Of a stretch of DNA of 64,000 nucleotides, positions 1 to 64,000 are shown in pieces. The stretch is from Branchiostoma floridae (lineage: Eukaryota; Chordata; Leptocardii; Amphioxiformes; Branchiostomatidae). The position numbers and the translations under genes are program-made. The DNA is taken from positions 21,587,888-21,651,887 of the forward strand of contig NC_049989.1 of the NCBI RefSeq assembly GCF_000003815.2. The letters run 5' to 3'. Under the pieces are notes generated by a model. The model worked only from the letters and a program-made list of their open reading frames with translations. It was not told the DNA's origin and made no database searches. How positions within the stretch are numbered: position 1 is the first letter of the stretch; the number at the start of each line of letters is the position of its first letter.

Positions 1-1715
1 GCCAGGCACCCTGCGGTTACGCCACACGACCCCACATCACATCGCTAAGCGACGGCACAGCGACTCGACTTGTGGGGCCATTCATGTCATGTTTGAAATT
101 TGGTGCAAAAATTGAAAGTATAATTTCAAGAACAAGAATCGAAGATGTCTAAAAAAAAACACGTTAATTCGTTAATTCATTTTAAAAATCTAGGAAATTC
201 GCTGAGCGATCTGTCGGCTCTCTTGGACACAGCACGATCACAATCTTTAGTGGAAAATGGTAGCAGTTTACCTAGAATTCAATTTTACCGTTTGACACTG
301 TAATAGCAGTTTATAGCTATAGATTGTGACTATTTTCAGAGATTCTGATTTCAACTTCTGTGGGGAAATGGTAGCAGTTTACTTATATTCCATTTAATAC
401 TGTAACAGCAGCAGCGAGATTGTGACTATTATTAAGAGATTCGGAGCTGCATTGTCTCTATGAGACCAAACCAAAACTGCGACTGTGCAGGCCTCTATAG
501 CTAATGCAGAACACGGGTCAGTGTTGGCACGGCGACATCCCGCATGCTTCTGTTGTTCCCTGTTGGCAGGGAGGTACATACCGGTGTCCCCGCGAAGGTA
601 GCGAGGTTCGGGCGGCTGAAGATGTCAACTCGGCAGGACAACTGACGGGGTCACGCCCTCCTCCCCGCCTAGACTTGATTCGAAACAATCCAACAAGTGC
701 ACACTAAGCGGAATCTGATCTGGTGACATGAAATCAGATCCCAAAAAACTCAAGCATTGAAGATGAAAGAGGTAGACACATTGTCTTCTATGCTGCTTCT
801 AAAAACGGCCAACCATCCATTCATCCGTACACTTCGAAACGCATTTCAGAGTTCACTGCTGAATGCAACAAATCAGCAATGCCTGGAATGTCACTAGCCT
901 GATTAAATCTCGCTTATAGCAGCCCGCCCAACATCCAACATCCGCCGGCCAACGGCCGCGGGGAGGGGCCAGTTACAGCCCTGGACAGCGGAGTTTGTGT
1001 TACACAGACTAGAATGTCACGGCAAGAATAAAAGGCACCAAGAGCAGTGAAATGTGGAACATATAGACTGTCCGGCACCAGAGCTTGTTAGATTACTCAA
1101 TGACGCCTCGTTGAAAATATTTCACTTCTAAACGTTGAAAACATTTCACTTCTAAATCAGGATAGCCCTACTGACAAAGACAATACAAATGGAGCTGAGG
1201 GGTGCCGTTGTTGATACTGTGCATGTTTATGTTTAGTTGTATGTTATATATTGTTTCTGACAAGCATGGCTAGCCTTTTGTGTGAATACTAAAGCCATCC
1301 CTGTAAATTTATATTTCGGCAAACCTGTAGATCTGTTTGTCAGGGTGTTTGAAAAATGGGCACCATCCTCGTGTGAGGCAAGCGACAAGTTCGTCATACT
1401 CAGTTACCATGGTAACGACACTGTGCCCCTGTTTCCACACATGCGCATTTGGGACGCTTGGAGTTGCACTCACCCGACGGCCTTACACACCTAGCGGCGG
1501 GTAGCCGAATTGCATGGGCATCAATCTGGCAGATTTTTTCATCATCTCCAACTGGACAAAAAAAGGATTTTCCGTGATTTTCTTACAAAGAAAAGAAATG
1601 AAACGACTTGGACTCTGGACAACTGCATGACATTTATTGCATTTTGTCGATATCTGAGTGGAAAACGTAGCAGATCGAGCAGAGTTTGTAATGTAAATCC
1701 TTGTTTCAATCCTGA
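1..1715. other. Region downstream of RIMBP, nothing recognised
   Basis: I see no exon-like ORF with splice sites and no recognisable repeat on either strand. Open stretches here are short and not protein-like. Confidence 0.5.
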
Positions 1716-2398
1716 CATCTACATGTATGTTAACATCTACATGTATGTTAACATCTACATGTATGTTAACATCTACATGTATGTTAACATCTACATGTAT
1801 GTTAACATCTACATGTATGTTAACATCTACATGTATGTTAACATCTACATGTATGTTAACATCTACATGGATGTTAACATCTACATGTATGTTAACATCT
1901 ACATGTATGTTAACATCTACATGTATGTTAACATCTACATGTATGTTAACATCTACATGTATGTTAACATCTACATGGATGTTAACATCTACATGTAAGT
2001 TAACATCTACATGTATGTTAACATCTACATGTATGTTAACATCTACATGTATGTTAACATCTACATGTATGTTAACATCTACATGTATGTTAACATCTAC
2101 ATGGATGTTAACATCTACATGTATGTTAACATCTACATGTATGTTAACATCTACATGGATGTTAACATCTACATGTATGTTAACATCTACATGTATGTTA
2201 ACATCTACATGTATGTTAACATCTACATGTATGTTAACATCTACATGTATGTTAACATCTACATGTATGTTAACATCTACATGCATGTTAACATCTACAT
2301 GTATGTTAACATCTACATGCATGTTAACATCTACATGTATGTTAACATCTACATGTATGTTAACATCTACATGTATGTTAACATCTACATGTATGTTA
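1716..2398. repeat. 18-bp minisatellite, about 38 copies
   Basis: Unit aacatctacatgtatgtt, nearly perfect, with occasional tat to gat, aag or cat changes. Each unit holds two palindromes, gttaac and tacatgta. The length is a multiple of three without stops, so several frames stay open over hundreds of bases; this is not evidence of coding. Confidence 0.97.
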
Positions 2399-4028
2399 GG
2401 GCAGTAGAGAAGGATGGGGCAAGCTGGATGGACTCAACATACGGAACAAATCATACCATATCTACAACACAGGATTTACTTAATATCTATATCATACAGA
2501 CTCTTTAACGCAAGTACAACATAATAAACATTGTAGCCTCCAATACAGGTGCCTGGAGCATTGAAATCACAGGTTCCTCCCACAGAGGAAATTATAGCCT
2601 CCAACCAAGCCTTCTGAGGCAATCGTCGGCCCCTTTTAATCTCGTAATTTAGACAGACTTTGTATGTCCAAAAATAACTCCTGCAGTCTCTTACACTCTA
2701 ATGTTGAAGGCCCAAATATAGACTAAGGTAATCTCACTTGTTAGCTTTAGAAAAAAGGTAAGGTAGGCCCACTGCCCTTTTGATGAAGCCATAGAGGAAG
2801 TAAGCTGTTAATCACTGTGTCTGAGGAATCCATTTTCACACATGGGTGAAGTAAGAAAAGCTGTGCAAAGTGCCTTTCCCATGGTCACGGGCACAACGTC
2901 CAGGCAGGAATGCCTGAAGAATAGAAACTTAACCCGAAGCCTTTTTTCTAATTTCAATCTCATAGGTCTGCTAGCATAGCCACCTAGCCATTCAACATAC
3001 ACCAGTATTGGGGCTAAAAGTCTCCAACCAGGCTCCTTTAAGGTCCATTAGGCCATAGACTACTGTGCTAAAATAACATTAACAGGCTGCGGTTGTCCTT
3101 ATTCGATAACATTCTGAAATCATGCCCTCATGCCAGGCTACTGTACTGGAGGCCACAGAATACTGTCATCTCTTAATACTTCAACAAAGGAACTTACAGA
3201 CTTGGAATTACTGCGATGGGAACACGTTAGCCTAGAATGCAGGAATAAAATAATATAATCACAAGTGGAAAAAAACACAACACGACGCTAACATAAACAA
3301 TAATTCTACTACATAACATAACATAACGTTACCAGCCCAGGACTAAGATTGCACGTTCCTGGTCTGAAAGTCAGAGAAGTTTTCCGCCTTTCTAGTTGAG
3401 AATTTTATACCATCCTCTTCCAGAGGGATGGATATGAGAATCTGAGGCAATTTTTACAAAATTCATTCATTGTCAAATAAAGTACTGAGAGAATAAGAAG
3501 CAGTTGTTGTTGGTCCCGAGGCCGACCGCGTCCGGCGTGACGAGGTGTTGAGCTGGCCTGAGGGCACGGCATGGCACAAAGCATGGATTGGCACTTTCTC
3601 CACAGGAAGCCACATCTTTTCTGGAAACTGCGACATTTCCGGGAAACTGCTACATCTCCAGGAAGCTGCATCATCTCCAGGAAACTACAACATTTCCCAG
3701 AAACTGCAATATTTCCATGAATCATTTCCATGAAAATGCAACATTACCAGGAAATTGCAACATTTCCAGGAAATATTTCCTCACAATAGCTGCATGGATC
3801 CATATGAGTATATTTCTACATGAATAATGTGGGGCAGTCTTGAAACTGCTCATTATATAAATTCAGTTGCCATGGAGACTCATGAACAACTCCATAAATA
3901 ACTAAACAACTGCCCAGTCTGTGAGTTAGGCTGCCATGGACACATCTTTATAAATAGCATTGGGCAGTCCTGAAACTGTTCTGTTGCCATGGGGACAATG
4001 TTGCCATGGAAACATGTTGCTGCTGTAG
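2399..4028. other. RIMBP 3' flank with a short degenerate repeat
   Basis: The RIMBP 3' UTR must lie at the right end, but I see no clear polyadenylation signal. At 3612-3780 there is a degenerate repeat of about 22 bp (tttccaggaaactgcaacat), roughly eight copies. Nothing else recognised. Confidence 0.5.
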
Positions 4029-4160
4029 CTATCTCTTGCTCTTGCCCTCCACGCTGCCTCCGAGCTTCTTGAAAAGTTTCTTGCCCTTCGAAAGAAGTCC
4101 TTTCTTCTTCTTGGGCGGCTGAGCTTCTCTCCTGTCGGGCTGGGGGGAGACGTCTCGGTC
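4029..4160 (-). CDS. RIMBP: RIMBP exon 36 (polybasic C-terminus, stop)
   Basis: 44 codons including [23 protein letters not shown] then [15 protein letters not shown] and VEGKSKR. A Lys-rich C-terminus of this kind is, as I recall, found in other family members; it could bind membranes or nucleic acid (inference). Acceptor tgacag|GACCGA joins exon 35 in phase 0. Confidence 0.88.
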   Translation of the reverse strand, partial: DRDVSPQPDRREAQPPKKKKGLLSKGKKLFKKLGGSVEGKSKR

Positions 4161-6358
4161 CTGTCAATCAAGGGAAGCAGGCTGTCAATCATAGATGTCA
4201 ATCATGGGAAACAGGCTGTCAATCATACATGTCAATCATGGGAAACAGGCTGTCAATCATACATGTCAATCGAGGGAAACAGGCTGTCAATCACACATGT
4301 CAATCATGGGAAACAGGCTGTCAATCACACATGTCAATCATGGGAAACAGGCTGTCAATCATGCATGTCAAACATGGGAAACAGGCTGTCAATCATACAT
4401 GTCAAACATGGGAAACAGGCTGTCAACCATACATGTCAAACAGGCTGTCAATCATACATGTCAAACATGCTGTCAATCATACATGTCAACCATGGGAAAC
4501 AGGCTGTCAATCACACATGTCAATCATGGGAAACAGGCTGTCAATCATACATGTCAAACATGGGAAACAGGCTGTCAATCATACATGTCAATCATGGGAA
4601 ACAGGCTGTCAATCATGCATGTCAAACATGGCTGTCAATCATTGGAAACAAGCTGTCAATCACGGAGGCAATTTTTAATCAAAAGGGCAGAGAACAAAAG
4701 ACACACATACATACAAACACATACATACACACACACACACACACACAAACACTGACACACTTACATACTTTTGTACATACCTACACACACACACATTTAC
4801 ACATCAATACATACACACACACACACACACACATACACACACACGTTTGTACCTGTATATTTGAGGGGCTGCGATATGCGCGGTCGTGACCGGTTGGCCT
4901 TACCTGTATATGTGAGGGGCTGTGATATGACCGGTCGTGACCGGTTGGTTGTGGTGCATAGTTGTCTGCCTGGTCGCCTGACAGGTCCTCCAGGAAGTTA
5001 GAGGGGACCAGGCCTCTCCGTCCATCCATCTCACCCTGACAGAAGACCAAGATACTTTGAGATTCTTAATGAATATAGAAGTTTAGGAACTTAAGGTATT
5101 ATTAAGTACAATTCCTTCAATTCTAAGGGCGCGTTGGTATTCAGCATGCAAAATGACTTTTTTTCAATCCGGCAAGCAAATTGTACTCAAATATACAATT
5201 CTTAGAATTTTGTAATTGACTTGTTTTTTTGTCTGTGTCAAATTCTAGTATCTGCCCTGGCTGTACGTCATGAACAGCCAAACCTATCAACCAACAAACT
5301 GAACTGTTTGAGTCTCACCATGAAGAATCCATCCTCATCCATCTCTCCCACCACATGGATGATGTCTCCCTGGTAGAAGGGAAGCTCCATCTGTAACAAA
5401 CACAGGGGAGAAATTATCACTTCAGATGGGGAGATCCACTCTATAGGCTGTACTCAATTATCCTCCAAGCAGACTGCAGAATGGCAAAATCCTAAAATCT
5501 TTTAAGCACCAAATTCTGTGGGTGGCACCGTAAAAAGTCCCAGTGATCCACGGAACAGGGAGCTTGAGAAACGTTAAGATTTTGCCATTCTACTTCATTT
5601 TGATTTGACTTTGATATTACTTTCTTAATGTCTTTTGCTATGTGTACAACATGGATGGCTACATTTTAAAGATTAAGCCCATTCTTAAAGTAGTTTGTTG
5701 GGTTGGTAGTATCAACTGAAGGTCAGGTTCTTGTCAAGTCAGTAAGTCAAGGTTTTTGTATCTCTTCAGCTATGTATACTTTCCTTGGGCCTGAATAGGC
5801 AATAATAACTTCTGCCGCTAGAGGGCACTGTGGCAACAAGTTGGTCTTTGATAAAACATGCATTGTGGGTGATATGTCAAAGTTGAAGGCCCCTGAGACA
5901 TAGCGGGACTATGCTCATCGAGCATGCTCAAGACAGACTGGAAGGACAGCTAGCTTGAGACATGTACAAGGTAGGGTTCTTGACCTTTGACATTAGGAAT
6001 TAGGACATTAGTTCAAATCATGAATAGGCTTATTGTAGTAAAGAAAGGGCAGAGAGGTGTAGTTATCTATCAAATAGGAAAAAAAGAGTTTTGGGAAGCA
6101 AACAAAAAGGACCCCCAAGACCCCATAAGAAACCAGATGTTTCCCTGATGTGATGCTGAGTGAGGAGGGGGGTAGGGGGACTTGAGACACAAATGAAGCA
6201 CCTGATAAAAGCTGCCAGCCTCCAGCTTGNNNNNNNNNNNNNNNNNNNNNNNNNNNNNNNNNNNNNNNNNNNNNNNNNNNNNNNNNNNNNNNNNNNNNNN
6301 NNNNNNNNNNNNNNNNNNNNNNNNNNNNNCTCACTCACTCACTCACTCACTCACTCAC

Positions 6359-6391
<33 letters not shown>

Positions 6392-9300
6392 TCACTCATT
6401 CACTCAATCAATCACATGTTTTTCTCAGTGCCTTATAAGCCCATGTGGCCTAGGTTCCCTGAGAGGACAGGATTCATTCGTTCATTCTTACTCTCCCTCC
6501 CCCTCCCTACCCACCTCTGTGATATCCTCCTGGTAGGGAGTCCAGTTTATCGGGTGAGAGGACGTTGTTGGAGTTTCTCAGCTGCTGAAGCCGATAGTCA
6601 TCCTCAATTTCCTCCACCAGATTACAGGGCACCACCCCACACCTGCCATCCACATCCCCCATAAAGAACCCATCCCCGTCCTTGTCTCCATAGACCTGTA
6701 ACAAACAGTATATACATAAACCCCATGTAGAACCCATCCCCGTCCTTGTCTCCATAGACCTGTAACACAAACAGTACATATAAACCCCATGTAGAGCCCA
6801 TGTCTATCTTGTATCATAGACCATTAACAAACAGTACATGTATACACTATATATTTAGTTTATTGCATATTCATGCCCTCCTAGGGCTAAATGCAGTAAG
6901 TCGCATACAAAAGAGTCTGATAAGTAAGCTATTCTATGTTCTACTTACGACTATATTTCTACATGCTTCCTCCCTCTTCTTAAAACATGTGAAGACGAAC
7001 TTACAGAGTTCTTCTATCAAATCATAGTTAACTGATGTCATTATATATTTGAAAAAGTCTTCTTTTGTTAGTTGTGCATATTTCTGTTTTGCAAGCGTAG
7101 TACATTAACAAAGGTATATCTTTATACAGTGAGCATTCTAGAAGAAAGTGCGCTTCATCTTCTATATACCTATAGTTCTTATCACAAAACATACATAATC
7201 TATCATTTGGAGGAGTGCGGGTGTATCTACCGGCTTCAATTTGTAGAATAGTGTCATTGTCATTGTCACTATAGTTACATATCCCCCATGCAGAACCCAT
7301 TCCTATCCTGTTTCAAAAGCTGTAAAACATTGCACAGAATCCCCATGAAGAACCTTCATCTAACTGTCTCCACATAGCAACTATACCCATATGAAAAGAG
7401 TCTGGACACCTGTCCTATAGTTCTATTAATAATAATCATCAGAATAGAGGACCCAACACATGGTATTCTGGGTGTGTGTGCAGAAAGTAAATTTGTCAGT
7501 TTAAGGGTGGTTGGAAGTCAGTAATGGCCCTTGTTCTGCTTTAATATATGATAATGGCCTGCATGGTCTTTTTAGCGAATGCCCACAAACGCCCACTCTA
7601 GAGAAGTCCGCGCTGCACTAATCTCAATTTTTTTGCTTGGAATATGTCCACGTTGTGCTCCCATGTATTAATCCTGAGTTTCAAGTCAATCCATTGACCT
7701 GAAGTGACATAAATCAAAGTTTTCGATTCTCGATGGTCTTTTTAGCGAACGCCCAGCAAAATGTCTTTTTAGCGAATGCCCACTATATCCACAAAAATAT
7801 CGGCCGTCGCGCAACGACACCTAAACCTACCGCCACAAACATGTTCAAGATGGTGTCCCATTGATGTGTACGGAGTTTCCGTGCTTTACAAGCATTTTAA
7901 GTCCCTGTTTTTGGTCAAAATGTACGGCGACGATACTACCATACTTTAACTATAGCAATTCAAAATGGCGGGCACTAGTCATGTGACCTCCTTGCGGGAC
8001 TGTTCTATAAGTATCGCGGGAGGGACTGTTGTAGCATAGCTTCTCATACAACCATTTTAGAGTGAATTCTGAACAAGATTTTCATTTCATAGTGCTATCA
8101 TCTGACTGATATTTACAATGTGGTCATTTTTTCTGTGCTATTATTACCCAGGTTTCAGGAACTTAGTGCAAATTTGGATATTGATTCACCTCAGTGCCCA
8201 ATTAATGTACAAAAGGCTCAGACACATTAGTGTTATAAACCTGAATAGGGGCAGGTNNNNNNNNNNNNNNNNNNNNNNNNNNNNNNNNNNNNNNNNNNNN
8301 NNNNNNNNNNNNNNNNNNNNNNNNNNNNNNNNNNNNNNNNNNNNNNNNNNNNNNNNCCTACAGCAGTCCAGTGAAATGTTCATGATTTACATGTTATACA
8401 GGGCTCGAAATAATGGAAATACTGGCAAAGGTGAAGCTTTGTACCTAACTTTTGACTGTATTTGCACGGGTGTATATATTACTAAATGTAGTGTTATGTA
8501 GTGCACGTAAAGGTACTCTTGTACAGCATATTCTTGAAAAGTATTAGAAAAGTAATAAAATCATAAGTTTGTTGTATTACTTGACAAATGCTTGAATTTT
8601 GATATATTTCAAATAGAGAATAGCAGATTCAATTTCTGAAGAATGACAATAATGTTTGTAATTAGATTTTGTAAACATTCTACTTTACTTCAACCAAAAG
8701 TTTAACCAAAATTTTCAGATCATAAGCACCAGTGCACCTACATTTTCTTCAAAATTGATTTTGAGCCCAGTTATTGGAAGACAAATGTACAAATGTAAAG
8801 ACAAGAGGAAAGAAGATCAGAAGACATTTACAGTTCACCTGTATGATTACTGATACTAAGTAAAATGCTTCTGGTGAGCATGGTGGTACATGTACAAGTA
8901 CATCATACATGACTTCATGCACAAAAGCATAGCAAGCAAGAAAGAAAGGCAGATTGTTAGTACAGGGAATGGAGGGATCCAAAGTGTGTCTACAGGAGCC
9001 TACATGTACATCTACAGGGTGAGTTCCCACATAAGGCCACACATTTTTTTCTTCTTTAAAAGATGAAGGTAAAAATTCAGAAGTTCAAATGAAAACAGAG
9101 GGCTTTGAGAAAACTTAACTCTGAAACTGTGTGTACTAAGATACAGACTTTCCCTCAGACAATGTTGATGGCGATTCTTCAGTTTAGCATTTAATAATTC
9201 TTTGACTTCAAGAACTACCAAATTAGTGTGGTTTTACTTTATGACAAAAACATGTAATTTCCTTTCTAATGACATAATACCCCCATGCCTCTCGGTCAAC

Positions 9301-12300
9301 AAGTACTTGGTAGTAACATACAGGAGGTAGAGAGCTCCTGCTTACAAAGTTTTGAAAAGGCTCGGGTTACCTCTGTGTCCACGTTGGGGGACATCTCCTG
9401 TGGGTCATAGTCGAACAGCGCCCTCATGCGGCGCACCGGGGACTGCAGCTGGGACAGGTGGCCGTTCTGGATGTGGGCATCGTCTGTTTGGTAACATAAA
9501 TGTTTACAAACAAAAACAATGTTTAGTAATACCAATAAAACTTTACTCAATCATAGTGGCTTGTTACTCCTTATTCCAACCCGAAGTACAAATTGCAAGT
9601 GAACTTTAACTTTCATTCTTCCATTAATTGATTTATTGATCCTGGTCTTCTCGGTAATTCGGACCTCCATGGNNNNNNNNNNNNNNNNNNNNNNNNNNNN
9701 NNNNNNNNNNNNNNNNNNNNNNNNNNNNNNNNNNNNNNNNNNNNNNNNNNNNNNNNNNNNNNNNNNNNNNNNAACATGGCACAAGCGGGCTCCCTCTTCT
9801 GAGTACAGAAAGGAAATGTTCCATAACATTTAGTTATGACGTAGAAAATTTCAAAATGTACCTTTATTAACATTTACAAACAAATTGTTTTTTTCTCTTC
9901 TTAATAAATGACAACAATACAGGTAAGTAAGGTGTGTTTCCTTTTATAACAGGCCAGGTAAGACACCGTACAGGTAAGTAAGGTGTGTTTCCTTTTATAG
10001 CAGACCAGGTAAGACACCGTACAGGTGAGTAAGGTGTGTTTCCTTGACTACAGACTAGGTAAGACACCTGACAGGTGAGCAACGTGTATTTCCTTTCATT
10101 ACAGACCAGGTAAGACACCGTACAGGTGAGTAACCAGTAGTTCCTTTGATTACAGACCAGGTAAGACACCGTACAGGTGAGTAAGGTGTGTTTCCTTGAC
10201 TACAGACCAGGTAAGACACCGTACAGGTGAGTAAGGTGTGTTTCCTTGACTACAGACTAGGTAAGACACCTGACAGGTGAGCAACGTGTATTTCCTTTCA
10301 TTACAGACCAGGTAAGACACAGTACAGGTGAGTAACGTGTAGTTCCTTTGATTACAGACCAGGTAAGACACCGCACAGGTGAGTAAGGTGTGTTTCCTTG
10401 ACTACAGACTAGGTAAGACACAGTACAGGTGAGGAACGTGTATTTCCTTTGATTACAGACCAGGTAAGACACCGTACAGGTGAGTAACGTGTATTTCCTT
10501 TGATTACAGACTAGGTAAGACACCGTACAGGTGAGTAAGGTGTGTTTCCTTGACTACAGACTAGGTAAGACACCGTACAGGTGAGTAACGTGTATTTCCT
10601 TTGATTACAGACCAGGTAAGACACCGTACAGGTGAGTAAGGTGTGTTTCCTTGACTACAGGCCAGGTAAGACACCATACAGGTAAGTAAGGTGTGTTTCC
10701 TTTTATAACAGACCAGGTAAGACACCGTACAGGTGAGTAACGTGTATTTCCTTTAATAACAGGCCAGGTAAGACACCATACAGGTAAGTAAGGTACGTTT
10801 CCTTTTATAACAGACCAGGTAAGACACCGTACAGGTGAGTAACGTGTATTTCCTTTGATTACAGACCAGGTAAGACACCGCACAGATGAGTAAGGCGTCT
10901 TTCCTTTGCCTATAGACCAGATAGGGCATTATACAGGTAAGTAAGGTGCTTTTCTCACCTGTCTAATTAATATCTGGTCTATAGGCAAAGGAAAGACGCT
11001 TTACTCACCTGTATAATGGCCTATATGGTAGTATATAGGCAAAGGAAAGTTGCTTTACTCACCTGTATAATACCCTGTCTGGTCTATAGGCAAAGTAAAG
11101 ACATCTTACTTACCTGTATAATGGCATATCTGGTCTATAGGCAAAGGAAAGTTGCTTTACTCACCTGCATAATACCCTATCTGGTCTATAGGCAAAGGAA
11201 AGACGCCTTACTCACCTGTATAATGGCCTATATGGTATATAGGCAAAGGAAAGACGCCTTACTCACCTGTGTAATACCCTATCTGGTCTATAGACAAAGG
11301 AAACACACCTTACTCACCTGTGCGGTGTCTTACCTGGTCTGTAATGAAAGGAAATACACGTTACTCACCTGTATGGTGTCTTACCTGGTCTGTAATCAAA
11401 GGAAATACACGTTACTCACATGCACGGTGTCATACCTGGTCTGTTATAAAAAGAAACACACCTTACTTACCTGTATGGTGTCTAACCTGGTCTGTAATGA
11501 AAGGAAATACACCTTACTCACCTGTGCGGTGTCTTACCTGGTCTGTAATCAAAGGAACTACACGTTACTCACCTGTACTGTGTCTTACCTGGTCTGTAAT
11601 GAAAGGAAATACACGTTGCTCACCTGTAAGGTGTCTTACCTAGTCTGTAGTCAAGGAAACACACCTTACTCACCTGTACGGTGTCTTACCTGGTCTGCTA
11701 TAAAAGGAAACACACCTTACTTACCTGTACGGCGTCTTACCTGGCCTGTTATAAAAGGAAACACACCTTACTTACCTGTATTGTTGTCATTTATTAAGAA
11801 GAGAAAAAAACAATTTGTTTGTAAATGTTAATAAAGGAACATTTTACAATTGAAATTCTCTACGTCATAACTAAATGTTATAAAACATTTCCTTTCTGTA
11901 CTCAGAAGGGGAGCCCGCTTGTGCCATGTTCCAACATTTTATTAGGCTATTGATAGCATGTGGTCACATTTTACTGCACATAAATAATGCAATTAATATT
12001 GTTTATGTGTCAACTTCTTCCAATACTTTAAAAATATTTAGGAAGTGAAACGAAATACATTTTTGTATTTGAAATAAGTTTGTACACACTGTAACAGATA
12101 CTCATCTAATCAAATCCTCATTGTAACAATGTTTCTGTGATAAATAAAGATAAGAAAAGTCCAGTTTGGTGAAGAGTTATTATTATAATGTAAATAGTAT
12201 TGTTAATAATAAATAGCTGTTTTTCTAGTATTGGTTACCTGCCCCTATTCAGGTTTATAACACTAATGTGTCTGAGCCTTTTGTACATTAATTGGGCACT

Positions 12301-15300
12301 GAGGTGAATCAATATCCAAATTTGCACTAAGTTCCTCAAACCTGGGTAATAATAGCACAGAAAAAATGACCACATTGTAAATATCAGTCAGATGATAGCA
12401 CTATGAAATGAAAATCTTGTTCAGAATTCACTCTAAAATGGTTGTATGAGAAGCTATGCTACAACAGTCCCTCCCGCGATACTTATAGAACAGTCCCGCA
12501 AGGAGGTCACATGACTAGTGCCCGCCATTTTGAATTGCTATAGTTAAAGTATGGTAGTATCGTCGCCGTACATTTTGACCAAAAACAGGGACTTAAAATG
12601 CTTGTAAAGCACGGAAACTCCGTACACATCAATGGGACACCATCTTGAACATGTTTGTGGCGGTAGGTTTAGGTGTCGTTGCGCGACGGCCGATATTTTT
12701 GTGGATATAGTGGGCATTCGCTAAAAAGACATTTTGCTGGGCGTTCGCTAAAAAGACCATCGAGAATCGAAAACTTTGATTTATGTCACTTCGGGTCAAT
12801 GGATTGACTTGAAACTCAGGATTAATACATGGGAGCACAACGTGGACATATTCCAAGCAAAAAAAATGAGATTCGTGCAGCGCGGACTTCTCTAGAGTGG
12901 GCGTTTGTGGGCATTCGCTAAAAAGACCCTCCCCCCCTATCTTCATGTCTACCTTGTCCCTCCAACGACCAGGAGGTCAAGGGACTAGGTGGGTAGATTA
13001 TTTATATAACTCCAGCCTTCATTCATCGCCCTCCAGAAGACAATAAAGTTGGAAACAGCAATTCAAGGCAATCTTCTCTGCAGGTGTAAAATTACAAGTT
13101 TTACAGATGACCGTATTTCTGACCTTGATGAGTTGTCCTTCCCTGAAGGGCAGTTCTTCGTCTGCAGCGTCGGGGTTCGGCGACATGGTCATGGGGTCGT
13201 AATCGAACAGCGCCACGAACCAGCGCGGGGCGGAGCGGTCACCCTCCATACTGTCCCGCAAGGTCACGTCCGACTCCCCGCCTGAACTGTAGTCATCCTC
13301 CTCGGGAAGCTCCGTGTCTGTAAACATAAACACAAACAACAACAAGTTAATGTTACGTCACGTCCGACTCCCCGCCTGAACTGTAGTCATCCTCCACGGG
13401 AAGCTCCGTGTCCGTAAACATAAACACAAACAACAACAAGTTAATGTTACGTCACGTCCGACTCCCCGCCTGAACTGTAGTCATCCTCCTCGGGAAGCTC
13501 TGTGTCTGTAAACATAAACACAAACAACAACAAGTTAATGTTACGTCACGTCCGACTCCCTTCCTGAACTGTAGTCATCCTCCTCGGGAAGCTCCATGTC
13601 TGTAAACAAACAAACAAATAAACAAAGAAACAAGAAGTTAATGTTATGTAACGTCAGACTGTAGTTATCCTCCTCGGGAAGCTCGGTGTCTGTAAACATA
13701 AACACAAACAACATTACATTAGAGGACTAATGTTGTCTGTAGAATTGAAGGAAATGTCAACTTGACTTTGCATGACATACACAATGAATAATAAACTGGA
13801 AGAAAAATTGATGCTCCGATTACTACCGGTTAAGGTATCTAATACTAGCTCAAAAATCATCACTATGTTCTGCATCTACAGCGACCTCCTTTCTTCATCT
13901 TTCTCCACTGTGTTCTGCATCCTGCAAGCTTCCATAGCTCTTGGAGTTTTTTTCTCTAACTTGTAGAAGGGGCTCATAACAAATAGCCACGCCTTCAAGT
14001 ACCAGAGTTATCAACCTACGATTCACGTGTGCATGTTTTCCCTAGAATTACCCATAGAGTAGAACTCCTTACCATCAACCGATCAAGTACAGTAGGAGCA
14101 TCCTCACATAAGAGAGTATTGAAAAAACAAACAAACAAACAAACAAACCTGGCACAGGACTGGCGTGACCTCTCCTCTGGTCCCTCCAGTGTTGGGTGGG
14201 AGGGGTGCGATGACCTTGCTTGACCTTGGTACTGGGCAGCGGAGGTTCCTCAAAGTCTGACTCCGTGTTGGCGCCGGGGTCAAGTTCACCGGGGGGCTGG
14301 TTCAGCTGGAATATAGACATGTACATGTCACCATGGACATTTTGTTTGTTTGTTTGTTTGTTTGGTTCTTATCTAAACTCGATTGTGCTACATTTGACCA
14401 TCAGGGCCGCTTATTGACATTGCCTGGATTGCAGCCATTAACTTTGGGGGTTTGACACAAAAAAGACTTACAGGTTGTTGGCATCCGTCTGTCTCGGAAG
14501 ACAATGGTAGGCAGACGGGTTTTTTTTGTTTTTTTTTTTAAGGCGACCCGTCTGCCTGGCCTGCACTTGGTTTTTTTAAGGTGAGTCCTACAGGGGCAAC
14601 TGTAGACTTACAGGTAGTAACTAACAAACTGCCTCATAAGGCACGTTCACCAGGACTAAAAGAGCGAACTTTGGGAGTTTGTTGTGAGGCACTGATAATC
14701 CAAGTCTAAAAAAGCTGTATGGTAAGAGACTGGTTGGTTTGAGTCATCCAACTCTTCTTCATCATAACTGTGGTGGGTTGTTTAACATGCTCAAGAAGGG
14801 ATCTCCTAGGGACTGGAATCATTGTCAGTACCTAAAAATCACTGTAAAATGATTTCTAAACCATCATCCTCTGTCCCATGACCAAGCATCATAATGACCA
14901 CTTTATACATTCACTTTACAAGACTCTACCTTTGCAGTTAGATGTACAGGTTGTGCAGAGCGGTCCAGCCTGGGAACATCAATGCTCGTGCTGTCACCTC
15001 AGCCTCCCCACACAATACAGTAACCATTTAAACCCATCTAACAAGGTTGTGCATGACTTTTGTGCATGTCAGGGCTTGAAATACTGCACCCAAAATTAGA
15101 ACTGTGCACCCAACATTTTTCAGTGGGTGCACCCAAATATTTTCTTAGGTTTATGTATGGAATACTATTAGGCATCATATTCTGGACATTTAAGTGTTAG
15201 AAAGATAATAAAAATGTCTGTCATGTTACTTGTTTAAGAATTTGATAGCTTGTAACTATGTTTTGTTATTATTTTTTTTTGCCATTCTACTTAAATTTAA

Positions 15301-18300
15301 GTGATGCACCCAAAAATGTTTTAGTGCACCCAATTTTTTAAGCTGGGCGCACCAGTGCACCTATTCCCCAAAATGAATTTCGAGCCCTGACATGTACATA
15401 CCTTTTCAACCTCCTCAAACAATACACTGTAACTATCTACACCCATCTAACAAGGTTGTGCATGATTGTACATACCTTAGCAGTGAGATGTACGGGTTGT
15501 GCCATCTCCAGCCCGGGCACATCGATGCTCATGCTGTCGGAGTTCACTTCTTCCTCCAGATCTTCCTCAGCCTCCTCACACAATACAGTAACTATCTACA
15601 CCTGTCTAACAAGGTTGTGCAGGTACAGGTCAGGGCTCGAAATACTGGGTGTGCACCCAAAATTAGAACTGTGCACCCAACATTTTTCAGGGTGCACCCA
15701 AATATTTTCTTAGGTTTATGTATGGAAAGATATCAATTATACTATTAGGCATCATATTCTGGAGTACATCTAAGTGTTAGAAAGATAATAAAAATGTCTG
15801 TCATGTTACTTGGTTAAGAATTTGATAGCTTGTAACTATGTTTTGTTATTAGTTTTTTTTGTCATTCTACTTAAATTTAAGTGGTGCACCCAAAAATGTT
15901 TGGTGCACCCAATTTTTTAAGCTGGGTGCACCAGTGCACCTATTCCGCAAAATGAATTTCGAGCCCTGACAATGTACATACCTTTTCAGCCTCCTCAAAC
16001 TATACAGTAACTTACACTTGTCTAACAAGTTAAGGTTGTGCATGTACATACCTTTTCAGCCTCCCCACACAATACAGTAGCTTACACTCCTCTAACAAGG
16101 TTGTGCATGTAATAAACTACATACCTTAGCAGTGAGATGTACGGGTTGTGCATGATTGTACATACCTTAGCAGTGAGATGTACGGGTTGTGCCATCTCCA
16201 GCCCGGGCACATCGATGCTCATGCTGTCGGAGTTCACCTCCTCCTCCAGATCTTCCTCAGCCTCCTCACACAATACAGTAACTTACAATCGTCTAACAAG
16301 GTTGTGCATGTGATAAACTACAGTACAGTACATGTTTGTACATACCTTAGCAGTGAGATGTACGGGTTGTGCCATCTCCAGCCCGGGCACATCGATGCTC
16401 ATGCTGTCAGAGTTCACCTCCTCCTCCAGATCTTCCTCAGCCTCCTCTGCGATGTCCGACAGCTCTGAGTGGTTACTGCTGTCTGAGTGGACCTCCGAAC
16501 GGAAGGAGGGGCGGATCTCGGGTTTCTACACATCGAGAAAAACACTCACTATGAATCACTTTACTCATTCACTATGCAATATTTATCGTATCTCGTTCCC
16601 CGTCAGACAAGGCTAGACGTTTGTGCTAACTGCTGAGTGGTAACTGCTGTCTGAGTGAACCTCCTAACAAAAAACATTTTGAGAAAAAGAAAATGGTGAA
16701 GTTGTGCCCTGCTTTAGGCCATGAAGACTTATTCTATGGTTCTAAGGTTTAGAAAATAATTCTGAACAAAAAAATTTGAGTGTGAGGGTAAGTTTGATCA
16801 TTGCTAAAAAAAGAAGATAGTCAGAGTCGAGATTTCCTCCCAGCCTAGATTTCATATTATCCTTTTGCTACATCGTCATTAAAAAATATACAGGTTATTT
16901 TTCTTACACCATTTCTCTCCCCGCCCTTAAAGCCCACCTTCTCCTGCAGTTCCCTGTCCAGACCACCAGGGGGCATCGGGAGACCGTCCTGCGGTGACTT
17001 GGTGACAGTGCGCCCCACGGACGGCTCGAACTGCTCCACTTGCTCGTCTGAAATGTCGCTCTCCGGAGAGCTGTCGTCTGTACGCCCCTCGTACATCATC
17101 TCAATACTCTAAATAACAACAACAACACAACAACAACAAAATTCTGGGAGAGCTGTCGTCTGTACGCCCCTCGTACATCATCTCAATACTCTAAACAACA
17201 ACAACAAAACAACAACAACAAAATTCTGGGAGAGCTGTCGTCTGTACGCCCCTCATACATCATCTCAATACTCTAAACAACAACAACAAAACAACAACAA
17301 CAAAATTCAGGGAGAGCTGTCGTCTGTACGCCCCTCGTACATCATCTCAATACTCTAAACAACAACAACAAAACAACAACAACAAAATTCAGGGAGAGCT
17401 GTCGTCTGTACACCCCTCGTACATCATCTCAATACTCTAAATAACAACAACAACAACAACAAAATTCAGGGAGAGCTGTCGTCTGTACGCCCCTCGTACA
17501 TCATCTCAATACTCTAAATAACAACAACAACAACAACATTCTGGGAGAGCTGTCGTCTGTACGCCCCTCGTACATCATCTCAATACTCTAAACAACAACA
17601 ACAACAACAACATTCTGGGAGAGCTGTCATGTCGTCTGTACACCCCTCGTACATCATCTCAATACTCTAAATAACAACAACAACAACAACATTCTGGGAG
17701 AGCTGTCGTGTCGTCTGTGCGCAACTCGTACATCATCTCAATACTCTAAACAACAACAACAACAAAATTCTGGGAGAGCTGTCGTCTGTACGCCCCTCGT
17801 ACATCATCTCAATACCCTAAACAACAACAACAACAACAAATTCATGTACTAAAAAATCAACACCTCTGGCAATCCTGCCTACATTGTATATACCAACAGT
17901 TACAGCTTGTGCTTTCAGCAAAGCACACTGAGTCATTCTTTAAAGGAACTCAAGCGTGTTGGTTCTTTTACGTGCAGAGGTTGATGCCTAAAGCTAAAAC
18001 CTAAAGTTCCCTCATAGTCATACACTTGGCTATCCGCTCTAAGTGACCATCTGAATTGATGACTGCTATCTCTTACAACATGTCTGAGCTGAGTGACCAT
18101 CAGATTGAACTCCTGTTCATAGATCCATGGAATTTGATCCACATACAGCACCAGAGTATCCTAACTCAGTAACTGTATCAGATTCCTTATTTACCAAACT
18201 TGGCTGTTCTGGCCCGGTCTGTTAACTACCGTACCTGTATTTTCCCAGAATCCGTCCGTACAGTTGGCTTCTCAGGTATCTCCTCAGCGATGACTTGGGA

Positions 18301-21300
18301 AGACGACAAGGTCGGAAGATTTTTGGATCTCTGTTAGAGAACAAAGAATAAAAACCTTAAAGGTCTACTACGCAGTTTTTTGCGCTCAAATTTGAAATAT
18401 TCTAGAACTAAGAAATCTCAGATTTACTACTACTTTTTGACACTTTTTGATACTTTTGTGTCATTATTTCACGTTTGCAATGTAGAGAATTAGCCTACAA
18501 ACATTTCGTCCTACGCGCGCTGTAACTTGTTGACCCCCCTAGTTAGGCACTGGTGAGAATTCAAACAAGAATCAATCATCAACGGTTATTGGTCGGGAAT
18601 CTCCGGTGAGTTCCGGGTGCGTGCGAAAGGTCACGGTGAACCACGTGACCAATCTCCAGGTAGGCTCGGGCAGACTCGGGACTGCTCGGATTTTGTCGGT
18701 GAAGAAACAAAATGGCTGAAACCCAGCGCGGGCGTGCAGATTCCTAGGTTTTCAAACGCGCTCGCACAGGGAAAATATCGACTCCTGACATGCCTTGAAT
18801 AGTGTTCCGTAACGTGGTTGGCTTGATTCAACTAACTATATAAAGAAATGGCCGGAAAATGGATTTTTTGTTTTCAGTTTGAAGCGCAAAAAACTGCGTA
18901 GTAGACCTTTAAGCAAAACCTGATCAACTTCAATTACCAAATTATCAATTCTTGAAGACAGAAACCTGGCACATAGTCTTACATGTATGTACAAAATGTA
19001 CCTGTCAGATAAAATCAGTTTAAAATATGTAGCATATATGAAACAGCTGATGACGTGACAGTGAGAGCATTTCTTAAGACCGAGCAGAGTTTCTTACCTG
19101 GTACAGAATTATCCTAAGACTGTTAAAGATGTCTTACCTGATAGTGCATTTTCTTGAGACTGAGCGGAATGTCTTAACTGGTAGAGCATTTTCTTGAGAC
19201 TGAGCGGAATGTCTTACCTGGTAAAGCATTTTCTTGAGACATGTTTAAGATGTCTTACCTGGTAGAGCATTTTCTTGAGACATGTTTAGGATGTCTTACC
19301 TGGTACAGCATTTTCTTGAGACTGAGGGGAATAACAGCTGACTGTGAGTTGATGGAGTCCCCAGAGCTGGATACGGTCCTGACCAGGATGGGTCCGACTG
19401 TCGTACCCGCTAACGTCGACGTTTCCACGACAACGCTGTCTCCCGTGGGTTCCGAGACCTCCGCCACCTTCCTCTGCCCCGAGTACACGGCGTAACCCTG
19501 CACCACGGCGCCATTGGATGTCCCCGCCGTATCTATGGTAACGGGCAGCCAGCTGATGAGGACCTGGTGCGGCTCCTGTCCGGGCTCTACCGTCACGTTA
19601 ACCGGGGGGTCGGGAGGGCCTGTAGAAACATAGGGGGGTTAGGGGAGTCTGAAGATGGTTGTATGGTGATCTTGGTTATATCAGGACTTAAATCAAAGGG
19701 TTCTGGGTTCGAATCCCTGCTAGGCCTGTGTTGTGACCTTAGGAAATCAAAGGCACAGTGATTTCGTCACTCGGCTCTGGTACAAATACATGTATCAGTT
19801 TCATTTATTGATGCCCTCTCAGATAATAGGTACAGCTGAAGATTCTGTCAGGGTTCTCCACAGCAACAGAGTAGGGGGCTGTAATTTAGATCGGATGCCC
19901 TAAATTGTGATTTGGATCCATATGCTGAGTCTCAACCACTCTTTAGCAACGTTAAAGAACCCATCACATTTATCTAGAGAAGCAGGAGTCCCCCCTGTTG
20001 TACTCACCCCCTGGAAGCGTCTCAAACTGCACGCTGGCGGACGTGTTCTCCTTCCTCTTCCAGGTTTTACTCTCGATGAAGTCCCACAAACTCGTGCTGC
20101 TCTTCTCCGACCGAACTTCAACCTTCTGTAACGTCCCTGGCTGGAGACCTAAAAACAGACACAGTACTCAGTTACCAATCCTAACCCTAATCCTAAACCT
20201 TGCCCCAACTCTGTTCTTTTCCGTCCGAACCTCAACATTCTGTAACGTTCCCGGCTGCAGACCTGCAAGAAAATTTAAAAAAAAAGTTTCTTCAATGGGA
20301 TCTAATCATGTCTTGTACAAAATTGTCCCAGGCTGTAGATCTAAAAACAGACACAGTACTCAGTTACTAATCCTAATCCTAAACCTAACCCTAACTATAT
20401 CTGTTCTTTTCCGTCCTAACCTCAACCTTCTGTAACGTTCCTGGCTGGAGACCTGAAATTAGAAAACGTTTCTTCACTGGGATCTAATCACTTTTCAGGT
20501 TGCAGGTAAATTTGCTAAAAAGTTTTGATTGATCATCAACTCTAGTATTTGTCAAGAAATGAGCAATCGACTGCTCATCGACCAACGAAATAGTTTCGTC
20601 TGTTCTCCTTCAGAAACAGAGTGGTACATTGTAGAAGTTTGACTTTTACGGACACATCAACTAGAGAATCTGCAAAGTATTGATTTTGAGAACAATAAAT
20701 GACGTTTATTAGACAAGGATTTGTGGAGTGCAATATGTACTAGACTGGTCCTGACCTCTGCATGTATGATATCTTACCAGTAATACTGTGCTTGAAGACT
20801 CCTGGCGGCAGGATCTTGGGTTCACCCTCGTTCACCACCAGACTGTGGGCGTGGCTGCTGTTGCTAGGCAACCAGGACAGCTCACATGATGTGGGGGTGA
20901 TCTCTGACACGTGAAGGCTACTGGGGGCCAAAGTCGCATCTAAAGTAAAGGACAATGGAAGAAAGAACAGCAGTTGTTGAATCATCATATCGCCAGTATG
21001 TCAGGTTAACATCAGTCAGCAAGCCGTCGACAGAATGAAAAGAAAATTATAGACATCCACATCAGTGTACAAAATATAAAGCAGACGTTCAGTATGAACA
21101 GAACCCTACTTATGATTGATTTTTGACATTACCATCCCTAAGATAATATCAACATCCTTAAGCTTCAAAGTTTGCTATCTTGCAGGGAGATGCTTCAGAA
21201 TGAAGTCTGAAAAATACAATACAAAAGACACCAAATCCACGAACCTTTCCCGTTTCAAAGTTATATAATTTGGCTACCTTGCCAGGTGATGCTAAAGAAC

Positions 21301-24300
21301 AAAGTCTGAATGATGTTAGAAGGAAAAGACACCAAATGCGTACCTTTCCCCACCAGTAATGTTGCCTGTGGGTCCAGTGACTGGCCTGTTCTCGTTGTGG
21401 TTCTCACACAGACCCTGTACGTCTGTAACATAGATAATAAATGTGTTAGGGCAGAAGTCAGTTTTACCATCATCTATCAGTAACTAGAAATGCACAGTTT
21501 ACTAGACAGGTGTAAATACTTTCGAAGCAAACCTAACCAACTCACATGCTATAAAATAAATACCCAAAAAAAGGACAACTTGAGGCTAAACTATCTGTTT
21601 AGCCAGTATAATCATGTTTTTGTGAAACAGACCAGCTCTGGCCAGAGCTTGCTATGTTTGTAGCTCCTATCTCCCAGTGTCTTGTCAACTTTGAAGTAAT
21701 CATTTTGCAGAATATTCTCCTTGTTTGGGCAGGCAAGAATACAGTTTTATCATAACATTGACAGTAATAAACAGAATATCTTGCTACACAATGTAATGTG
21801 AAACCCTGACCTTCTCCGGGTCAACCCCCTCGACCAGAGCGCTGGGTTTGGCGTCCGGCGGCACCTTGGCCTTGAGCTCCCGGTTCAGGTAGACTGCATA
21901 GTGAAGGATGTCCTCTGTGGGAAGGTCAGCCGGATCCCACTTCAGCACCAGGCTGTTGGTCAGCTGCTTCTCAACCATCAGGTTCTGGGGCCAGGGCACT
22001 GTGGGAGGGGGGCCACATTCTGTCAGGTTCTCAAGGTCATGTACAGTACAGAAGGGCACTGTGAGAGGGGGGGCGACATTCTGTCAGGTGCTCAGGGTCA
22101 TGTACAATACTGAAGGGCACTGTGGAAGGGGGGCGGCATTCTGTCAGGTTCTCAAGGTCATATACAGTACTGAAGGGCACTGTGGGAGGGGGGTGACATT
22201 CTGTCAGGTTCTCAAGGTCATGTACAGTACTGAAGGGCACTGTGGGAGGGGGGGGGGGCGACATTCTGTCAGGTTCTCAAGGTCATGTACAGTACTGAAG
22301 GGCACTGTGGGAGGGGGGCAACATTCTGTCAGGTTCTCAAGGTCATGTACAGTACTGAAGGGCACTGTGGGAGGGGGGGTGACATTCTGTCAGGTTCTCA
22401 AGGTCATGTACAGTACAGAAGGTTACTGTGAGAGGGGGGGTGACATTCTGTCAGGTTCTCAAGGTCATGTACAGTACAGAAGGGCACTGTGGGAGGGGGG
22501 TGACATTCTGTCAGGTTCTCAAGGTCATGTACAGTACTGAAGGGCACTGTGGGAGGGGGGTGACATTCAGGTTCTCAAGGTCATGTACAGTACAGAAGGT
22601 TACTGTGAGAGGGGGGGTGACATTCTGTCAGGTTCTCAAGGTCATGTACAGTACAGAAGGGCACTGTGGGAGGGGGGGGTGACATTCTGTCAGGTTCTCA
22701 AGGTCATGTACAGTACAGAAGGTTACTGTGAGAGGGGGGGTGACATTCTGTCAGGTTCTCAAGGTCATGTACAGTACAGAAGGGCACTGTGGGAGGGGGG
22801 TGACATTCTGTCAGGTTCTCAAGGTCATGTACAGTACAGATGGGCACTGTGGGAGGGGGGTGACATTCTGTCAGGTTCTCAGGGTCATGTACAATACTGA
22901 AGGGCACTGTGGGAGGGGGGTGACATTCTGTCAGGTTCTCAAGGTCATGTACAGTACTGAAGGGCACTGTGTGTGTGGGGGGGGGGGCAACAGGATATCA
23001 GGCTGTAAACAAGCTTTCCTCATTAACTCAAGAAATCCTTGTTTTTGTTGAAAATGAAAATTATGTAACAGTGCTGTTCAAGTACTGCCTACCGTCCTTG
23101 TCCAAAAGCTCTGAGCTTTTGTGGTGACAGTGATAGCGGTCATGATTTGTAATCCGCCGCCCCGGGTTCGATCCCAGGTGGCGGCATGTTTGTTTCTTTC
23201 TGTTCTTACTCGCCCCTCTCAATTTCTACAATGGCTCCCACGCCGGCCCTGTGAGTAACAGGCTAGAAATGTACCACACAGTGAGTAACAGGCTAGCGGA
23301 TGTGCCACACTGTGAGTAACAGGCTAAGGTGTGCCACACAGGGATATCGATCTCAGAGATTCGAGGACGAATCTTGAAAAGAAAAGGGGGAGTAGTGTAA
23401 CAGTGGTGTTCAAGTACCGCCTACCGTCCTTGCCCAACAGCTCTAAGCTTTTGTGGCGACAGCGATAGCGGTCATGATTTGTAATCCACCGCCCCGGGTT
23501 CAATCCCGGGTGTGGCATGTTTGTTTCTTTCTGTTCTTACTCGCCCCTCTCAATTTCTACAATTAGGGCAATTTAACGTTACATGTAAAATGAAAACACA
23601 GGGTAAAAAAAACTGAATACAAGTCTTGGGTGCACTTTGAGACTTTAATTCTATATAACATTATAGTACCTGGAGTTTTATTGGGACTTGTGTCAGGTTT
23701 CTGTAGGCTGTCCAGCACATCTGTGAAGCTGTCTGGAAGGGTGGGGGCCAGCTGCAGGGCTGTGGTAGGCTGGTTGTCTACTGGGGAACAGAACATCAGG
23801 GGAAATGCAGACAGTCGTGATTCTTCCAAGGACAGATGCTACATGTATGAGCTATGAGCAGACTAGATATGTACATCCAATTTACCGAGAAAACTTCCCT
23901 GCCTTTTGCAACAATGAAGCAAAGTCATGTACAACTGGACCTACGGGCTGTAACAATAGGCCTGAAGAAAAAAAATCATCTATTGGGTGACTGAGGGGAA
24001 AAGTTACTCCTACTGACCGTTGGTGGATCCATCTGGTACCAGCTGACTGATGCTGACTTCATCCTCGCTCTGGAAGGACACATGCGTAGCATCCTCATCA
24101 CCTGTAAACAACAACAACAACAACAACATTACCTCATCACCTGTAAACAACAACAACAACAACAACATTACCTCATCACCTGTAAACAACAACAACAACA
24201 TTACATCATCACCTGTAAATAACAACAAAAAGACATCATCTCATCACCTGTAAACAAAATTACCTCCTCAGCTGTAAACAACAACAAAACAACAATTTCA

Positions 24301-27300
24301 TTACCTCATCACTCGTAAAGAACAACAAAGTAACCTCAGCAGTGTTCATGTAAACATCTTATACTAATTTTTGTTAAAGGAAAAAAAGAAAAAGAAAAAA
24401 GAAAAGTCCTGACTGATTGACGGCTGTGCGGGGCTCCAGTTGGGCATGTCTTCATCCGCCACCCGCTCCACAAAGTTGGAGGGCACCAGCCCACGGGACC
24501 CGTCCATCAACTCCCCCTGGAAGAACATGTCCTGAGGAGGGGAGAGGGGAACTCAAGTCTTACAAGTTTTACCCTACAGAGGGGAGAGAGGAAACCTCCA
24601 ATGGAGGGTGGCAGAGGACCCTCAAGTCTTACAAGTCTCAACTACATCGTATTCCATAGCAAAGTTTCTACAATGTCATGTAACATTCAAACTTTTTCTC
24701 ACAATAAAAATGTCACTAACTTTTACACTGGTGGATAAAAACGACACCAAACATCCACTGGCTGCTTCGTCACAATGTAACAAACTCCCCCCCCCCCCCC
24801 TTCTGACACAATGTAGCAAACCTAAATCCCCCCATGTTGCCACAATGTTGCACCTACCTCATCCATCTCCCCGTACACGTACACGTAATCCCCCGCCTGG
24901 AACGACAGCTCTGCCTCCGGGTTATCGTTAGGTCCATCGTACGGGTTATAGGAGTATCTGGGAACAAAAAATATATATTGTAGTGTGTCACTATTTTGTT
25001 TTCTTTCATGAAACTTGCTAGTTGATACATTAACTGATGCAATGGCCACATGAGAAGTAGACTCAGTGAAGTAGTGTTCACCTCGCAATCCTTAGGTCGT
25101 GAGTTTGATCCCCCGACTGAGTTATATGAAAGACTTTGAAAATGGTACATGCTGCTTTCTCTGCTTAGCATTTGGGAAAGAGTGTGAGAGTTGAACACAC
25201 AGTGCTACCTGCAGACTAGCCCCCTGCTGTAGTGGTTGCACAACTGTGTGGCCTAAGGGCTTCAGAATGGACGCCAGGCACCATGTACAGCATGGGAAGA
25301 CTTAAACTTGTAGACGAAACACTTTATAATAGCATGCTACATGTGTTGGATATGACAACTAGTCGGACGAATTGACGACACGTCTGTCTTGTGAGACTCT
25401 CTTTATTTTCATAAGTCACCGGTAACGTTCTATTCGTTCTCGAACTCCGTTCGCTACGCTCCACCGTGTTCTATCGACACGTTCCGTTACACATGTATGT
25501 GCTTGTCTTTCTCTTAGCTTAACAGTCCAGTTGTCCTGGATGGTTCATTCTTTTCTTGTATGTGTTAAAAAGAAAGAAAAAAAATTAAAAAAAACTACCT
25601 TGCAATATAAACAGCGAGTTTTTTCCTGTCCTGCACAGCCTCGCTGCTGGCTGTCGGTGCCGTCTCACTGCCTTCGGATACCTGCTGTGTTGATAGGGAA
25701 AATGAAACATAAATCAACTTTACTGTACTCAAAGCTACATAACTGTATTCTTAAATAATGTTTTGTATAACAGCTTTCAATTGCTTTAGATGATTAAAAT
25801 ATTCACAGCTAGTTATTGGCACACTGTCGTACCATATCAATGTGTGTCCTCACCAATGTGAGGACAAACAAACAAACAAACAAACAAACAAATAAGGACA
25901 TACATGAAGTGTGGACAGACAAGCTGACAGGCCTATAGTGGGTGTTATTCCACCATTAACTTACTAAAGGCGTGTAAAGTGTCTTTCGCAAGGGCACACC
26001 ATTGGCGTGTATCAGAGTATTAAGAGTGTTAACCCAAAACCCCTAGCCCACAAGATGCCACATACTCTTCTTTTTAGATTTAGATGAGTACTACAATGTA
26101 GTTGCGATGTGACCTACATTTTGTAGTTTCACACAATTCCAGTTTTACTCACTTTGTCCATGTCTGCATCACCACCGGCTTCTTCCAAACCTGAAACAAC
26201 CAGAAAACATTCAATTAAATCTCTAGTCAAACCTTACATTTAACAACTACAATGTATGTCAACTGATGTTCTACTCCCAAAATGTCATTAACTTTCTGCA
26301 TGACTCCTTCCTTTCTTAGCTGCAAGTTCATCAGATTCTTTGGTGTTGGTACTGAAGAAAGGTAGGTACATGGCTACAGTAATTTCCAACACAAAAATTG
26401 GATTTAAATTTAATTACAAATTCTCTCATGCAGACACTCACCGTTTAATCCCTGCTGTGTGTGAGACTGTGCTTCAGGGCTGGGGTTGTCGTTGTGAGAA
26501 GGTAGAGTGTACGTACTGGCCTCGTCCCAGGAGTCTCCCGATCCTATAAAACAGGAAAAAAATTAATATTTGTCCTAATTCCAGAAAAAGTAAAAAAACT
26601 GGCAAAAATTAAGTGAGTGCTTTTTTTTAGTTTCCTTCATTCATACACAATGTCAAGATGTGCACGACGGGGCACTTAAATTCTCAAGAATACTTTAGCA
26701 GGAGAGTTAAATTTTGTTGCATTGGAACTTTTTGTGTTGGAATAAAGTTTTACTACTAGTATGCAAAGTCTGTATCTCTGCTTTAACTCTCTAAAGACAT
26801 GCACAGGATTCTAATAAGAGCAGACTATCTTTGCAGGCCAGTGCTTTTCGAGGTTTTTCAGGTGTTTTAATTCATAGTTCAGAATTCAGTAGCACAATTG
26901 TAAAACATAAGAAACACATATTCACCATGTCAAGTATTTGTGGTGGAGAGGTTACTGTGAAAATTGCAAAAAGAAAGACACCGCGAAAGTTTCAAGATTG
27001 CTACAGCCCAGTACTCACCATCTGGATCCTGGATGGGGTGGAACCCGGCGGAGGACAGCTCTTTGGCAAGACTCTGGTGATTGACAGGCGGCGAGATCGA
27101 CCTCTGACCCGGCGTAGCGACCACAAGGTGATTGACAGGCAGCAAATTCGACCTCTTAGCCGGCGTAGGGACCACCGCGGGGGCTGGATCGGGTGTGCCG
27201 TTCACTCCTGCAGCCGGTGAGACGGTTTCAAACGCAGACCGCTTGGCCCCGACGATTGGCACTGGTTTCACGATCTGGTTCACGCGTTTTTCCCGGTCGG

Positions 27301-30300
27301 CTTCGCGGGAAGTCGTCTGTGCGTCTGTCCGTTCAGACCCTGATATGTCTGTCTGTGCGTCGGTCTGTACAGACTTCTGCGTTCCTGTCCTTAAGTTCAC
27401 TTGGACTCCTACGGAAGCTGCCGGTACGGAAGGCGCGGAATGTTCGGACGGAACGTCAGACTTTTTGGCAAGTTTTTCGGACAAGTCCTTCAACTGTTCT
27501 GCTTGTCGTTGGCATAGCAACTCCCCCTCGGCATGCTGGGAGTCCAACTCCTGCAGTCTCGCCTGGGGGAGGGAAAATGGAGTTTTTCTTAATTAAGTTT
27601 CTTTAAAAATTCTGTCCTTTGTGGTAAAAACACAGGCAACATGCAATCAACACGGCAACACCAATTTCTCTTGTTCTTGGATTTGAAATAAAAACTACTG
27701 GACTGGAATATGACTATGAAACTGAGTCTTAGGGGAAAATATGTCCCCTTTTTGAATGCCATCACAGCAACAATGTACATTTTGTTGTCTGGGACGGAAA
27801 CAAGCAGCAGATTTTGGAATTCTTTTGCCATCCTTTTAATCTCCTGAGGTACGTTAAAGATAAAAGCAAACACTGTAAAACCCCCGTGGCTGCCACATAC
27901 CTGGAGTTGGTGTAGGGTTTGTCTGTGGGAGTCTTCAGTCTCTTGTTGGCGCTGTAAGAATGGCAGAGAACACAAACATGCATCAACATGATCAACACAC
28001 AGGCCGGCCCGGACAACCAGAGAGTTTTAAACCTTCTCCCTGCTGGCTTATCCTGTAACTTAAACATATTTGGGACCTAACAGCTACTTCAGCGGTGAGA
28101 AGACTTAAAATAAATAGACTTAAAAGCAATAATTGTGTCTTGAAACCAATTATCATATAGCCATCAACCAATCAGAGGTCCCAATATTGGTTATGACCAC
28201 AAGTGGCGACTAATAAACTGACAAGTGGTTCAATAAAAAACCTCAAGTGATTAAAAATAAATCTCAAGTGGTGAATCAGATTCCAGGCTGAGTTCAGACC
28301 CAAACATTCACCACAATGCTCTGCTCCCTCGGTAATTCTATTTGGTCAGGTTACATAATAAATGACCAGGCGATATGACACAACAAACACCTTGGGGCGG
28401 GTCATTAATCCTATTGGTAAGTTAGACTGTTGATGATGATCATGAAAGGTTTATTAGGTTAAAAATCCCTTGCAGCCTTTTGGCAATAATCCTTGTCAAG
28501 ATCGAATTAGTTTTAGAATCATTATCGTATAGTCAATTCATTATCGTATAGTCAATTTAAAATATCGCAATAACGCTTAAATCTTTGACATTTATAAAAC
28601 CAGTGACAGGTGCGTGTAGCAATAATCTAAAAACAGCACAGAAACCGTTGGAAACATATTAGCATTAACAAAGTTCTGTTGTTTACAAAGTTCTGTTTCT
28701 GACCTGCAGGAGCTCCTGCACAGTTCTCTCCCTCTCCTCTAGGAGATGTTTGGTCGCTGCGAGGTCCTCAGAAGGGTTCTGTCGCAGCTCTTCTTCCAAG
28801 TCCTGGAGAAGGATTCATCATGAAAGTTGTTAGCACAAAAGTTAAGTTTATCAAACATGTTGTGCAATTAAGTTGTCTCCAGATTAAAACATAAAAGTTT
28901 TCCCAGAAAATTTGTGCATTCCAGGAGGTTTTCAGTGTTTTAGACTTGTGATAAATAATTCTACACATGTATAGTACAGTCGTCATGAAAGCAAAAAATT
29001 GTGGTGTTGTAAATTCACAGTGGTGTCACTGCAAACATAAAACCACTGCCAAAGTTTTACTATTTACAGTTAATTTATAGGCCACTATCCAACAAACATA
29101 ATGATGATGACATTTTAAGAAGTTGGATGTGCATCACCAAGACTGGCAGGCCACCCCAATGTACTACTGTGTTGTTTCTGGGTTAGGGGAACAACAATTC
29201 AGCACCAAGGACAGGCATGGTGGTTGCAGGTGCTGTACTTTGTTTGTTTTCTTGTAGGTTCTGCTTCTGTTTTTACCTGAATGACAGCCTGCAGATGTTG
29301 TACTTTGTATATTGTTTGTTTGTTTGTAGGTTCTGTATTTACCTGTATAATAGCCTGCAAGCCCTGTACTTTGTACATTGCTTGATTGTTTGTTTGTTTG
29401 TTTGTTTATGAGTTCTGTGTTTACCTGTATGACAACCAGCAGGTGTTGGACTTTGTTTGTTTGTAGTTTCTGGGTTTACCTGTATAACAGCCTGCAGATG
29501 TTGTACTTTGTTTTCCTGAGCTCGTTTCTCCATCTGAAGCAGGTGTTTTATATTGTTTGTTTGTTTGTTTGTTTCTTTGCTTGTAGGTTCTGTGTTTACC
29601 TGAATAACAGCCTGCAGATGTTGTACTTTGTGCATTGTTTGTTTGTTTGCTTGTTTACCTGTATAACAGCCTGCAGGTGCTGGACTTTGTTTTCCTGAGC
29701 TCGTTTCTCCGTCTGAAGCAGGTGTTGTACATTGTTTGTTTGTTTGTTTGTTTACCTGAATAACAGCCTGCAGATGTTGTACTTTGTTTTCCTGAGCTCG
29801 TTTCTCCATCTGAAGCAGGTGTTTTATATTGTTTGTTTGTTTATTTGTTTGTTTACCTGAATGACAGCCTGCAGGTGCTGGACTTTGTTTTCCTGAGCTC
29901 GTTTCTCCGTCTGAAGCAGGTGTTTTATATTGTTTGTTTGTTTGTTTGTTTGTTTACCTGTATAACAGCCTGCAGATGCTGTACTTTGTGCATTGTTTGT
30001 TTGTTTGTTTGTTTGTTTGTTTACCTGTATAACAGCCTGCAGGTGCTGGCCTTTGTACATTGTTTGTTTACTTGCTTGTAGTGTCTAAGTTTACCTGTAT
30101 GACAGCCTGCAGATGCTGGACTTTGTTTTCCTGAGCCCGTTTCTCCGTCTGAAGCAGGTGTTTTATATTGTTTGTTTGTTTGTTTGTTTGTTTACCTGAA
30201 TAACAGCCTGAAGGTGCTGGACTTTGTTTTCCTGAGCCCGTTTCTCCGTCTGAAGTTCCTCGTTCTGAATCAGCAGCTGGGTCAGCTGGTCCTGAACGCC

Positions 30301-33300
30301 CTGAGACTCAAACTGGGTCTGGGCAGAAATACAACAAAAAACAAAGACAGTTCATCCACAGGACATAGGCAGCTGGCAATCTGCCGTTAAGCTACCACAT
30401 CAATGTGCATGCACATCTAACTCTCACAAAACGGGGAACAACAGACGATAAACGGGGAGGTGAGTGATTGTGAGCAAGCAGACTTCACCTTGTACCCAAA
30501 AGTTTTTACCCCTTCAGGGCTCGAAATTCGTTTTGGGGATTAGGTGCACTGGTGCACCCAGCTTAAAAAATTGGGTACCAAAAAACTTTTGGGTGCACCA
30601 CTTACATTTAAGTAGAATGTCAGAAAAACCTAATATCAAAACTTAGTTACATACTATCAAATTCTTAAACAAGTACCATGACAGACATTCTTATTATCTT
30701 TCTAACTTAGATGTCAAGAATATGATGTATACAAGTATACTTTGATATCTTTATGTACATAAACCCAAGAAAATATTTGGGTGCACCCTGTGCACCCACT
30801 GAAAAATGTTGGGTGCACAGTTCCAATTTTGGGTACACCTGGGTGCACATGCACCCAGTATTTCGAGCCCTGCCCTTAAAGTTTCCAGTCCCACAGATTC
30901 AACATCAAAGAATGGACCGGGTTGAGCTTAGTCGAAGCCATGAGAGCGGCATAGGACAGAGACAGGTGGAGGAGAAGTATAGTGGATGGAGTCATGGTGC
31001 CCCAACGACCCACACACAGGTCAAGGGATAGGTGTGGTGTGAGTCCCACACAAATAGGTTAGTGATAATAGTTAGTATCCAGAATACAAAACAAATACTT
31101 AATGCCCTTAAGGTAAAATAAAACAACAGTTCCACAGACAAAAACACTGGGGATATATGGCAATGTTGCTTTTTGTAGGAATAACGAAGGAAGATATGTT
31201 CAAATATCTCATGTCATCATCTGACCATGATATACTGGAAAATCTCTGTAAGTTCATCTACAAATGTTTTAGGAAGAGAGAAGATGCATGTAAACTATAG
31301 TATATGTATAACTTTGCGTTTACTACCTTTTGTACCAAACTGACAGCATTTAGCCCCAATGGGGCATGAATATGCAATAAACTTCATTGTCATTGTCATT
31401 GTCATTGTATGTAGGGCATGAGACACAAACACACACAAAGACAAACAGACAGACAGACTAAAAACTATTTCTTATACTTTTATAATGTATCTTTGGGTGA
31501 AGTAAAATTGCAAAAAACACAAACCTGTTCCAGTTGTGAGACCTGCCGTTGTAGCTCTGATGTTCTCTTGGTCAGGTCGGTATTGTCGACAACCTGGCTC
31601 TCAAGTTCAGATTCCTACAGGGCAAAAACAGATGTCTTATATTTGTTTTGCTCTCCACCACAAACCTAAAATTTAGAAAGACAAAGCAACCAAAGATGGA
31701 AGCTATCTTACTTGACGGTGCAGTTACAGTTGTTGGAGGTTGCCAGACAATTTTGAAGTCATAATATTTTAAAGCGGACTGTGACAGAAAAAAACGCCAA
31801 CAAGGCAGAATTTTCCGGGACAGCTAAATTTTGTTCGACACACCTAAGAGTGCCGGTTTGACTATCGTACAATGAATGTTGTTGCCCACCTTGCCTTAAG
31901 TGGCACATAGGTCAGCAACTTCTCTTGCTGTTTCTGTAGCAGGGTATATTTTCATGAATGGGTTGCTTTCACTCTCATGTCCTCAACCAAAGGACCCCCA
32001 CTTTATGTCCCTTCTGGAAGATGGGTGCAGTCCCTACCAAGATGCCTTCCCAGGATTTGAACTGGGGTCCCCCAGTTATAATTCAATTTGAACCAGGAGC
32101 TGAACTGTGAGGCTGCTACCAGTCAAGCCACAGGGACATCCCTAAAGGATGCCTGTGTCCAGGACCTAGCTCACCAGAACCTAACACAAAAAATGATTCT
32201 TCCCTCCTGAGAAGTTAAAAGTTTGAGAATGAAAATCCCGACCTACCAAGTATGTACATCTCTGGTTGCTGTTGCTGAGCTGCTCCTCAAGTTGTGCTCT
32301 GGAGACTTTCTGTTCTGACAATTCTACTTCCTGTAAGGAGAACAGAGAGACTGATTTCATAACATGTACAACAAAATGAAAACATGATACTTGAAAAATA
32401 GCTGACTTTGTTTCAAATTCAGTGCTGCATTGAAAATTGTACACAGTTCAGTCTAAAACAGACCACTGCAAGTTTCGAAAAATAATTTCAGCAGAACTCC
32501 AGCCAGAAGCTCTGAGGAAGGTGTCTGAGAGACATCAAAACTTAAGCAAAGTGAGTACAAATTGGTTGTGTAAAAGAATTCTCCTATACCCTAGACTCCA
32601 AAAGTGTTACAGGTATCCAAGTAAGATAAGTTGTCAAAACAGATGCTTTTTCTTTTAAATTTGTTGGTCTTCTATTCTGTATGGTCCAAACTACAGACAA
32701 GGTGATAAGAAAAGCAAGAACCTGCTTGTAAAAGGTAAAAGGTAAAGTGAAAGTGAAGAAGACCCACCAACGCTGAGAGTCTCCTGTTCGTCTGTCTCAG
32801 TTCCTCCTTAAGGGCCTGTTGAGAATTCTTTTCTTTCTGTAAACTGCTTTCCTACATGGAGAAGATACAGACATGGGAAAGTGTGTTTTCTTTCTTCAAT
32901 AAGGTTTCAACATCCAGGTAATAAGATCTTAATCTCCAAGCAGATCCTACAATGGCATAAGATAGTACCAAACTGGCCAAGGAGTGTAGTCAGCCAAGAG
33001 GTAGCTAAACACACTCCTAAGCCAGCTTCACTCCTCTGCCGGCTTTTGATACTATCTAATGCTACTGTAGGATCTGCTTGGAGATTAATAAGATCTGGCA
33101 AATAGCACTTGGTCAATCAACTGGATATGATTTCGGAAATGGTCACACGTTTCAGTATCTGTAGCATCCAATACCTTTCGTCAGTGACACTGAGAAGATC
33201 TGTTGAAGAGCATGTTTATACACTAGTATGTATACTGTATGTATGAATCAACAATGCAAAGGAGGTGAAGACAAATTTGAGATTGTCCAATATGCCTTCT

Positions 33301-36300
33301 TTCATTTCATCTCAGATGAGGCCATCTTTAAAATGAGTCACTCTGCAAATTGTAAATGTTTCCCCATCATAATAAGATTTCAAATGGCAGGTTGGTGATT
33401 CCCATTATCCCATGCTGTCACATGTACATGTACCACATCACTTACATGTCATTAGATCAATGGATCGACTTGAAAATCAGGATTTAACAATGGTAGCCCC
33501 CCCCCCCCCCCAACACATTCATGGCATTTTGATCAAGATCTGTGTTGACACAGAGACTCCATACGAGCGATGTCTGTTTTTGTTTACGACAGGTTGTTCT
33601 AAGACTCTGGCTTACTCGGATGTCAGTAGATTAGATTACTAGTTAAAATTGAATTTAGCGGATCAAATTACAAATCTAATATGATGTAAATTAATCTTCT
33701 ATATTCTACTTGCCAGTGCATCACCGTCATATGATTGCAATTGCTCGTATTGGGATTTTCACATGTACAAGTATCTATTCTGCAAGAACGCAAGCCCAAC
33801 TGGGACATTGAAAGTCATGTATTCATGTATACAGATACACATGTATATATATGGCAATAGTTCAAATGTACGTACCAACTCCGGTACCCTGCTGGCAGCC
33901 TGTGTTAGTGTCTCTACTTGTAGCTGCAGATTCTGAACTCTCTCATTGTCACCATCAAACCTGTCAGTCTCCAACTCTCCATTCTGTACAACAACCAACA
34001 GAACAAAGTCAGAATGAATGAATGGTTTACTAGCACCAAAACAAGTGCAAATATACATGTACATATCATTGCAGCCATACAAGGCTGAATTGGTGGATGA
34101 TACAAAATACGTTTCATAAAATCTTCATTAAGACAGAATACTGGACACTGAACAGGACTACTCTGTAAGAGGTATAAAGGAGGCCTTTTACATCAGGGTA
34201 CTCCAGCCATCACTGAACAGAGACGGTGGGCGTTATAAACTTCCTGACACATGCTATAAACACGTATCTGGAAGATCACGTGTCCGTAACTCTCACGAGT
34301 TCACATTCTGAAGTGATTGGTAACCAGTGTTGATTCTGAAATAAGGCGACTGTCACAGTGGTTGTGAAAATTTGATTTGTGTATACCTTTGTGTTGGAAG
34401 AAAGTTTAGTTATTTACTATAAAACATCACATCATTTAATACTGTGTGTAAGTACAAGTACAGACTCTGAGGTTAAGGTACCTGTACCTAAGCCATTTGA
34501 CTGTTACAAATTAACCTGTGGTCTTCAATGATCTAGAGAAAAATCAATAAACACTTAACAGAATACATATTTTCTTAGAGTTTAGGTTTCTTATGCAGAG
34601 GACAGACCCTATGTACAGAATCTCAAATTAAAGATGGTGCTGTATTCAATGCCGGACATAGTTTTTCATCTTTTTCTATTGGTATTGTTTTATCTTTGCA
34701 CAATTACAAGTACCGTGTACGTATACCCATATGTAGCACAATTGTGTATGCATAAAACAAACTCACAGCTACATGTAGTAAATATAATATATAGAACCTG
34801 ATTACTTCAGATTTCAGACAACTGAAGGCGTACGATTCAGGCTGGATGTGATTCAACTCTCAAAAACCAAGTCTACGAGAAGTATTAAGAAATATATCTC
34901 AGTCCAGTTAGTACGCTTGTGGCAATAATCTATGGTCTACTACATTGTATATAGAGAGGGCCATAAACAACTGTAACAAAGGACTAATACTGTAACAGTA
35001 ACTGTAACAGTTACTATAGAAACCTGTGCCGCAATGACTTTATTTTACGCGTACGCTGTCACGACTAATTGTGCATAGGGTCTCTATAATCAATACGCAT
35101 TCTTCTTCTTCTTAGTTAATACTTCTCTGACATTATGGCAAATTAAAATTTACGGCTAGGAGGAAATCCTGAATCTGACTTCATCCACGCTGTACAAAGA
35201 TTTTCCAGTATACAAGCGTAAGTAATCATTCATCCAAATTTACCATGATTGTACAGTCTGTGCTTAGGTCTGACTCATTCTACCGCAATTCATTCTTCAG
35301 CAATGTCTGCTGGCATCTCTGCTATAATATTTCTAGGATTTTTACCTGCATGTATGCAGGTATGGTTTTGATGCTGGTGGAAACTTTTCGGTAGCCGGGG
35401 ATGTAGGGCGCTGTATCTCGTGAAGGGATGGTGCGAGCACGACGATTTTTGGTACGTGGGTTGGGGGTGGTAGCCTGACACTCAGGTGTGATTTTGGGCC
35501 TCCTGGCACTTGACCTTGACATTGAAGGTGGCATTTTTGGTGTTTTGGGGGCACTTTTGGCGCTGTGTGTCCGGAACGATACGCGCGATTGCGACGATTT
35601 TTGGTGCATGGGTGGGGGGTTGTTGCCTGTTGCCTAGGATTGACTTTGGGCCTTGTCGCGTTTGAACTTGACCCGGCAGGTCGAATTTTGTGTCCGGGAG
35701 GGGTGTTTCCGGAGTTATATCTTCTGAACGGCTGGTGCTGGCGCGATGATATTTGGCACATGTGTCGGCGGTGGCTGAATAATGCTCAATTTTGATTTTG
35801 GCGCCCTTGGTGCTTGAACTTGACATTTTAGGTTACCTTTTGTGCGGGCACGGGGCGTGCGCTGTATCTCCGGAACGCAAGGTGCCATTGTGTTGCCATT
35901 TGGTACGTGAGTTGTTTGTGGTGTCCTGGTGGTCAGGTTTGATTTTGGGCCTCCTAGTGCTTGAACTTGATACTGTATAGGTTGACCCTGTTTTAGTGTG
36001 GTTGGGGCATCCTCCCAATATCTGCTTGGTTTTAAAAACAGATTATGGTTGGGTGTAGAACCATCATCTGGCCTGGGCCACCTTCAATGTATCAGGTTAC
36101 TTAGTGGCACTGACAGTTTGCCAGATGACGGGAGTGTGCCAGATTATATATCTGTTGGTCAGGTATAATTGGAGTTTGCTTATTACTCTTTGTGGTGTTT
36201 CTAGAGCTGTATAGTACTGAGTTTTAAGTTCCGGTACAAGTTCCTTTACCCTGTTGGCAATCATGGTTGAACTTGAACTTAAACAGAAGAAGATGCAATT

Positions 36301-39300
36301 TTCTAATGTGGAGGAGAACTGTATAGAGTGTGGGCATAAGAGAAAGGTATGTGTATGATTTGTCCTGTGTTTCTTTTTGTTTCTTTGGTAATGCCATTTC
36401 CATACTGTATACAGGTAATTTGTTGTTTTGGGCTAGTCATATTCGCTTGGTTTTTGGGCCTGCTTAATCTATGGTACAGGCAGGGTTAAGTGGTGGAGGC
36501 TTAGCTTTGTTCTGTTTTAAATTCAGTATCGTTTGTTGCATTTTGTCGCGGCAAATATATGATGAAATTCCCCTTCTAAGCAACTGCTCATTGGTTTGTG
36601 GGGATGTTTGCTGGGTGTTTGCTTTGACTACAACAGCTTCTGAACTTTTCAAAGCTTCCATTGCCAGCAGCTTGCCATCTATAAATGGGATTGACAAGGA
36701 CATTTTTCATAGTAAATTATGCTGTTAAATTTGGCTTAGATACTACAGGAGATTTAGGTTTGGGTTGGATGGATTGAATGAAAATATCATACCACCCTGG
36801 GGACTAACTGTTGCTGCTGCATGGGGGCTACCACTATTCATGTTGTCTAATGTCTATGGAACTACAGATAAAAGTATCATTGGTCAAATTATGCGAGTAA
36901 CATTCCGATGTCAAGTGAATAACACCCCAGAAATAAATCTTTAATGAATATCATTGGAAGAACACAAACCAAGGAGACTTAGCAGCTGCATTAGGTCAGT
37001 ACATTGAAATAGGAAGATATTAGTATATCATGTGACAGAGTAACTACATGTGCATGGGCCATCTGAGACAAAAAAAGGTAGCGTCTCAACAACTTCAAAG
37101 TACTGTGGTTGGTTACATACTTAAGAAATCCAAAATAAGTAATGTTCATCCCTGTCCAAACTTACAAATTCAGAAAATGGAATTTCAGAGTCAGACTTTT
37201 GCATGGTGCACAACCAACACAGTAAAAAGCTCATTTTTCCAACCACGTACCACAGACAAAAAGGCAAAAATACACAATAGGTCTACAGAAACCCAATACA
37301 TTTCATGCAGGCCTGAGGTCTACGAACTCTTGTTTAAAATGCTGTCTTGTACATATTCTATGTTTTTTTACGTTTGTCTTTGTTTCATATGGGCCAGTGA
37401 GTGCCTGAAATAAAGAAATAATAATAAAATATTCAAGATCCATCATGTCAATTGACCTAATTTAAGACATGTAATCAACCAAAACATGTTGAAGTCTTGT
37501 CCCTCATTAGATGACATTAATTAATGAATGAATGGACGAGTCTTTGGGAAGTAAATAATTATGTCTTCTCTGCATTATTTACCAAAAAGTGCTCCAAGCA
37601 GATGTGAGGATTGGGCTTTGTTCTCTGTGTTTTGAGCCTGATTTTGCAACATATACAGATTATCAAGGAGCTTTTGTAGCACTCCTTTTCGTCATTTTTT
37701 TTTAGGAGTTGAGACATTGAATGATACAAAAATAGCTACTGTAAGAAATGTTGCAAAACAGGACTCAGGTGTAAAACACAGTGAGAATGAGAAGGATCTA
37801 GGGTGGTACCGATATGGTGTGCTCACCAGGTACAAAACCATTTTTTCCTGTTGGACCTGAAAAAAATTGGTGGACCAGATTTTGGACCGATTAGAAAATG
37901 AACAGATTATACGGCAGGCAGTCACGCATTCTGGGGCTTACCACTTCACAGGTACATTTAGAGCGAAGAAGAGGAGAGTTTCTACAGTGAAACCTGGTAT
38001 ACATTTACAGAGGCAGTTAGTGTTGTTTATCAACAGACAGAGTCCTCTATAGCGAAATGAAATATTGTTTCGAGTATTGCCTAACAAGTTTTCACAGATA
38101 GTTAGGTCCATGGTTGGACCTGATACTCTGGACCTGGACCGTACCTGGACCGTACCTGGACCGTACCTGGACCGTACCTGGACCGTACCTGGACCGTACC
38201 TGGACCTGAATTTCTATACCCTCATGAGTACCCACCACTCTGTCTGCCTGGAGATTAACGACACTCGTTATTCTGGACTAATCAGCTCATTTAGATTCAG
38301 GCCTGCTGAAATACTGGAGCTGCCTGTGCATGTAGGTCAGCATTTAATAAACTGGAGATCCTATTAGATAACGTTTAGCATTCATCAAAACAGGTTTTTT
38401 TGCAATTAAGTAAAATCTCTGTCCCAAAATGTTATTCGAAACACAGTCTAAGGTTGGAAAACCATTTTCCAGATTTCAGCTATACCCTGATATTGAATTT
38501 TGATTTTCTTCTGGCTGCATACTGCATACTCACGTCAGAAACAGCTGCACGCATGCAAGATGATTATTGACCATTTTTGGCACTTGCAGAGAATTTTTCA
38601 TTGTTGGGACCATTGCATTTTTCATACTAAACATGATTTCTAATCTTTCTAGTTCTCGATTAGACATACAGGGCAGAGCAGTGTTTATATAACCATGGCC
38701 TAATGTATTCACCAGCCACCATACAGCATATACATTGCCAAGTAGGTCATGCTAGTGGTAATATCAAACAATCATGCATGTATCGCATATCCTAAATCTT
38801 TGTTTTTCTGGTAACGTACAAATGACGTATATGTTTAGAATATCACAGGAAAGATGACTGTAACCTTTCTGAAAGTGTTTTCCAAATGAAAGTAGAGCTA
38901 GTGAGTGTTTTTGTACCCAGAGGCCCATAAAACTAGAACAACAGCATGGCTGTATGAATAATACACACAGGTCTGGGTCAAGATTATGCCAGGCTGGGAG
39001 AATTTGTATATTTACTTCAAGGTTTTCAGAATACAGTAAGTCACATGTTTTTCAAAAGTAGAAATTCATAAGATCATAGTGTTTTTTTTTAAAGTCTCAA
39101 GGGAATGTGAATGATTGTTGCTTTCATGTTCAAATATTTCCACATATATTTAGGTTCATTGTCATACAAGTGATGATATCAGAAATAAGCTTTATCTTTT
39201 ATTATTTTTCTCACAATGTTCAAGTTGGATTCAAGAAATGAATTAACAGACATCATTTACTAGAAGTGTTTTTCCTCATGATCTAACATCTAAAAAACAA

Positions 39301-42300
39301 AAGACAGTGAAGTTTTATGTTCAAACATTCTTTTACAGGTTAGATTAATAGGGTCATGATCAGGCCAGTGGTGATAATATCAGAGTTAGACGTTTATGAA
39401 GTTTAAAATCCAGGTAAACAATATTCAAAGGAATCAATATTATCTACTGATTCAGAATCAAAATCTGAAAATAACTGGACGTTTCGAGGGATCGAGTGAG
39501 AACAATTTCTTTTTCAATTAGAACGAAGGGGTCGTTGTTTACATGCCCGTTCAGAGTCATTACCGCAGCTATCTGCGGAGCGACACAGCTGGCACGATTC
39601 CGCTCAGCGCGCTGGCCCCGCGCCCAATCTGTCTAATCATTCCTGCATCAAACCCCTGAAATCCCTGCCTGCCTGTCCAAACTTTTCTCTACCGTGCCAT
39701 CAGTCTATGGAATGTCCTACCACCACACATCAAATCCCTGGCTGCCCAACATGTCACGATTTAAAACGGCAATCTACCATCATGTATTCTCAAGTTGATA
39801 GGTTTTTTTTTATGATTGTGAATGCTTTTATCTGTTCTGTATATATATACATGTATGTTTGTGGTGTATCTGTTCGAACCCTGGAAGACTAGCCCTACGG
39901 GCTAAAGGGTATCTTAATAAAGGAATGTCCAGTACATGTACACTGTCACCCACACCCTCACTACATTCCTGGAGCTGACGTTACCCTAACCTCACACCAC
40001 AGTAATATACATACTTCTGTTAGAACAATGGGTATGCCTTCATATCTGTCTAATCATTCCTGCATCACACTACACTGCTGAAATCCCTCTGCCTGTCCTG
40101 TCCTGCACATGCACACTGTCACCCACACCTCACTCCACAATCTGGAGCTAATGTTAGCCTACCTCACACCACAGTTACAATATACATACTTCTGCTAGAA
40201 CAATGGGTATACCTTCATATCTGTGTAATCATTCCTGCATCAAACCCCTGAAATCCCTGCCTGCCTGTCCTGTACATGTACACTGTCACACACACCCTCA
40301 CTACATTCCTGGAGCTAATGTTAGCCTACCTGACACCACAGTTACAATATATTATTGAATGAATGAATGAAGACCTTTATTGCACATTTTTGCCCCACTG
40401 GGCTAAGTACAGGTCACATGGTAAGAATCACATATACATGTATGTAACAATGGAAACAATCATACACATCTATATAATTTTATGCAGATGTGCGTCTAAT
40501 CTGTTCTAGGACATTCGACTTCCTCTCGCTTCTTGGTAATTGTATAAATGTAGCTAGCTGTATTATTATAATAAATTGCTTCTGTTTGAACAATGGGTCC
40601 CCTTTGGTTGGTTTCCATATTGTTTAAAGTGAAAATTCAGCAACCGGATATCGTAAAAGCAATGGTCAAGGGGGAAAATTGAACATGACCATATTCACTA
40701 CACAAACTGAGTGAACCAAGGCATAAACCTGGTCCTTAATTGGGCTTCATTATGTTTTTCCAGTTAAGCATTTTTTCTTAAATCCGAAAACAACACATTA
40801 AATTGGTGCGGCCTAACGTTAGCCTACCTCACACCACAGTACAATATATTAAGTTAAACATGCTTCTGCTGCTACAAGCTTAGGGGTGCGCCTTTAATAT
40901 CTGGACACGAAAAATCTCCACCAGGAGATAAACGTCACGTCAAAAACAAAATCAATCTTGCAGCAGGAATAGAGATAAATCGTGCCGATATTTACAAACG
41001 CGCGTCCGTCACAGCGCTACCAATGAAACACCATGATTACTGTGGGTAAAATCTATTAGTATTAGGTAGGCCAGCCTACGTGTAATTTCTTCTTACTCGT
41101 TAATGGAATGGTTAATTAGGGGAGAAATGAACAACGTGCCTGTGCATACGGTAAGCTGACTGCATACAGAGCAAAAACAAAAACATGATACGTGTAATAA
41201 CTTAGATGCATAATGCATTTAGTGGCTCCAAACAGAGAGCATATGTCACACGTTAATTACACAATAGTAGAGGGAGGGGACCGCTGAATACCCGTGACAT
41301 ATCTGTACAGAATGAGCACACAGACGCATATACAATCAGCGATTCAACCCGTCCCACTTCAAAACGCACGCATTGTTCCCAGTAGGCACAAATTACCACC
41401 TACCTGTTTGTCAGATTTGCGCCGTCAAACAATCACAACAGCCCGGGCCGAAATTTCCCCACGCCAACCCGCGGCCCTGCCATCATGCCTCCCTACGTAC
41501 AGCACACTTAAGCTACAGGCAAATGCTACACTCGAACCACACCTTAGTCCGAACCACTGAGACAGCAGAAACGGTGGAGCCGAGGGCCGGGGGTGGGAGA
41601 CGGGGGGACCAGCTACCTGAAACTGCTCCCTTCTCTACTGTGTGATAATTTATGCCAGGGCACCCCGGCTCCCCCAGCCAATAGCCATCACTCCCGCCCT
41701 GATAGCCATCAATCCTGCGCCAAACCACACCGGCTAATCAGTAAATGGCGATGCAATTTAGATCACCGGGGAAACCGGGAGTTGCGGAGAGGGCTCCTGC
41801 TCTGCATCAGAATCACCTGGGGCCCAGTCGGGCTATCAGTACAGACAGATTCAACCACTACTGCTACTGGTGTGCAGGGAATGGGAAATATCATCCAGTA
41901 CTGGGGGGATCACGGCTGCAGCAAGTCAGTTCTTTGTTTCTCGTTTATTTCAGAGTGAAATACATAAAAAATGGGCTATCAGTACAGACAGATTCAACCG
42001 CTACTGCTACTGCTATATGGGGAATGGGCTATATCATATCCAGTACTGGGGGGATCATGGCTACAGCAAGTCAGTTCTTTGTTTCTCAGATGTTTTAGGG
42101 TAAAATTTTAGCTATCAGTACAGACAGATTCAACCACTACTGCTACTGCTGCATGGGGAATGGGCAATATCATCTAGTACTGGGGAATTATGGCTGCAGC
42201 AAGTCAGTTCTTTGTTTCTCAGATGTTTTAGGGTAAAATTTTAGCTATCATTTCAGACAGATTCAACCACTACTGCTACTGCTGCATGGGGAATGGGCAA

Positions 42301-45300
42301 TTATCATATCCAGTACTGGGGGGATCATGGCTACAGCAAGTCAGTTCTTTGTTTCTCGTTTATTTCAGAGTTAAATGCATAAAAACGAGCTATCAGTACA
42401 GACAGATTCAACCACTACTGCTACTGCTGCATGGGGAATGGGCTATATCATACAGTATCAGGGAATCATGGCTGCAGCAAGTCAGTTTTCTGTTTCTCAC
42501 ATTTTTCAGAGTAAAATATTAGAACAAGAACAAGCTAGCAGTTCAGACAGATTCAACCACTTCTGCTACTGCTGCATGGGGAATGGGCAATATCATCTAG
42601 TACTGGGGAAGCACGGCTGCAGCAAGTCAGTTCTTTGTTTCTCGTTTGTTTTAGAGTAAAATCTTAGCAAGCGATCAAGAATGGGCAGTCAGTTCAGACA
42701 GATAGAACCGCTACTGCTACTGCTGCATGGGGAATGGGCAATATCGTCCAGTATATCATACTGAGGAATTATAGCTACAGCAAGTTAGTTCTTTGTTTCT
42801 CAGATGATTCAGGGTAAAATTGAGCATAAAGATAAAACGGAATGGGCTATATCAGTTCACTGAGAGATAGAACAACTGACTGCTGGTACAGAAGTAAGTA
42901 ATATGCAATTTAAGAACCATGGCTACAGCAAGTAATTTCTTTGGTTCTCGGAAATAAGAGACTCAGTATACAATTATATTTATCAAGAGTAACTGAACTT
43001 GTATTTCACATGTAATTTGGGCAATAACAGAGGAAACAGGCAGAGCAGGATTCATGGCTACAGCAAGTCATTTCTTTGTTTCTTGACCATTTCAAACTAA
43101 AGTAAAACTTTAAAATTTTTCATTATATTGTCAGCAAGGCTAGCTCTTTGTAATAGCCACAGGCTAGTTGGGTAGCCCTGACTGTGTGTGCTGAACAGCC
43201 AAACCAAGAAATTAATAAAAATGAATAAAAATTTTGGTAAATACACCACTAGTATTGGTTCAGACAGATAGACTGATGCAGAGGGATTATTTATTATTAG
43301 AGCAGTCCCAGGGGAATTATGGCTACAGCAAGTTAATTCTTTGTTTCTCAGATATTCAGGAAGAGATCAAATTCAAGAATGGGCAATCTGATCAAATAGA
43401 ACCACAGTCACTGGTGCAGAGGGAACTGTAAAGTTTAAGGCCCTGTGCAGAGAAATCATGGCCACAGCAAAGATTTTCTTTGGTTCTGGAACATATCAGA
43501 CTAAATTAGTAAATACTTCTACAGGGCTCGAAATACTGGGTGCATGTGCACCCAGGTGCACCCAAAATTGGAGCTGTGCACCCAATTATTTTCTGTGGGT
43601 GCACAGGATGCACCCAAATATTTTCTTAGGTTTGTGTATGTAAAGATATCAAAGTACATAATGTATACGAGCATCCATCGTATTCTTGACATCTAAGTGT
43701 TAGAAAGATAATAAAAATGTCATGGTACTTGTTTAAGAATTTGATAGCTTGTAACTAAGTTTTATTATTAGGTTATTACTTAAATTTAAGTGGTGCACCC
43801 CAAAAAATTTTTGTGCACACAATTTTTTAAAGCTGGGTGCACCAGTGCACCTAATCCCAAAAATGAATTTCGAGCCCTGCTTCTAACAACACACCAAGAG
43901 CGGACAGTAGTTCAGACAAATATATCCATTGTAGAACCATTGCTACTGGTTAAGACTGAACTGTATGTACTACATAGGAACTATCATAACATCATACATA
44001 TTTAGTGAACATGCAGAGTTGAGCAGCAATGGCTACAGCAAGTCATTTCTTTGTTTCTCAGAAATTTCAGAGAAAAGTGTAGCTTAAAGACCAAGAATAT
44101 CTGATTCAGTTCAAACAGAATCTGTAACTGCTATTGAGCCCCTGACAGGCAACATGCTGTGCTGAGGACTGGCTACAGAAGTCAGCTATACCAGTACATG
44201 TTATATATTAGTTGTGTGTTACCTAAGGCTTGTACAAGGTATACCCACTACAGAATCACCATAAACCTCAATATAGAAGCACAAACCCTTACTATGGAAC
44301 CTATGACCACCAGACTTCACTACAGTACAACAGTGACTCACAATAGACCTGTGGTGACTTGATGGCTGTTATAGAATAATGACCTCATCAAAAATTTACG
44401 CGGTTGTGGCGAAGGCCACCGGTAACAAAGGAAACTCCGAGGCTGCCGTCAATTATCGTACATCACGGCAGATGTTACTGTGGCTCCAGGGCGAGTCTAA
44501 AAACGGCCACTTTGCATATTTCAGCAGGAAAACGTTGTTTTAGGCCAGACCAAATTGATTCGTTGGTTCTCAGAAATTAAGGAAAATTTGTTTAGCTGGA
44601 AAAACATAACAAAAACAAAGCCTTTGGACCAGGTTTACGCATTGGTGCACTCAGTTTTATGGAGTGAATACAGTCAGTCATACCGAGTTTTTCCTCCCTG
44701 CCTTTTTACTACATTTCACCTTAGACAGACCAAGAAAATAAATTGCTGTGATTAAATCAAGTTAAAATTTCTTTTTATTTGGTTTTCAAAATTCTAAAAA
44801 ATAGCTTGCAACACACTTCTCTATTCTCATACTTATTCATTCAAACACATAATTTTTGTAACTTACCACATAACAATTATGTACTCCTTTTAGTCAACTC
44901 AGTGCATGCACTGATGTAAACTTCCATAATAAATTTAAAGAACTCACGCTGCGAATTCAAAGCTTAGAGATCTTAAACAAAGCAGCATCTGATTCAGTAA
45001 TCTTGACGTGTACACACTTCATGATCAGATATCCAGGAGTTTTAGAGATTCTTGACAAGACCTACGATTTGACATCAAGCTAGGACATCTATGTGCAAGC
45101 AGGTCCAACCCTGGCAAGGTTGGGAACAGCTGATGATAAACCAAACTGGGAACTTGAGCGATTCTTGCTGACTCTGTATAATTATAATTCACATTTCTTA
45201 GGCCGTGGGCCCTGTGCTACATGTCTACAGACCGTACTTCCAAATGTATATAAAGTCAGATTATCTTATTAACTTCAGCATTCCACATCCGCCTATTTCT

Positions 45301-46132
45301 ATGTATTTCCCCCCTGGCTCCCACAGATACATGCATATAGCAGGGAATTGAGGACTGGGAAATGAGATAACCTCTGACAACATATTCTAGGACCTTTGAT
45401 CTAACTTCCTGTCAGTGTGCTGACTTGCATTGCCTAGCATGTGGAAATGTATGGAACTACACACTCAGTCTGACAAACATACAAAAATGATATCTCTGTT
45501 TTCACTGAGGTTACAAAATACTTAACAATGGATTATGGAGTCTTTGACTTTATATAGTACATTTGAAAGTACGGTCTGTAGAAAATGTAGCATAGGAAGC
45601 CCTTGCCCAAAACCTCCCTGAATGAAGAAGGGTTGCTGAACAATGTGTAACCAAGCATGGGAGGGTCTAAGTTTAGCTATATAGCTAATATTGTATAGAT
45701 ACATAGAGAAACATTGCAGCACAAAACTATAACCCGAAGTAACTTAACCACATACAACTTGAATCATTGATGTTCTTACAGGCATACATTAACCTATTAA
45801 TACAGATCCTGAATAAGTCAGTATTGCTACATACTAGTACTTGTTTGTACATCCTGCTTCTCTTACAGACTGTGTAGTGTTTTCATATAGAAAGAAATAA
45901 AGGTCAAAGTCTGCATTTAACGAAGTCCTCACAGAAGTCCAGGATGTTAATGTATGCTGACAAGCATACAATCATACAGGGTCACATGCATAGAAAACTG
46001 CAACCATACACTCACATGGATATACACAGTCACATAGTTTTATACACACATCTGAGAGTTGAGCCTGCTACAGACAGCCCTCCGCAGTCTCAGTCCTTCA
46101 CACACACACACACACACACACACATACATATG

Positions 46133-46168
<36 letters not shown>

Positions 46169-46322
46169 CAGGCACACATACACACGCACAGTGACACACA
46201 CAAGCACACACACACACACACACACAAACCTACACACACCTGTAAGTTGAGCCTGCTACAGACGACCCTCTCCATCTGTAGTCTCTCCTTCATGCACACA
46301 CACACACACACGCACACACAAG

Positions 46323-46364
<42 letters not shown>

Positions 46365-49300
46365 CAAGCGTACACACACACACACACACACAAACCTACA
46401 CACACCTGTAAGTTAAGCTTGCTACAGACCACCCTCTCCATCTGTAGTCTCTCCTTGGCTGCCTGAGTGATGATGTGCTGCAGTTCCTCCTTATGACTGT
46501 ACAGGTCTCCGTTCTACAGGCACAGAAAAATAACAACAATGGTCATGGCACTGTTCTACAGACACAAGGAAACACAACAGACAAACAAACAAACAATGGA
46601 CAGGTCATCGCACTTCAGGCACTTTGTGAAAATAACACTAGTTAGGCTACTCTCCAAGCAGAGGTGGAGTCGCGTAGATATAGTAGTAGTCGGAAAAATT
46701 ACACCGGCACTCCTCTTAGTTAGGCCCCTTGTCACCGACTAACAACTCCACATATTTGGACAGGGTTTAACTCTCTTCCCCCAAACACTGTTACAGTAGA
46801 TGTTTGTAGTTTATCTTCTATGTTTGTTTATTATGATCTAGAATGTACAGCTGACCCTGGTCCTGCTGAAGATATTTGTTGTTTAGCATTGTTTGTTTGA
46901 TTTTTATTGTTTACTGACCTTCTCCTGCCCCTGCAGTACCCCCAGCCCCTGCTGAAGATGTTTGTTATTATTTATTGTTTACTTGTTTACAATTGTTTAC
47001 TGACCTTCTCCTGCCCCTGCAGTACCCCCAGCCCCTGCTGAAGATGTTTGTTATTATTTATTGTTTACTTGTTTACAATTGTTTACTGACCTTCTCCTGC
47101 CCCTGCAGTACCCCCAGCCCCTGCTGAAGATGTTTGTTATTATTTATTGTTTACTTGTTTACAATTGTTTACTGACCTTCTCCTGCCCCTGCAGTACCCC
47201 CAGTTCCTGCTGTAGATGTTTGTTTGTTTGTTATTATTTATTGTTTACCTTCTCCTGCCCCTGCAGTACGCCCAGCTCCTGCTGTAGATGTTTGTTATTA
47301 TTTATTGTTTACTTGTTTATTATTGTTTACTGACCTTCCCCTGCCCCTGCAGTACGCCCAGCTCCTGCTGTAGATGTTTGTTTGTTATTATTTATTGTTT
47401 ACCTTCTTCTGCCCCTGCAGCACCCCCAGCTCCTGCTGTAGATGTTTGTTGTTATTTATTGTTTACTTGTTTATTATTGTTTACTGACCTTCTCCTACCC
47501 CTGCAGTACACCCAGCTCCTGCTGAAGATGTTTGTTATTTATTGTTTACTTGTTTATTATTGTTTACTGACCTTCTCCTGCCCCTGCAGTACGCCCAGCT
47601 CCTGCTGAAGATGTTTGTTATTATTTATTGTTTACTTGTTAACTATTGTTTACTGACCTTCTCCTGCCCTTGCAGTACCCCCAGCTCCTGCTGTAGATGT
47701 TTGTTTGTTTGTCATTATTTATTGTTTACCTTCTCCTGCCCCAGCAGTACCCCCAGCTCCTGCTGTAGATGTTTGTTTATTTGTTATTATTCATTGTTTA
47801 CTTGTTTATTATTGTTTACTGACCTTCTCCTGACCCTGCAGTACGCCCAGCTCCTGCTGTAGATGTCCGATCTCCTTGTCCTTAGCGAGGATGGCCTGTG
47901 CGTGATCGGCGAGGTCCTTGGCGCGCTGGCGGGCGAACACTCGCTTGTAATGTTCCAGGTTCTCTCCGGTTGGCTGGCTGGATTTCTGGGGACACAAAAC
48001 ATGCAGAAATTAAACATTGACTTTGTGATTTTAGATACAGCACCCATGTACCTCCAAGCCGTTTGCTAATGTTCCAAAAACACAGAAATGAACTACATGT
48101 AGTATGACCAATGATTAAAATATCCATTTCACTAGCCTTGGGCCACACAGCATTTGTGCAATCACTACAGCAGGGGAATAATCCATTGGTAGTGGTGGGG
48201 TGTTGAACTACCATACTCTCTCACAAATGCTGAGTGCTAAGCAGAGGCAGCAGTATGTAAAATGATTATCATAACTCTTTGAAAGTTTGAAAGTTTTTGT
48301 TATGACTCACAACCCATCTAATGAATGCAGGGTTTACAAGTTCTACCCACTTGGCCATTGCACCAGTCATATGTAAGTTGTCCTACACCATGTACATATA
48401 AATGTTCTTTTTTAATATGTATTGTTTATGTGTTTGTCAGCAGGGCTAGCCCTTTGTAATAGCCATGGCTAGTTGGGCAGCCCTGGCTGTGTGTTCGTTG
48501 CAGCCAAACCAATAAATAAATAAAATATGGCCTACTACCAGTACAGCAAAATAAACAGTAGAAGTGCCCCCTACCCCTGTACTGTGCTGCTGCAGAGTCT
48601 TGGCCTTGGTCTCCAGTCGACGCGCGAGTGTCGTTAGTTCTGTGTTCCGGCGCTGAAGCTTGCTGATCTTGTCTTCCGCCAATTCTAACTCCTCTCTCTG
48701 GCGCTTCTGCAAAACCACGGATCAGTCAGAATTAGGGAGCGACTAAAATATCTCTATCTTTTTATCCTATCTGTAGTATCTATTCAGATATGAATCTTTA
48801 GGGTAGTCCCTTCAGTTAGCTTCTGCATACAAACACTGGACAGGTATAATTGGCTGCACCAGACAAATGTCAAGTACATATAGTATTGATCAAAGTGGAA
48901 ACTGTAGATCATAGTATTTCAGTTCTTTGTTAAAGTCTTAACAATCCACATACCCGTAGACTGCATACATTGACCAGTGCAGAAATATCCATATGATAAA
49001 CAATACTCACTCAGTTGGTTAGCTAATAGTACAATGTACGTGTATCAAAGTTTTATGGGTGACAGGCTGAATAAAAGTATTTAAACGGGAGCTATGTGCG
49101 TTCGGATGTCTCACTGAGGGATGACTGTGGTGTGCAAGATGTCGGTTAGCTGACGAATGAGCCCACTCTACTTAACAACACTTTATTACAATGGTATGAC
49201 ATTGTGTAGTACTACTTACTAAGGTAACATTTTCGGTTTTGAGGGCGGAACATCGCTTCTCCAGCTGGCGGATTGTCCAGGTCAGTTCTCGGTTCTTCTT

Positions 49301-49833
49301 GGCAAGAAGTCTCTCCCTTCCTTCTGATGAATCCTCCAACTGGGACAAGACAAACACAAGACAAACACAATCAGAGGTGGCAGACTTCACCCCCTTACCC
49401 AAACTGCTACTCTACTCCCAAAGACAGGTCATATGGAAATGTTGCATAATTCATCTTTTTCTTTATAACTCAATACAGCAGGAACATCCTCCTTACATTA
49501 AACTTTAAAGTTACACAGTGCTTCAGCTAAAGAGATACAGAAGCTGGTATATGTTACACCAAAGTGCTGTTATATGCAAAGCTGACCAGTGTGATATTCC
49601 GAAGGACAGTTATACTGGCTATAGAAATATAGATACAGAAGCTGGTGTGATATGAAGAAAGACGTTTATACCAGCCATACAGAATGCTACAGACATAATA
49701 CATACTAGGAATTAGAATACACAGAGATACAGACAGACAAACAGACACACAGACAAACAGACACACAGACAAACAGACAGACAGACAGACAGAGAAACAC
49801 CCATGACTGACCGTGTCCAGGTCCTGAGTACTT

Positions 49834-49916
<83 letters not shown>

Positions 49917-52662
49917 CACAGACAGACAGACAGACACACAGACACACAGACAGACAGACAAACACCCATTACTGACCGTGTCCAGGTCCTGAGTACTGCC
50001 GTTCAGACTGGACCCTGCCGACATCGCCTGATGTTTGGCTGTGAAGGACTGCCTGATGGGCGAACTCTGACCTTCAACCTGCCGAGGTGACTCCTCACCC
50101 TGGGGCAAAGGTCAAAATCATTAACTTCAAAGGTCACAACAGAGGACACTGTTCAATCCGTGTTAGACAAAAATCTGTAATTTTAACCAATGCAGATGAG
50201 ATTAGCTTGAAAATTCATCTATGTTCTGAAGCAAAGGTGAACTCCAAAACAATACATAGTTACCCTATATCTAACTCCAATCCCTTTCTCAAAGAATAGG
50301 CAATCAACAGTTTCTACAACTTATGATCTGCTGCTGCCCAAGTCACATGTTCCATATTCATAACGTGAGTCACAGAGGTAGTGGATTGCTGACATTCCTT
50401 GCCAAAGACTGGAGTTGGATTATTGTGTTGGAAATTTACAATGTCCAACTTTGCTTCAGATAGCTGTTAGGATTACACGCTGACCTGTTAGGGATCATTA
50501 GAACTGTTCACATCAGTTACAGACTGAGGCTTTCCCAGATTGTGTTTCACACGTAACAACCCTGCCTAATGCAATAAGTTACAGCAATTACTTTGTGCAG
50601 ACTGAATTGTAGAAAGCAGCACATACCACACTTCCAGATCTAGACAACATGTACTAGTTAGTACGTCTCAAACAAGCATGTATAAACCATGACTAAGTCT
50701 TATGTAACTGCGGACAAGGATCAGGTCTGAAACAACAAACATAAGGCCTAGGGAAAAAAATGTTGTGTTTCCTGTTTCCCTACCTAGTACCTACCCTAGA
50801 AAAACCTGCCGACCCTAGACTTTTTGAGGGTGGGCAGTGGAGTCACATAGGTTCCAGTTAGAATATTTATTCAGCTTGCTTCCTATTGAAGTAAAAACAC
50901 TGCTTGTCTTATCTAATGAATAATAAATGTATCTATTATGCACAAAATTTAAGTTTGACATTGAAAGACAAGTGTCCTCTTGCATTTTAGTTTACTTCAT
51001 TCATCTGTACTGTAATATGTATCACTAGAGTTTTGTCCAGCCTTAAAAAATTACAAGACAAAAAAAAAAGCCCTTCCTACCAACCCTAATTTTTTTCAGG
51101 ACTGAAACAGGAAACACAACATTTTTTTCCGGGCCTCACGGATCTGTCCACAGATGAGATCATGTCTCACCTGACATTTTACCTGAGCTCGGGAGTCAAC
51201 AAAACAAACAAAACAAACAAACAAATCCTGGTGAGAACAGAACATCCTGGGTGGATTTTAATCTCCAACCAGATCCACGGTGCGTTATGTATAGTATCAA
51301 ACTTCCCATTTGACTCCCTTAGCCGGCTATACTCCCTGGCCAGCTTTGATACTATCTTATGGCACCGTAGGATCTGCTTGGAGATTAGGTGGATTTACCA
51401 TTCTCAATATGGCTGTCAAATTTTAATTCGGTGGTTCTTGCATTTTCCAGACAGTCAGGACTGCCGAAGTGAAAAATCAGCATGAAAACTGAATGTGAGA
51501 GTGAGGGGGAAGTCTGACTCTGTACCTTGGTCAGGGCTCGAAATTCATTTTTGGGATTAGGTGCACTGGTGCATCCAGCTTAAAGAATTCGGGGTGCACC
51601 AAAAAAGTTTTGGGTGCACCACTTAAATTTAAGTAATAACCTAATAACAAAACTCAGTTACAAGCTATCAAATTCTTAAACAAGTACCATGACAGACATT
51701 TTTATCATCTTTCTAACACTTAAATGTCAAGAATATGACGTATACTTGTATACTTGATATCTTTACATACATAAGCTAAGAAAATATTTGGGTGCACCCA
51801 CTGAAAATAACTGGGTGCACAGCTCCAATTTTGGGTGCACCTGGGTGCACCCAGTATTCGAGCCCTGTTGGTACACACAGTTTCAGAGAGTGAACTGAAT
51901 ATACTTAATAATACAGCCAGACTCAAGCCTTTATTGTCCTCCCAAGTCATCTGTGTTTATCTGACCTACTGAATTTCTGATGCAAACATCCAACAACCAT
52001 AAACTGGTGGCCTGCTACTATATATATATATACTAGTAACAGTATATGAGATCAGGTGTGCAACAGCCCAATCTCATCTGCATTCAGTTCTTATCAAATT
52101 GGGACCTTCACAGAACTAATTGGAACCTTCACCTAACTTCCAGGTACAGATGCAGAACTCGTGTGTCATACCACCAAGCAATTTTAACCTCACCGGCTCA
52201 CGGCTTTATTTTTAGTGGAGGGAACATTTTTCTAGCTAGTCTTTCTAGTATGAAATTTTGGCAGATAATTAGTGTCCTAATTTCATGAGTCACTAAAATC
52301 AAGTTAACGAATCAAGGATTACAGTATTTCAATCACAAACAAACGAACCCCACCTTCTGGTGTCTCTGTCGCCACGCCCATTTCTCCCACTTGTTGCGAT
52401 CCTCCGTGTCGTGTTGCGGAGGGGACGGGGACCGTGTGGCCTCGTCTACTGCCCTCCGGTACAGCAGCTGCTCCATACGACCTTTGTCCTTCTTCAAGGT
52501 CGCCACCTCGCTCTGGAGCGCCGCCAGCTGCCGCTCCACGTCCGACGAAGTTCCCGCGGTTCTCGCGCCGCCCCGGCGCCGCTCGCGGGACATGGCGGCG
52601 GCGTCCGACGTACGGTTGTATCGGGCCGGCTCTCTGTCCAACCGCATGGCCCCGTGGTTCAT
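4029..52662 (-). CDS. RIMBP: RIM-binding protein, 36 coding exons (RIMBP/TSPOAP1 family)
   Basis: Spliced gene read from high to low coordinates. The 36 exons listed separately join in one frame for 5091 nt (1696 residues). Approximate domains: coiled coil and helical segments 60-540, SH3-1 782-844, FN3-1 926-1012, FN3-2 1016-1112, FN3-3 1117-1210, acidic linker 1250-1420, SH3-2 1456-1516, SH3-3 1568-1627, polybasic tail 1670-1696. The order coiled coil, SH3, three FN3, SH3, SH3 defines the RIM-binding protein family, which links RIM and voltage-gated calcium channels at presynaptic active zones through SH3 binding to proline-rich motifs. The N-terminal half has segments like vertebrate TSPOAP1 (RIMBP1), e.g. 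FARQRAKDL and [16 protein letters not shown], so it looks like the long ancestral form; TSPOAP1 is also about 1850 residues. The SH3-3 exon at 9371-9483 is out of genomic order (see findings). Extra exons in the 12.4-kb intron cannot be excluded because flanking phases are 0. Confidence 0.93.
4161..4672. repeat. 34-bp minisatellite abutting the exon 36 acceptor
   Basis: About 15 units of ctgtcaatcatacatgtcaa followed by tcatgggaaacagg. The array begins at the acceptor of exon 36 (ttgacag), so each unit repeats a cag-type acceptor with its flank. Confidence 0.95.
4690..4850. repeat. CA-rich microsatellite
   Basis: Interrupted (ca)n and (acat)n tract in the intron between exons 35 and 36. Confidence 0.9.
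4849..4898 (-). repeat. Duplicate of the exon 35 donor edge
   Basis: About 45 nt copying the end of exon 35 ([15 protein letters not shown] against [15 protein letters not shown]) with its own CAG|GTACAA donor. If the first donor is skipped the reading frame continues through this copy. Confidence 0.85.
4904..5035 (-). CDS. RIMBP: RIMBP exon 35 (end of SH3-3)
   Basis: 44 codons, phase 0/0: [20 protein letters not shown], then [16 protein letters not shown]. The family reads [16 protein letters not shown]. Acceptor gtcag|GGTGAG, donor CAG|GTAAGG. The last 15 codons with a donor are duplicated just downstream. Confidence 0.95.
5319..5390 (-). CDS. RIMBP: RIMBP exon 34 (SH3-3 core)
   Basis: 24 codons, phase 0/0: [20 protein letters not shown] then GFFM. 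Follows VDTE of exon 33 as in the family (VDVEAELPF). Acceptor ttacag|ATGGAG, donor ATG|GTGAGA. Confidence 0.94.
6230..6329. other. Assembly gap (100 N)
   Basis: Exactly 100 N, so probably unknown true size. It lies between exons 32 and 34, where exon 33 should be. Confidence 0.95.
6330..6410. repeat. (ctca)n and (ca)n microsatellite
   Basis: Simple repeat starting at the edge of the N gap; a likely cause of the assembly break. Confidence 0.9.
6515..6695 (-). CDS. RIMBP: RIMBP exon 32 (second half of SH3-2)
   Basis: 181 nt, phase 0 in, phase 1 out: [20 protein letters not shown] then [10 protein letters not shown], and a tail [15 protein letters not shown]. Vertebrates read KVFGDKDADGF---G-GY-PCNMV. 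Acceptor ttacag|GTCTAT, donor AGAG|GTGGGT. Joins exon 31 in frame. Confidence 0.95.
6696..6835 (-). repeat. Copies of the exon 32 acceptor edge
   Basis: Two extra copies of the first ~32 nt of exon 32 ([10 protein letters not shown]) with acceptor, at about 6725-6765 and a worn one at 6785-6830. Two more worn copies lie at 7285-7375, beyond an inserted LINE fragment. Confidence 0.8.
6836..7284 (-). mobile_element. 3' end of a non-LTR retrotransposon (degenerate)
   Basis: The minus strand encodes a LINE-type C-terminus: [20 protein letters not shown] then [13 protein letters not shown] (C-x2-C...H-x4-C knuckle), followed out of frame by [17 protein letters not shown] and a tail gggcatgaatatgcaataaa. 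The piece at 31180-31410 has the same C-terminus and tail. Frameshifted and 5' truncated, so dead. Confidence 0.75.
7565..8256 (+). repeat. Outer palindrome arm, left copy
   Basis: 692 bp, near-identical inverted copy of 12237-12928, beginning ggtctttttagcgaatgccc. The start is also repeated internally (7735, 7770). Ends at the N gap. Confidence 0.92.
8257..8356. other. Assembly gap (100 N)
   Basis: Exactly 100 N. The left contig ends inside the outer palindrome arm. Confidence 0.95.
8399..8769. mobile_element. Worn copy of the CAGGGCTCGAAAT element
   Basis: Starts cagggctcgaaat and ends near caccagtgcacc with ttgagccc, as in the better copies, but the interior is strongly diverged. Confidence 0.45.
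9371..9483 (-). CDS. RIMBP: RIMBP exon 33 (first half of SH3-3; misplaced in this assembly)
   Basis: 113 nt, phase 1 in, phase 0 out: [17 protein letters not shown] then [20 protein letters not shown]. It opens SH3-3 (family: FDYNPQESSPNMDVEAELPF). Codon phase and fold place it after exon 32 (6515-6695) and before exon 34 (5319-5390), yet it sits upstream of exon 32 on a contig with N gaps on both sides. Acceptor aacag|ACGATG, donor GAG|GTAACC. Confidence 0.93.
9673..9772. other. Assembly gap (100 N)
   Basis: Exactly 100 N. The right contig begins exactly at the inner palindrome arm. Confidence 0.95.
9773..10940 (+). repeat. Inner palindrome arm, left: flank plus about 19 units of ~51 bp
   Basis: Starts with about 150 bp matching the reverse complement of 11780-11930, then tandem units of ccaggtaagacaccgtacag followed by gtgagtaaggtgtgtttcct and a ctacag end. 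Each unit has, on the plus strand, a pyrimidine-rich acceptor and two consensus donors. Confidence 0.92.
10960..11930 (-). repeat. Inner palindrome arm, right: about 16 units of ~51 bp plus flank
   Basis: Reverse complement of the left arm. Near the centre a sub-variant (tataggcaaaggaaag) dominates. Here the splice-like units lie in the same sense as RIMBP. Confidence 0.92.
11931..12236. other. Spacer between inner and outer right arms
   Basis: 306 bp of AT-rich sequence. Its counterpart is missing from the left side, where the contig 8357-9672 stands instead. Confidence 0.85.
12237..12928 (-). repeat. Outer palindrome arm, right copy
   Basis: 692 bp, reverse complement of 7565-8256 with only a few substitutions seen by eye. 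No coding potential recognised. Confidence 0.92.
13124..13317 (-). CDS. RIMBP: RIMBP exon 31 (first half of SH3-2)
   Basis: 194 nt, phase 1 in, phase 0 out. [18 protein letters not shown] leads into [20 protein letters not shown] and [11 protein letters not shown]. The family reads [30 protein letters not shown] here. The next strand (VYGDKD) is at 6695, not in the next exon met along the genome. Confidence 0.96.
13318..13700 (-). repeat. Exon 31 acceptor-edge array, four extra copies
   Basis: Units of about 97 bp containing the acceptor (tttacag) and the first 40 to 55 nt of exon 31 ([17 protein letters not shown]). The true exon at 13317 is the last copy; the copy farthest away (13648-13692) is the most diverged. 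Confidence 0.94.
14149..14305 (-). CDS. RIMBP: RIMBP exon 30
   Basis: 157 nt, phase 0 in, phase 1 out: [20 protein letters not shown], then [15 protein letters not shown]. Pro-rich linker with a basic stretch. Acceptor ttccag|CTGAAC, donor CCAG|GTTTGT. Confidence 0.86.
14486..14640. repeat. Interspersed repeat shared with 60768-60920
   Basis: Both copies carry gtctgtctcggaagacaatg or its ttgg variant, ggtaggc.gacgggtt, aaggcgacccgtctgcctgg and caggggcaactgta. Family not recognised. Confidence 0.75.
15070..15389. mobile_element. hAT-like MITE, CAGGGCTCGAAAT family, copy 1
   Basis: Terminal inverted repeats cagggcttgaaat / atttcgagccctg; interior rich in gtgcaccca. No coding. Confidence 0.85.
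15631..15968. mobile_element. hAT-like MITE, CAGGGCTCGAAAT family, copy 2
   Basis: Same termini and interior as copy 1, same orientation, in an equivalent position of the exon 29 duplication; probably duplicated with it. Confidence 0.87.
16346..16525 (-). CDS. RIMBP: RIMBP exon 29 (acidic linker)
   Basis: 60 codons, phase 0/0: [17 protein letters not shown], then the acidic [16 protein letters not shown] and [10 protein letters not shown]. Acidic SDI-EEEEE tracts are typical between FN3-3 and SH3-2 in this family. Acceptor gtgtag|AAACCC, donor AAG|GTATGT. The 3' half recurs at least three times downstream. Confidence 0.9.
16938..17108 (-). CDS. RIMBP: RIMBP exon 28 (acidic linker)
   Basis: 57 codons, phase 0/0: [18 protein letters not shown] to LDRELQEK. 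Acceptor atttag|AGTATT, donor AAG|GTGGGC. Ser/Asp-rich. Its first 15 or so codons with the acceptor are the unit of the array at 17109-17830. Confidence 0.88.
17109..17830 (-). repeat. Exon 28 acceptor-edge array, about nine extra copies
   Basis: Units of about 79 bp: (caa)n, the acceptor tatttag or tgtttag, then the first ~45 nt of exon 28 ([14 protein letters not shown]). Copies are highly similar and differ mainly in CAA number. Confidence 0.96.
18235..18330 (-). CDS. RIMBP: RIMBP exon 27
   Basis: 32 codons, phase 0/0: [18 protein letters not shown] and [11 protein letters not shown]. Acceptor aacag|AGATCC, donor CAG|GTACGG. Confidence 0.82.
18357..18912. mobile_element. TTAA-flanked MITE
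   Basis: Inverted ends aggtctactacgcagttttt / aaaaactgcgtagtagacct with TTAA on each side (18357-18360 and 18909-18912). TTAA targets are typical of Kolobok and piggyBac elements. About 550 bp, no transposase. Confidence 0.88.
19095..19299 (-). repeat. Exon 26 donor-edge array, about five extra copies
   Basis: Units of 40 to 50 bp copying the last ~25 nt of exon 26 (LKKMLYQ) with the donor CAG|GTAAGACAT. Confidence 0.92.
19300..19619 (-). CDS. RIMBP: RIMBP exon 26 (FN3-3)
   Basis: 320 nt, phase 1 in, phase 0 out: complete third FN3, with [20 protein letters not shown] then [29 protein letters not shown] is nearly invariant in vertebrate family members. Acceptor tacag|GCCCTC, donor CAG|GTAAGA. 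Confidence 0.96.
19660..19750 (+). other. tRNA-like SINE fragment
   Basis: Contains a Pol III B-box match (gggttcgaatccc) and a weak A-box upstream; no cloverleaf that would make a working tRNA. Confidence 0.35.
20008..20148 (-). CDS. RIMBP: RIMBP exon 25 (FN3-2, end)
   Basis: 141 nt, phase 1/1: [34 protein letters not shown]. Acceptor ttttag|GTCTCC, donor GGGG|GTGAGT. The acceptor-side half is copied twice in the upstream intron. Confidence 0.92.
20149..20455 (-). repeat. Exon 25 acceptor-edge copies (two extra)
   Basis: Copies of the first ~50 nt of exon 25 (LQPGTLQ.VEVR) with acceptor at 20207-20265 and 20401-20452. Short tracts of cctaaccctaa-like sequence lie between. Confidence 0.88.
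20778..20939 (-). CDS. RIMBP: RIMBP exon 24 (FN3-2, first part)
   Basis: 162 nt, phase 1/1: [20 protein letters not shown] then [33 protein letters not shown] matches the family pattern T-AEITWVPGNSN-AH. Acceptor ctttag|ATGCGA, donor ACTG|GTAAGA. Confidence 0.94.
21225..21343 (-). repeat. Exon 23 donor-edge duplication
   Basis: A unit of about 95 bp ending aagacaccaaat...acctttcccg occurs twice; the second is the real exon 23 donor. The first has lost the GT. Confidence 0.7.
21344..21422 (-). CDS. RIMBP: RIMBP exon 23 (FN3-1, end)
   Basis: 79 nt, phase 0 in, phase 1 out: [15 protein letters not shown] and ATLLVGK, the F and G strands of FN3-1. Acceptor ttacag|ACGTAC, donor AAAG|GTACGC. Confidence 0.92.
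21811..21998 (-). CDS. RIMBP: RIMBP exon 22 (FN3-1, first part)
   Basis: 188 nt, phase 1 in, phase 0 out: [20 protein letters not shown] opens the fibronectin III fold, later [13 protein letters not shown]. Acceptor cccacag|TGCCC, donor AAG|GTCAGG. Pyrimidine tract, acceptor and first bases form the unit of the array at 21999-22990. Confidence 0.93.
21999..22990 (-). repeat. Exon 22 acceptor-edge array, about 16 units
   Basis: Units of 57 to 62 bp: ttctgtcaggttctcaaggt, catgtacagtac, aagggcactgtgggaggggg. Read in gene sense, each ends in a C-rich tract, cccacag and TGCCC, the first exon bases. Confidence 0.96.
23064..23561 (+). mobile_element. Miniature LTR retroelement (TRIM-like, Gypsy-type ends)
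   Basis: Direct repeats of about 166 bp (23064-23230 and 23396-23561) both begin tgtaacagt and end tttctaca. The insertion is flanked by atta. After the left repeat comes atggctcccacgccgg, a possible primer-binding site (near the complement of a tRNA-Glu 3' end). Before the right repeat is a purine tract aaaagaaaagggggag. The interior is 165 bp and holds no ORF. Each LTR carries a tRNA-like B-box (ccccgggttcgatccc). Confidence 0.82.
23670..23780 (-). CDS. RIMBP: RIMBP exon 21
   Basis: 111 nt, phase 1/1: [18 protein letters not shown] to SPNKTP. Pro/Thr-rich linker before FN3-1. Acceptor ccccag|TAGACA, donor CCAG|GTACTA. Confidence 0.86.
24018..24101 (-). CDS. RIMBP: RIMBP exon 20
   Basis: 84 nt, phase 1/1: [16 protein letters not shown] to VPDGSTN. 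Acceptor ttacag|GTGATG, donor AACG|GTCAGT. The acceptor and first codons are repeated in the intron (24102-24320). Confidence 0.85.
24102..24320 (-). repeat. Exon 20 acceptor-edge array
   Basis: Five or six units of cctcatcacctgtaaacaac plus (caa)n. In gene sense each is a (ttg)n tract, tttacag and GTGATGAGG, the first bases of exon 20. Confidence 0.93.
24414..24531 (-). CDS. RIMBP: RIMBP exon 19 (end of SH3-1)
   Basis: 118 nt, phase 0 in, phase 1 out. [20 protein letters not shown] completes SH3-1 (G-LVPSNFV strand), then [10 protein letters not shown]. Of the candidate donors only A|GTCAGG at 24408-24413 keeps the next exon open. Confidence 0.93.
24858..24957 (-). CDS. RIMBP: RIMBP exon 18 (SH3-1 core)
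   Basis: 100 nt, phase 2 in, phase 0 out: [19 protein letters not shown] then [13 protein letters not shown]. Vertebrate family members read RYSYNPFEGPNENPEAEL at this point. ALYDY-like motif and acidic RT loop present. Acceptor tcccag|ATACTC, donor GAG|GTAGGT. Confidence 0.96.
25060..25290 (+). mobile_element. SINE-like element
   Basis: A tRNA-like head (gtcgtgagtttgatcccc) followed by modules ctctgcttagcatttgggaa, tgtgagag and cctgctgtagtggttgcaca. The same tail modules occur inverted at 48110-48260. Confidence 0.6.
25599..25681 (-). CDS. RIMBP: RIMBP exon 17 (start of SH3-1)
   Basis: 83 nt, phase 0 in, phase 2 out. Ends KKLAVYIAR, the first beta strand of SH3-1, with the Arg codon split across the intron. 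Acceptor agcag|GTATCC, donor AG|GTAGTT. Confidence 0.9.
26153..26190 (-). CDS. RIMBP: RIMBP exon 16 (38-nt microexon)
   Basis: 38 nt, phase 1 in, phase 0 out: [12 protein letters not shown]. Acceptor tttcag|GTTTGG, donor AAA|GTGAGT. Needed to restore phase between exons 15 and 17. Confidence 0.8.
26442..26543 (-). CDS. RIMBP: RIMBP exon 15
   Basis: 102 nt, phase 1/1, [17 protein letters not shown] and QQGLNG. Acceptor ttatag|GATCGG, donor AACG|GTGAGT. Linker before SH3-1. Confidence 0.85.
27019..27562 (-). CDS. RIMBP: RIMBP exon 14 (large linker exon)
   Basis: 544 nt, phase 0 in, phase 1 out (donor GATG|GTGAGT). Starts [18 protein letters not shown] and ends the coiled coil; the rest is a low-complexity linker with VQTDAQTD and two related basic/Pro motifs ([13 protein letters not shown] and [13 protein letters not shown]). 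More GC-rich than its introns. Acceptor ccccag|GCGAGA. Confidence 0.88.
27901..27951 (-). CDS. RIMBP: RIMBP exon 13 (17-codon small exon)
   Basis: 17 codons, phase 0/0, [17 protein letters not shown]. Acceptor ttacag|CGCCAA, donor CAG|GTATGT. Coiled-coil composition. Last of 13 consecutive exons whose lengths are multiples of three. Confidence 0.85.
28704..28802 (-). CDS. RIMBP: RIMBP exon 12 (coiled coil)
   Basis: 33 codons, phase 0/0, [14 protein letters not shown] to RTVQELLQ. Acceptor ctccag|GACTTG, donor CAG|GTCAGA. Confidence 0.9.
29225..30195 (-). repeat. Exon 11 donor-edge array, about 11 extra copies
   Basis: Units of 60 to 105 bp: the end of exon 11 ([16 protein letters not shown] or just [10 protein letters not shown]), a donor CAG|GTAAAC and (caaa)n. 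Both long and short exon fragments are present, and the far units are the most diverged. Confidence 0.95.
30196..30318 (-). CDS. RIMBP: RIMBP exon 11 (coiled coil)
   Basis: 41 codons, phase 0/0, [15 protein letters not shown] to [10 protein letters not shown]. Acceptor gcccag|ACCCAG, donor CAG|GTAAAC. The last 11 to 20 codons with the donor recur about 11 times between 29225 and 30195. Confidence 0.9.
30515..30872. mobile_element. hAT-like MITE, CAGGGCTCGAAAT family, copy 3
   Basis: 358 bp with inverted ends cagggctcgaaat / atttcgagccctg, flanked by ccctt on both sides. Confidence 0.9.
31180..31410 (+). mobile_element. 3' end of a non-LTR retrotransposon
   Basis: Encodes [20 protein letters not shown] then a stop, followed by cccaatggggcatgaatatg, caataaac and a (cattgt)n tail. 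Same family as 6836-7284. Confidence 0.72.
31525..31614 (-). CDS. RIMBP: RIMBP exon 10 (coiled coil)
   Basis: 30 codons, phase 0/0, [14 protein letters not shown] to VSQLEQ. Acceptor ctgtag|GAATCT, donor CAG|GTTTGT. Confidence 0.88.
32040..32145 (-). other. tRNA-like SINE fragment
   Basis: On the minus strand: tggcttgactggtagcagcc resembles an A-box region and ccccagttcaaatcc a B-box. Spacing is wrong for a tRNA gene. Confidence 0.35.
32247..32330 (-). CDS. RIMBP: RIMBP exon 9 (coiled coil)
   Basis: 28 codons, phase 0/0, [16 protein letters not shown] to QRCTYL. Acceptor ttacag|GAAGTA, donor TTG|GTAGGT. Same length and same opening Glu as exon 8. Confidence 0.88.
32768..32851 (-). CDS. RIMBP: RIMBP exon 8 (coiled coil)
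   Basis: 28 codons, phase 0/0, [15 protein letters not shown] to RRLSAL. Acceptor atgtag|GAAAGC, donor TTG|GTGGGT. Confidence 0.86.
32929..33092. mobile_element. MITE with AATCTCCAAGCAGATCC ends
   Basis: Inverted ends aatctccaagcagatcctac / gtaggatctgcttggagatt enclosing about 120 bp. Related element at 51260-51388. Confidence 0.82.
33876..33983 (-). CDS. RIMBP: RIMBP exon 7 (coiled coil)
   Basis: 36 codons, phase 0/0, [15 protein letters not shown] to AASRVPEL. Acceptor gtacag|AATGGA, donor TTG|GTACGT. Begins NG-L like exon 6, as if the two are related. Confidence 0.87.
35355..35990. repeat. Degenerate tandem repeat of about 130 bp, roughly five units
   Basis: Recurring modules: cgatttttggtacgtgggtt, ggtggtagcctg, gattttgggcctcctgg, cacttgaccttgacat. 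Units are well diverged, so the array is old. The minus strand stays open in several frames but the peptides are repetitive. Confidence 0.75.
37300..37440 (+). mobile_element. Possible LINE 3' tail
   Basis: gggccagtgagtgcctgaaa then taaagaaataataataaa resembles the end of an L2/CR1-type LINE. No coding part seen. Confidence 0.4.
38120..38205. repeat. 12-bp minisatellite
   Basis: Unit ctggaccgtac(c), about six near-perfect copies. Confidence 0.93.
39660..39930 (+). mobile_element. LINE 3' end (CR1/L2-like)
   Basis: Encodes the typical end [16 protein letters not shown] in broken frames, followed by tagccctacgggctaaaggg and taataaagg. Confidence 0.55.
40372..40425 (-). mobile_element. LINE 3' tail
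   Basis: Minus strand reads cccagtggggcaaaaatgtg, caataaa and a (ttca)n tail, like the 31180 element. Confidence 0.5.
41828..43480. repeat. Tandem array of about 135 bp units, ten or more
   Basis: Modules repeated in order: cagacagattcaaccactac, tgctactgctgcatggggaa, agtactgggg, atcatggctacagcaagtca, gttctttgtttctc. Units at the right are more diverged, and traces continue to about 44120, past the MITE at 43522. Confidence 0.9.
43135..43232 (+). mobile_element. LINE-like 3' tail
   Basis: cagcaaggctagctctttgt ... cagccaaacca ... aataaaaat. Also present at 48436-48525. Confidence 0.5.
43522..43879. mobile_element. hAT-like MITE, CAGGGCTCGAAAT family, copy 4
   Basis: 358 bp, flanked by cttcta on both sides. 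Ends as in the other copies. Confidence 0.9.
46030..46405 (-). repeat. Exon 6 donor-edge copies in a CA repeat
   Basis: Two extra copies of the end of exon 6 ([16 protein letters not shown] at 46236-46292, a worn one at 46050-46098), each followed by a GTGTGT donor and a long (ca)n tract. Confidence 0.92.
46406..46513 (-). CDS. RIMBP: RIMBP exon 6 (coiled coil)
   Basis: 36 codons, phase 0/0, [12 protein letters not shown] to VVCSKLNLQ. Acceptor ctgtag|AACGGA, donor CAG|GTGTGT running into a CA/GT repeat. The 3' part is copied twice downstream. Confidence 0.88.
46845..47823 (-). repeat. Exon 5 donor-edge array, about 11 extra copies
   Basis: Units of 75 to 95 bp with the last 14 codons of exon 5 ([14 protein letters not shown]), its donor AAG|GTCAGT or AAG|GTAAAC and (aataa/caaa)n. 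The leftmost unit is a worn fragment. Confidence 0.96.
47824..47985 (-). CDS. RIMBP: RIMBP exon 5 (conserved FARQRAKDL segment)
   Basis: 54 codons, phase 0/0. Contains [20 protein letters not shown], the best-conserved part of the family N-terminus (ARQRARDL and LLAKDKQI in TSPOAP1). Acceptor ccccag|AAATCC, donor AAG|GTCAGT. Its last 14 codons with the donor are the unit of the array at 46845-47823. Confidence 0.93.
48110..48260 (-). mobile_element. SINE-like element, second copy
   Basis: Reverse-complement match to the body of the 25060 element (ggccacacag, tgcaatcactacagcagggg, ctctctcacaaatgctgagt). Confidence 0.6.
48436..48525 (+). mobile_element. LINE-like 3' tail
   Basis: cagcagggctagccctttgt ... 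gcagccaaaccaataaataa; about 85% like 43135-43232 by eye. Confidence 0.5.
48575..48706 (-). CDS. RIMBP: RIMBP exon 4 (coiled coil)
   Basis: 44 codons, phase 0/0. Contains [20 protein letters not shown], close to the TSPOAP1 segment RRLKRKNAELAVIAKRLE. Acceptor ttgcag|AAGCGC, donor GGG|GTAGGG. Confidence 0.9.
49220..49339 (-). CDS. RIMBP: RIMBP exon 3 (coiled coil)
   Basis: 40 codons, phase 0/0, [15 protein letters not shown] to [11 protein letters not shown]. Acceptor tcccag|TTGGAG, donor TTA|GTAAGT. Heptad pattern; RCSALKTEN parallels RCAILKEEN of TSPOAP1. Confidence 0.88.
49728..49976 (-). repeat. (CAGA)n tract with an exon 2 donor-edge copy
   Basis: The last ~30 nt of exon 2 (STQDLDT) with donor ACG|GTCAGT is copied at 49801-49840. 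(caga)n lies both between the two and beyond the copy. Confidence 0.94.
49977..50099 (-). CDS. RIMBP: RIMBP exon 2
   Basis: 41 codons, phase 0/0, from [11 protein letters not shown] to GSTQDLDT. Acceptor ccccag|GGTGAG, donor ACG|GTCAGT. Ser/Gln-rich linker. Its 3' end is copied at 49801-49840. Confidence 0.85.
50745..51140. mobile_element. Foldback element with aaacaggaaacacaaca ends
   Basis: Inverted ends ggcctagggaaaaaaatgtt + gtgtttcctgttt and the reverse at 51100-51138. A half copy lies at 61085-61158. Confidence 0.7.
51260..51388. mobile_element. MITE with AATCTCCAAGCAGATCC ends, second copy
   Basis: Ends aatctccaaccagatccacg / cgtaggatctgcttggagatt. Interior shares gatactatct and gccggct with the first copy. 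Confidence 0.78.
51532..51867. mobile_element. hAT-like MITE, CAGGGCTCGAAAT family, copy 5
   Basis: 336 bp, flanked by ttggt on both sides. Confidence 0.9.
52354..52662 (-). CDS. RIMBP: RIMBP exon 1 (start codon, first coiled coil)
   Basis: 103 codons, ends phase 0 at donor AAG|GTGGGG. ATG at 52660-52662 is the first in-frame Met after an in-frame TAG eight codons upstream, which supports this start. The start is Arg-rich (SRERRRGG), followed by a heptad stretch ([19 protein letters not shown]). GC-rich compared with the surrounding intron. Confidence 0.85.
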
Positions 52663-53077
52663 GCGGTACCGGCGCTGCGTCCGCTACAGGCCGCGGTAGT
52701 CATGACAACCGTACAGTCAAGTATACCTGGGCGTCATGATGAATGTCGGAACAACAAACCGGTCTGAATGACTCTGAATCTCTGTTCGAAGCAGCTCCTA
52801 GAACACCACCTCAGCAGATGGCATGATGGGAACAGGCAAACTGAAGCATCCAGTCCTTTGTAGCTTGAATGTACGTATGAGCTCGCACCTGAAGAAGCGG
52901 GAAATCACAGATATTTAATAAACTGTGTTAGTGTTACAGTAATACAGAGACTTGCAAATTTGTTTTTACTAAAATTACAAAACTCGCACCAAAAAGCAGT
53001 TACTTATGACAAGCAATTGGATACGATTGTGGATCATATCCAGTTGCTTTACTAACTGCTTTATGGCATAACTTACC
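52663..53077 (-). other. RIMBP: RIMBP 5' UTR exons and intron (inferred)
   Basis: The first coding exon appears to extend upstream to 52888, where a clean acceptor (ttcttcag|GTGCGAG) lies. A matching donor (ATCCAG|GTAAGT) marks the 3' end of a further upstream exon at 53077; its 5' end was not found. The spliced leader would carry several short upstream ORFs. Confidence 0.5.
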
Positions 53078-53134
53078 TGGATGTAATACTCATGGTCCTG
53101 CGAGACCGACGAGTGCCTTAACTTAATTATCTGA

Positions 53135-53377
53135 ATGTCTAACCTTCGTCGACATTACAACACAACAGTTGGGGCTGCTTTTCATTCAGCACAGTTTTCA
53201 CCGACGGATGTTGAGCTAATGCAAAGAGACTTATCTACTAGTACAATATTCAAAGACATTAGTCAATCTCTGCAACTGGATAGAATTCGCAGGCTAGACC
53301 GCAGGGCGGATACACAGTGGAACAACACGGATATGGGGCAGATACAGATCTATGGTGTACCAGGATGTATTTACTGA
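53135..53377 (+). CDS. Small ORF of unknown nature, 80 codons
   Basis: ATG to TGA, beginning MSNLRRHYNTTVGAAFHSAQ and containing LQLDRIRRLDRRADTQW. Not repetitive and protein-like in composition, unlike other open stretches between the genes. An in-frame stop directly precedes the ATG. It lies next to the RIMBP promoter on the opposite strand. I do not recognise the family. It could be a small gene, the remains of a retrocopy, or chance. Confidence 0.3.
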   Translation: MSNLRRHYNTTVGAAFHSAQFSPTDVELMQRDLSTSTIFKDISQSLQLDRIRRLDRRADTQWNNTDMGQIQIYGVPGCIY

Positions 53378-54012
53378 AGTTTGCATTATTTTTTGCACTG
53401 TTAAATCTGATTCTTACATGTGAAATATTTAATGAAAATCCTTGTGTCATCAAATCATGTGGCAATAACTACAGTAAACAAAAACATAGACAGACAGTTG
53501 TGTAGATAGACAGACGAGCCAAAACCAATGCCATTCTCCCTTGGGGTAGGGTAGAAAAAATTGGCCCTTAATGAGGGTCTACATGCTCTTTTCCGTAAGG
53601 CGTAGGGAGCCTATTTTCATTTGAGCCTCTTGTAAATCGTATCTAGAAAGCCGTATCATTCATAGATTCGATCGTAGCGAGGCTACTAGATTGTGTGTAA
53701 CGTTGATTGCCTTCTTTGATTTTAGCATAATACATTGTGGGTTCTTCTGAATTCAGACTTGGCGATACCCCCATGCAGACCCTCATTTATGGTGTTTTTG
53801 TTTCTTTTACTGTATTTACGTTTGGGTTCCACAATTCCACATTCACATTGAAGATGACTGCCGTGACACTGGACTACATTTTGTTGAAGTTACTGTAAAT
53901 GCATTTAAGTTCGCGGGGATTTAATTTCGCGGTAGCGGGAAAAGGGACTTTTCGCGGTGGATTTAAGTTCGCGGTAACACCATAGACTGCAGTCTAATAT
54001 CATAATAGAAAA

Positions 54013-54974
54013 GATGAGCGAGGCTATTGACACACCCAGTGTGTCAATAGCCAAACAGGCTATTGACACACTGAGTGTGTCGATAGCCTGTTTAGGCTAT
54101 TGGCACACTGAGTGTGTCGATAGCCTGTTAGGCTATCGACACACCCAGTGATAGAAACCACTAACACTCTGAAAAATACAAATGGCATCCTGTGTCCATT
54201 ATCAACCCAAAATACGATCTTTTTCACGTGTTTACGGCACAATTTTAAACATCGGAATCTGCTATCATATAGGGTGCTAGTTTTACTGTCACCGCATGTG
54301 ATCATGGCAGCCATGTTGGATCGGTTAGGAACACGTTTTCAGCTGTGTTTACCGACGAATTCCTGCCATATTGGAGAATTTTCGGCCTCAAAACTTATAT
54401 CACTAAGGAAGCGAAGTTATAGTTGTTGTTTTACCTCCATTATTTTTAATGTGAAAGAAATATTCTTCCGAGTCGCTGCCGATAGCGCCGGAACCACACG
54501 GCCGAAAATTATGACATGTTTTGTGGTCAGTGTTATTTTTGGTTTATATTGTTAACAGAAACTTTAAAAGTTGTTTATATATAAAATATTCTTATATCAA
54601 ATGGATGTTTAAAAAGGGACAAGAAAAATTGAAAAAAAAACAAATTAAAAAAACTCCGGAGCGGACTCGAGCCGGGTCGGAGCTGGTATCATGAATTCCC
54701 GGGTCAACGCTCTATCCACTACGCTACGTCATACATACACTATGAAGGCTGTATTATTAGGTATCCAGATGTAGGGCATAACTTGAATACGTCCGTTCAT
54801 TCCAAGATTCCAAGATTCCAATGTCTAATCTTCCGAACAATGTCTAATCAACTATTGCTTGTGTAAAATATTGCCGGAAAGGCATGTTACAAGCTCTGAT
54901 TGGCTGACTGGCATCTCGGTGTGTCAATAGCCTGTTTGGCTATGGGCACACTGAGTGTGTCAATAGCCACAGCG
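54013..54974. mobile_element. Element nested in the MITE, 8-bp target duplication
   Basis: Flanked on both sides by atagaaaa, which is single in the intact MITE. Ends carry repeated palindromes ggctattgacacac..gtgtgtcaatagcc. An 8-bp duplication fits hAT or P-type transposons. No transposase seen; the interior includes a tRNA-like piece. Confidence 0.82.
54653..54727 (-). other. tRNA-like sequence inside the nested element
   Basis: On the minus strand tagcgtagtggatagagcg fits an A-box and ggctcgagtcc a B-box, with a cggag end. The stems do not pair well enough to call a functional tRNA. Confidence 0.4.
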
Positions 54975-55070
54975 ATAGAAAAATGTTCGCGGTGGTTGTA
55001 AGTTCGCGGTGAAGTGGTCACCGCAAAAACCGCGAACATTAATCCACCGCGAACATTTCTGCATTTACAG

Positions 55071-57229
55071 TACGTTATTACATAAATATTACAAAGATTA
55101 ACAAATAAATAAATAAATATTAAAATAGGGTTGGGGGGGGGGGCAGTTGTAGCAACTTGGCATTAAAAAATACAAGAAAATCGCAGGTAAGTTGATCCTG
55201 TGTTTAAACTTTAAGGAGTTACTCTATTTCTGTAAGGACCTTTCACCAACAGGTCTGTTAACGAGAGCTTTTTGATTTCTCCCAGTCTATTTAAAACTCA
55301 AACGGAGCGTGTCTATAAAAATAACACTGTTGCATTTCAAATCACAGCCGGTAACGGCAGTATATCGATGATCATACTATTCATAGTCTATATTTACATG
55401 TACACGTGTTAGAGACTGGTTAACAGTTAGCTAAACTGTTGTCAAAAGTCCCTGGGAGAGATAAAAACTGTAACAACCTGCTAGAAACATCCACAGAACC
55501 GCCCCGTGAACATTAACATTACACGAACTTAGCTACAATCTGGTAACGTGGAAATTAGCGCCAAACTTCGCTAAGCCACGACATGCACTGTTGAATATGC
55601 AGTGTTTTCGGCTCTATACAAACAGTTAGAACTCTGTCATCCACAGTTCTGTACTCCTGACCCCCTGTACAGTCCGTGGAAACGGTATTTACTCCCGTAC
55701 TCCTGAGGAAAGTATCGGAACCACTTGTTAGCGTTGGTCACCAAAAATTAAGTCTCCAGTGTTGACACACGACTGTCCCTTTCAACAACGCACAAGACAC
55801 TGTCTTTTCGGCGCATCTTGGGGCATTTCTGGTCTTCATAAGACCCTATAACACTTAATATACCCTGTAGGTAACGTGAACCGCTACAAACCTGTATATT
55901 GGCGCCGTAGTAAGCCGGTTTGGGCGGTTGTACGGAGAGATTCACCACAAAGACACAACTTTTAACTGCAGGACGCAGGTCATCCGGGTCACCGTGCAGC
56001 AGCGCCGCCTCAGGGCAGGTATGGTACTGCAGCAATCATGACGTCAGGGCTGCAGTGCAATAGAAGCACGCGGGAGGCGCTGCTGTACTGCTGGTCAAGC
56101 TCGCTAGGTTATCTTCAAGCAGATGTTAGAGAGTAAAGTACCGTAATTCTTTAACTTTAGTGGTGGTATCGTGTTTGCTGTTGTTACAGTCATCGCTTAG
56201 AGTGCTACCATGACTAGACAGTTGAGGGTAAGTCAAAGAGAACACTTATGATTCATTATCATTTTTTGGACTCCATAGGAATATTTGGACGAGAGGTTTA
56301 ATAGCCCTACAACCTCCTGAAAGTAATTTCATCAGGTTGGTAGGTCACAGGATAGTAGAGTTTTCTTTTACATAACCAGTTAATATTACCTGCTGACGTT
56401 TCCATACCTATGACATCCTCCTCAGTGCTTCTAACTTCTCGCCTCACTGTAGCCGATATATAACGTTACGTCTCACTTTTCCAGCAAGAACACAATATAT
56501 AGCAGAGAGAAGCAGAACTCCAGTTAGAAGCTCTGAAGAAGATGTCTGACAGACATCAAAAGTCAGCAGGTAATGTTAACTGGTTGTGTAAAAGAAAACT
56601 CTACTATTCTATGGCCTACAGCTCCTTGGGAAGCCAGCCTGATCAGGTGTGTGACACAGGAGCAAGTGTCCCTGCACGTGCCATGTCAGTCTTGTAACGT
56701 TACACGTGTGAAAGTGAGAGTGCAGACAAACTGGTCTCCACTTAATTATGCCCGAAGGCCACCGCAGGGTCAATGTCAGGTTACATGGAGAGGTCGGAAA
56801 CATCATCTTTTCTCTCAAGGTCAGAAACTTCATAATTTCATTTCATGTTGATAAGCCCTTGTCTTGGTTACCCCCCTCCTCAAAAGCAAAGCACAAACAG
56901 TACAGAGGGTAAGGATGATTTTTATTGATATCAATACAAAATCTTTAAGCATATACATGTATAAGTGCTGATAAGTCTGAAAAAAAAGACTGACACAGTA
57001 CAATCATGAGAGCAATGATAACAGGATGTCATTCATAATGTTAATATCAATCAGTACGATTCAATTAGGCTTTCATAACAAGGTGAATCTTTCCAAATGT
57101 GTTACTCTAAACAGCGTTATACATGTATTGTATATACATTTTGCACACTAGAACATCGTCTGTTCTTTCCAAGAGCCTTGAAGTTGAGGCTTGTTGTTGT
57201 TTGTTTATTGTCTTGTTTGTTGTTGTTGT
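55071..57229. other. Between RIMBP 5' region and RFC5 stop
   Basis: RFC5 3' UTR at the right. At 55880-56130 a GC-richer stretch could be promoter. No confident gene. Confidence 0.4.
56921..56926 (-). terminator. RFC5: Candidate polyadenylation signal of RFC5
   Basis: AATAAA on the minus strand about 300 nt after the stop codon. A second AATAAA lies only 21 nt after the stop (57204-57209), too close to give a normal 3' UTR. Neither is proven. Confidence 0.35.
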
Positions 57230-57323
57230 TTACGCCTGCGCTGCCACGTTCCTGACCACCTGGAAAGCTGCGATCACGGAACTGAGCTGGAGTTTCTCGT
57301 TGGTTCCTGCCGACAATCGGTAC
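57230..57323 (-). CDS. RFC5: RFC5 terminal exon
   Basis: 94 nt, phase 2 in, to [23 protein letters not shown] then [10 protein letters not shown]. Vertebrate end: YRLSVGTNEKIQLSSLIAAF. Acceptor ttgcag|GTACCG. Confidence 0.95.
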
Positions 57324-60300
57324 CTGCAAACAGACAACACACAACTGTCAGCGGACAATACTGTAAATGGACACAGTTCAATCTACTTCTATCTACAAAA
57401 CACCCTCTCAGTCTAGCCTGGGTACCATCCGTATCAGGGGTGCCTAAGCATTTGCACGAACCCTATGAAATTCGTACGAATATTATGTGATACACACGAA
57501 TCACTATGCAAAAACGCACGAATATTATGAAATTCGCACGAATCACTATGCAAAAACGCACGAATATTATGAAATTCGCACGAATCACTATGTGACACAC
57601 ACGAACCTTATGTGATTTGCACGATCCTTATGCGAAATTGCGCAACCACTGGCGGGGTCACATGACAAACGGAGCGGGATTTTCAAGATGGCGGCTTCGC
57701 CGCTTCGGCGACTGAAAATACGATGTAACACGCCGAAATGAAGCTAAACAGTAGCTCACAGGCTATCAAATACATCTTTGCGACGGTAAATGTCCATTCC
57801 ATGCCTTGAAATATAAATATCTCGGGTAGAAACGCTCAAAATCATGCCTCCTCCCGGCCGCCGTTTTTGCATAAGGATCGTGCAAATCACATAAGGCTCG
57901 TGTGTGTCACATAGTGATTCGTGCAAATTTCATAAAATTCGTACGATTTCGCATAGTGATTCGTGCGAATTTCATAGTATTCTGCGTTTTCGCATAGTGA
58001 TTCGTGTGTATCACATAATATTCGTACGAATTTCATAGGGTTCACGCAAATGCTTAGGCACCCCTGCGTATTCTACCGGGGTTCCTTACACTCGCATATT
58101 TTTTAGGGGTAGCGAGTGTAAGGAGCACCGGTAGAAAACAGATGGTACCCAGGCTACACTCAGTCCTCTTTTGGGCCTCGTTTGAAGCAACAGGAAGACA
58201 TAGCGCCATCTGGCCCTGTGTAACTAGGCAACATTAATTTGGTAAAGCCACACTTTGAGGTAAAATTTCTAGTCTGGGTAAAAATCCACGCAACAAATAT
58301 TTTGGATAAAGGTTTTGGGGAAATCAAGGAAAAAATGGGCAGGAAAAAAAACTTAACATATTCAAACCTTAAAAGTTTGTACCACGGTACTATGTCAAAC
58401 TGCTCATTGGTTTTCTAGTTCATCACAATTTGCTGAAGATACAACAAGGTAAGCACAACTTACTCCACATCTGCCATCTTCTGCAACAGAACCATCTTCA
58501 CAGCCATCGGGAAATCAACTGGGGTAAACAAACAAATAAACAATCAGCAATTGTACACAATAAACATCATGATATATTTTATATTTCATCCGTCCATCCC
58601 CCAATTCTTACAATCACTCATCCATCCATTTTCCCATTCATTCGTTCATTCATTCATTCATCCTTTCACTGTTATCCATCCATCCAACCGTCCTTCCATC
58701 CAATGTCTCACTCATCCAATTACAATTCACTCATTCACTCATTCATCCAATTGACTCATAAAAATGAGGATAATTTGGTTTTGCATTGATCCATATATTA
58801 GTCATTCATTCATTCATTCATTCATTCATTCATTCATTCATTTATTCATTCATTCATTCAGTCATTCATTCAGTCATTCATTCATCTGTCTGCATACTTA
58901 CCCATTATCATTCATTTTCATTCTTTATTGCATCCATCCATCCATCCATTCAATGAACCAACCATTCATTCATTCGTTCATTTGTCGACTAATTCAACCA
59001 TTTATCCATCTATCCATTTCCTTGCCCACTTACTTCTGTGCACGAACAGATGCACCTCTGTCAGGAACAACAACAACAACAACAACACCATCCGGTGCCA
59101 GCTTACTTCTGTACACGAACAGGTGCACCTCCGTCAGGAACAACAACAACAACAACAACAACATCTGCTTACTTCTGTGCACGAACAGATGCACCTCCGT
59201 CAGGAACAACAACAACAACAACAACAACATCTGCTTACTTCTGTGCACGAACAGGTGCACCTCCGTCAGGATGTCCTGCAGAGCCAAACCCTTCAGCACC
59301 TTCAGCTGAAAGATGTCTGGGCAGTGTTAAGGAAGGGTTTTCTTAAAGACATGATGACAGTGAAAGAGTAAAGTCAAAAGGACACTTAGTAAATGTATAA
59401 TAGAAGCACGAAAGTATAAATTTAGGAATAAAAATGTTAAAGAAAATAGATAAAATGCAAAACAACCAAAAATATTCTGCATGATAAGGAAGGGATTTTT
59501 TTATCAACATGAATGTGGCAGAAAAAAAGTAAAAAAGACACGTACATACATATTACAATGTTCAGTAACAAAATGGACACAAAAATTGGACCCAGATTTT
59601 CAACCGTCTAAGTCCGACTCCAGTCTTTATCAGAAATGAGAAATCTGCCACATGGGAGTCCAGATCTAGATTCTGTGAACTTGAAACTGACATCTTGCTT
59701 TATAATTTCTACACCACAGATGAACTTTCAAACTAAAAGGATACTGTTATAAGCTGTTGTGAAATTCTCGTTAAGCATCCAGTTAACGATGTTAGCGATG
59801 TCAGATCGAAGCGGCTGTCCGGTGACCAGGTAAACGTTGTCCTCGTCCACAACATCGTGGGCCATCGATGTGCTCTGCAATAAAGGAAAGAAGACATCAG
59901 GATTGAGGCCAGAGTAAAGGTGAAAACTATGTGATGGCCGCATCGGTTAATCAAGGTCCACAATTGTGCCTTTACCTAATTAACATTTGCAAATAAGCTA
60001 AATTCAAGATGGCAGGCATTGACCAATGGACATGAGCAAGGCATTGAATTTTTACCTTTCTAACACACTTATTTTTAGTTGGATTTGTCCATGTTGTCTA
60101 CAAAGCAAAGGAGCCACTCTAAAGATCAGTGAATGAATAAACAAATCACTATTTTGGACTTGAAAGATCAAACAAGGTTTGACAGGGTAAGCAATATCAA
60201 CTTCTTAGCACCCGTGACTTATCATTTGTATTTACATGTATTTATCCATGCATTACTGTAAATGCATTTAAGTTCGCAGGGATTTAATTTCGTGGTAGCG

Positions 60301-62176
60301 GGAAAAGGGACTTTTCGCGGTGGATTTAATTTCGCGGTTACACCATAGACTGCAGCCTAATACCACAATAGAAAAATTTTTTGCGGTGGATCTAAGTTCG
60401 CGGTGAAGTGGTCGCCGCGAAAACCGCGAACATTAATCCACCGCGAACATTTCTGCATTTACAGTATCTATCATCATGCCTACAAGCTTCTTAAGGAAGT
60501 TCTTAAGAAGAGTCTGACCTGCAGGATGTTTAAGACTCGTCTCATGTCTCCGTTAGCCAGCTGAAGGATCGCTTTCTTCCCATCTTCTGTTACATCCACG
60601 CTGGAATAACACAACACAACTGTTGAAGTACTATAACATCACTTAAATCCCAGTAGTCTTACTTTACGTTTCGTCGACTCTGGAACAACAGTACTGTCAC
60701 TTCACTTCAATACCAGTGGTCTTATCTAACAGGAGGGGGAAATAAGCTAAAGTTGTCTAAAACTGTCTGTCTTGGAAGACAATGGTAGGCGGACGGGTTT
60801 AAGGCGACCCGTCTGCCTGGCCTGCACGTGGGTTTTTAAGGTGAAGGAGGGGTGTGCACTCCCTTCTCCACCCTCTCGTCTACTGCAGCACTAAATCTCA
60901 CAGGGGCAACTGTATGCAACGTGTAAGACGGCCCCAGCAGATGCAGATTTGTTGTTTGGAGTTTCCGTCTCCGTCTTCCGATCAAGGATGCAAGGGGTTC
61001 CTTCTACCCTGACTCATGTGTCATGGCGGGTGCGTCATGCCCAAACATGCCCCTATGGCATGTCTAAAACTAATTTCTATACAAAATAGTCCCTTCCTAC
61101 CTACCCTATTTTTTTCAAGACTGAAACAGGAAACACAACATTTTCTTCCTAGGCCTAATACATTGATAACATATATTCGTGTAGTCGTCAGTTCATGGCA
61201 AAGAGGTCACTATTGACACCCCAAAAAAAATAGATAGACAATGAAATAGACGGAAATGTAGATTCCTGAGGATAAAATGACAGATTTGACAAGGAAATTT
61301 GACAATATAGGCTCCAGAATAATGGGGGGATGGAGATGAATTTAAAGCAGGAGCCATGGCAACTACCCGAGCCAACTACCCTATTCCTTAAAATGACAGA
61401 TTTAACTACATGGGCTCCTGAATAGCCCCGGCAATGCCACTAGCCATTGTTCCTGCCCGGCTTTGTTTGTTTGTTTGTTTGTTTGTTTGTTTTGCACCAA
61501 CACATGCTTCAGTAAACCTCACTTTTCTTCCTGGATGACGTGCTCCAGTCTGGGCAACATCTGATCCACACCAAGCGGGCCGAACCTGGGCACAGAATAC
61601 AGATGAAGTTTATCATGTACAGATGCATGTAAGGCACATAGTTCCCATTGAATATAAACAATCCCTATGTAAGACACAGGGTAGATACACCTTCAACTAA
61701 GATATATGATTCCTTATTGTTATCTATTTTTGGGTCCGTGGCTTATGTTTATGTTTTGTCTCAGTTATTGTCTCCATCTCTATTGTCATTATGTATTCTT
61801 CTGTTATTTCTGTTTATTCAAAATACAATAAATATTTTTTTTTTTAAAAAGAAAAAAAAGATATATGATTCCTATGTGCAACATACATGTAAACATCACA
61901 TATGCCACATCATTCCTTTGTAAGATACACAGTGAAAACTTGAGACACACATTTTCCATATGAGATATCTGGATCCTATACTTAGGCTTATTCTGTGAAT
62001 GTAGCTTTGACAAGTGTTAACTTATACACATGCAGCTTTGGCAGGTGTTCTACAGGTGTGACTTCCTAGCACAGCTTACCTGAACCTGGTGCACCTGGAC
62101 TGGATAGCAGGGATGATCTTGGACAGGTAGTTACAGATGAGGCAGAACCGTGTGTTCTCTGTAAACTTCTCCATAA
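57230..62176 (-). CDS. RFC5: Replication factor C subunit 5, 3' half (seven exons, 5' truncated by window edge)
   Basis: Exons 62080-62176, 61523-61585, 60519-60600, 59734-59874, 59239-59305, 58464-58518 and 57230-57323 join in one frame for 599 nt, about 198 residues to TAA at 57230-57232. RFC5 is a small AAA+ subunit of the clamp loader that places PCNA on DNA, and is also found in alternative clamp-loader complexes. Visible landmarks: sensor-1 region [19 protein letters not shown], the SRC motif ([13 protein letters not shown]), sensor-2 [12 protein letters not shown], then the C-terminal collar ([55 protein letters not shown]). These match vertebrate RFC5 rather than RFC2, 3 or 4. The first roughly 145 residues (Walker A and B) are outside the window. 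Confidence 0.95.
57413..58157. mobile_element. Nested foldback elements in an RFC5 intron
   Basis: Outer inverted ends agcctgggtaccatc / gatggtacccaggct. Within it, 57436-58067 has ends caggggtgcctaagcatttg / caaatgcttaggcacccctg flanked by cgtat on both sides. The inner arms are long, built of repeated cgaatattatg and cacgaatcactatg motifs. Confidence 0.85.
58464..58518 (-). CDS. RFC5: RFC5 exon (collar)
   Basis: 55 nt, phase 1 in, phase 2 out: [17 protein letters not shown]. Acceptor ccccag|TTGATT, donor TGGA|GTAAGT. Vertebrate RFC5: VDFPSSVRIHLLTKMADIE. Confidence 0.93.
58600..58990. repeat. (CATT)n / (CATC)n rich tract
   Basis: Runs of cattcattcatt and catccatccatc in an RFC5 intron. 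Confidence 0.9.
59028..59238 (-). repeat. RFC5 exon donor-edge array, three extra copies
   Basis: Units of about 62 to 75 bp with the last ~35 nt of exon 59239-59305 ([10 protein letters not shown]), the donor AGAA|GTAAGC and (ttg)n in gene sense. Confidence 0.95.
59239..59305 (-). CDS. RFC5: RFC5 exon (collar)
   Basis: 67 nt, phase 0 in, phase 1 out: [20 protein letters not shown] then HR. Acceptor tttcag|CTGAAG, donor AGAA|GTAAGC. The 3' part with the donor is repeated three more times at 59028-59238. Confidence 0.94.
59734..59874 (-). CDS. RFC5: RFC5 exon (start of collar domain)
   Basis: 141 nt, phase 0/0: [47 protein letters not shown]. The donor is weak (TTTTA|GTTTGA at 59728-59733). 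I chose it because it keeps phase and the five-residue spacing to LKVLKG seen in vertebrates; the alternative A|GTATCC at 59747 breaks the frame. Confidence 0.85.
60256..60464. mobile_element. CTGTAAATGCA MITE, intact copy
   Basis: 209 bp, inverted ends ctgtaaatgcattta, TA on both sides, interior built of ttcgcggtgg motifs and their complements. Confidence 0.9.
60519..60600 (-). CDS. RFC5: RFC5 exon (sensor-2)
   Basis: 82 nt, phase 2 in, phase 0 out: [20 protein letters not shown] then RVLNILQ. GDMRR is the sensor-2 arginine region. Acceptor ttccag|CGTGGA, donor CAG|GTCAGA. Confidence 0.93.
60768..60920. repeat. Interspersed repeat shared with 14486-14640
   Basis: Same modules in the same order and orientation as the copy at 14486, with a different middle part. 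Confidence 0.75.
61085..61158. mobile_element. Half copy of the 50745 foldback element
   Basis: tccctacctaccc-like sequence, then actgaaacaggaaacacaac and attttcttcctaggcct, as at the right end of 50745-51140. Confidence 0.65.
61454..61490. repeat. (TTTG)n microsatellite
   Basis: About eight tttg units in an RFC5 intron. Confidence 0.85.
61523..61585 (-). CDS. RFC5: RFC5 exon
   Basis: 63 nt, phase 2/2: [20 protein letters not shown]. Acceptor gcccag|GTTCGG, donor GAAAA|GTGAGG. Vertebrate RFC5 reads FGPLTPELMVPRLEHVVEEE. Confidence 0.93.
62080..62176 (-). CDS. RFC5: RFC5 exon with sensor-1 and SRC motif
   Basis: 97 nt, phase 1 in, phase 2 out. Acceptor gtccag|TTATGG, donor [30 protein letters not shown] then [12 protein letters not shown]. 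Its first ~53 nt with the acceptor are the unit of the array at 62177-64000. It is the only copy that keeps the donor-side half, so it is the functional one. Confidence 0.95.
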
Positions 62177-64000
62177 CTGGACAAACACAACAGGACAATC
62201 AGGGATGGCAGACTTCACCCCTTTACTTAGGTAGTTACAGATGAGACAGAACCGCGTGTTCTCTGTAAACTTCTCCATAACTGGACAAACACAACAGGAC
62301 AATCAGGGATGGCAGACTTCACCCCTTTACTTAGACAATCAGGGATGGCAGACTTCACCCCTTTACTTAGGTAGTTACAGATGAGGCAGAACCTGGTGTT
62401 CTCTGTGAACTTCTCCATAACTGGACAAACACAACAGGACAATCAGGGATGGCAGACTTCACCCCTTTACTTAGACTATCAGGGATGGCAGACTTCACCC
62501 CTTTACTTAGGTAGTTACAGATGAGACAGAACCGTGNNNNNNNNNNNNNNNNNNNNNNNNNNNNNNNNNNNNNNNNNNNNNNNNNNNNNNNNNNNNNNNN
62601 NNNNNNNNNNNNNNNNNNNNNNNNNNNNNNNNNNNNNNNNNNNNNNNNNNNNNNNNNNNNNNNNNNNNNNNNNNNNNNNNNNNNNNNNNNNNNNNNNNNN
62701 NNNNNNNNNNNNNNNNNNNNNNNNNNNNNNNNNNNNNNNNNNNNNNNNNNNNNNNNNNNNNNNNNNNNNNNNNNNNNNNNNNNNNNNNNNNNNNNNNNNN
62801 NNNNNNNNNNNNNNNNNNNNNNNNNNNNNNNNNNNNNNNNNNNNNNNNNNNNNNNNNNNNNNNNNNNNNNNNNNNNNNNNNNNNNNNNNNNNNNNNNNNN
62901 NNNNNNNNNNNNNNNNNNNNNNNNNNNNNNNNNNNNNNNNNNNNNNNNNNNNNNNNNNNNNNNNNNNNNNNNNNNNNNNNNNNNNNNNNNNNNNNNNNNN
63001 NNNNNNNNNNNNNNNNNNNNNNNNNNNNNNNNNNNNNNNNNNNNNNNNNNNNNNNNNNNNNNNNNNNNNNNNNNNNNNNNNNNNNNNNNNNNNNNNNNNN
63101 NNNNNNNNNNNNNNNNNNNNNNNNNNNNNNNNNNNNNNNNNNNNNNNNNNNNNNNNNNNNNNNNNNNNNNNNNNNNNNNNNNNNNNNNNNNNNNNNNNNN
63201 NNNNNNNNNNNNNNNNNNNNNNNNNNNNNNNNNNNNNNNNNNNNNNNNNNNNNNNNNNNNNNNNNNNNNNNNNNNNNNNNNNNNNNNNNNNNNNNNNNNN
63301 NNNNNNNNNNNNNNNNNNNNNNNNNNNNNNNNNNNNNNNNNNNNNNNNNNNNNNNNNNNNNNNNNNNNNNNNNNNNNNNNNNNNNNNNNNNNNNNNNNNG
63401 ATATGAGACAGAACTGCGTGTTCTCTGTAAACTTCTCCATAACTGGACAAACACAACTGGGCAATCAGGGATGGCAGACTTCACCCCTTTACTTAGACAA
63501 TCAGGGATGGCAGACTTCACCCCTTTACTTAGGCAATCAGGGATGGCAAACTTCACCCCTTTACTTAGGTAGTTACAGATGAGACAGAACCGCGTGTTCT
63601 CTGTAAACTTCTCCATAACTGGACAAACACAACAGGACAATCAGGGATGGCAGACTTCACCCCTTTACTTAGACAATCAGGGATGGCAGACTTCACCCCT
63701 TTACTTAGACAATCAGGGATGGCAAACTTCACCCCTTTACTTAGGTAGTGACAGATGAGACAGAACCGTGTGTTCTCTGTAAACTTCTCCATAACTGGAC
63801 AAACACAACAGGACAATCAGGGATGGCAGACTTCACCCCTTTACTTAGACAATCAGGGATGGCAAACTTCACCCCTTTACTTAGGTAGTGACAGATGAGA
63901 CAGAACCGTGTGTTCTCTGTAAACTTCTCCATAACTGGACAAACACAACAGGACAATCAGGGATGGCAGACTTCACCCCTTTACTTAGACAATCAGGGAT
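62177..64000 (-). repeat. RFC5 exon acceptor-edge array, at least seven extra copies
   Basis: Each unit has acceptor gtccag and the first ~53 nt of exon 62080-62176 ([17 protein letters not shown]), then jumps into agtaaaggggtgaagtctgc. A 37-bp sub-unit (gacaatcagggatggcagac, ttcacccctttacttag) occurs one to three times per unit. Continues past the window. Confidence 0.96.
62537..63399. other. Assembly gap (863 N)
   Basis: Sized gap inside the RFC5 exon-edge array, so array length is uncertain. Confidence 0.95.

What the first reader, a model, noticed from the sequence alone, without database searches (positions are those of the whole stretch)
4161..64000. Exon-edge minisatellites: many splice junctions of both genes are tandemly copied into the adjacent intron
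In about 15 of 43 exons, one exon edge together with its splice site forms the repeat unit of an intronic array. Some copy the donor (RIMBP exons 2, 5, 6, 11, 23, 26, 29, 35; RFC5 59239). Others copy the acceptor (RIMBP 20, 22, 25, 28, 31, 32; RFC5 62080). At exon 36 the array abuts the acceptor without copying exon sequence. The real exon is always the end copy, and no unit contains both edges. Two unrelated neighbouring genes show it, so it looks like a property of the genome. I recall a report of minisatellites over exon-intron boundaries at the amphioxus Adh locus; the density here seems exceptional.
Basis: partly seen in the sequence, partly recalled or inferred. Interest (0 to 1): 0.9.

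Follow-up and report, generated by a model that had tools for sequence, protein, structure and literature searches.

The report
Intron arrays copied from lancelet exon edges
In two neighbouring lancelet genes, about fifteen exon ends together with their splice sites have been copied into strings of repeats in the next intron; the phenomenon was known one gene at a time, but the density is unusual here and the copies still carry the mark of selection on the real exon, as if exon and repeats keep trading sequence.

Summary
I rebuilt RFC5 (7 exons in the window) and RIMBP/TSPOAP1 (36 exons) and checked them against Branchiostoma proteins. Of 83 splice junctions, 13 have junction-spanning copies in the adjacent intron under a strict test, 15 under looser ones; one claimed case (RIMBP exon 23) was not found. 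Such arrays are already described in amphioxus as "mirages" (Adh3, globins, PGBD5): new members of a known kind. By base coverage junctions are not enriched (15.7% against 18.7-21.8% for intron positions). Counting each array once, the excess is about 2.6-fold here and nil in 16 kinesin genes (3 of 158 junctions, 2.2 expected). So the density is local.

Two things look new. Differences between intronic copies and live exon are mostly synonymous (74 of 120 events; at most 42% expected if copied once and left alone) and copies keep GT/AG: array and exon edge seem to exchange sequence, with selection on the end copy. And the intronic part of one unit is a dispersed 25-40 nt sequence ending in branch-point-like CTGAY; at both of its loci in the window it sits 19-28 nt upstream of a confirmed acceptor.

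The parts
62080..62176 (-). RFC5 exon 1 of the window (live copy)
62125..64000 (-). RFC5 exon-1 acceptor array; copies at 104, 244, 1266, 1442, 1618, 1758 nt; exon-side match 52 nt (40 in one copy), intron-side match 54 nt including the dispersed motif; N gap 62537-63399
59239..59316 (-). RFC5 exon 5 (live copy)
59029..59271 (-). RFC5 exon-5 donor array with (GTT)n; the two shifts tested (66 and 132 nt) are in frame and stop-free
49721..50099 (-). RIMBP exon 2 (49977-50099) and donor copy at 165 nt, across an (ACAG)n tract
46861..47985 (-). RIMBP exon 5 (47824-47985) and donor array, 11 copies, 43 nt of exon in each
46130..46513 (-). RIMBP exon 6 (46406-46513) and donor copy at 166 nt, with (CA)n
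29265..30318 (-). RIMBP exon 11 (30196-30318) and donor array; 7 copies at the strict threshold, 11 at the looser one
24018..24289 (-). RIMBP exon 20 (24018-24101) and acceptor array, 9 nt of exon per copy, (GTT)n
21811..22971 (-). RIMBP exon 22 (21811-21998) and acceptor array, only 6 nt of exon per copy
20008..20482 (-). RIMBP exon 25 (20008-20148) and diverged acceptor copies, not called by the repeat finder
19064..19619 (-). RIMBP exon 26 (19300-19619) and donor array, 4 copies
16938..17840 (-). RIMBP exon 28 (16938-17108) and acceptor array, 9 copies
15476..16525 (-). RIMBP exon 29 (16346-16525) and two donor copies (16166-16264, 15476-15574), 102 nt of exon matched
13124..13713 (-). RIMBP exon 31 (13124-13317) and acceptor array, 4 copies
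6515..6839 (-). RIMBP exon 32 (6515-6695) and acceptor copy at 64 nt
4850..5035 (-). RIMBP exon 35 (4904-5035) and one donor copy, 45 nt exon + 3 nt intron
4029..4663 (-). RIMBP exon 36 (4029-4160) and the array beside its acceptor (no exon copy found)
62196..62220 (-). dispersed motif, 25 of 25, ending 19 nt upstream of the RFC5 exon-1 acceptor; 14 places in this array within the window
49368..49392 (-). the same motif, 24 of 25, solitary, ending 28 nt upstream of the RIMBP exon-3 acceptor (49339)

Best explanation
These are amphioxus 'mirages'. A short intron-end segment that happens to span one splice junction is tandemly duplicated; junctions beside a microsatellite are hit more often, and one unit contains a dispersed repeat. 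The duplication does no harm because the spliceosome uses the copy next to the full exon, so the rest is intron (inferred). The array and the live exon edge then go on exchanging sequence by unequal exchange or conversion (inferred). Purifying selection on the end copy therefore leaks into the array: copies keep GT/AG and vary mainly at synonymous sites. The high density here is a local feature of a repeat-rich locus, with at most a modest pull of junctions as such.
For: In RFC5 the exon-edge stretches that are copied align without gap to the RFC5 chain 6vvo_C, so they are ancestral coding sequence and copying went from exon to intron. Only 7 of 57 copies would keep the frame open if used. The protein records P0001-P0005 (RFC5) and P0121 (RIMBP) show no added residues at the mirage edges; they are predictions and I saw no RNA. 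Microsatellite runs of at least 16 nt lie within 120 nt of 6 of 15 mirage junctions and 4 of 68 others (P = 0.0018). Exchange: 22 arrays, 74 synonymous and 46 other events; 27% synonymous expected for unconstrained copies with the arrays' own intron-side spectrum, at most 42% for copies made once. Variants present in only some copies: 53 of 91 synonymous, 95% bootstrap over arrays 47-70%. The 9 arrays outside the window agree (31 of 49; window 43 of 71). Intron-side changes show no 3-nt rhythm (37/320, 34/317, 27/332). Splice dinucleotides differ in 1 of 100 cells against 132 of 900 for neighbouring intron cells in 12 window arrays (P = 8e-6); in the larger set 4 of 164.
Against: No clear polarity: copies farther from the exon are not reliably more diverged (exon side 6 of 9 arrays positive, mean rho 0.17; intron side 4 of 9, 0.07), so simple outward growth from the exon is not supported. 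Exchange itself was not observed. Thirty private changes are non-synonymous, two of all events are nonsense, and L007 is mostly non-synonymous (1 of 8 synonymous). The globin paper reports boundary units excluded from homogenisation in one gene. The exon frame in 9 of the 22 arrays rests on my own gene finder.
Confidence: 0.6

Rival explanations
1. One-off duplication followed by dead amplification: the junction was copied once, the array grew by its own slippage and no longer exchanges with the exon. Synonymous excess arises only because the live exon itself drifts at synonymous sites.
For: Simplest reading; nested periods and variants shared by several copies in some arrays; no polarity.
Against: It predicts about 27% synonymous among variants carried by only some copies; seen 53 of 91 (P = 3e-10 if events are independent; bootstrap over arrays 47-70%). 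It predicts at most 42% over all events; seen 62% (P = 1.7e-5).
Confidence: 0.2
2. The copies are themselves under selection, as back-up, decoy or alternative splice sites, so that exon-like sequence and GT/AG are kept.
For: Low rate of amino-acid-changing differences (dN/dS-like ratio 0.23) and splice dinucleotides nearly intact (4 of 164).
Against: Using a copy would shift the frame or add a stop in 50 of 57 cases; nonsense changes occur in copies; the predicted protein records do not use them.
Confidence: 0.1
3. One reading: lancelet junctions are a preferred target of tandem duplication genome-wide, through some act of transcription or splicing.
For: 13 seen against 4.9 expected in the window; pooled with kinesins 16 against 7.1, P = 0.003; mirages at 3 junctions in 16 kinesin genes.
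Against: Kinesin junctions alone: 3 seen, 2.2 expected (P = 0.38). Base-coverage test shows no excess. Window upper bootstrap bound gives P = 0.076.
Confidence: 0.1
4. Assembly artefact: repeats stacked or misplaced by the assembler.
For: The window has four N stretches and two contigs that seem out of order; the RFC5 exon-1 array runs through an 863-N gap.
Against: Copies differ from each other at many sites, most arrays lie in continuous sequence, and resequencing supported the repeats of the PGBD5 mirage (passage).
Confidence: 0.03

Closest known systems
Amphioxus 'mirage' minisatellites (Adh3; globin BflGb6 and BflGb9; PGBD5; troponin C)
   Same: Tandem copies of one exon-intron boundary, 5' or 3'; splicing reported as undisturbed (passages of PMC3087553 and PMC3902484).
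   Different: One or two per gene in the passages I saw; here 15 in 64 kb. The globin paper reports cluster boundaries excluded from homogenisation in BflGb6, whereas here the exon copy seems to take part. My searches showed no genome-wide count in their listings.
Intron gain by tandem genomic duplication (AGGT duplication)
   Same: Tandem duplication that creates extra splice sites (passages of PMC3443670).
   Different: There a duplicated exon segment becomes a new intron; here copies lie inside introns and no new intron was shown.
Internal tandem repeats at exon-intron boundaries of human segmental-duplication genes
   Same: Repeats over exon-intron boundaries, variable in number (passages of PMC2812944).
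   Different: Those were reported to alter splicing and make new introns in young paralogs; here predicted proteins are unchanged at the copied edges.
Introner elements
   Same: A dispersed sequence tied to splice sites (definition recalled; my search for introner plus amphioxus listed one unrelated paper).
   Different: Introners are whole near-identical introns (recalled); the motif here is conserved over only about 25-40 nt in most of the 20 loci compared.

Membership tests
Mirage minisatellites | Unit includes an exon-intron boundary | tested here: met
   13 of 83 junctions strict, 15 with two short-sided cases
Mirage minisatellites | Live exon at the end, copies in the adjacent intron | tested here: met
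   All 15; end copies agree with predicted proteins
Mirage minisatellites | Correct splicing despite extra sites | not testable with these tools
   No RNA at hand; only indirect: 50 of 57 copies would break the frame
Mirage minisatellites | Length instability between haplotypes | not tested
   One assembled sequence only
Mirage minisatellites | Cephalochordate genome | tested here: met
   Branchiostoma proteins 98-99%
Intron gain by tandem duplication | A new intron absent from relatives | not tested
   No relative's genome was read; protein alignments only
Introner elements (for the dispersed motif) | Whole introns nearly identical at many loci | tested here: not met
   Conservation fades about 10 nt either side of the 22-mer in 20 loci; exception: L071-L073 are long copies of one repeat

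The most novel reading that the evidence does not exclude
Lancelet introns share a dispersed 25-40 nt 'branch-site cassette' (core GGGTGAAGTCTGCCATCYCTGAYTG) that has been copied onto the 3' ends of unrelated introns. There it would serve as the branch point, and it sometimes becomes part of the unit of an acceptor mirage. Splice sites would thus be spread as small modules, and mirages would be one outcome of the spread.
Probability: 0.3. Interest if true: 0.8.

Novelty: new member of a known kind. Interest (0 to 1): 0.52.

Why it matters
Mirages put several near-identical splice sites side by side and the cell must pick one, so a gene with over a dozen is a natural test of how exons are defined. 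If selection on the exon really leaks into the array, each array is a record of exchange between coding and intronic DNA and a measurable route by which exon ends can change. The shared motif, if it acts as a branch point, would show splice-site parts moving between genes.

Tried and rejected
Junction-target bias as a strong genome-wide effect: not supported in the kinesin sample. Outward polar growth from the exon: not supported. The motif as an inverted terminal repeat: no opposite-strand partner in any of the 50 distinct loci (1.2-3 kb each) scanned. The motif as a known RNA family: no Rfam hit at gathering score in 7 sources. The motif as a general lancelet branch-site consensus: no; apart from the RFC5 exon-1 and RIMBP exon-3 acceptors, none of the 43 exon starts of the window scores above 16 of 25 and none of 84 predicted kinesin acceptors above 15, while random intron stretches reach 17. 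Eight pre-set random 10-kb stretches held too few well-supported exons to be used; the only junction copies there were at a predicted 22-nt exon inside a tandem satellite in L062. A myosin search was answered but no sequence could be added, so it is unused. RIMBP-23 donor copies: not found. The first mismatch tallies counted shared ancestry many times or included misaligned ends and Ns; they were replaced by trimmed event counts.

Dropped rows: L050 was dropped from the event count because no copy passed the exon-side filter. RIMBP-22 and RIMBP-35 do not enter it; RIMBP-2 and RIMBP-20 enter without an event. The six motif loci in the event count are those that showed junction copies, so they are not a random sample. 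Of the kinesin predictions, two mirage pseudo-exons and three unsupported exons were removed before counting.
Full report
SETTING. The window lies in a 513-Mb, 431-contig genome. Its RFC5 and RIMBP/TSPOAP1 proteins match Branchiostoma records at 98-99%, so this is a lancelet, most likely B. floridae (inference). I trained a small splice-aware gene finder on clear open frames and corrected it by hand. The result is 43 exons on the - strand with one open frame per gene. RIMBP matches the predicted protein P0121 at 1663 of 1695 aligned residues. RFC5 aligns to the RFC5 chain 6vvo_C (human, recalled) over 194 residues without a gap, and to the Branchiostoma records P0001-P0005 without a gap; P0006 and P0007 lack part or all of exon 2, which is not a mirage exon. 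Pfam finds SH3, FN3, RIMBP2-type Ig and Rep_fac_C domains.

THE OBSERVATION. I took 60 nt centred on each of 83 junctions and aligned it to the adjacent intron. Thirteen give strong junction-spanning copies (scores 38-60); for the other 70 no top-scoring alignment spans the junction, and shuffles reach 19 at most. Looser tests add RIMBP-22, with 6 nt of exon, and RIMBP-35, with 3 nt of intron. The claimed RIMBP-23 donor is not there. Copy numbers run from 1 to 11. The matched exon part is 6-102 nt and constant within several arrays; it is 43 nt in all 11 copies of RIMBP-5. The live exon is always at the end and no unit holds a whole exon, which any viable gene would show.

IS IT MORE THAN CHANCE? 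Two nulls give two answers. By base coverage there is no excess: 18.7% of one-sided tests at 1500 intron positions find a copy, and 21.8% of intron positions under the 40-nt test, against 15.7% of junctions. But an array of ten copies arises from one place, so the fairer null counts each array once. That coverage is 5.9%, giving 4.9 expected against 13 seen (P = 0.0012; 0.076 if the upper bootstrap value is used). As an outside sample I used a kinesin-motor search of the genome (134 matches) and fetched 16 genes: 79 exons, 158 junctions, 3 mirages, 2.2 expected, P = 0.38. One of these three was already visible in the search table as repeated partial matches before an exon. Window and kinesins differ (Fisher P = 1e-4); pooled, 16 against 7.1 (P = 0.003). 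So mirages occur elsewhere, the window is unusually rich in arrays (21.8% of intron positions against 3.9% in the kinesins), and any pull of junctions is modest. Mirage junctions more often have a microsatellite run close by (6 of 15 against 4 of 68, P = 0.0018).

WHAT THE COPIES REVEAL. If copies were dead, their own changes should fall evenly on codon positions. I counted events, not cells, over 22 arrays: 13 in the window, 3 in kinesins and 6 at motif loci. Changes seen in all copies: 21 synonymous, 8 not. Shared by some copies: 18 and 8. In one copy only: 35 and 30. With the substitution spectrum of the same arrays' intron sides, 27% synonymous is expected for unconstrained copies, and at most 42% for a copy made once and compared with a constrained exon; the total is 62% (74 of 120, P = 1.7e-5). 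Variants found in only some copies should be at 27% under any model of unconstrained copies without exchange; they are at 58% (53 of 91), 95% bootstrap over arrays 47-70%. Window (43 of 71) and other loci (31 of 49) agree, though single arrays do not all: L007 has 1 of 8. Intron sides show no rhythm of three. The GT/AG of copies differs in 4 of 164 cells. Yet copies tolerate nonsense changes (2 events), and 50 of 57 would break the frame if used. I therefore think the array and the exon edge belong to one family that keeps exchanging sequence, with selection acting on the end copy. Outward growth from the exon would be one form of this, but distance from the exon does not predict divergence (6 of 9 positive, mean rho 0.17), so two-way exchange, perhaps between alleles, fits better. 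This step is inference.

A SHARED INTRON-END MOTIF. The intron part of the RFC5 exon-1 unit was found elsewhere in the genome. With up to 2 mismatches the 22-mer has 261 + 267 places and its reversed control none (100 places listed). It ends in CTGAY, a branch-point-like pentamer (consensus recalled). In the window it has two loci: the RFC5 exon-1 array (14 places, the last ending 19 nt before the acceptor) and RIMBP exon 3 (solitary, 28 nt), both sense; no other stretch exceeds 17 of 25. The chance of two loci both falling 15-30 nt before an acceptor is about 3e-5 by simple placement. The exact matches listed form 15 clusters (sites within 5 kb merged); I examined 13. Seven have an acceptor 15-30 nt downstream: L001 22, L002 28, L003 22, L005 25, L021 23 and L037 23 by the gene finder, and RFC5 19 from the curated model. 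L038 has its live exon at 6, L086 at 37, L085 at 77; L004, L007 and L017 have none predicted. In 40 of the places listed (L039-L058, L067-L086; L085 and L086 are in both sets) the gene finder puts a sense acceptor at 15-30 nt in 5. A plain acceptor score of at least 5 at +10 to +40 occurs in 12 of 40 against 7.0% of 1715 control windows (P = 1.2e-5); with cut-offs 4 and 6 it is 15 and 6 of 40 (P = 8e-4, 2e-4), and none reaches 7. Against the idea: for most of the 40 no exon is predicted nearby, in L067, L070 and L084 the better predicted gene is antisense, and L071-L073 are copies of one longer repeat, 92-93% alike over the 1.2 kb fetched. In the 20 loci compared, conservation fades about 10 nt to each side of the 22-mer. 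It could be a fragment of a mobile element that works as a branch site when it lands well; that is the bold reading, unproven.

KNOWN OR NEW. Mirages are known in amphioxus: I read passages of PMC3087553 and PMC3902484, which between them cite the Adh, retinol dehydrogenase, presenilin and troponin C cases; the 2002 Adh paper itself was not held. In the listings of my searches I saw no genome-wide count and no codon-position test of copies; the motif was not searched for by its letters, and most subscription papers are not in the library. I file the arrays as new members of a known kind. The selection imprint and the motif are the parts a specialist may find new.

Noticed in passing
window 6330-8256 and 8357-9672 (between N gaps at 6230, 8257, 9673): RIMBP exon 33 (9371-9483) lies before exon 32 (6515-6695) on the gene's strand, but reading frame and protein P0121 need 32 before 33: the two contigs are probably swapped in the scaffold.
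   Followed up: partly
window 9918-11781: Two inverted 51-bp arrays meeting near 10960; units carry donor-like CAGGTGAGT and acceptor-like TTACAG; no exon of the gene model is involved.
   Followed up: no
window 27076-27175 in RIMBP exon 14: A 51-bp tandem repeat inside coding sequence; 17 residues (675-691) there are missing from the B. lanceolatum (P0122) and B. floridae x belcheri (P0123) records.
   Followed up: partly
window 15125-15395, 15689-15971, 30515-30789, 43605-43879, 51532-51799: A dispersed repeat of about 270 bp with five copies in the window, also in L003.
   Followed up: no
L098 donor at 3222, L096 acceptor at 511, L091 donor at 561 (gene-strand coordinates): Mirages in three kinesin genes of a sample not chosen for them; in L098 5 of 5 and in L096 7 of 8 differences from the live exon are synonymous.
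   Followed up: yes
L058 and the RFC5 exon-1 unit: Units look like an exon piece plus a complete GT-AG mini-intron of roughly 50-57 nt, since the motif region begins with a donor-like GTAAGG or GTAAAG (read by eye).
   Followed up: no
L071, L072, L073: Three copies of a repeat of at least 1.2 kb (92-93% alike) that contains the motif, on contig C4 between 2.9 and 3.7 Mb.
   Followed up: no
window 1715-2398: 38 copies of an 18-bp unit at 97% match, open in several frames, outside the gene model.
   Followed up: no
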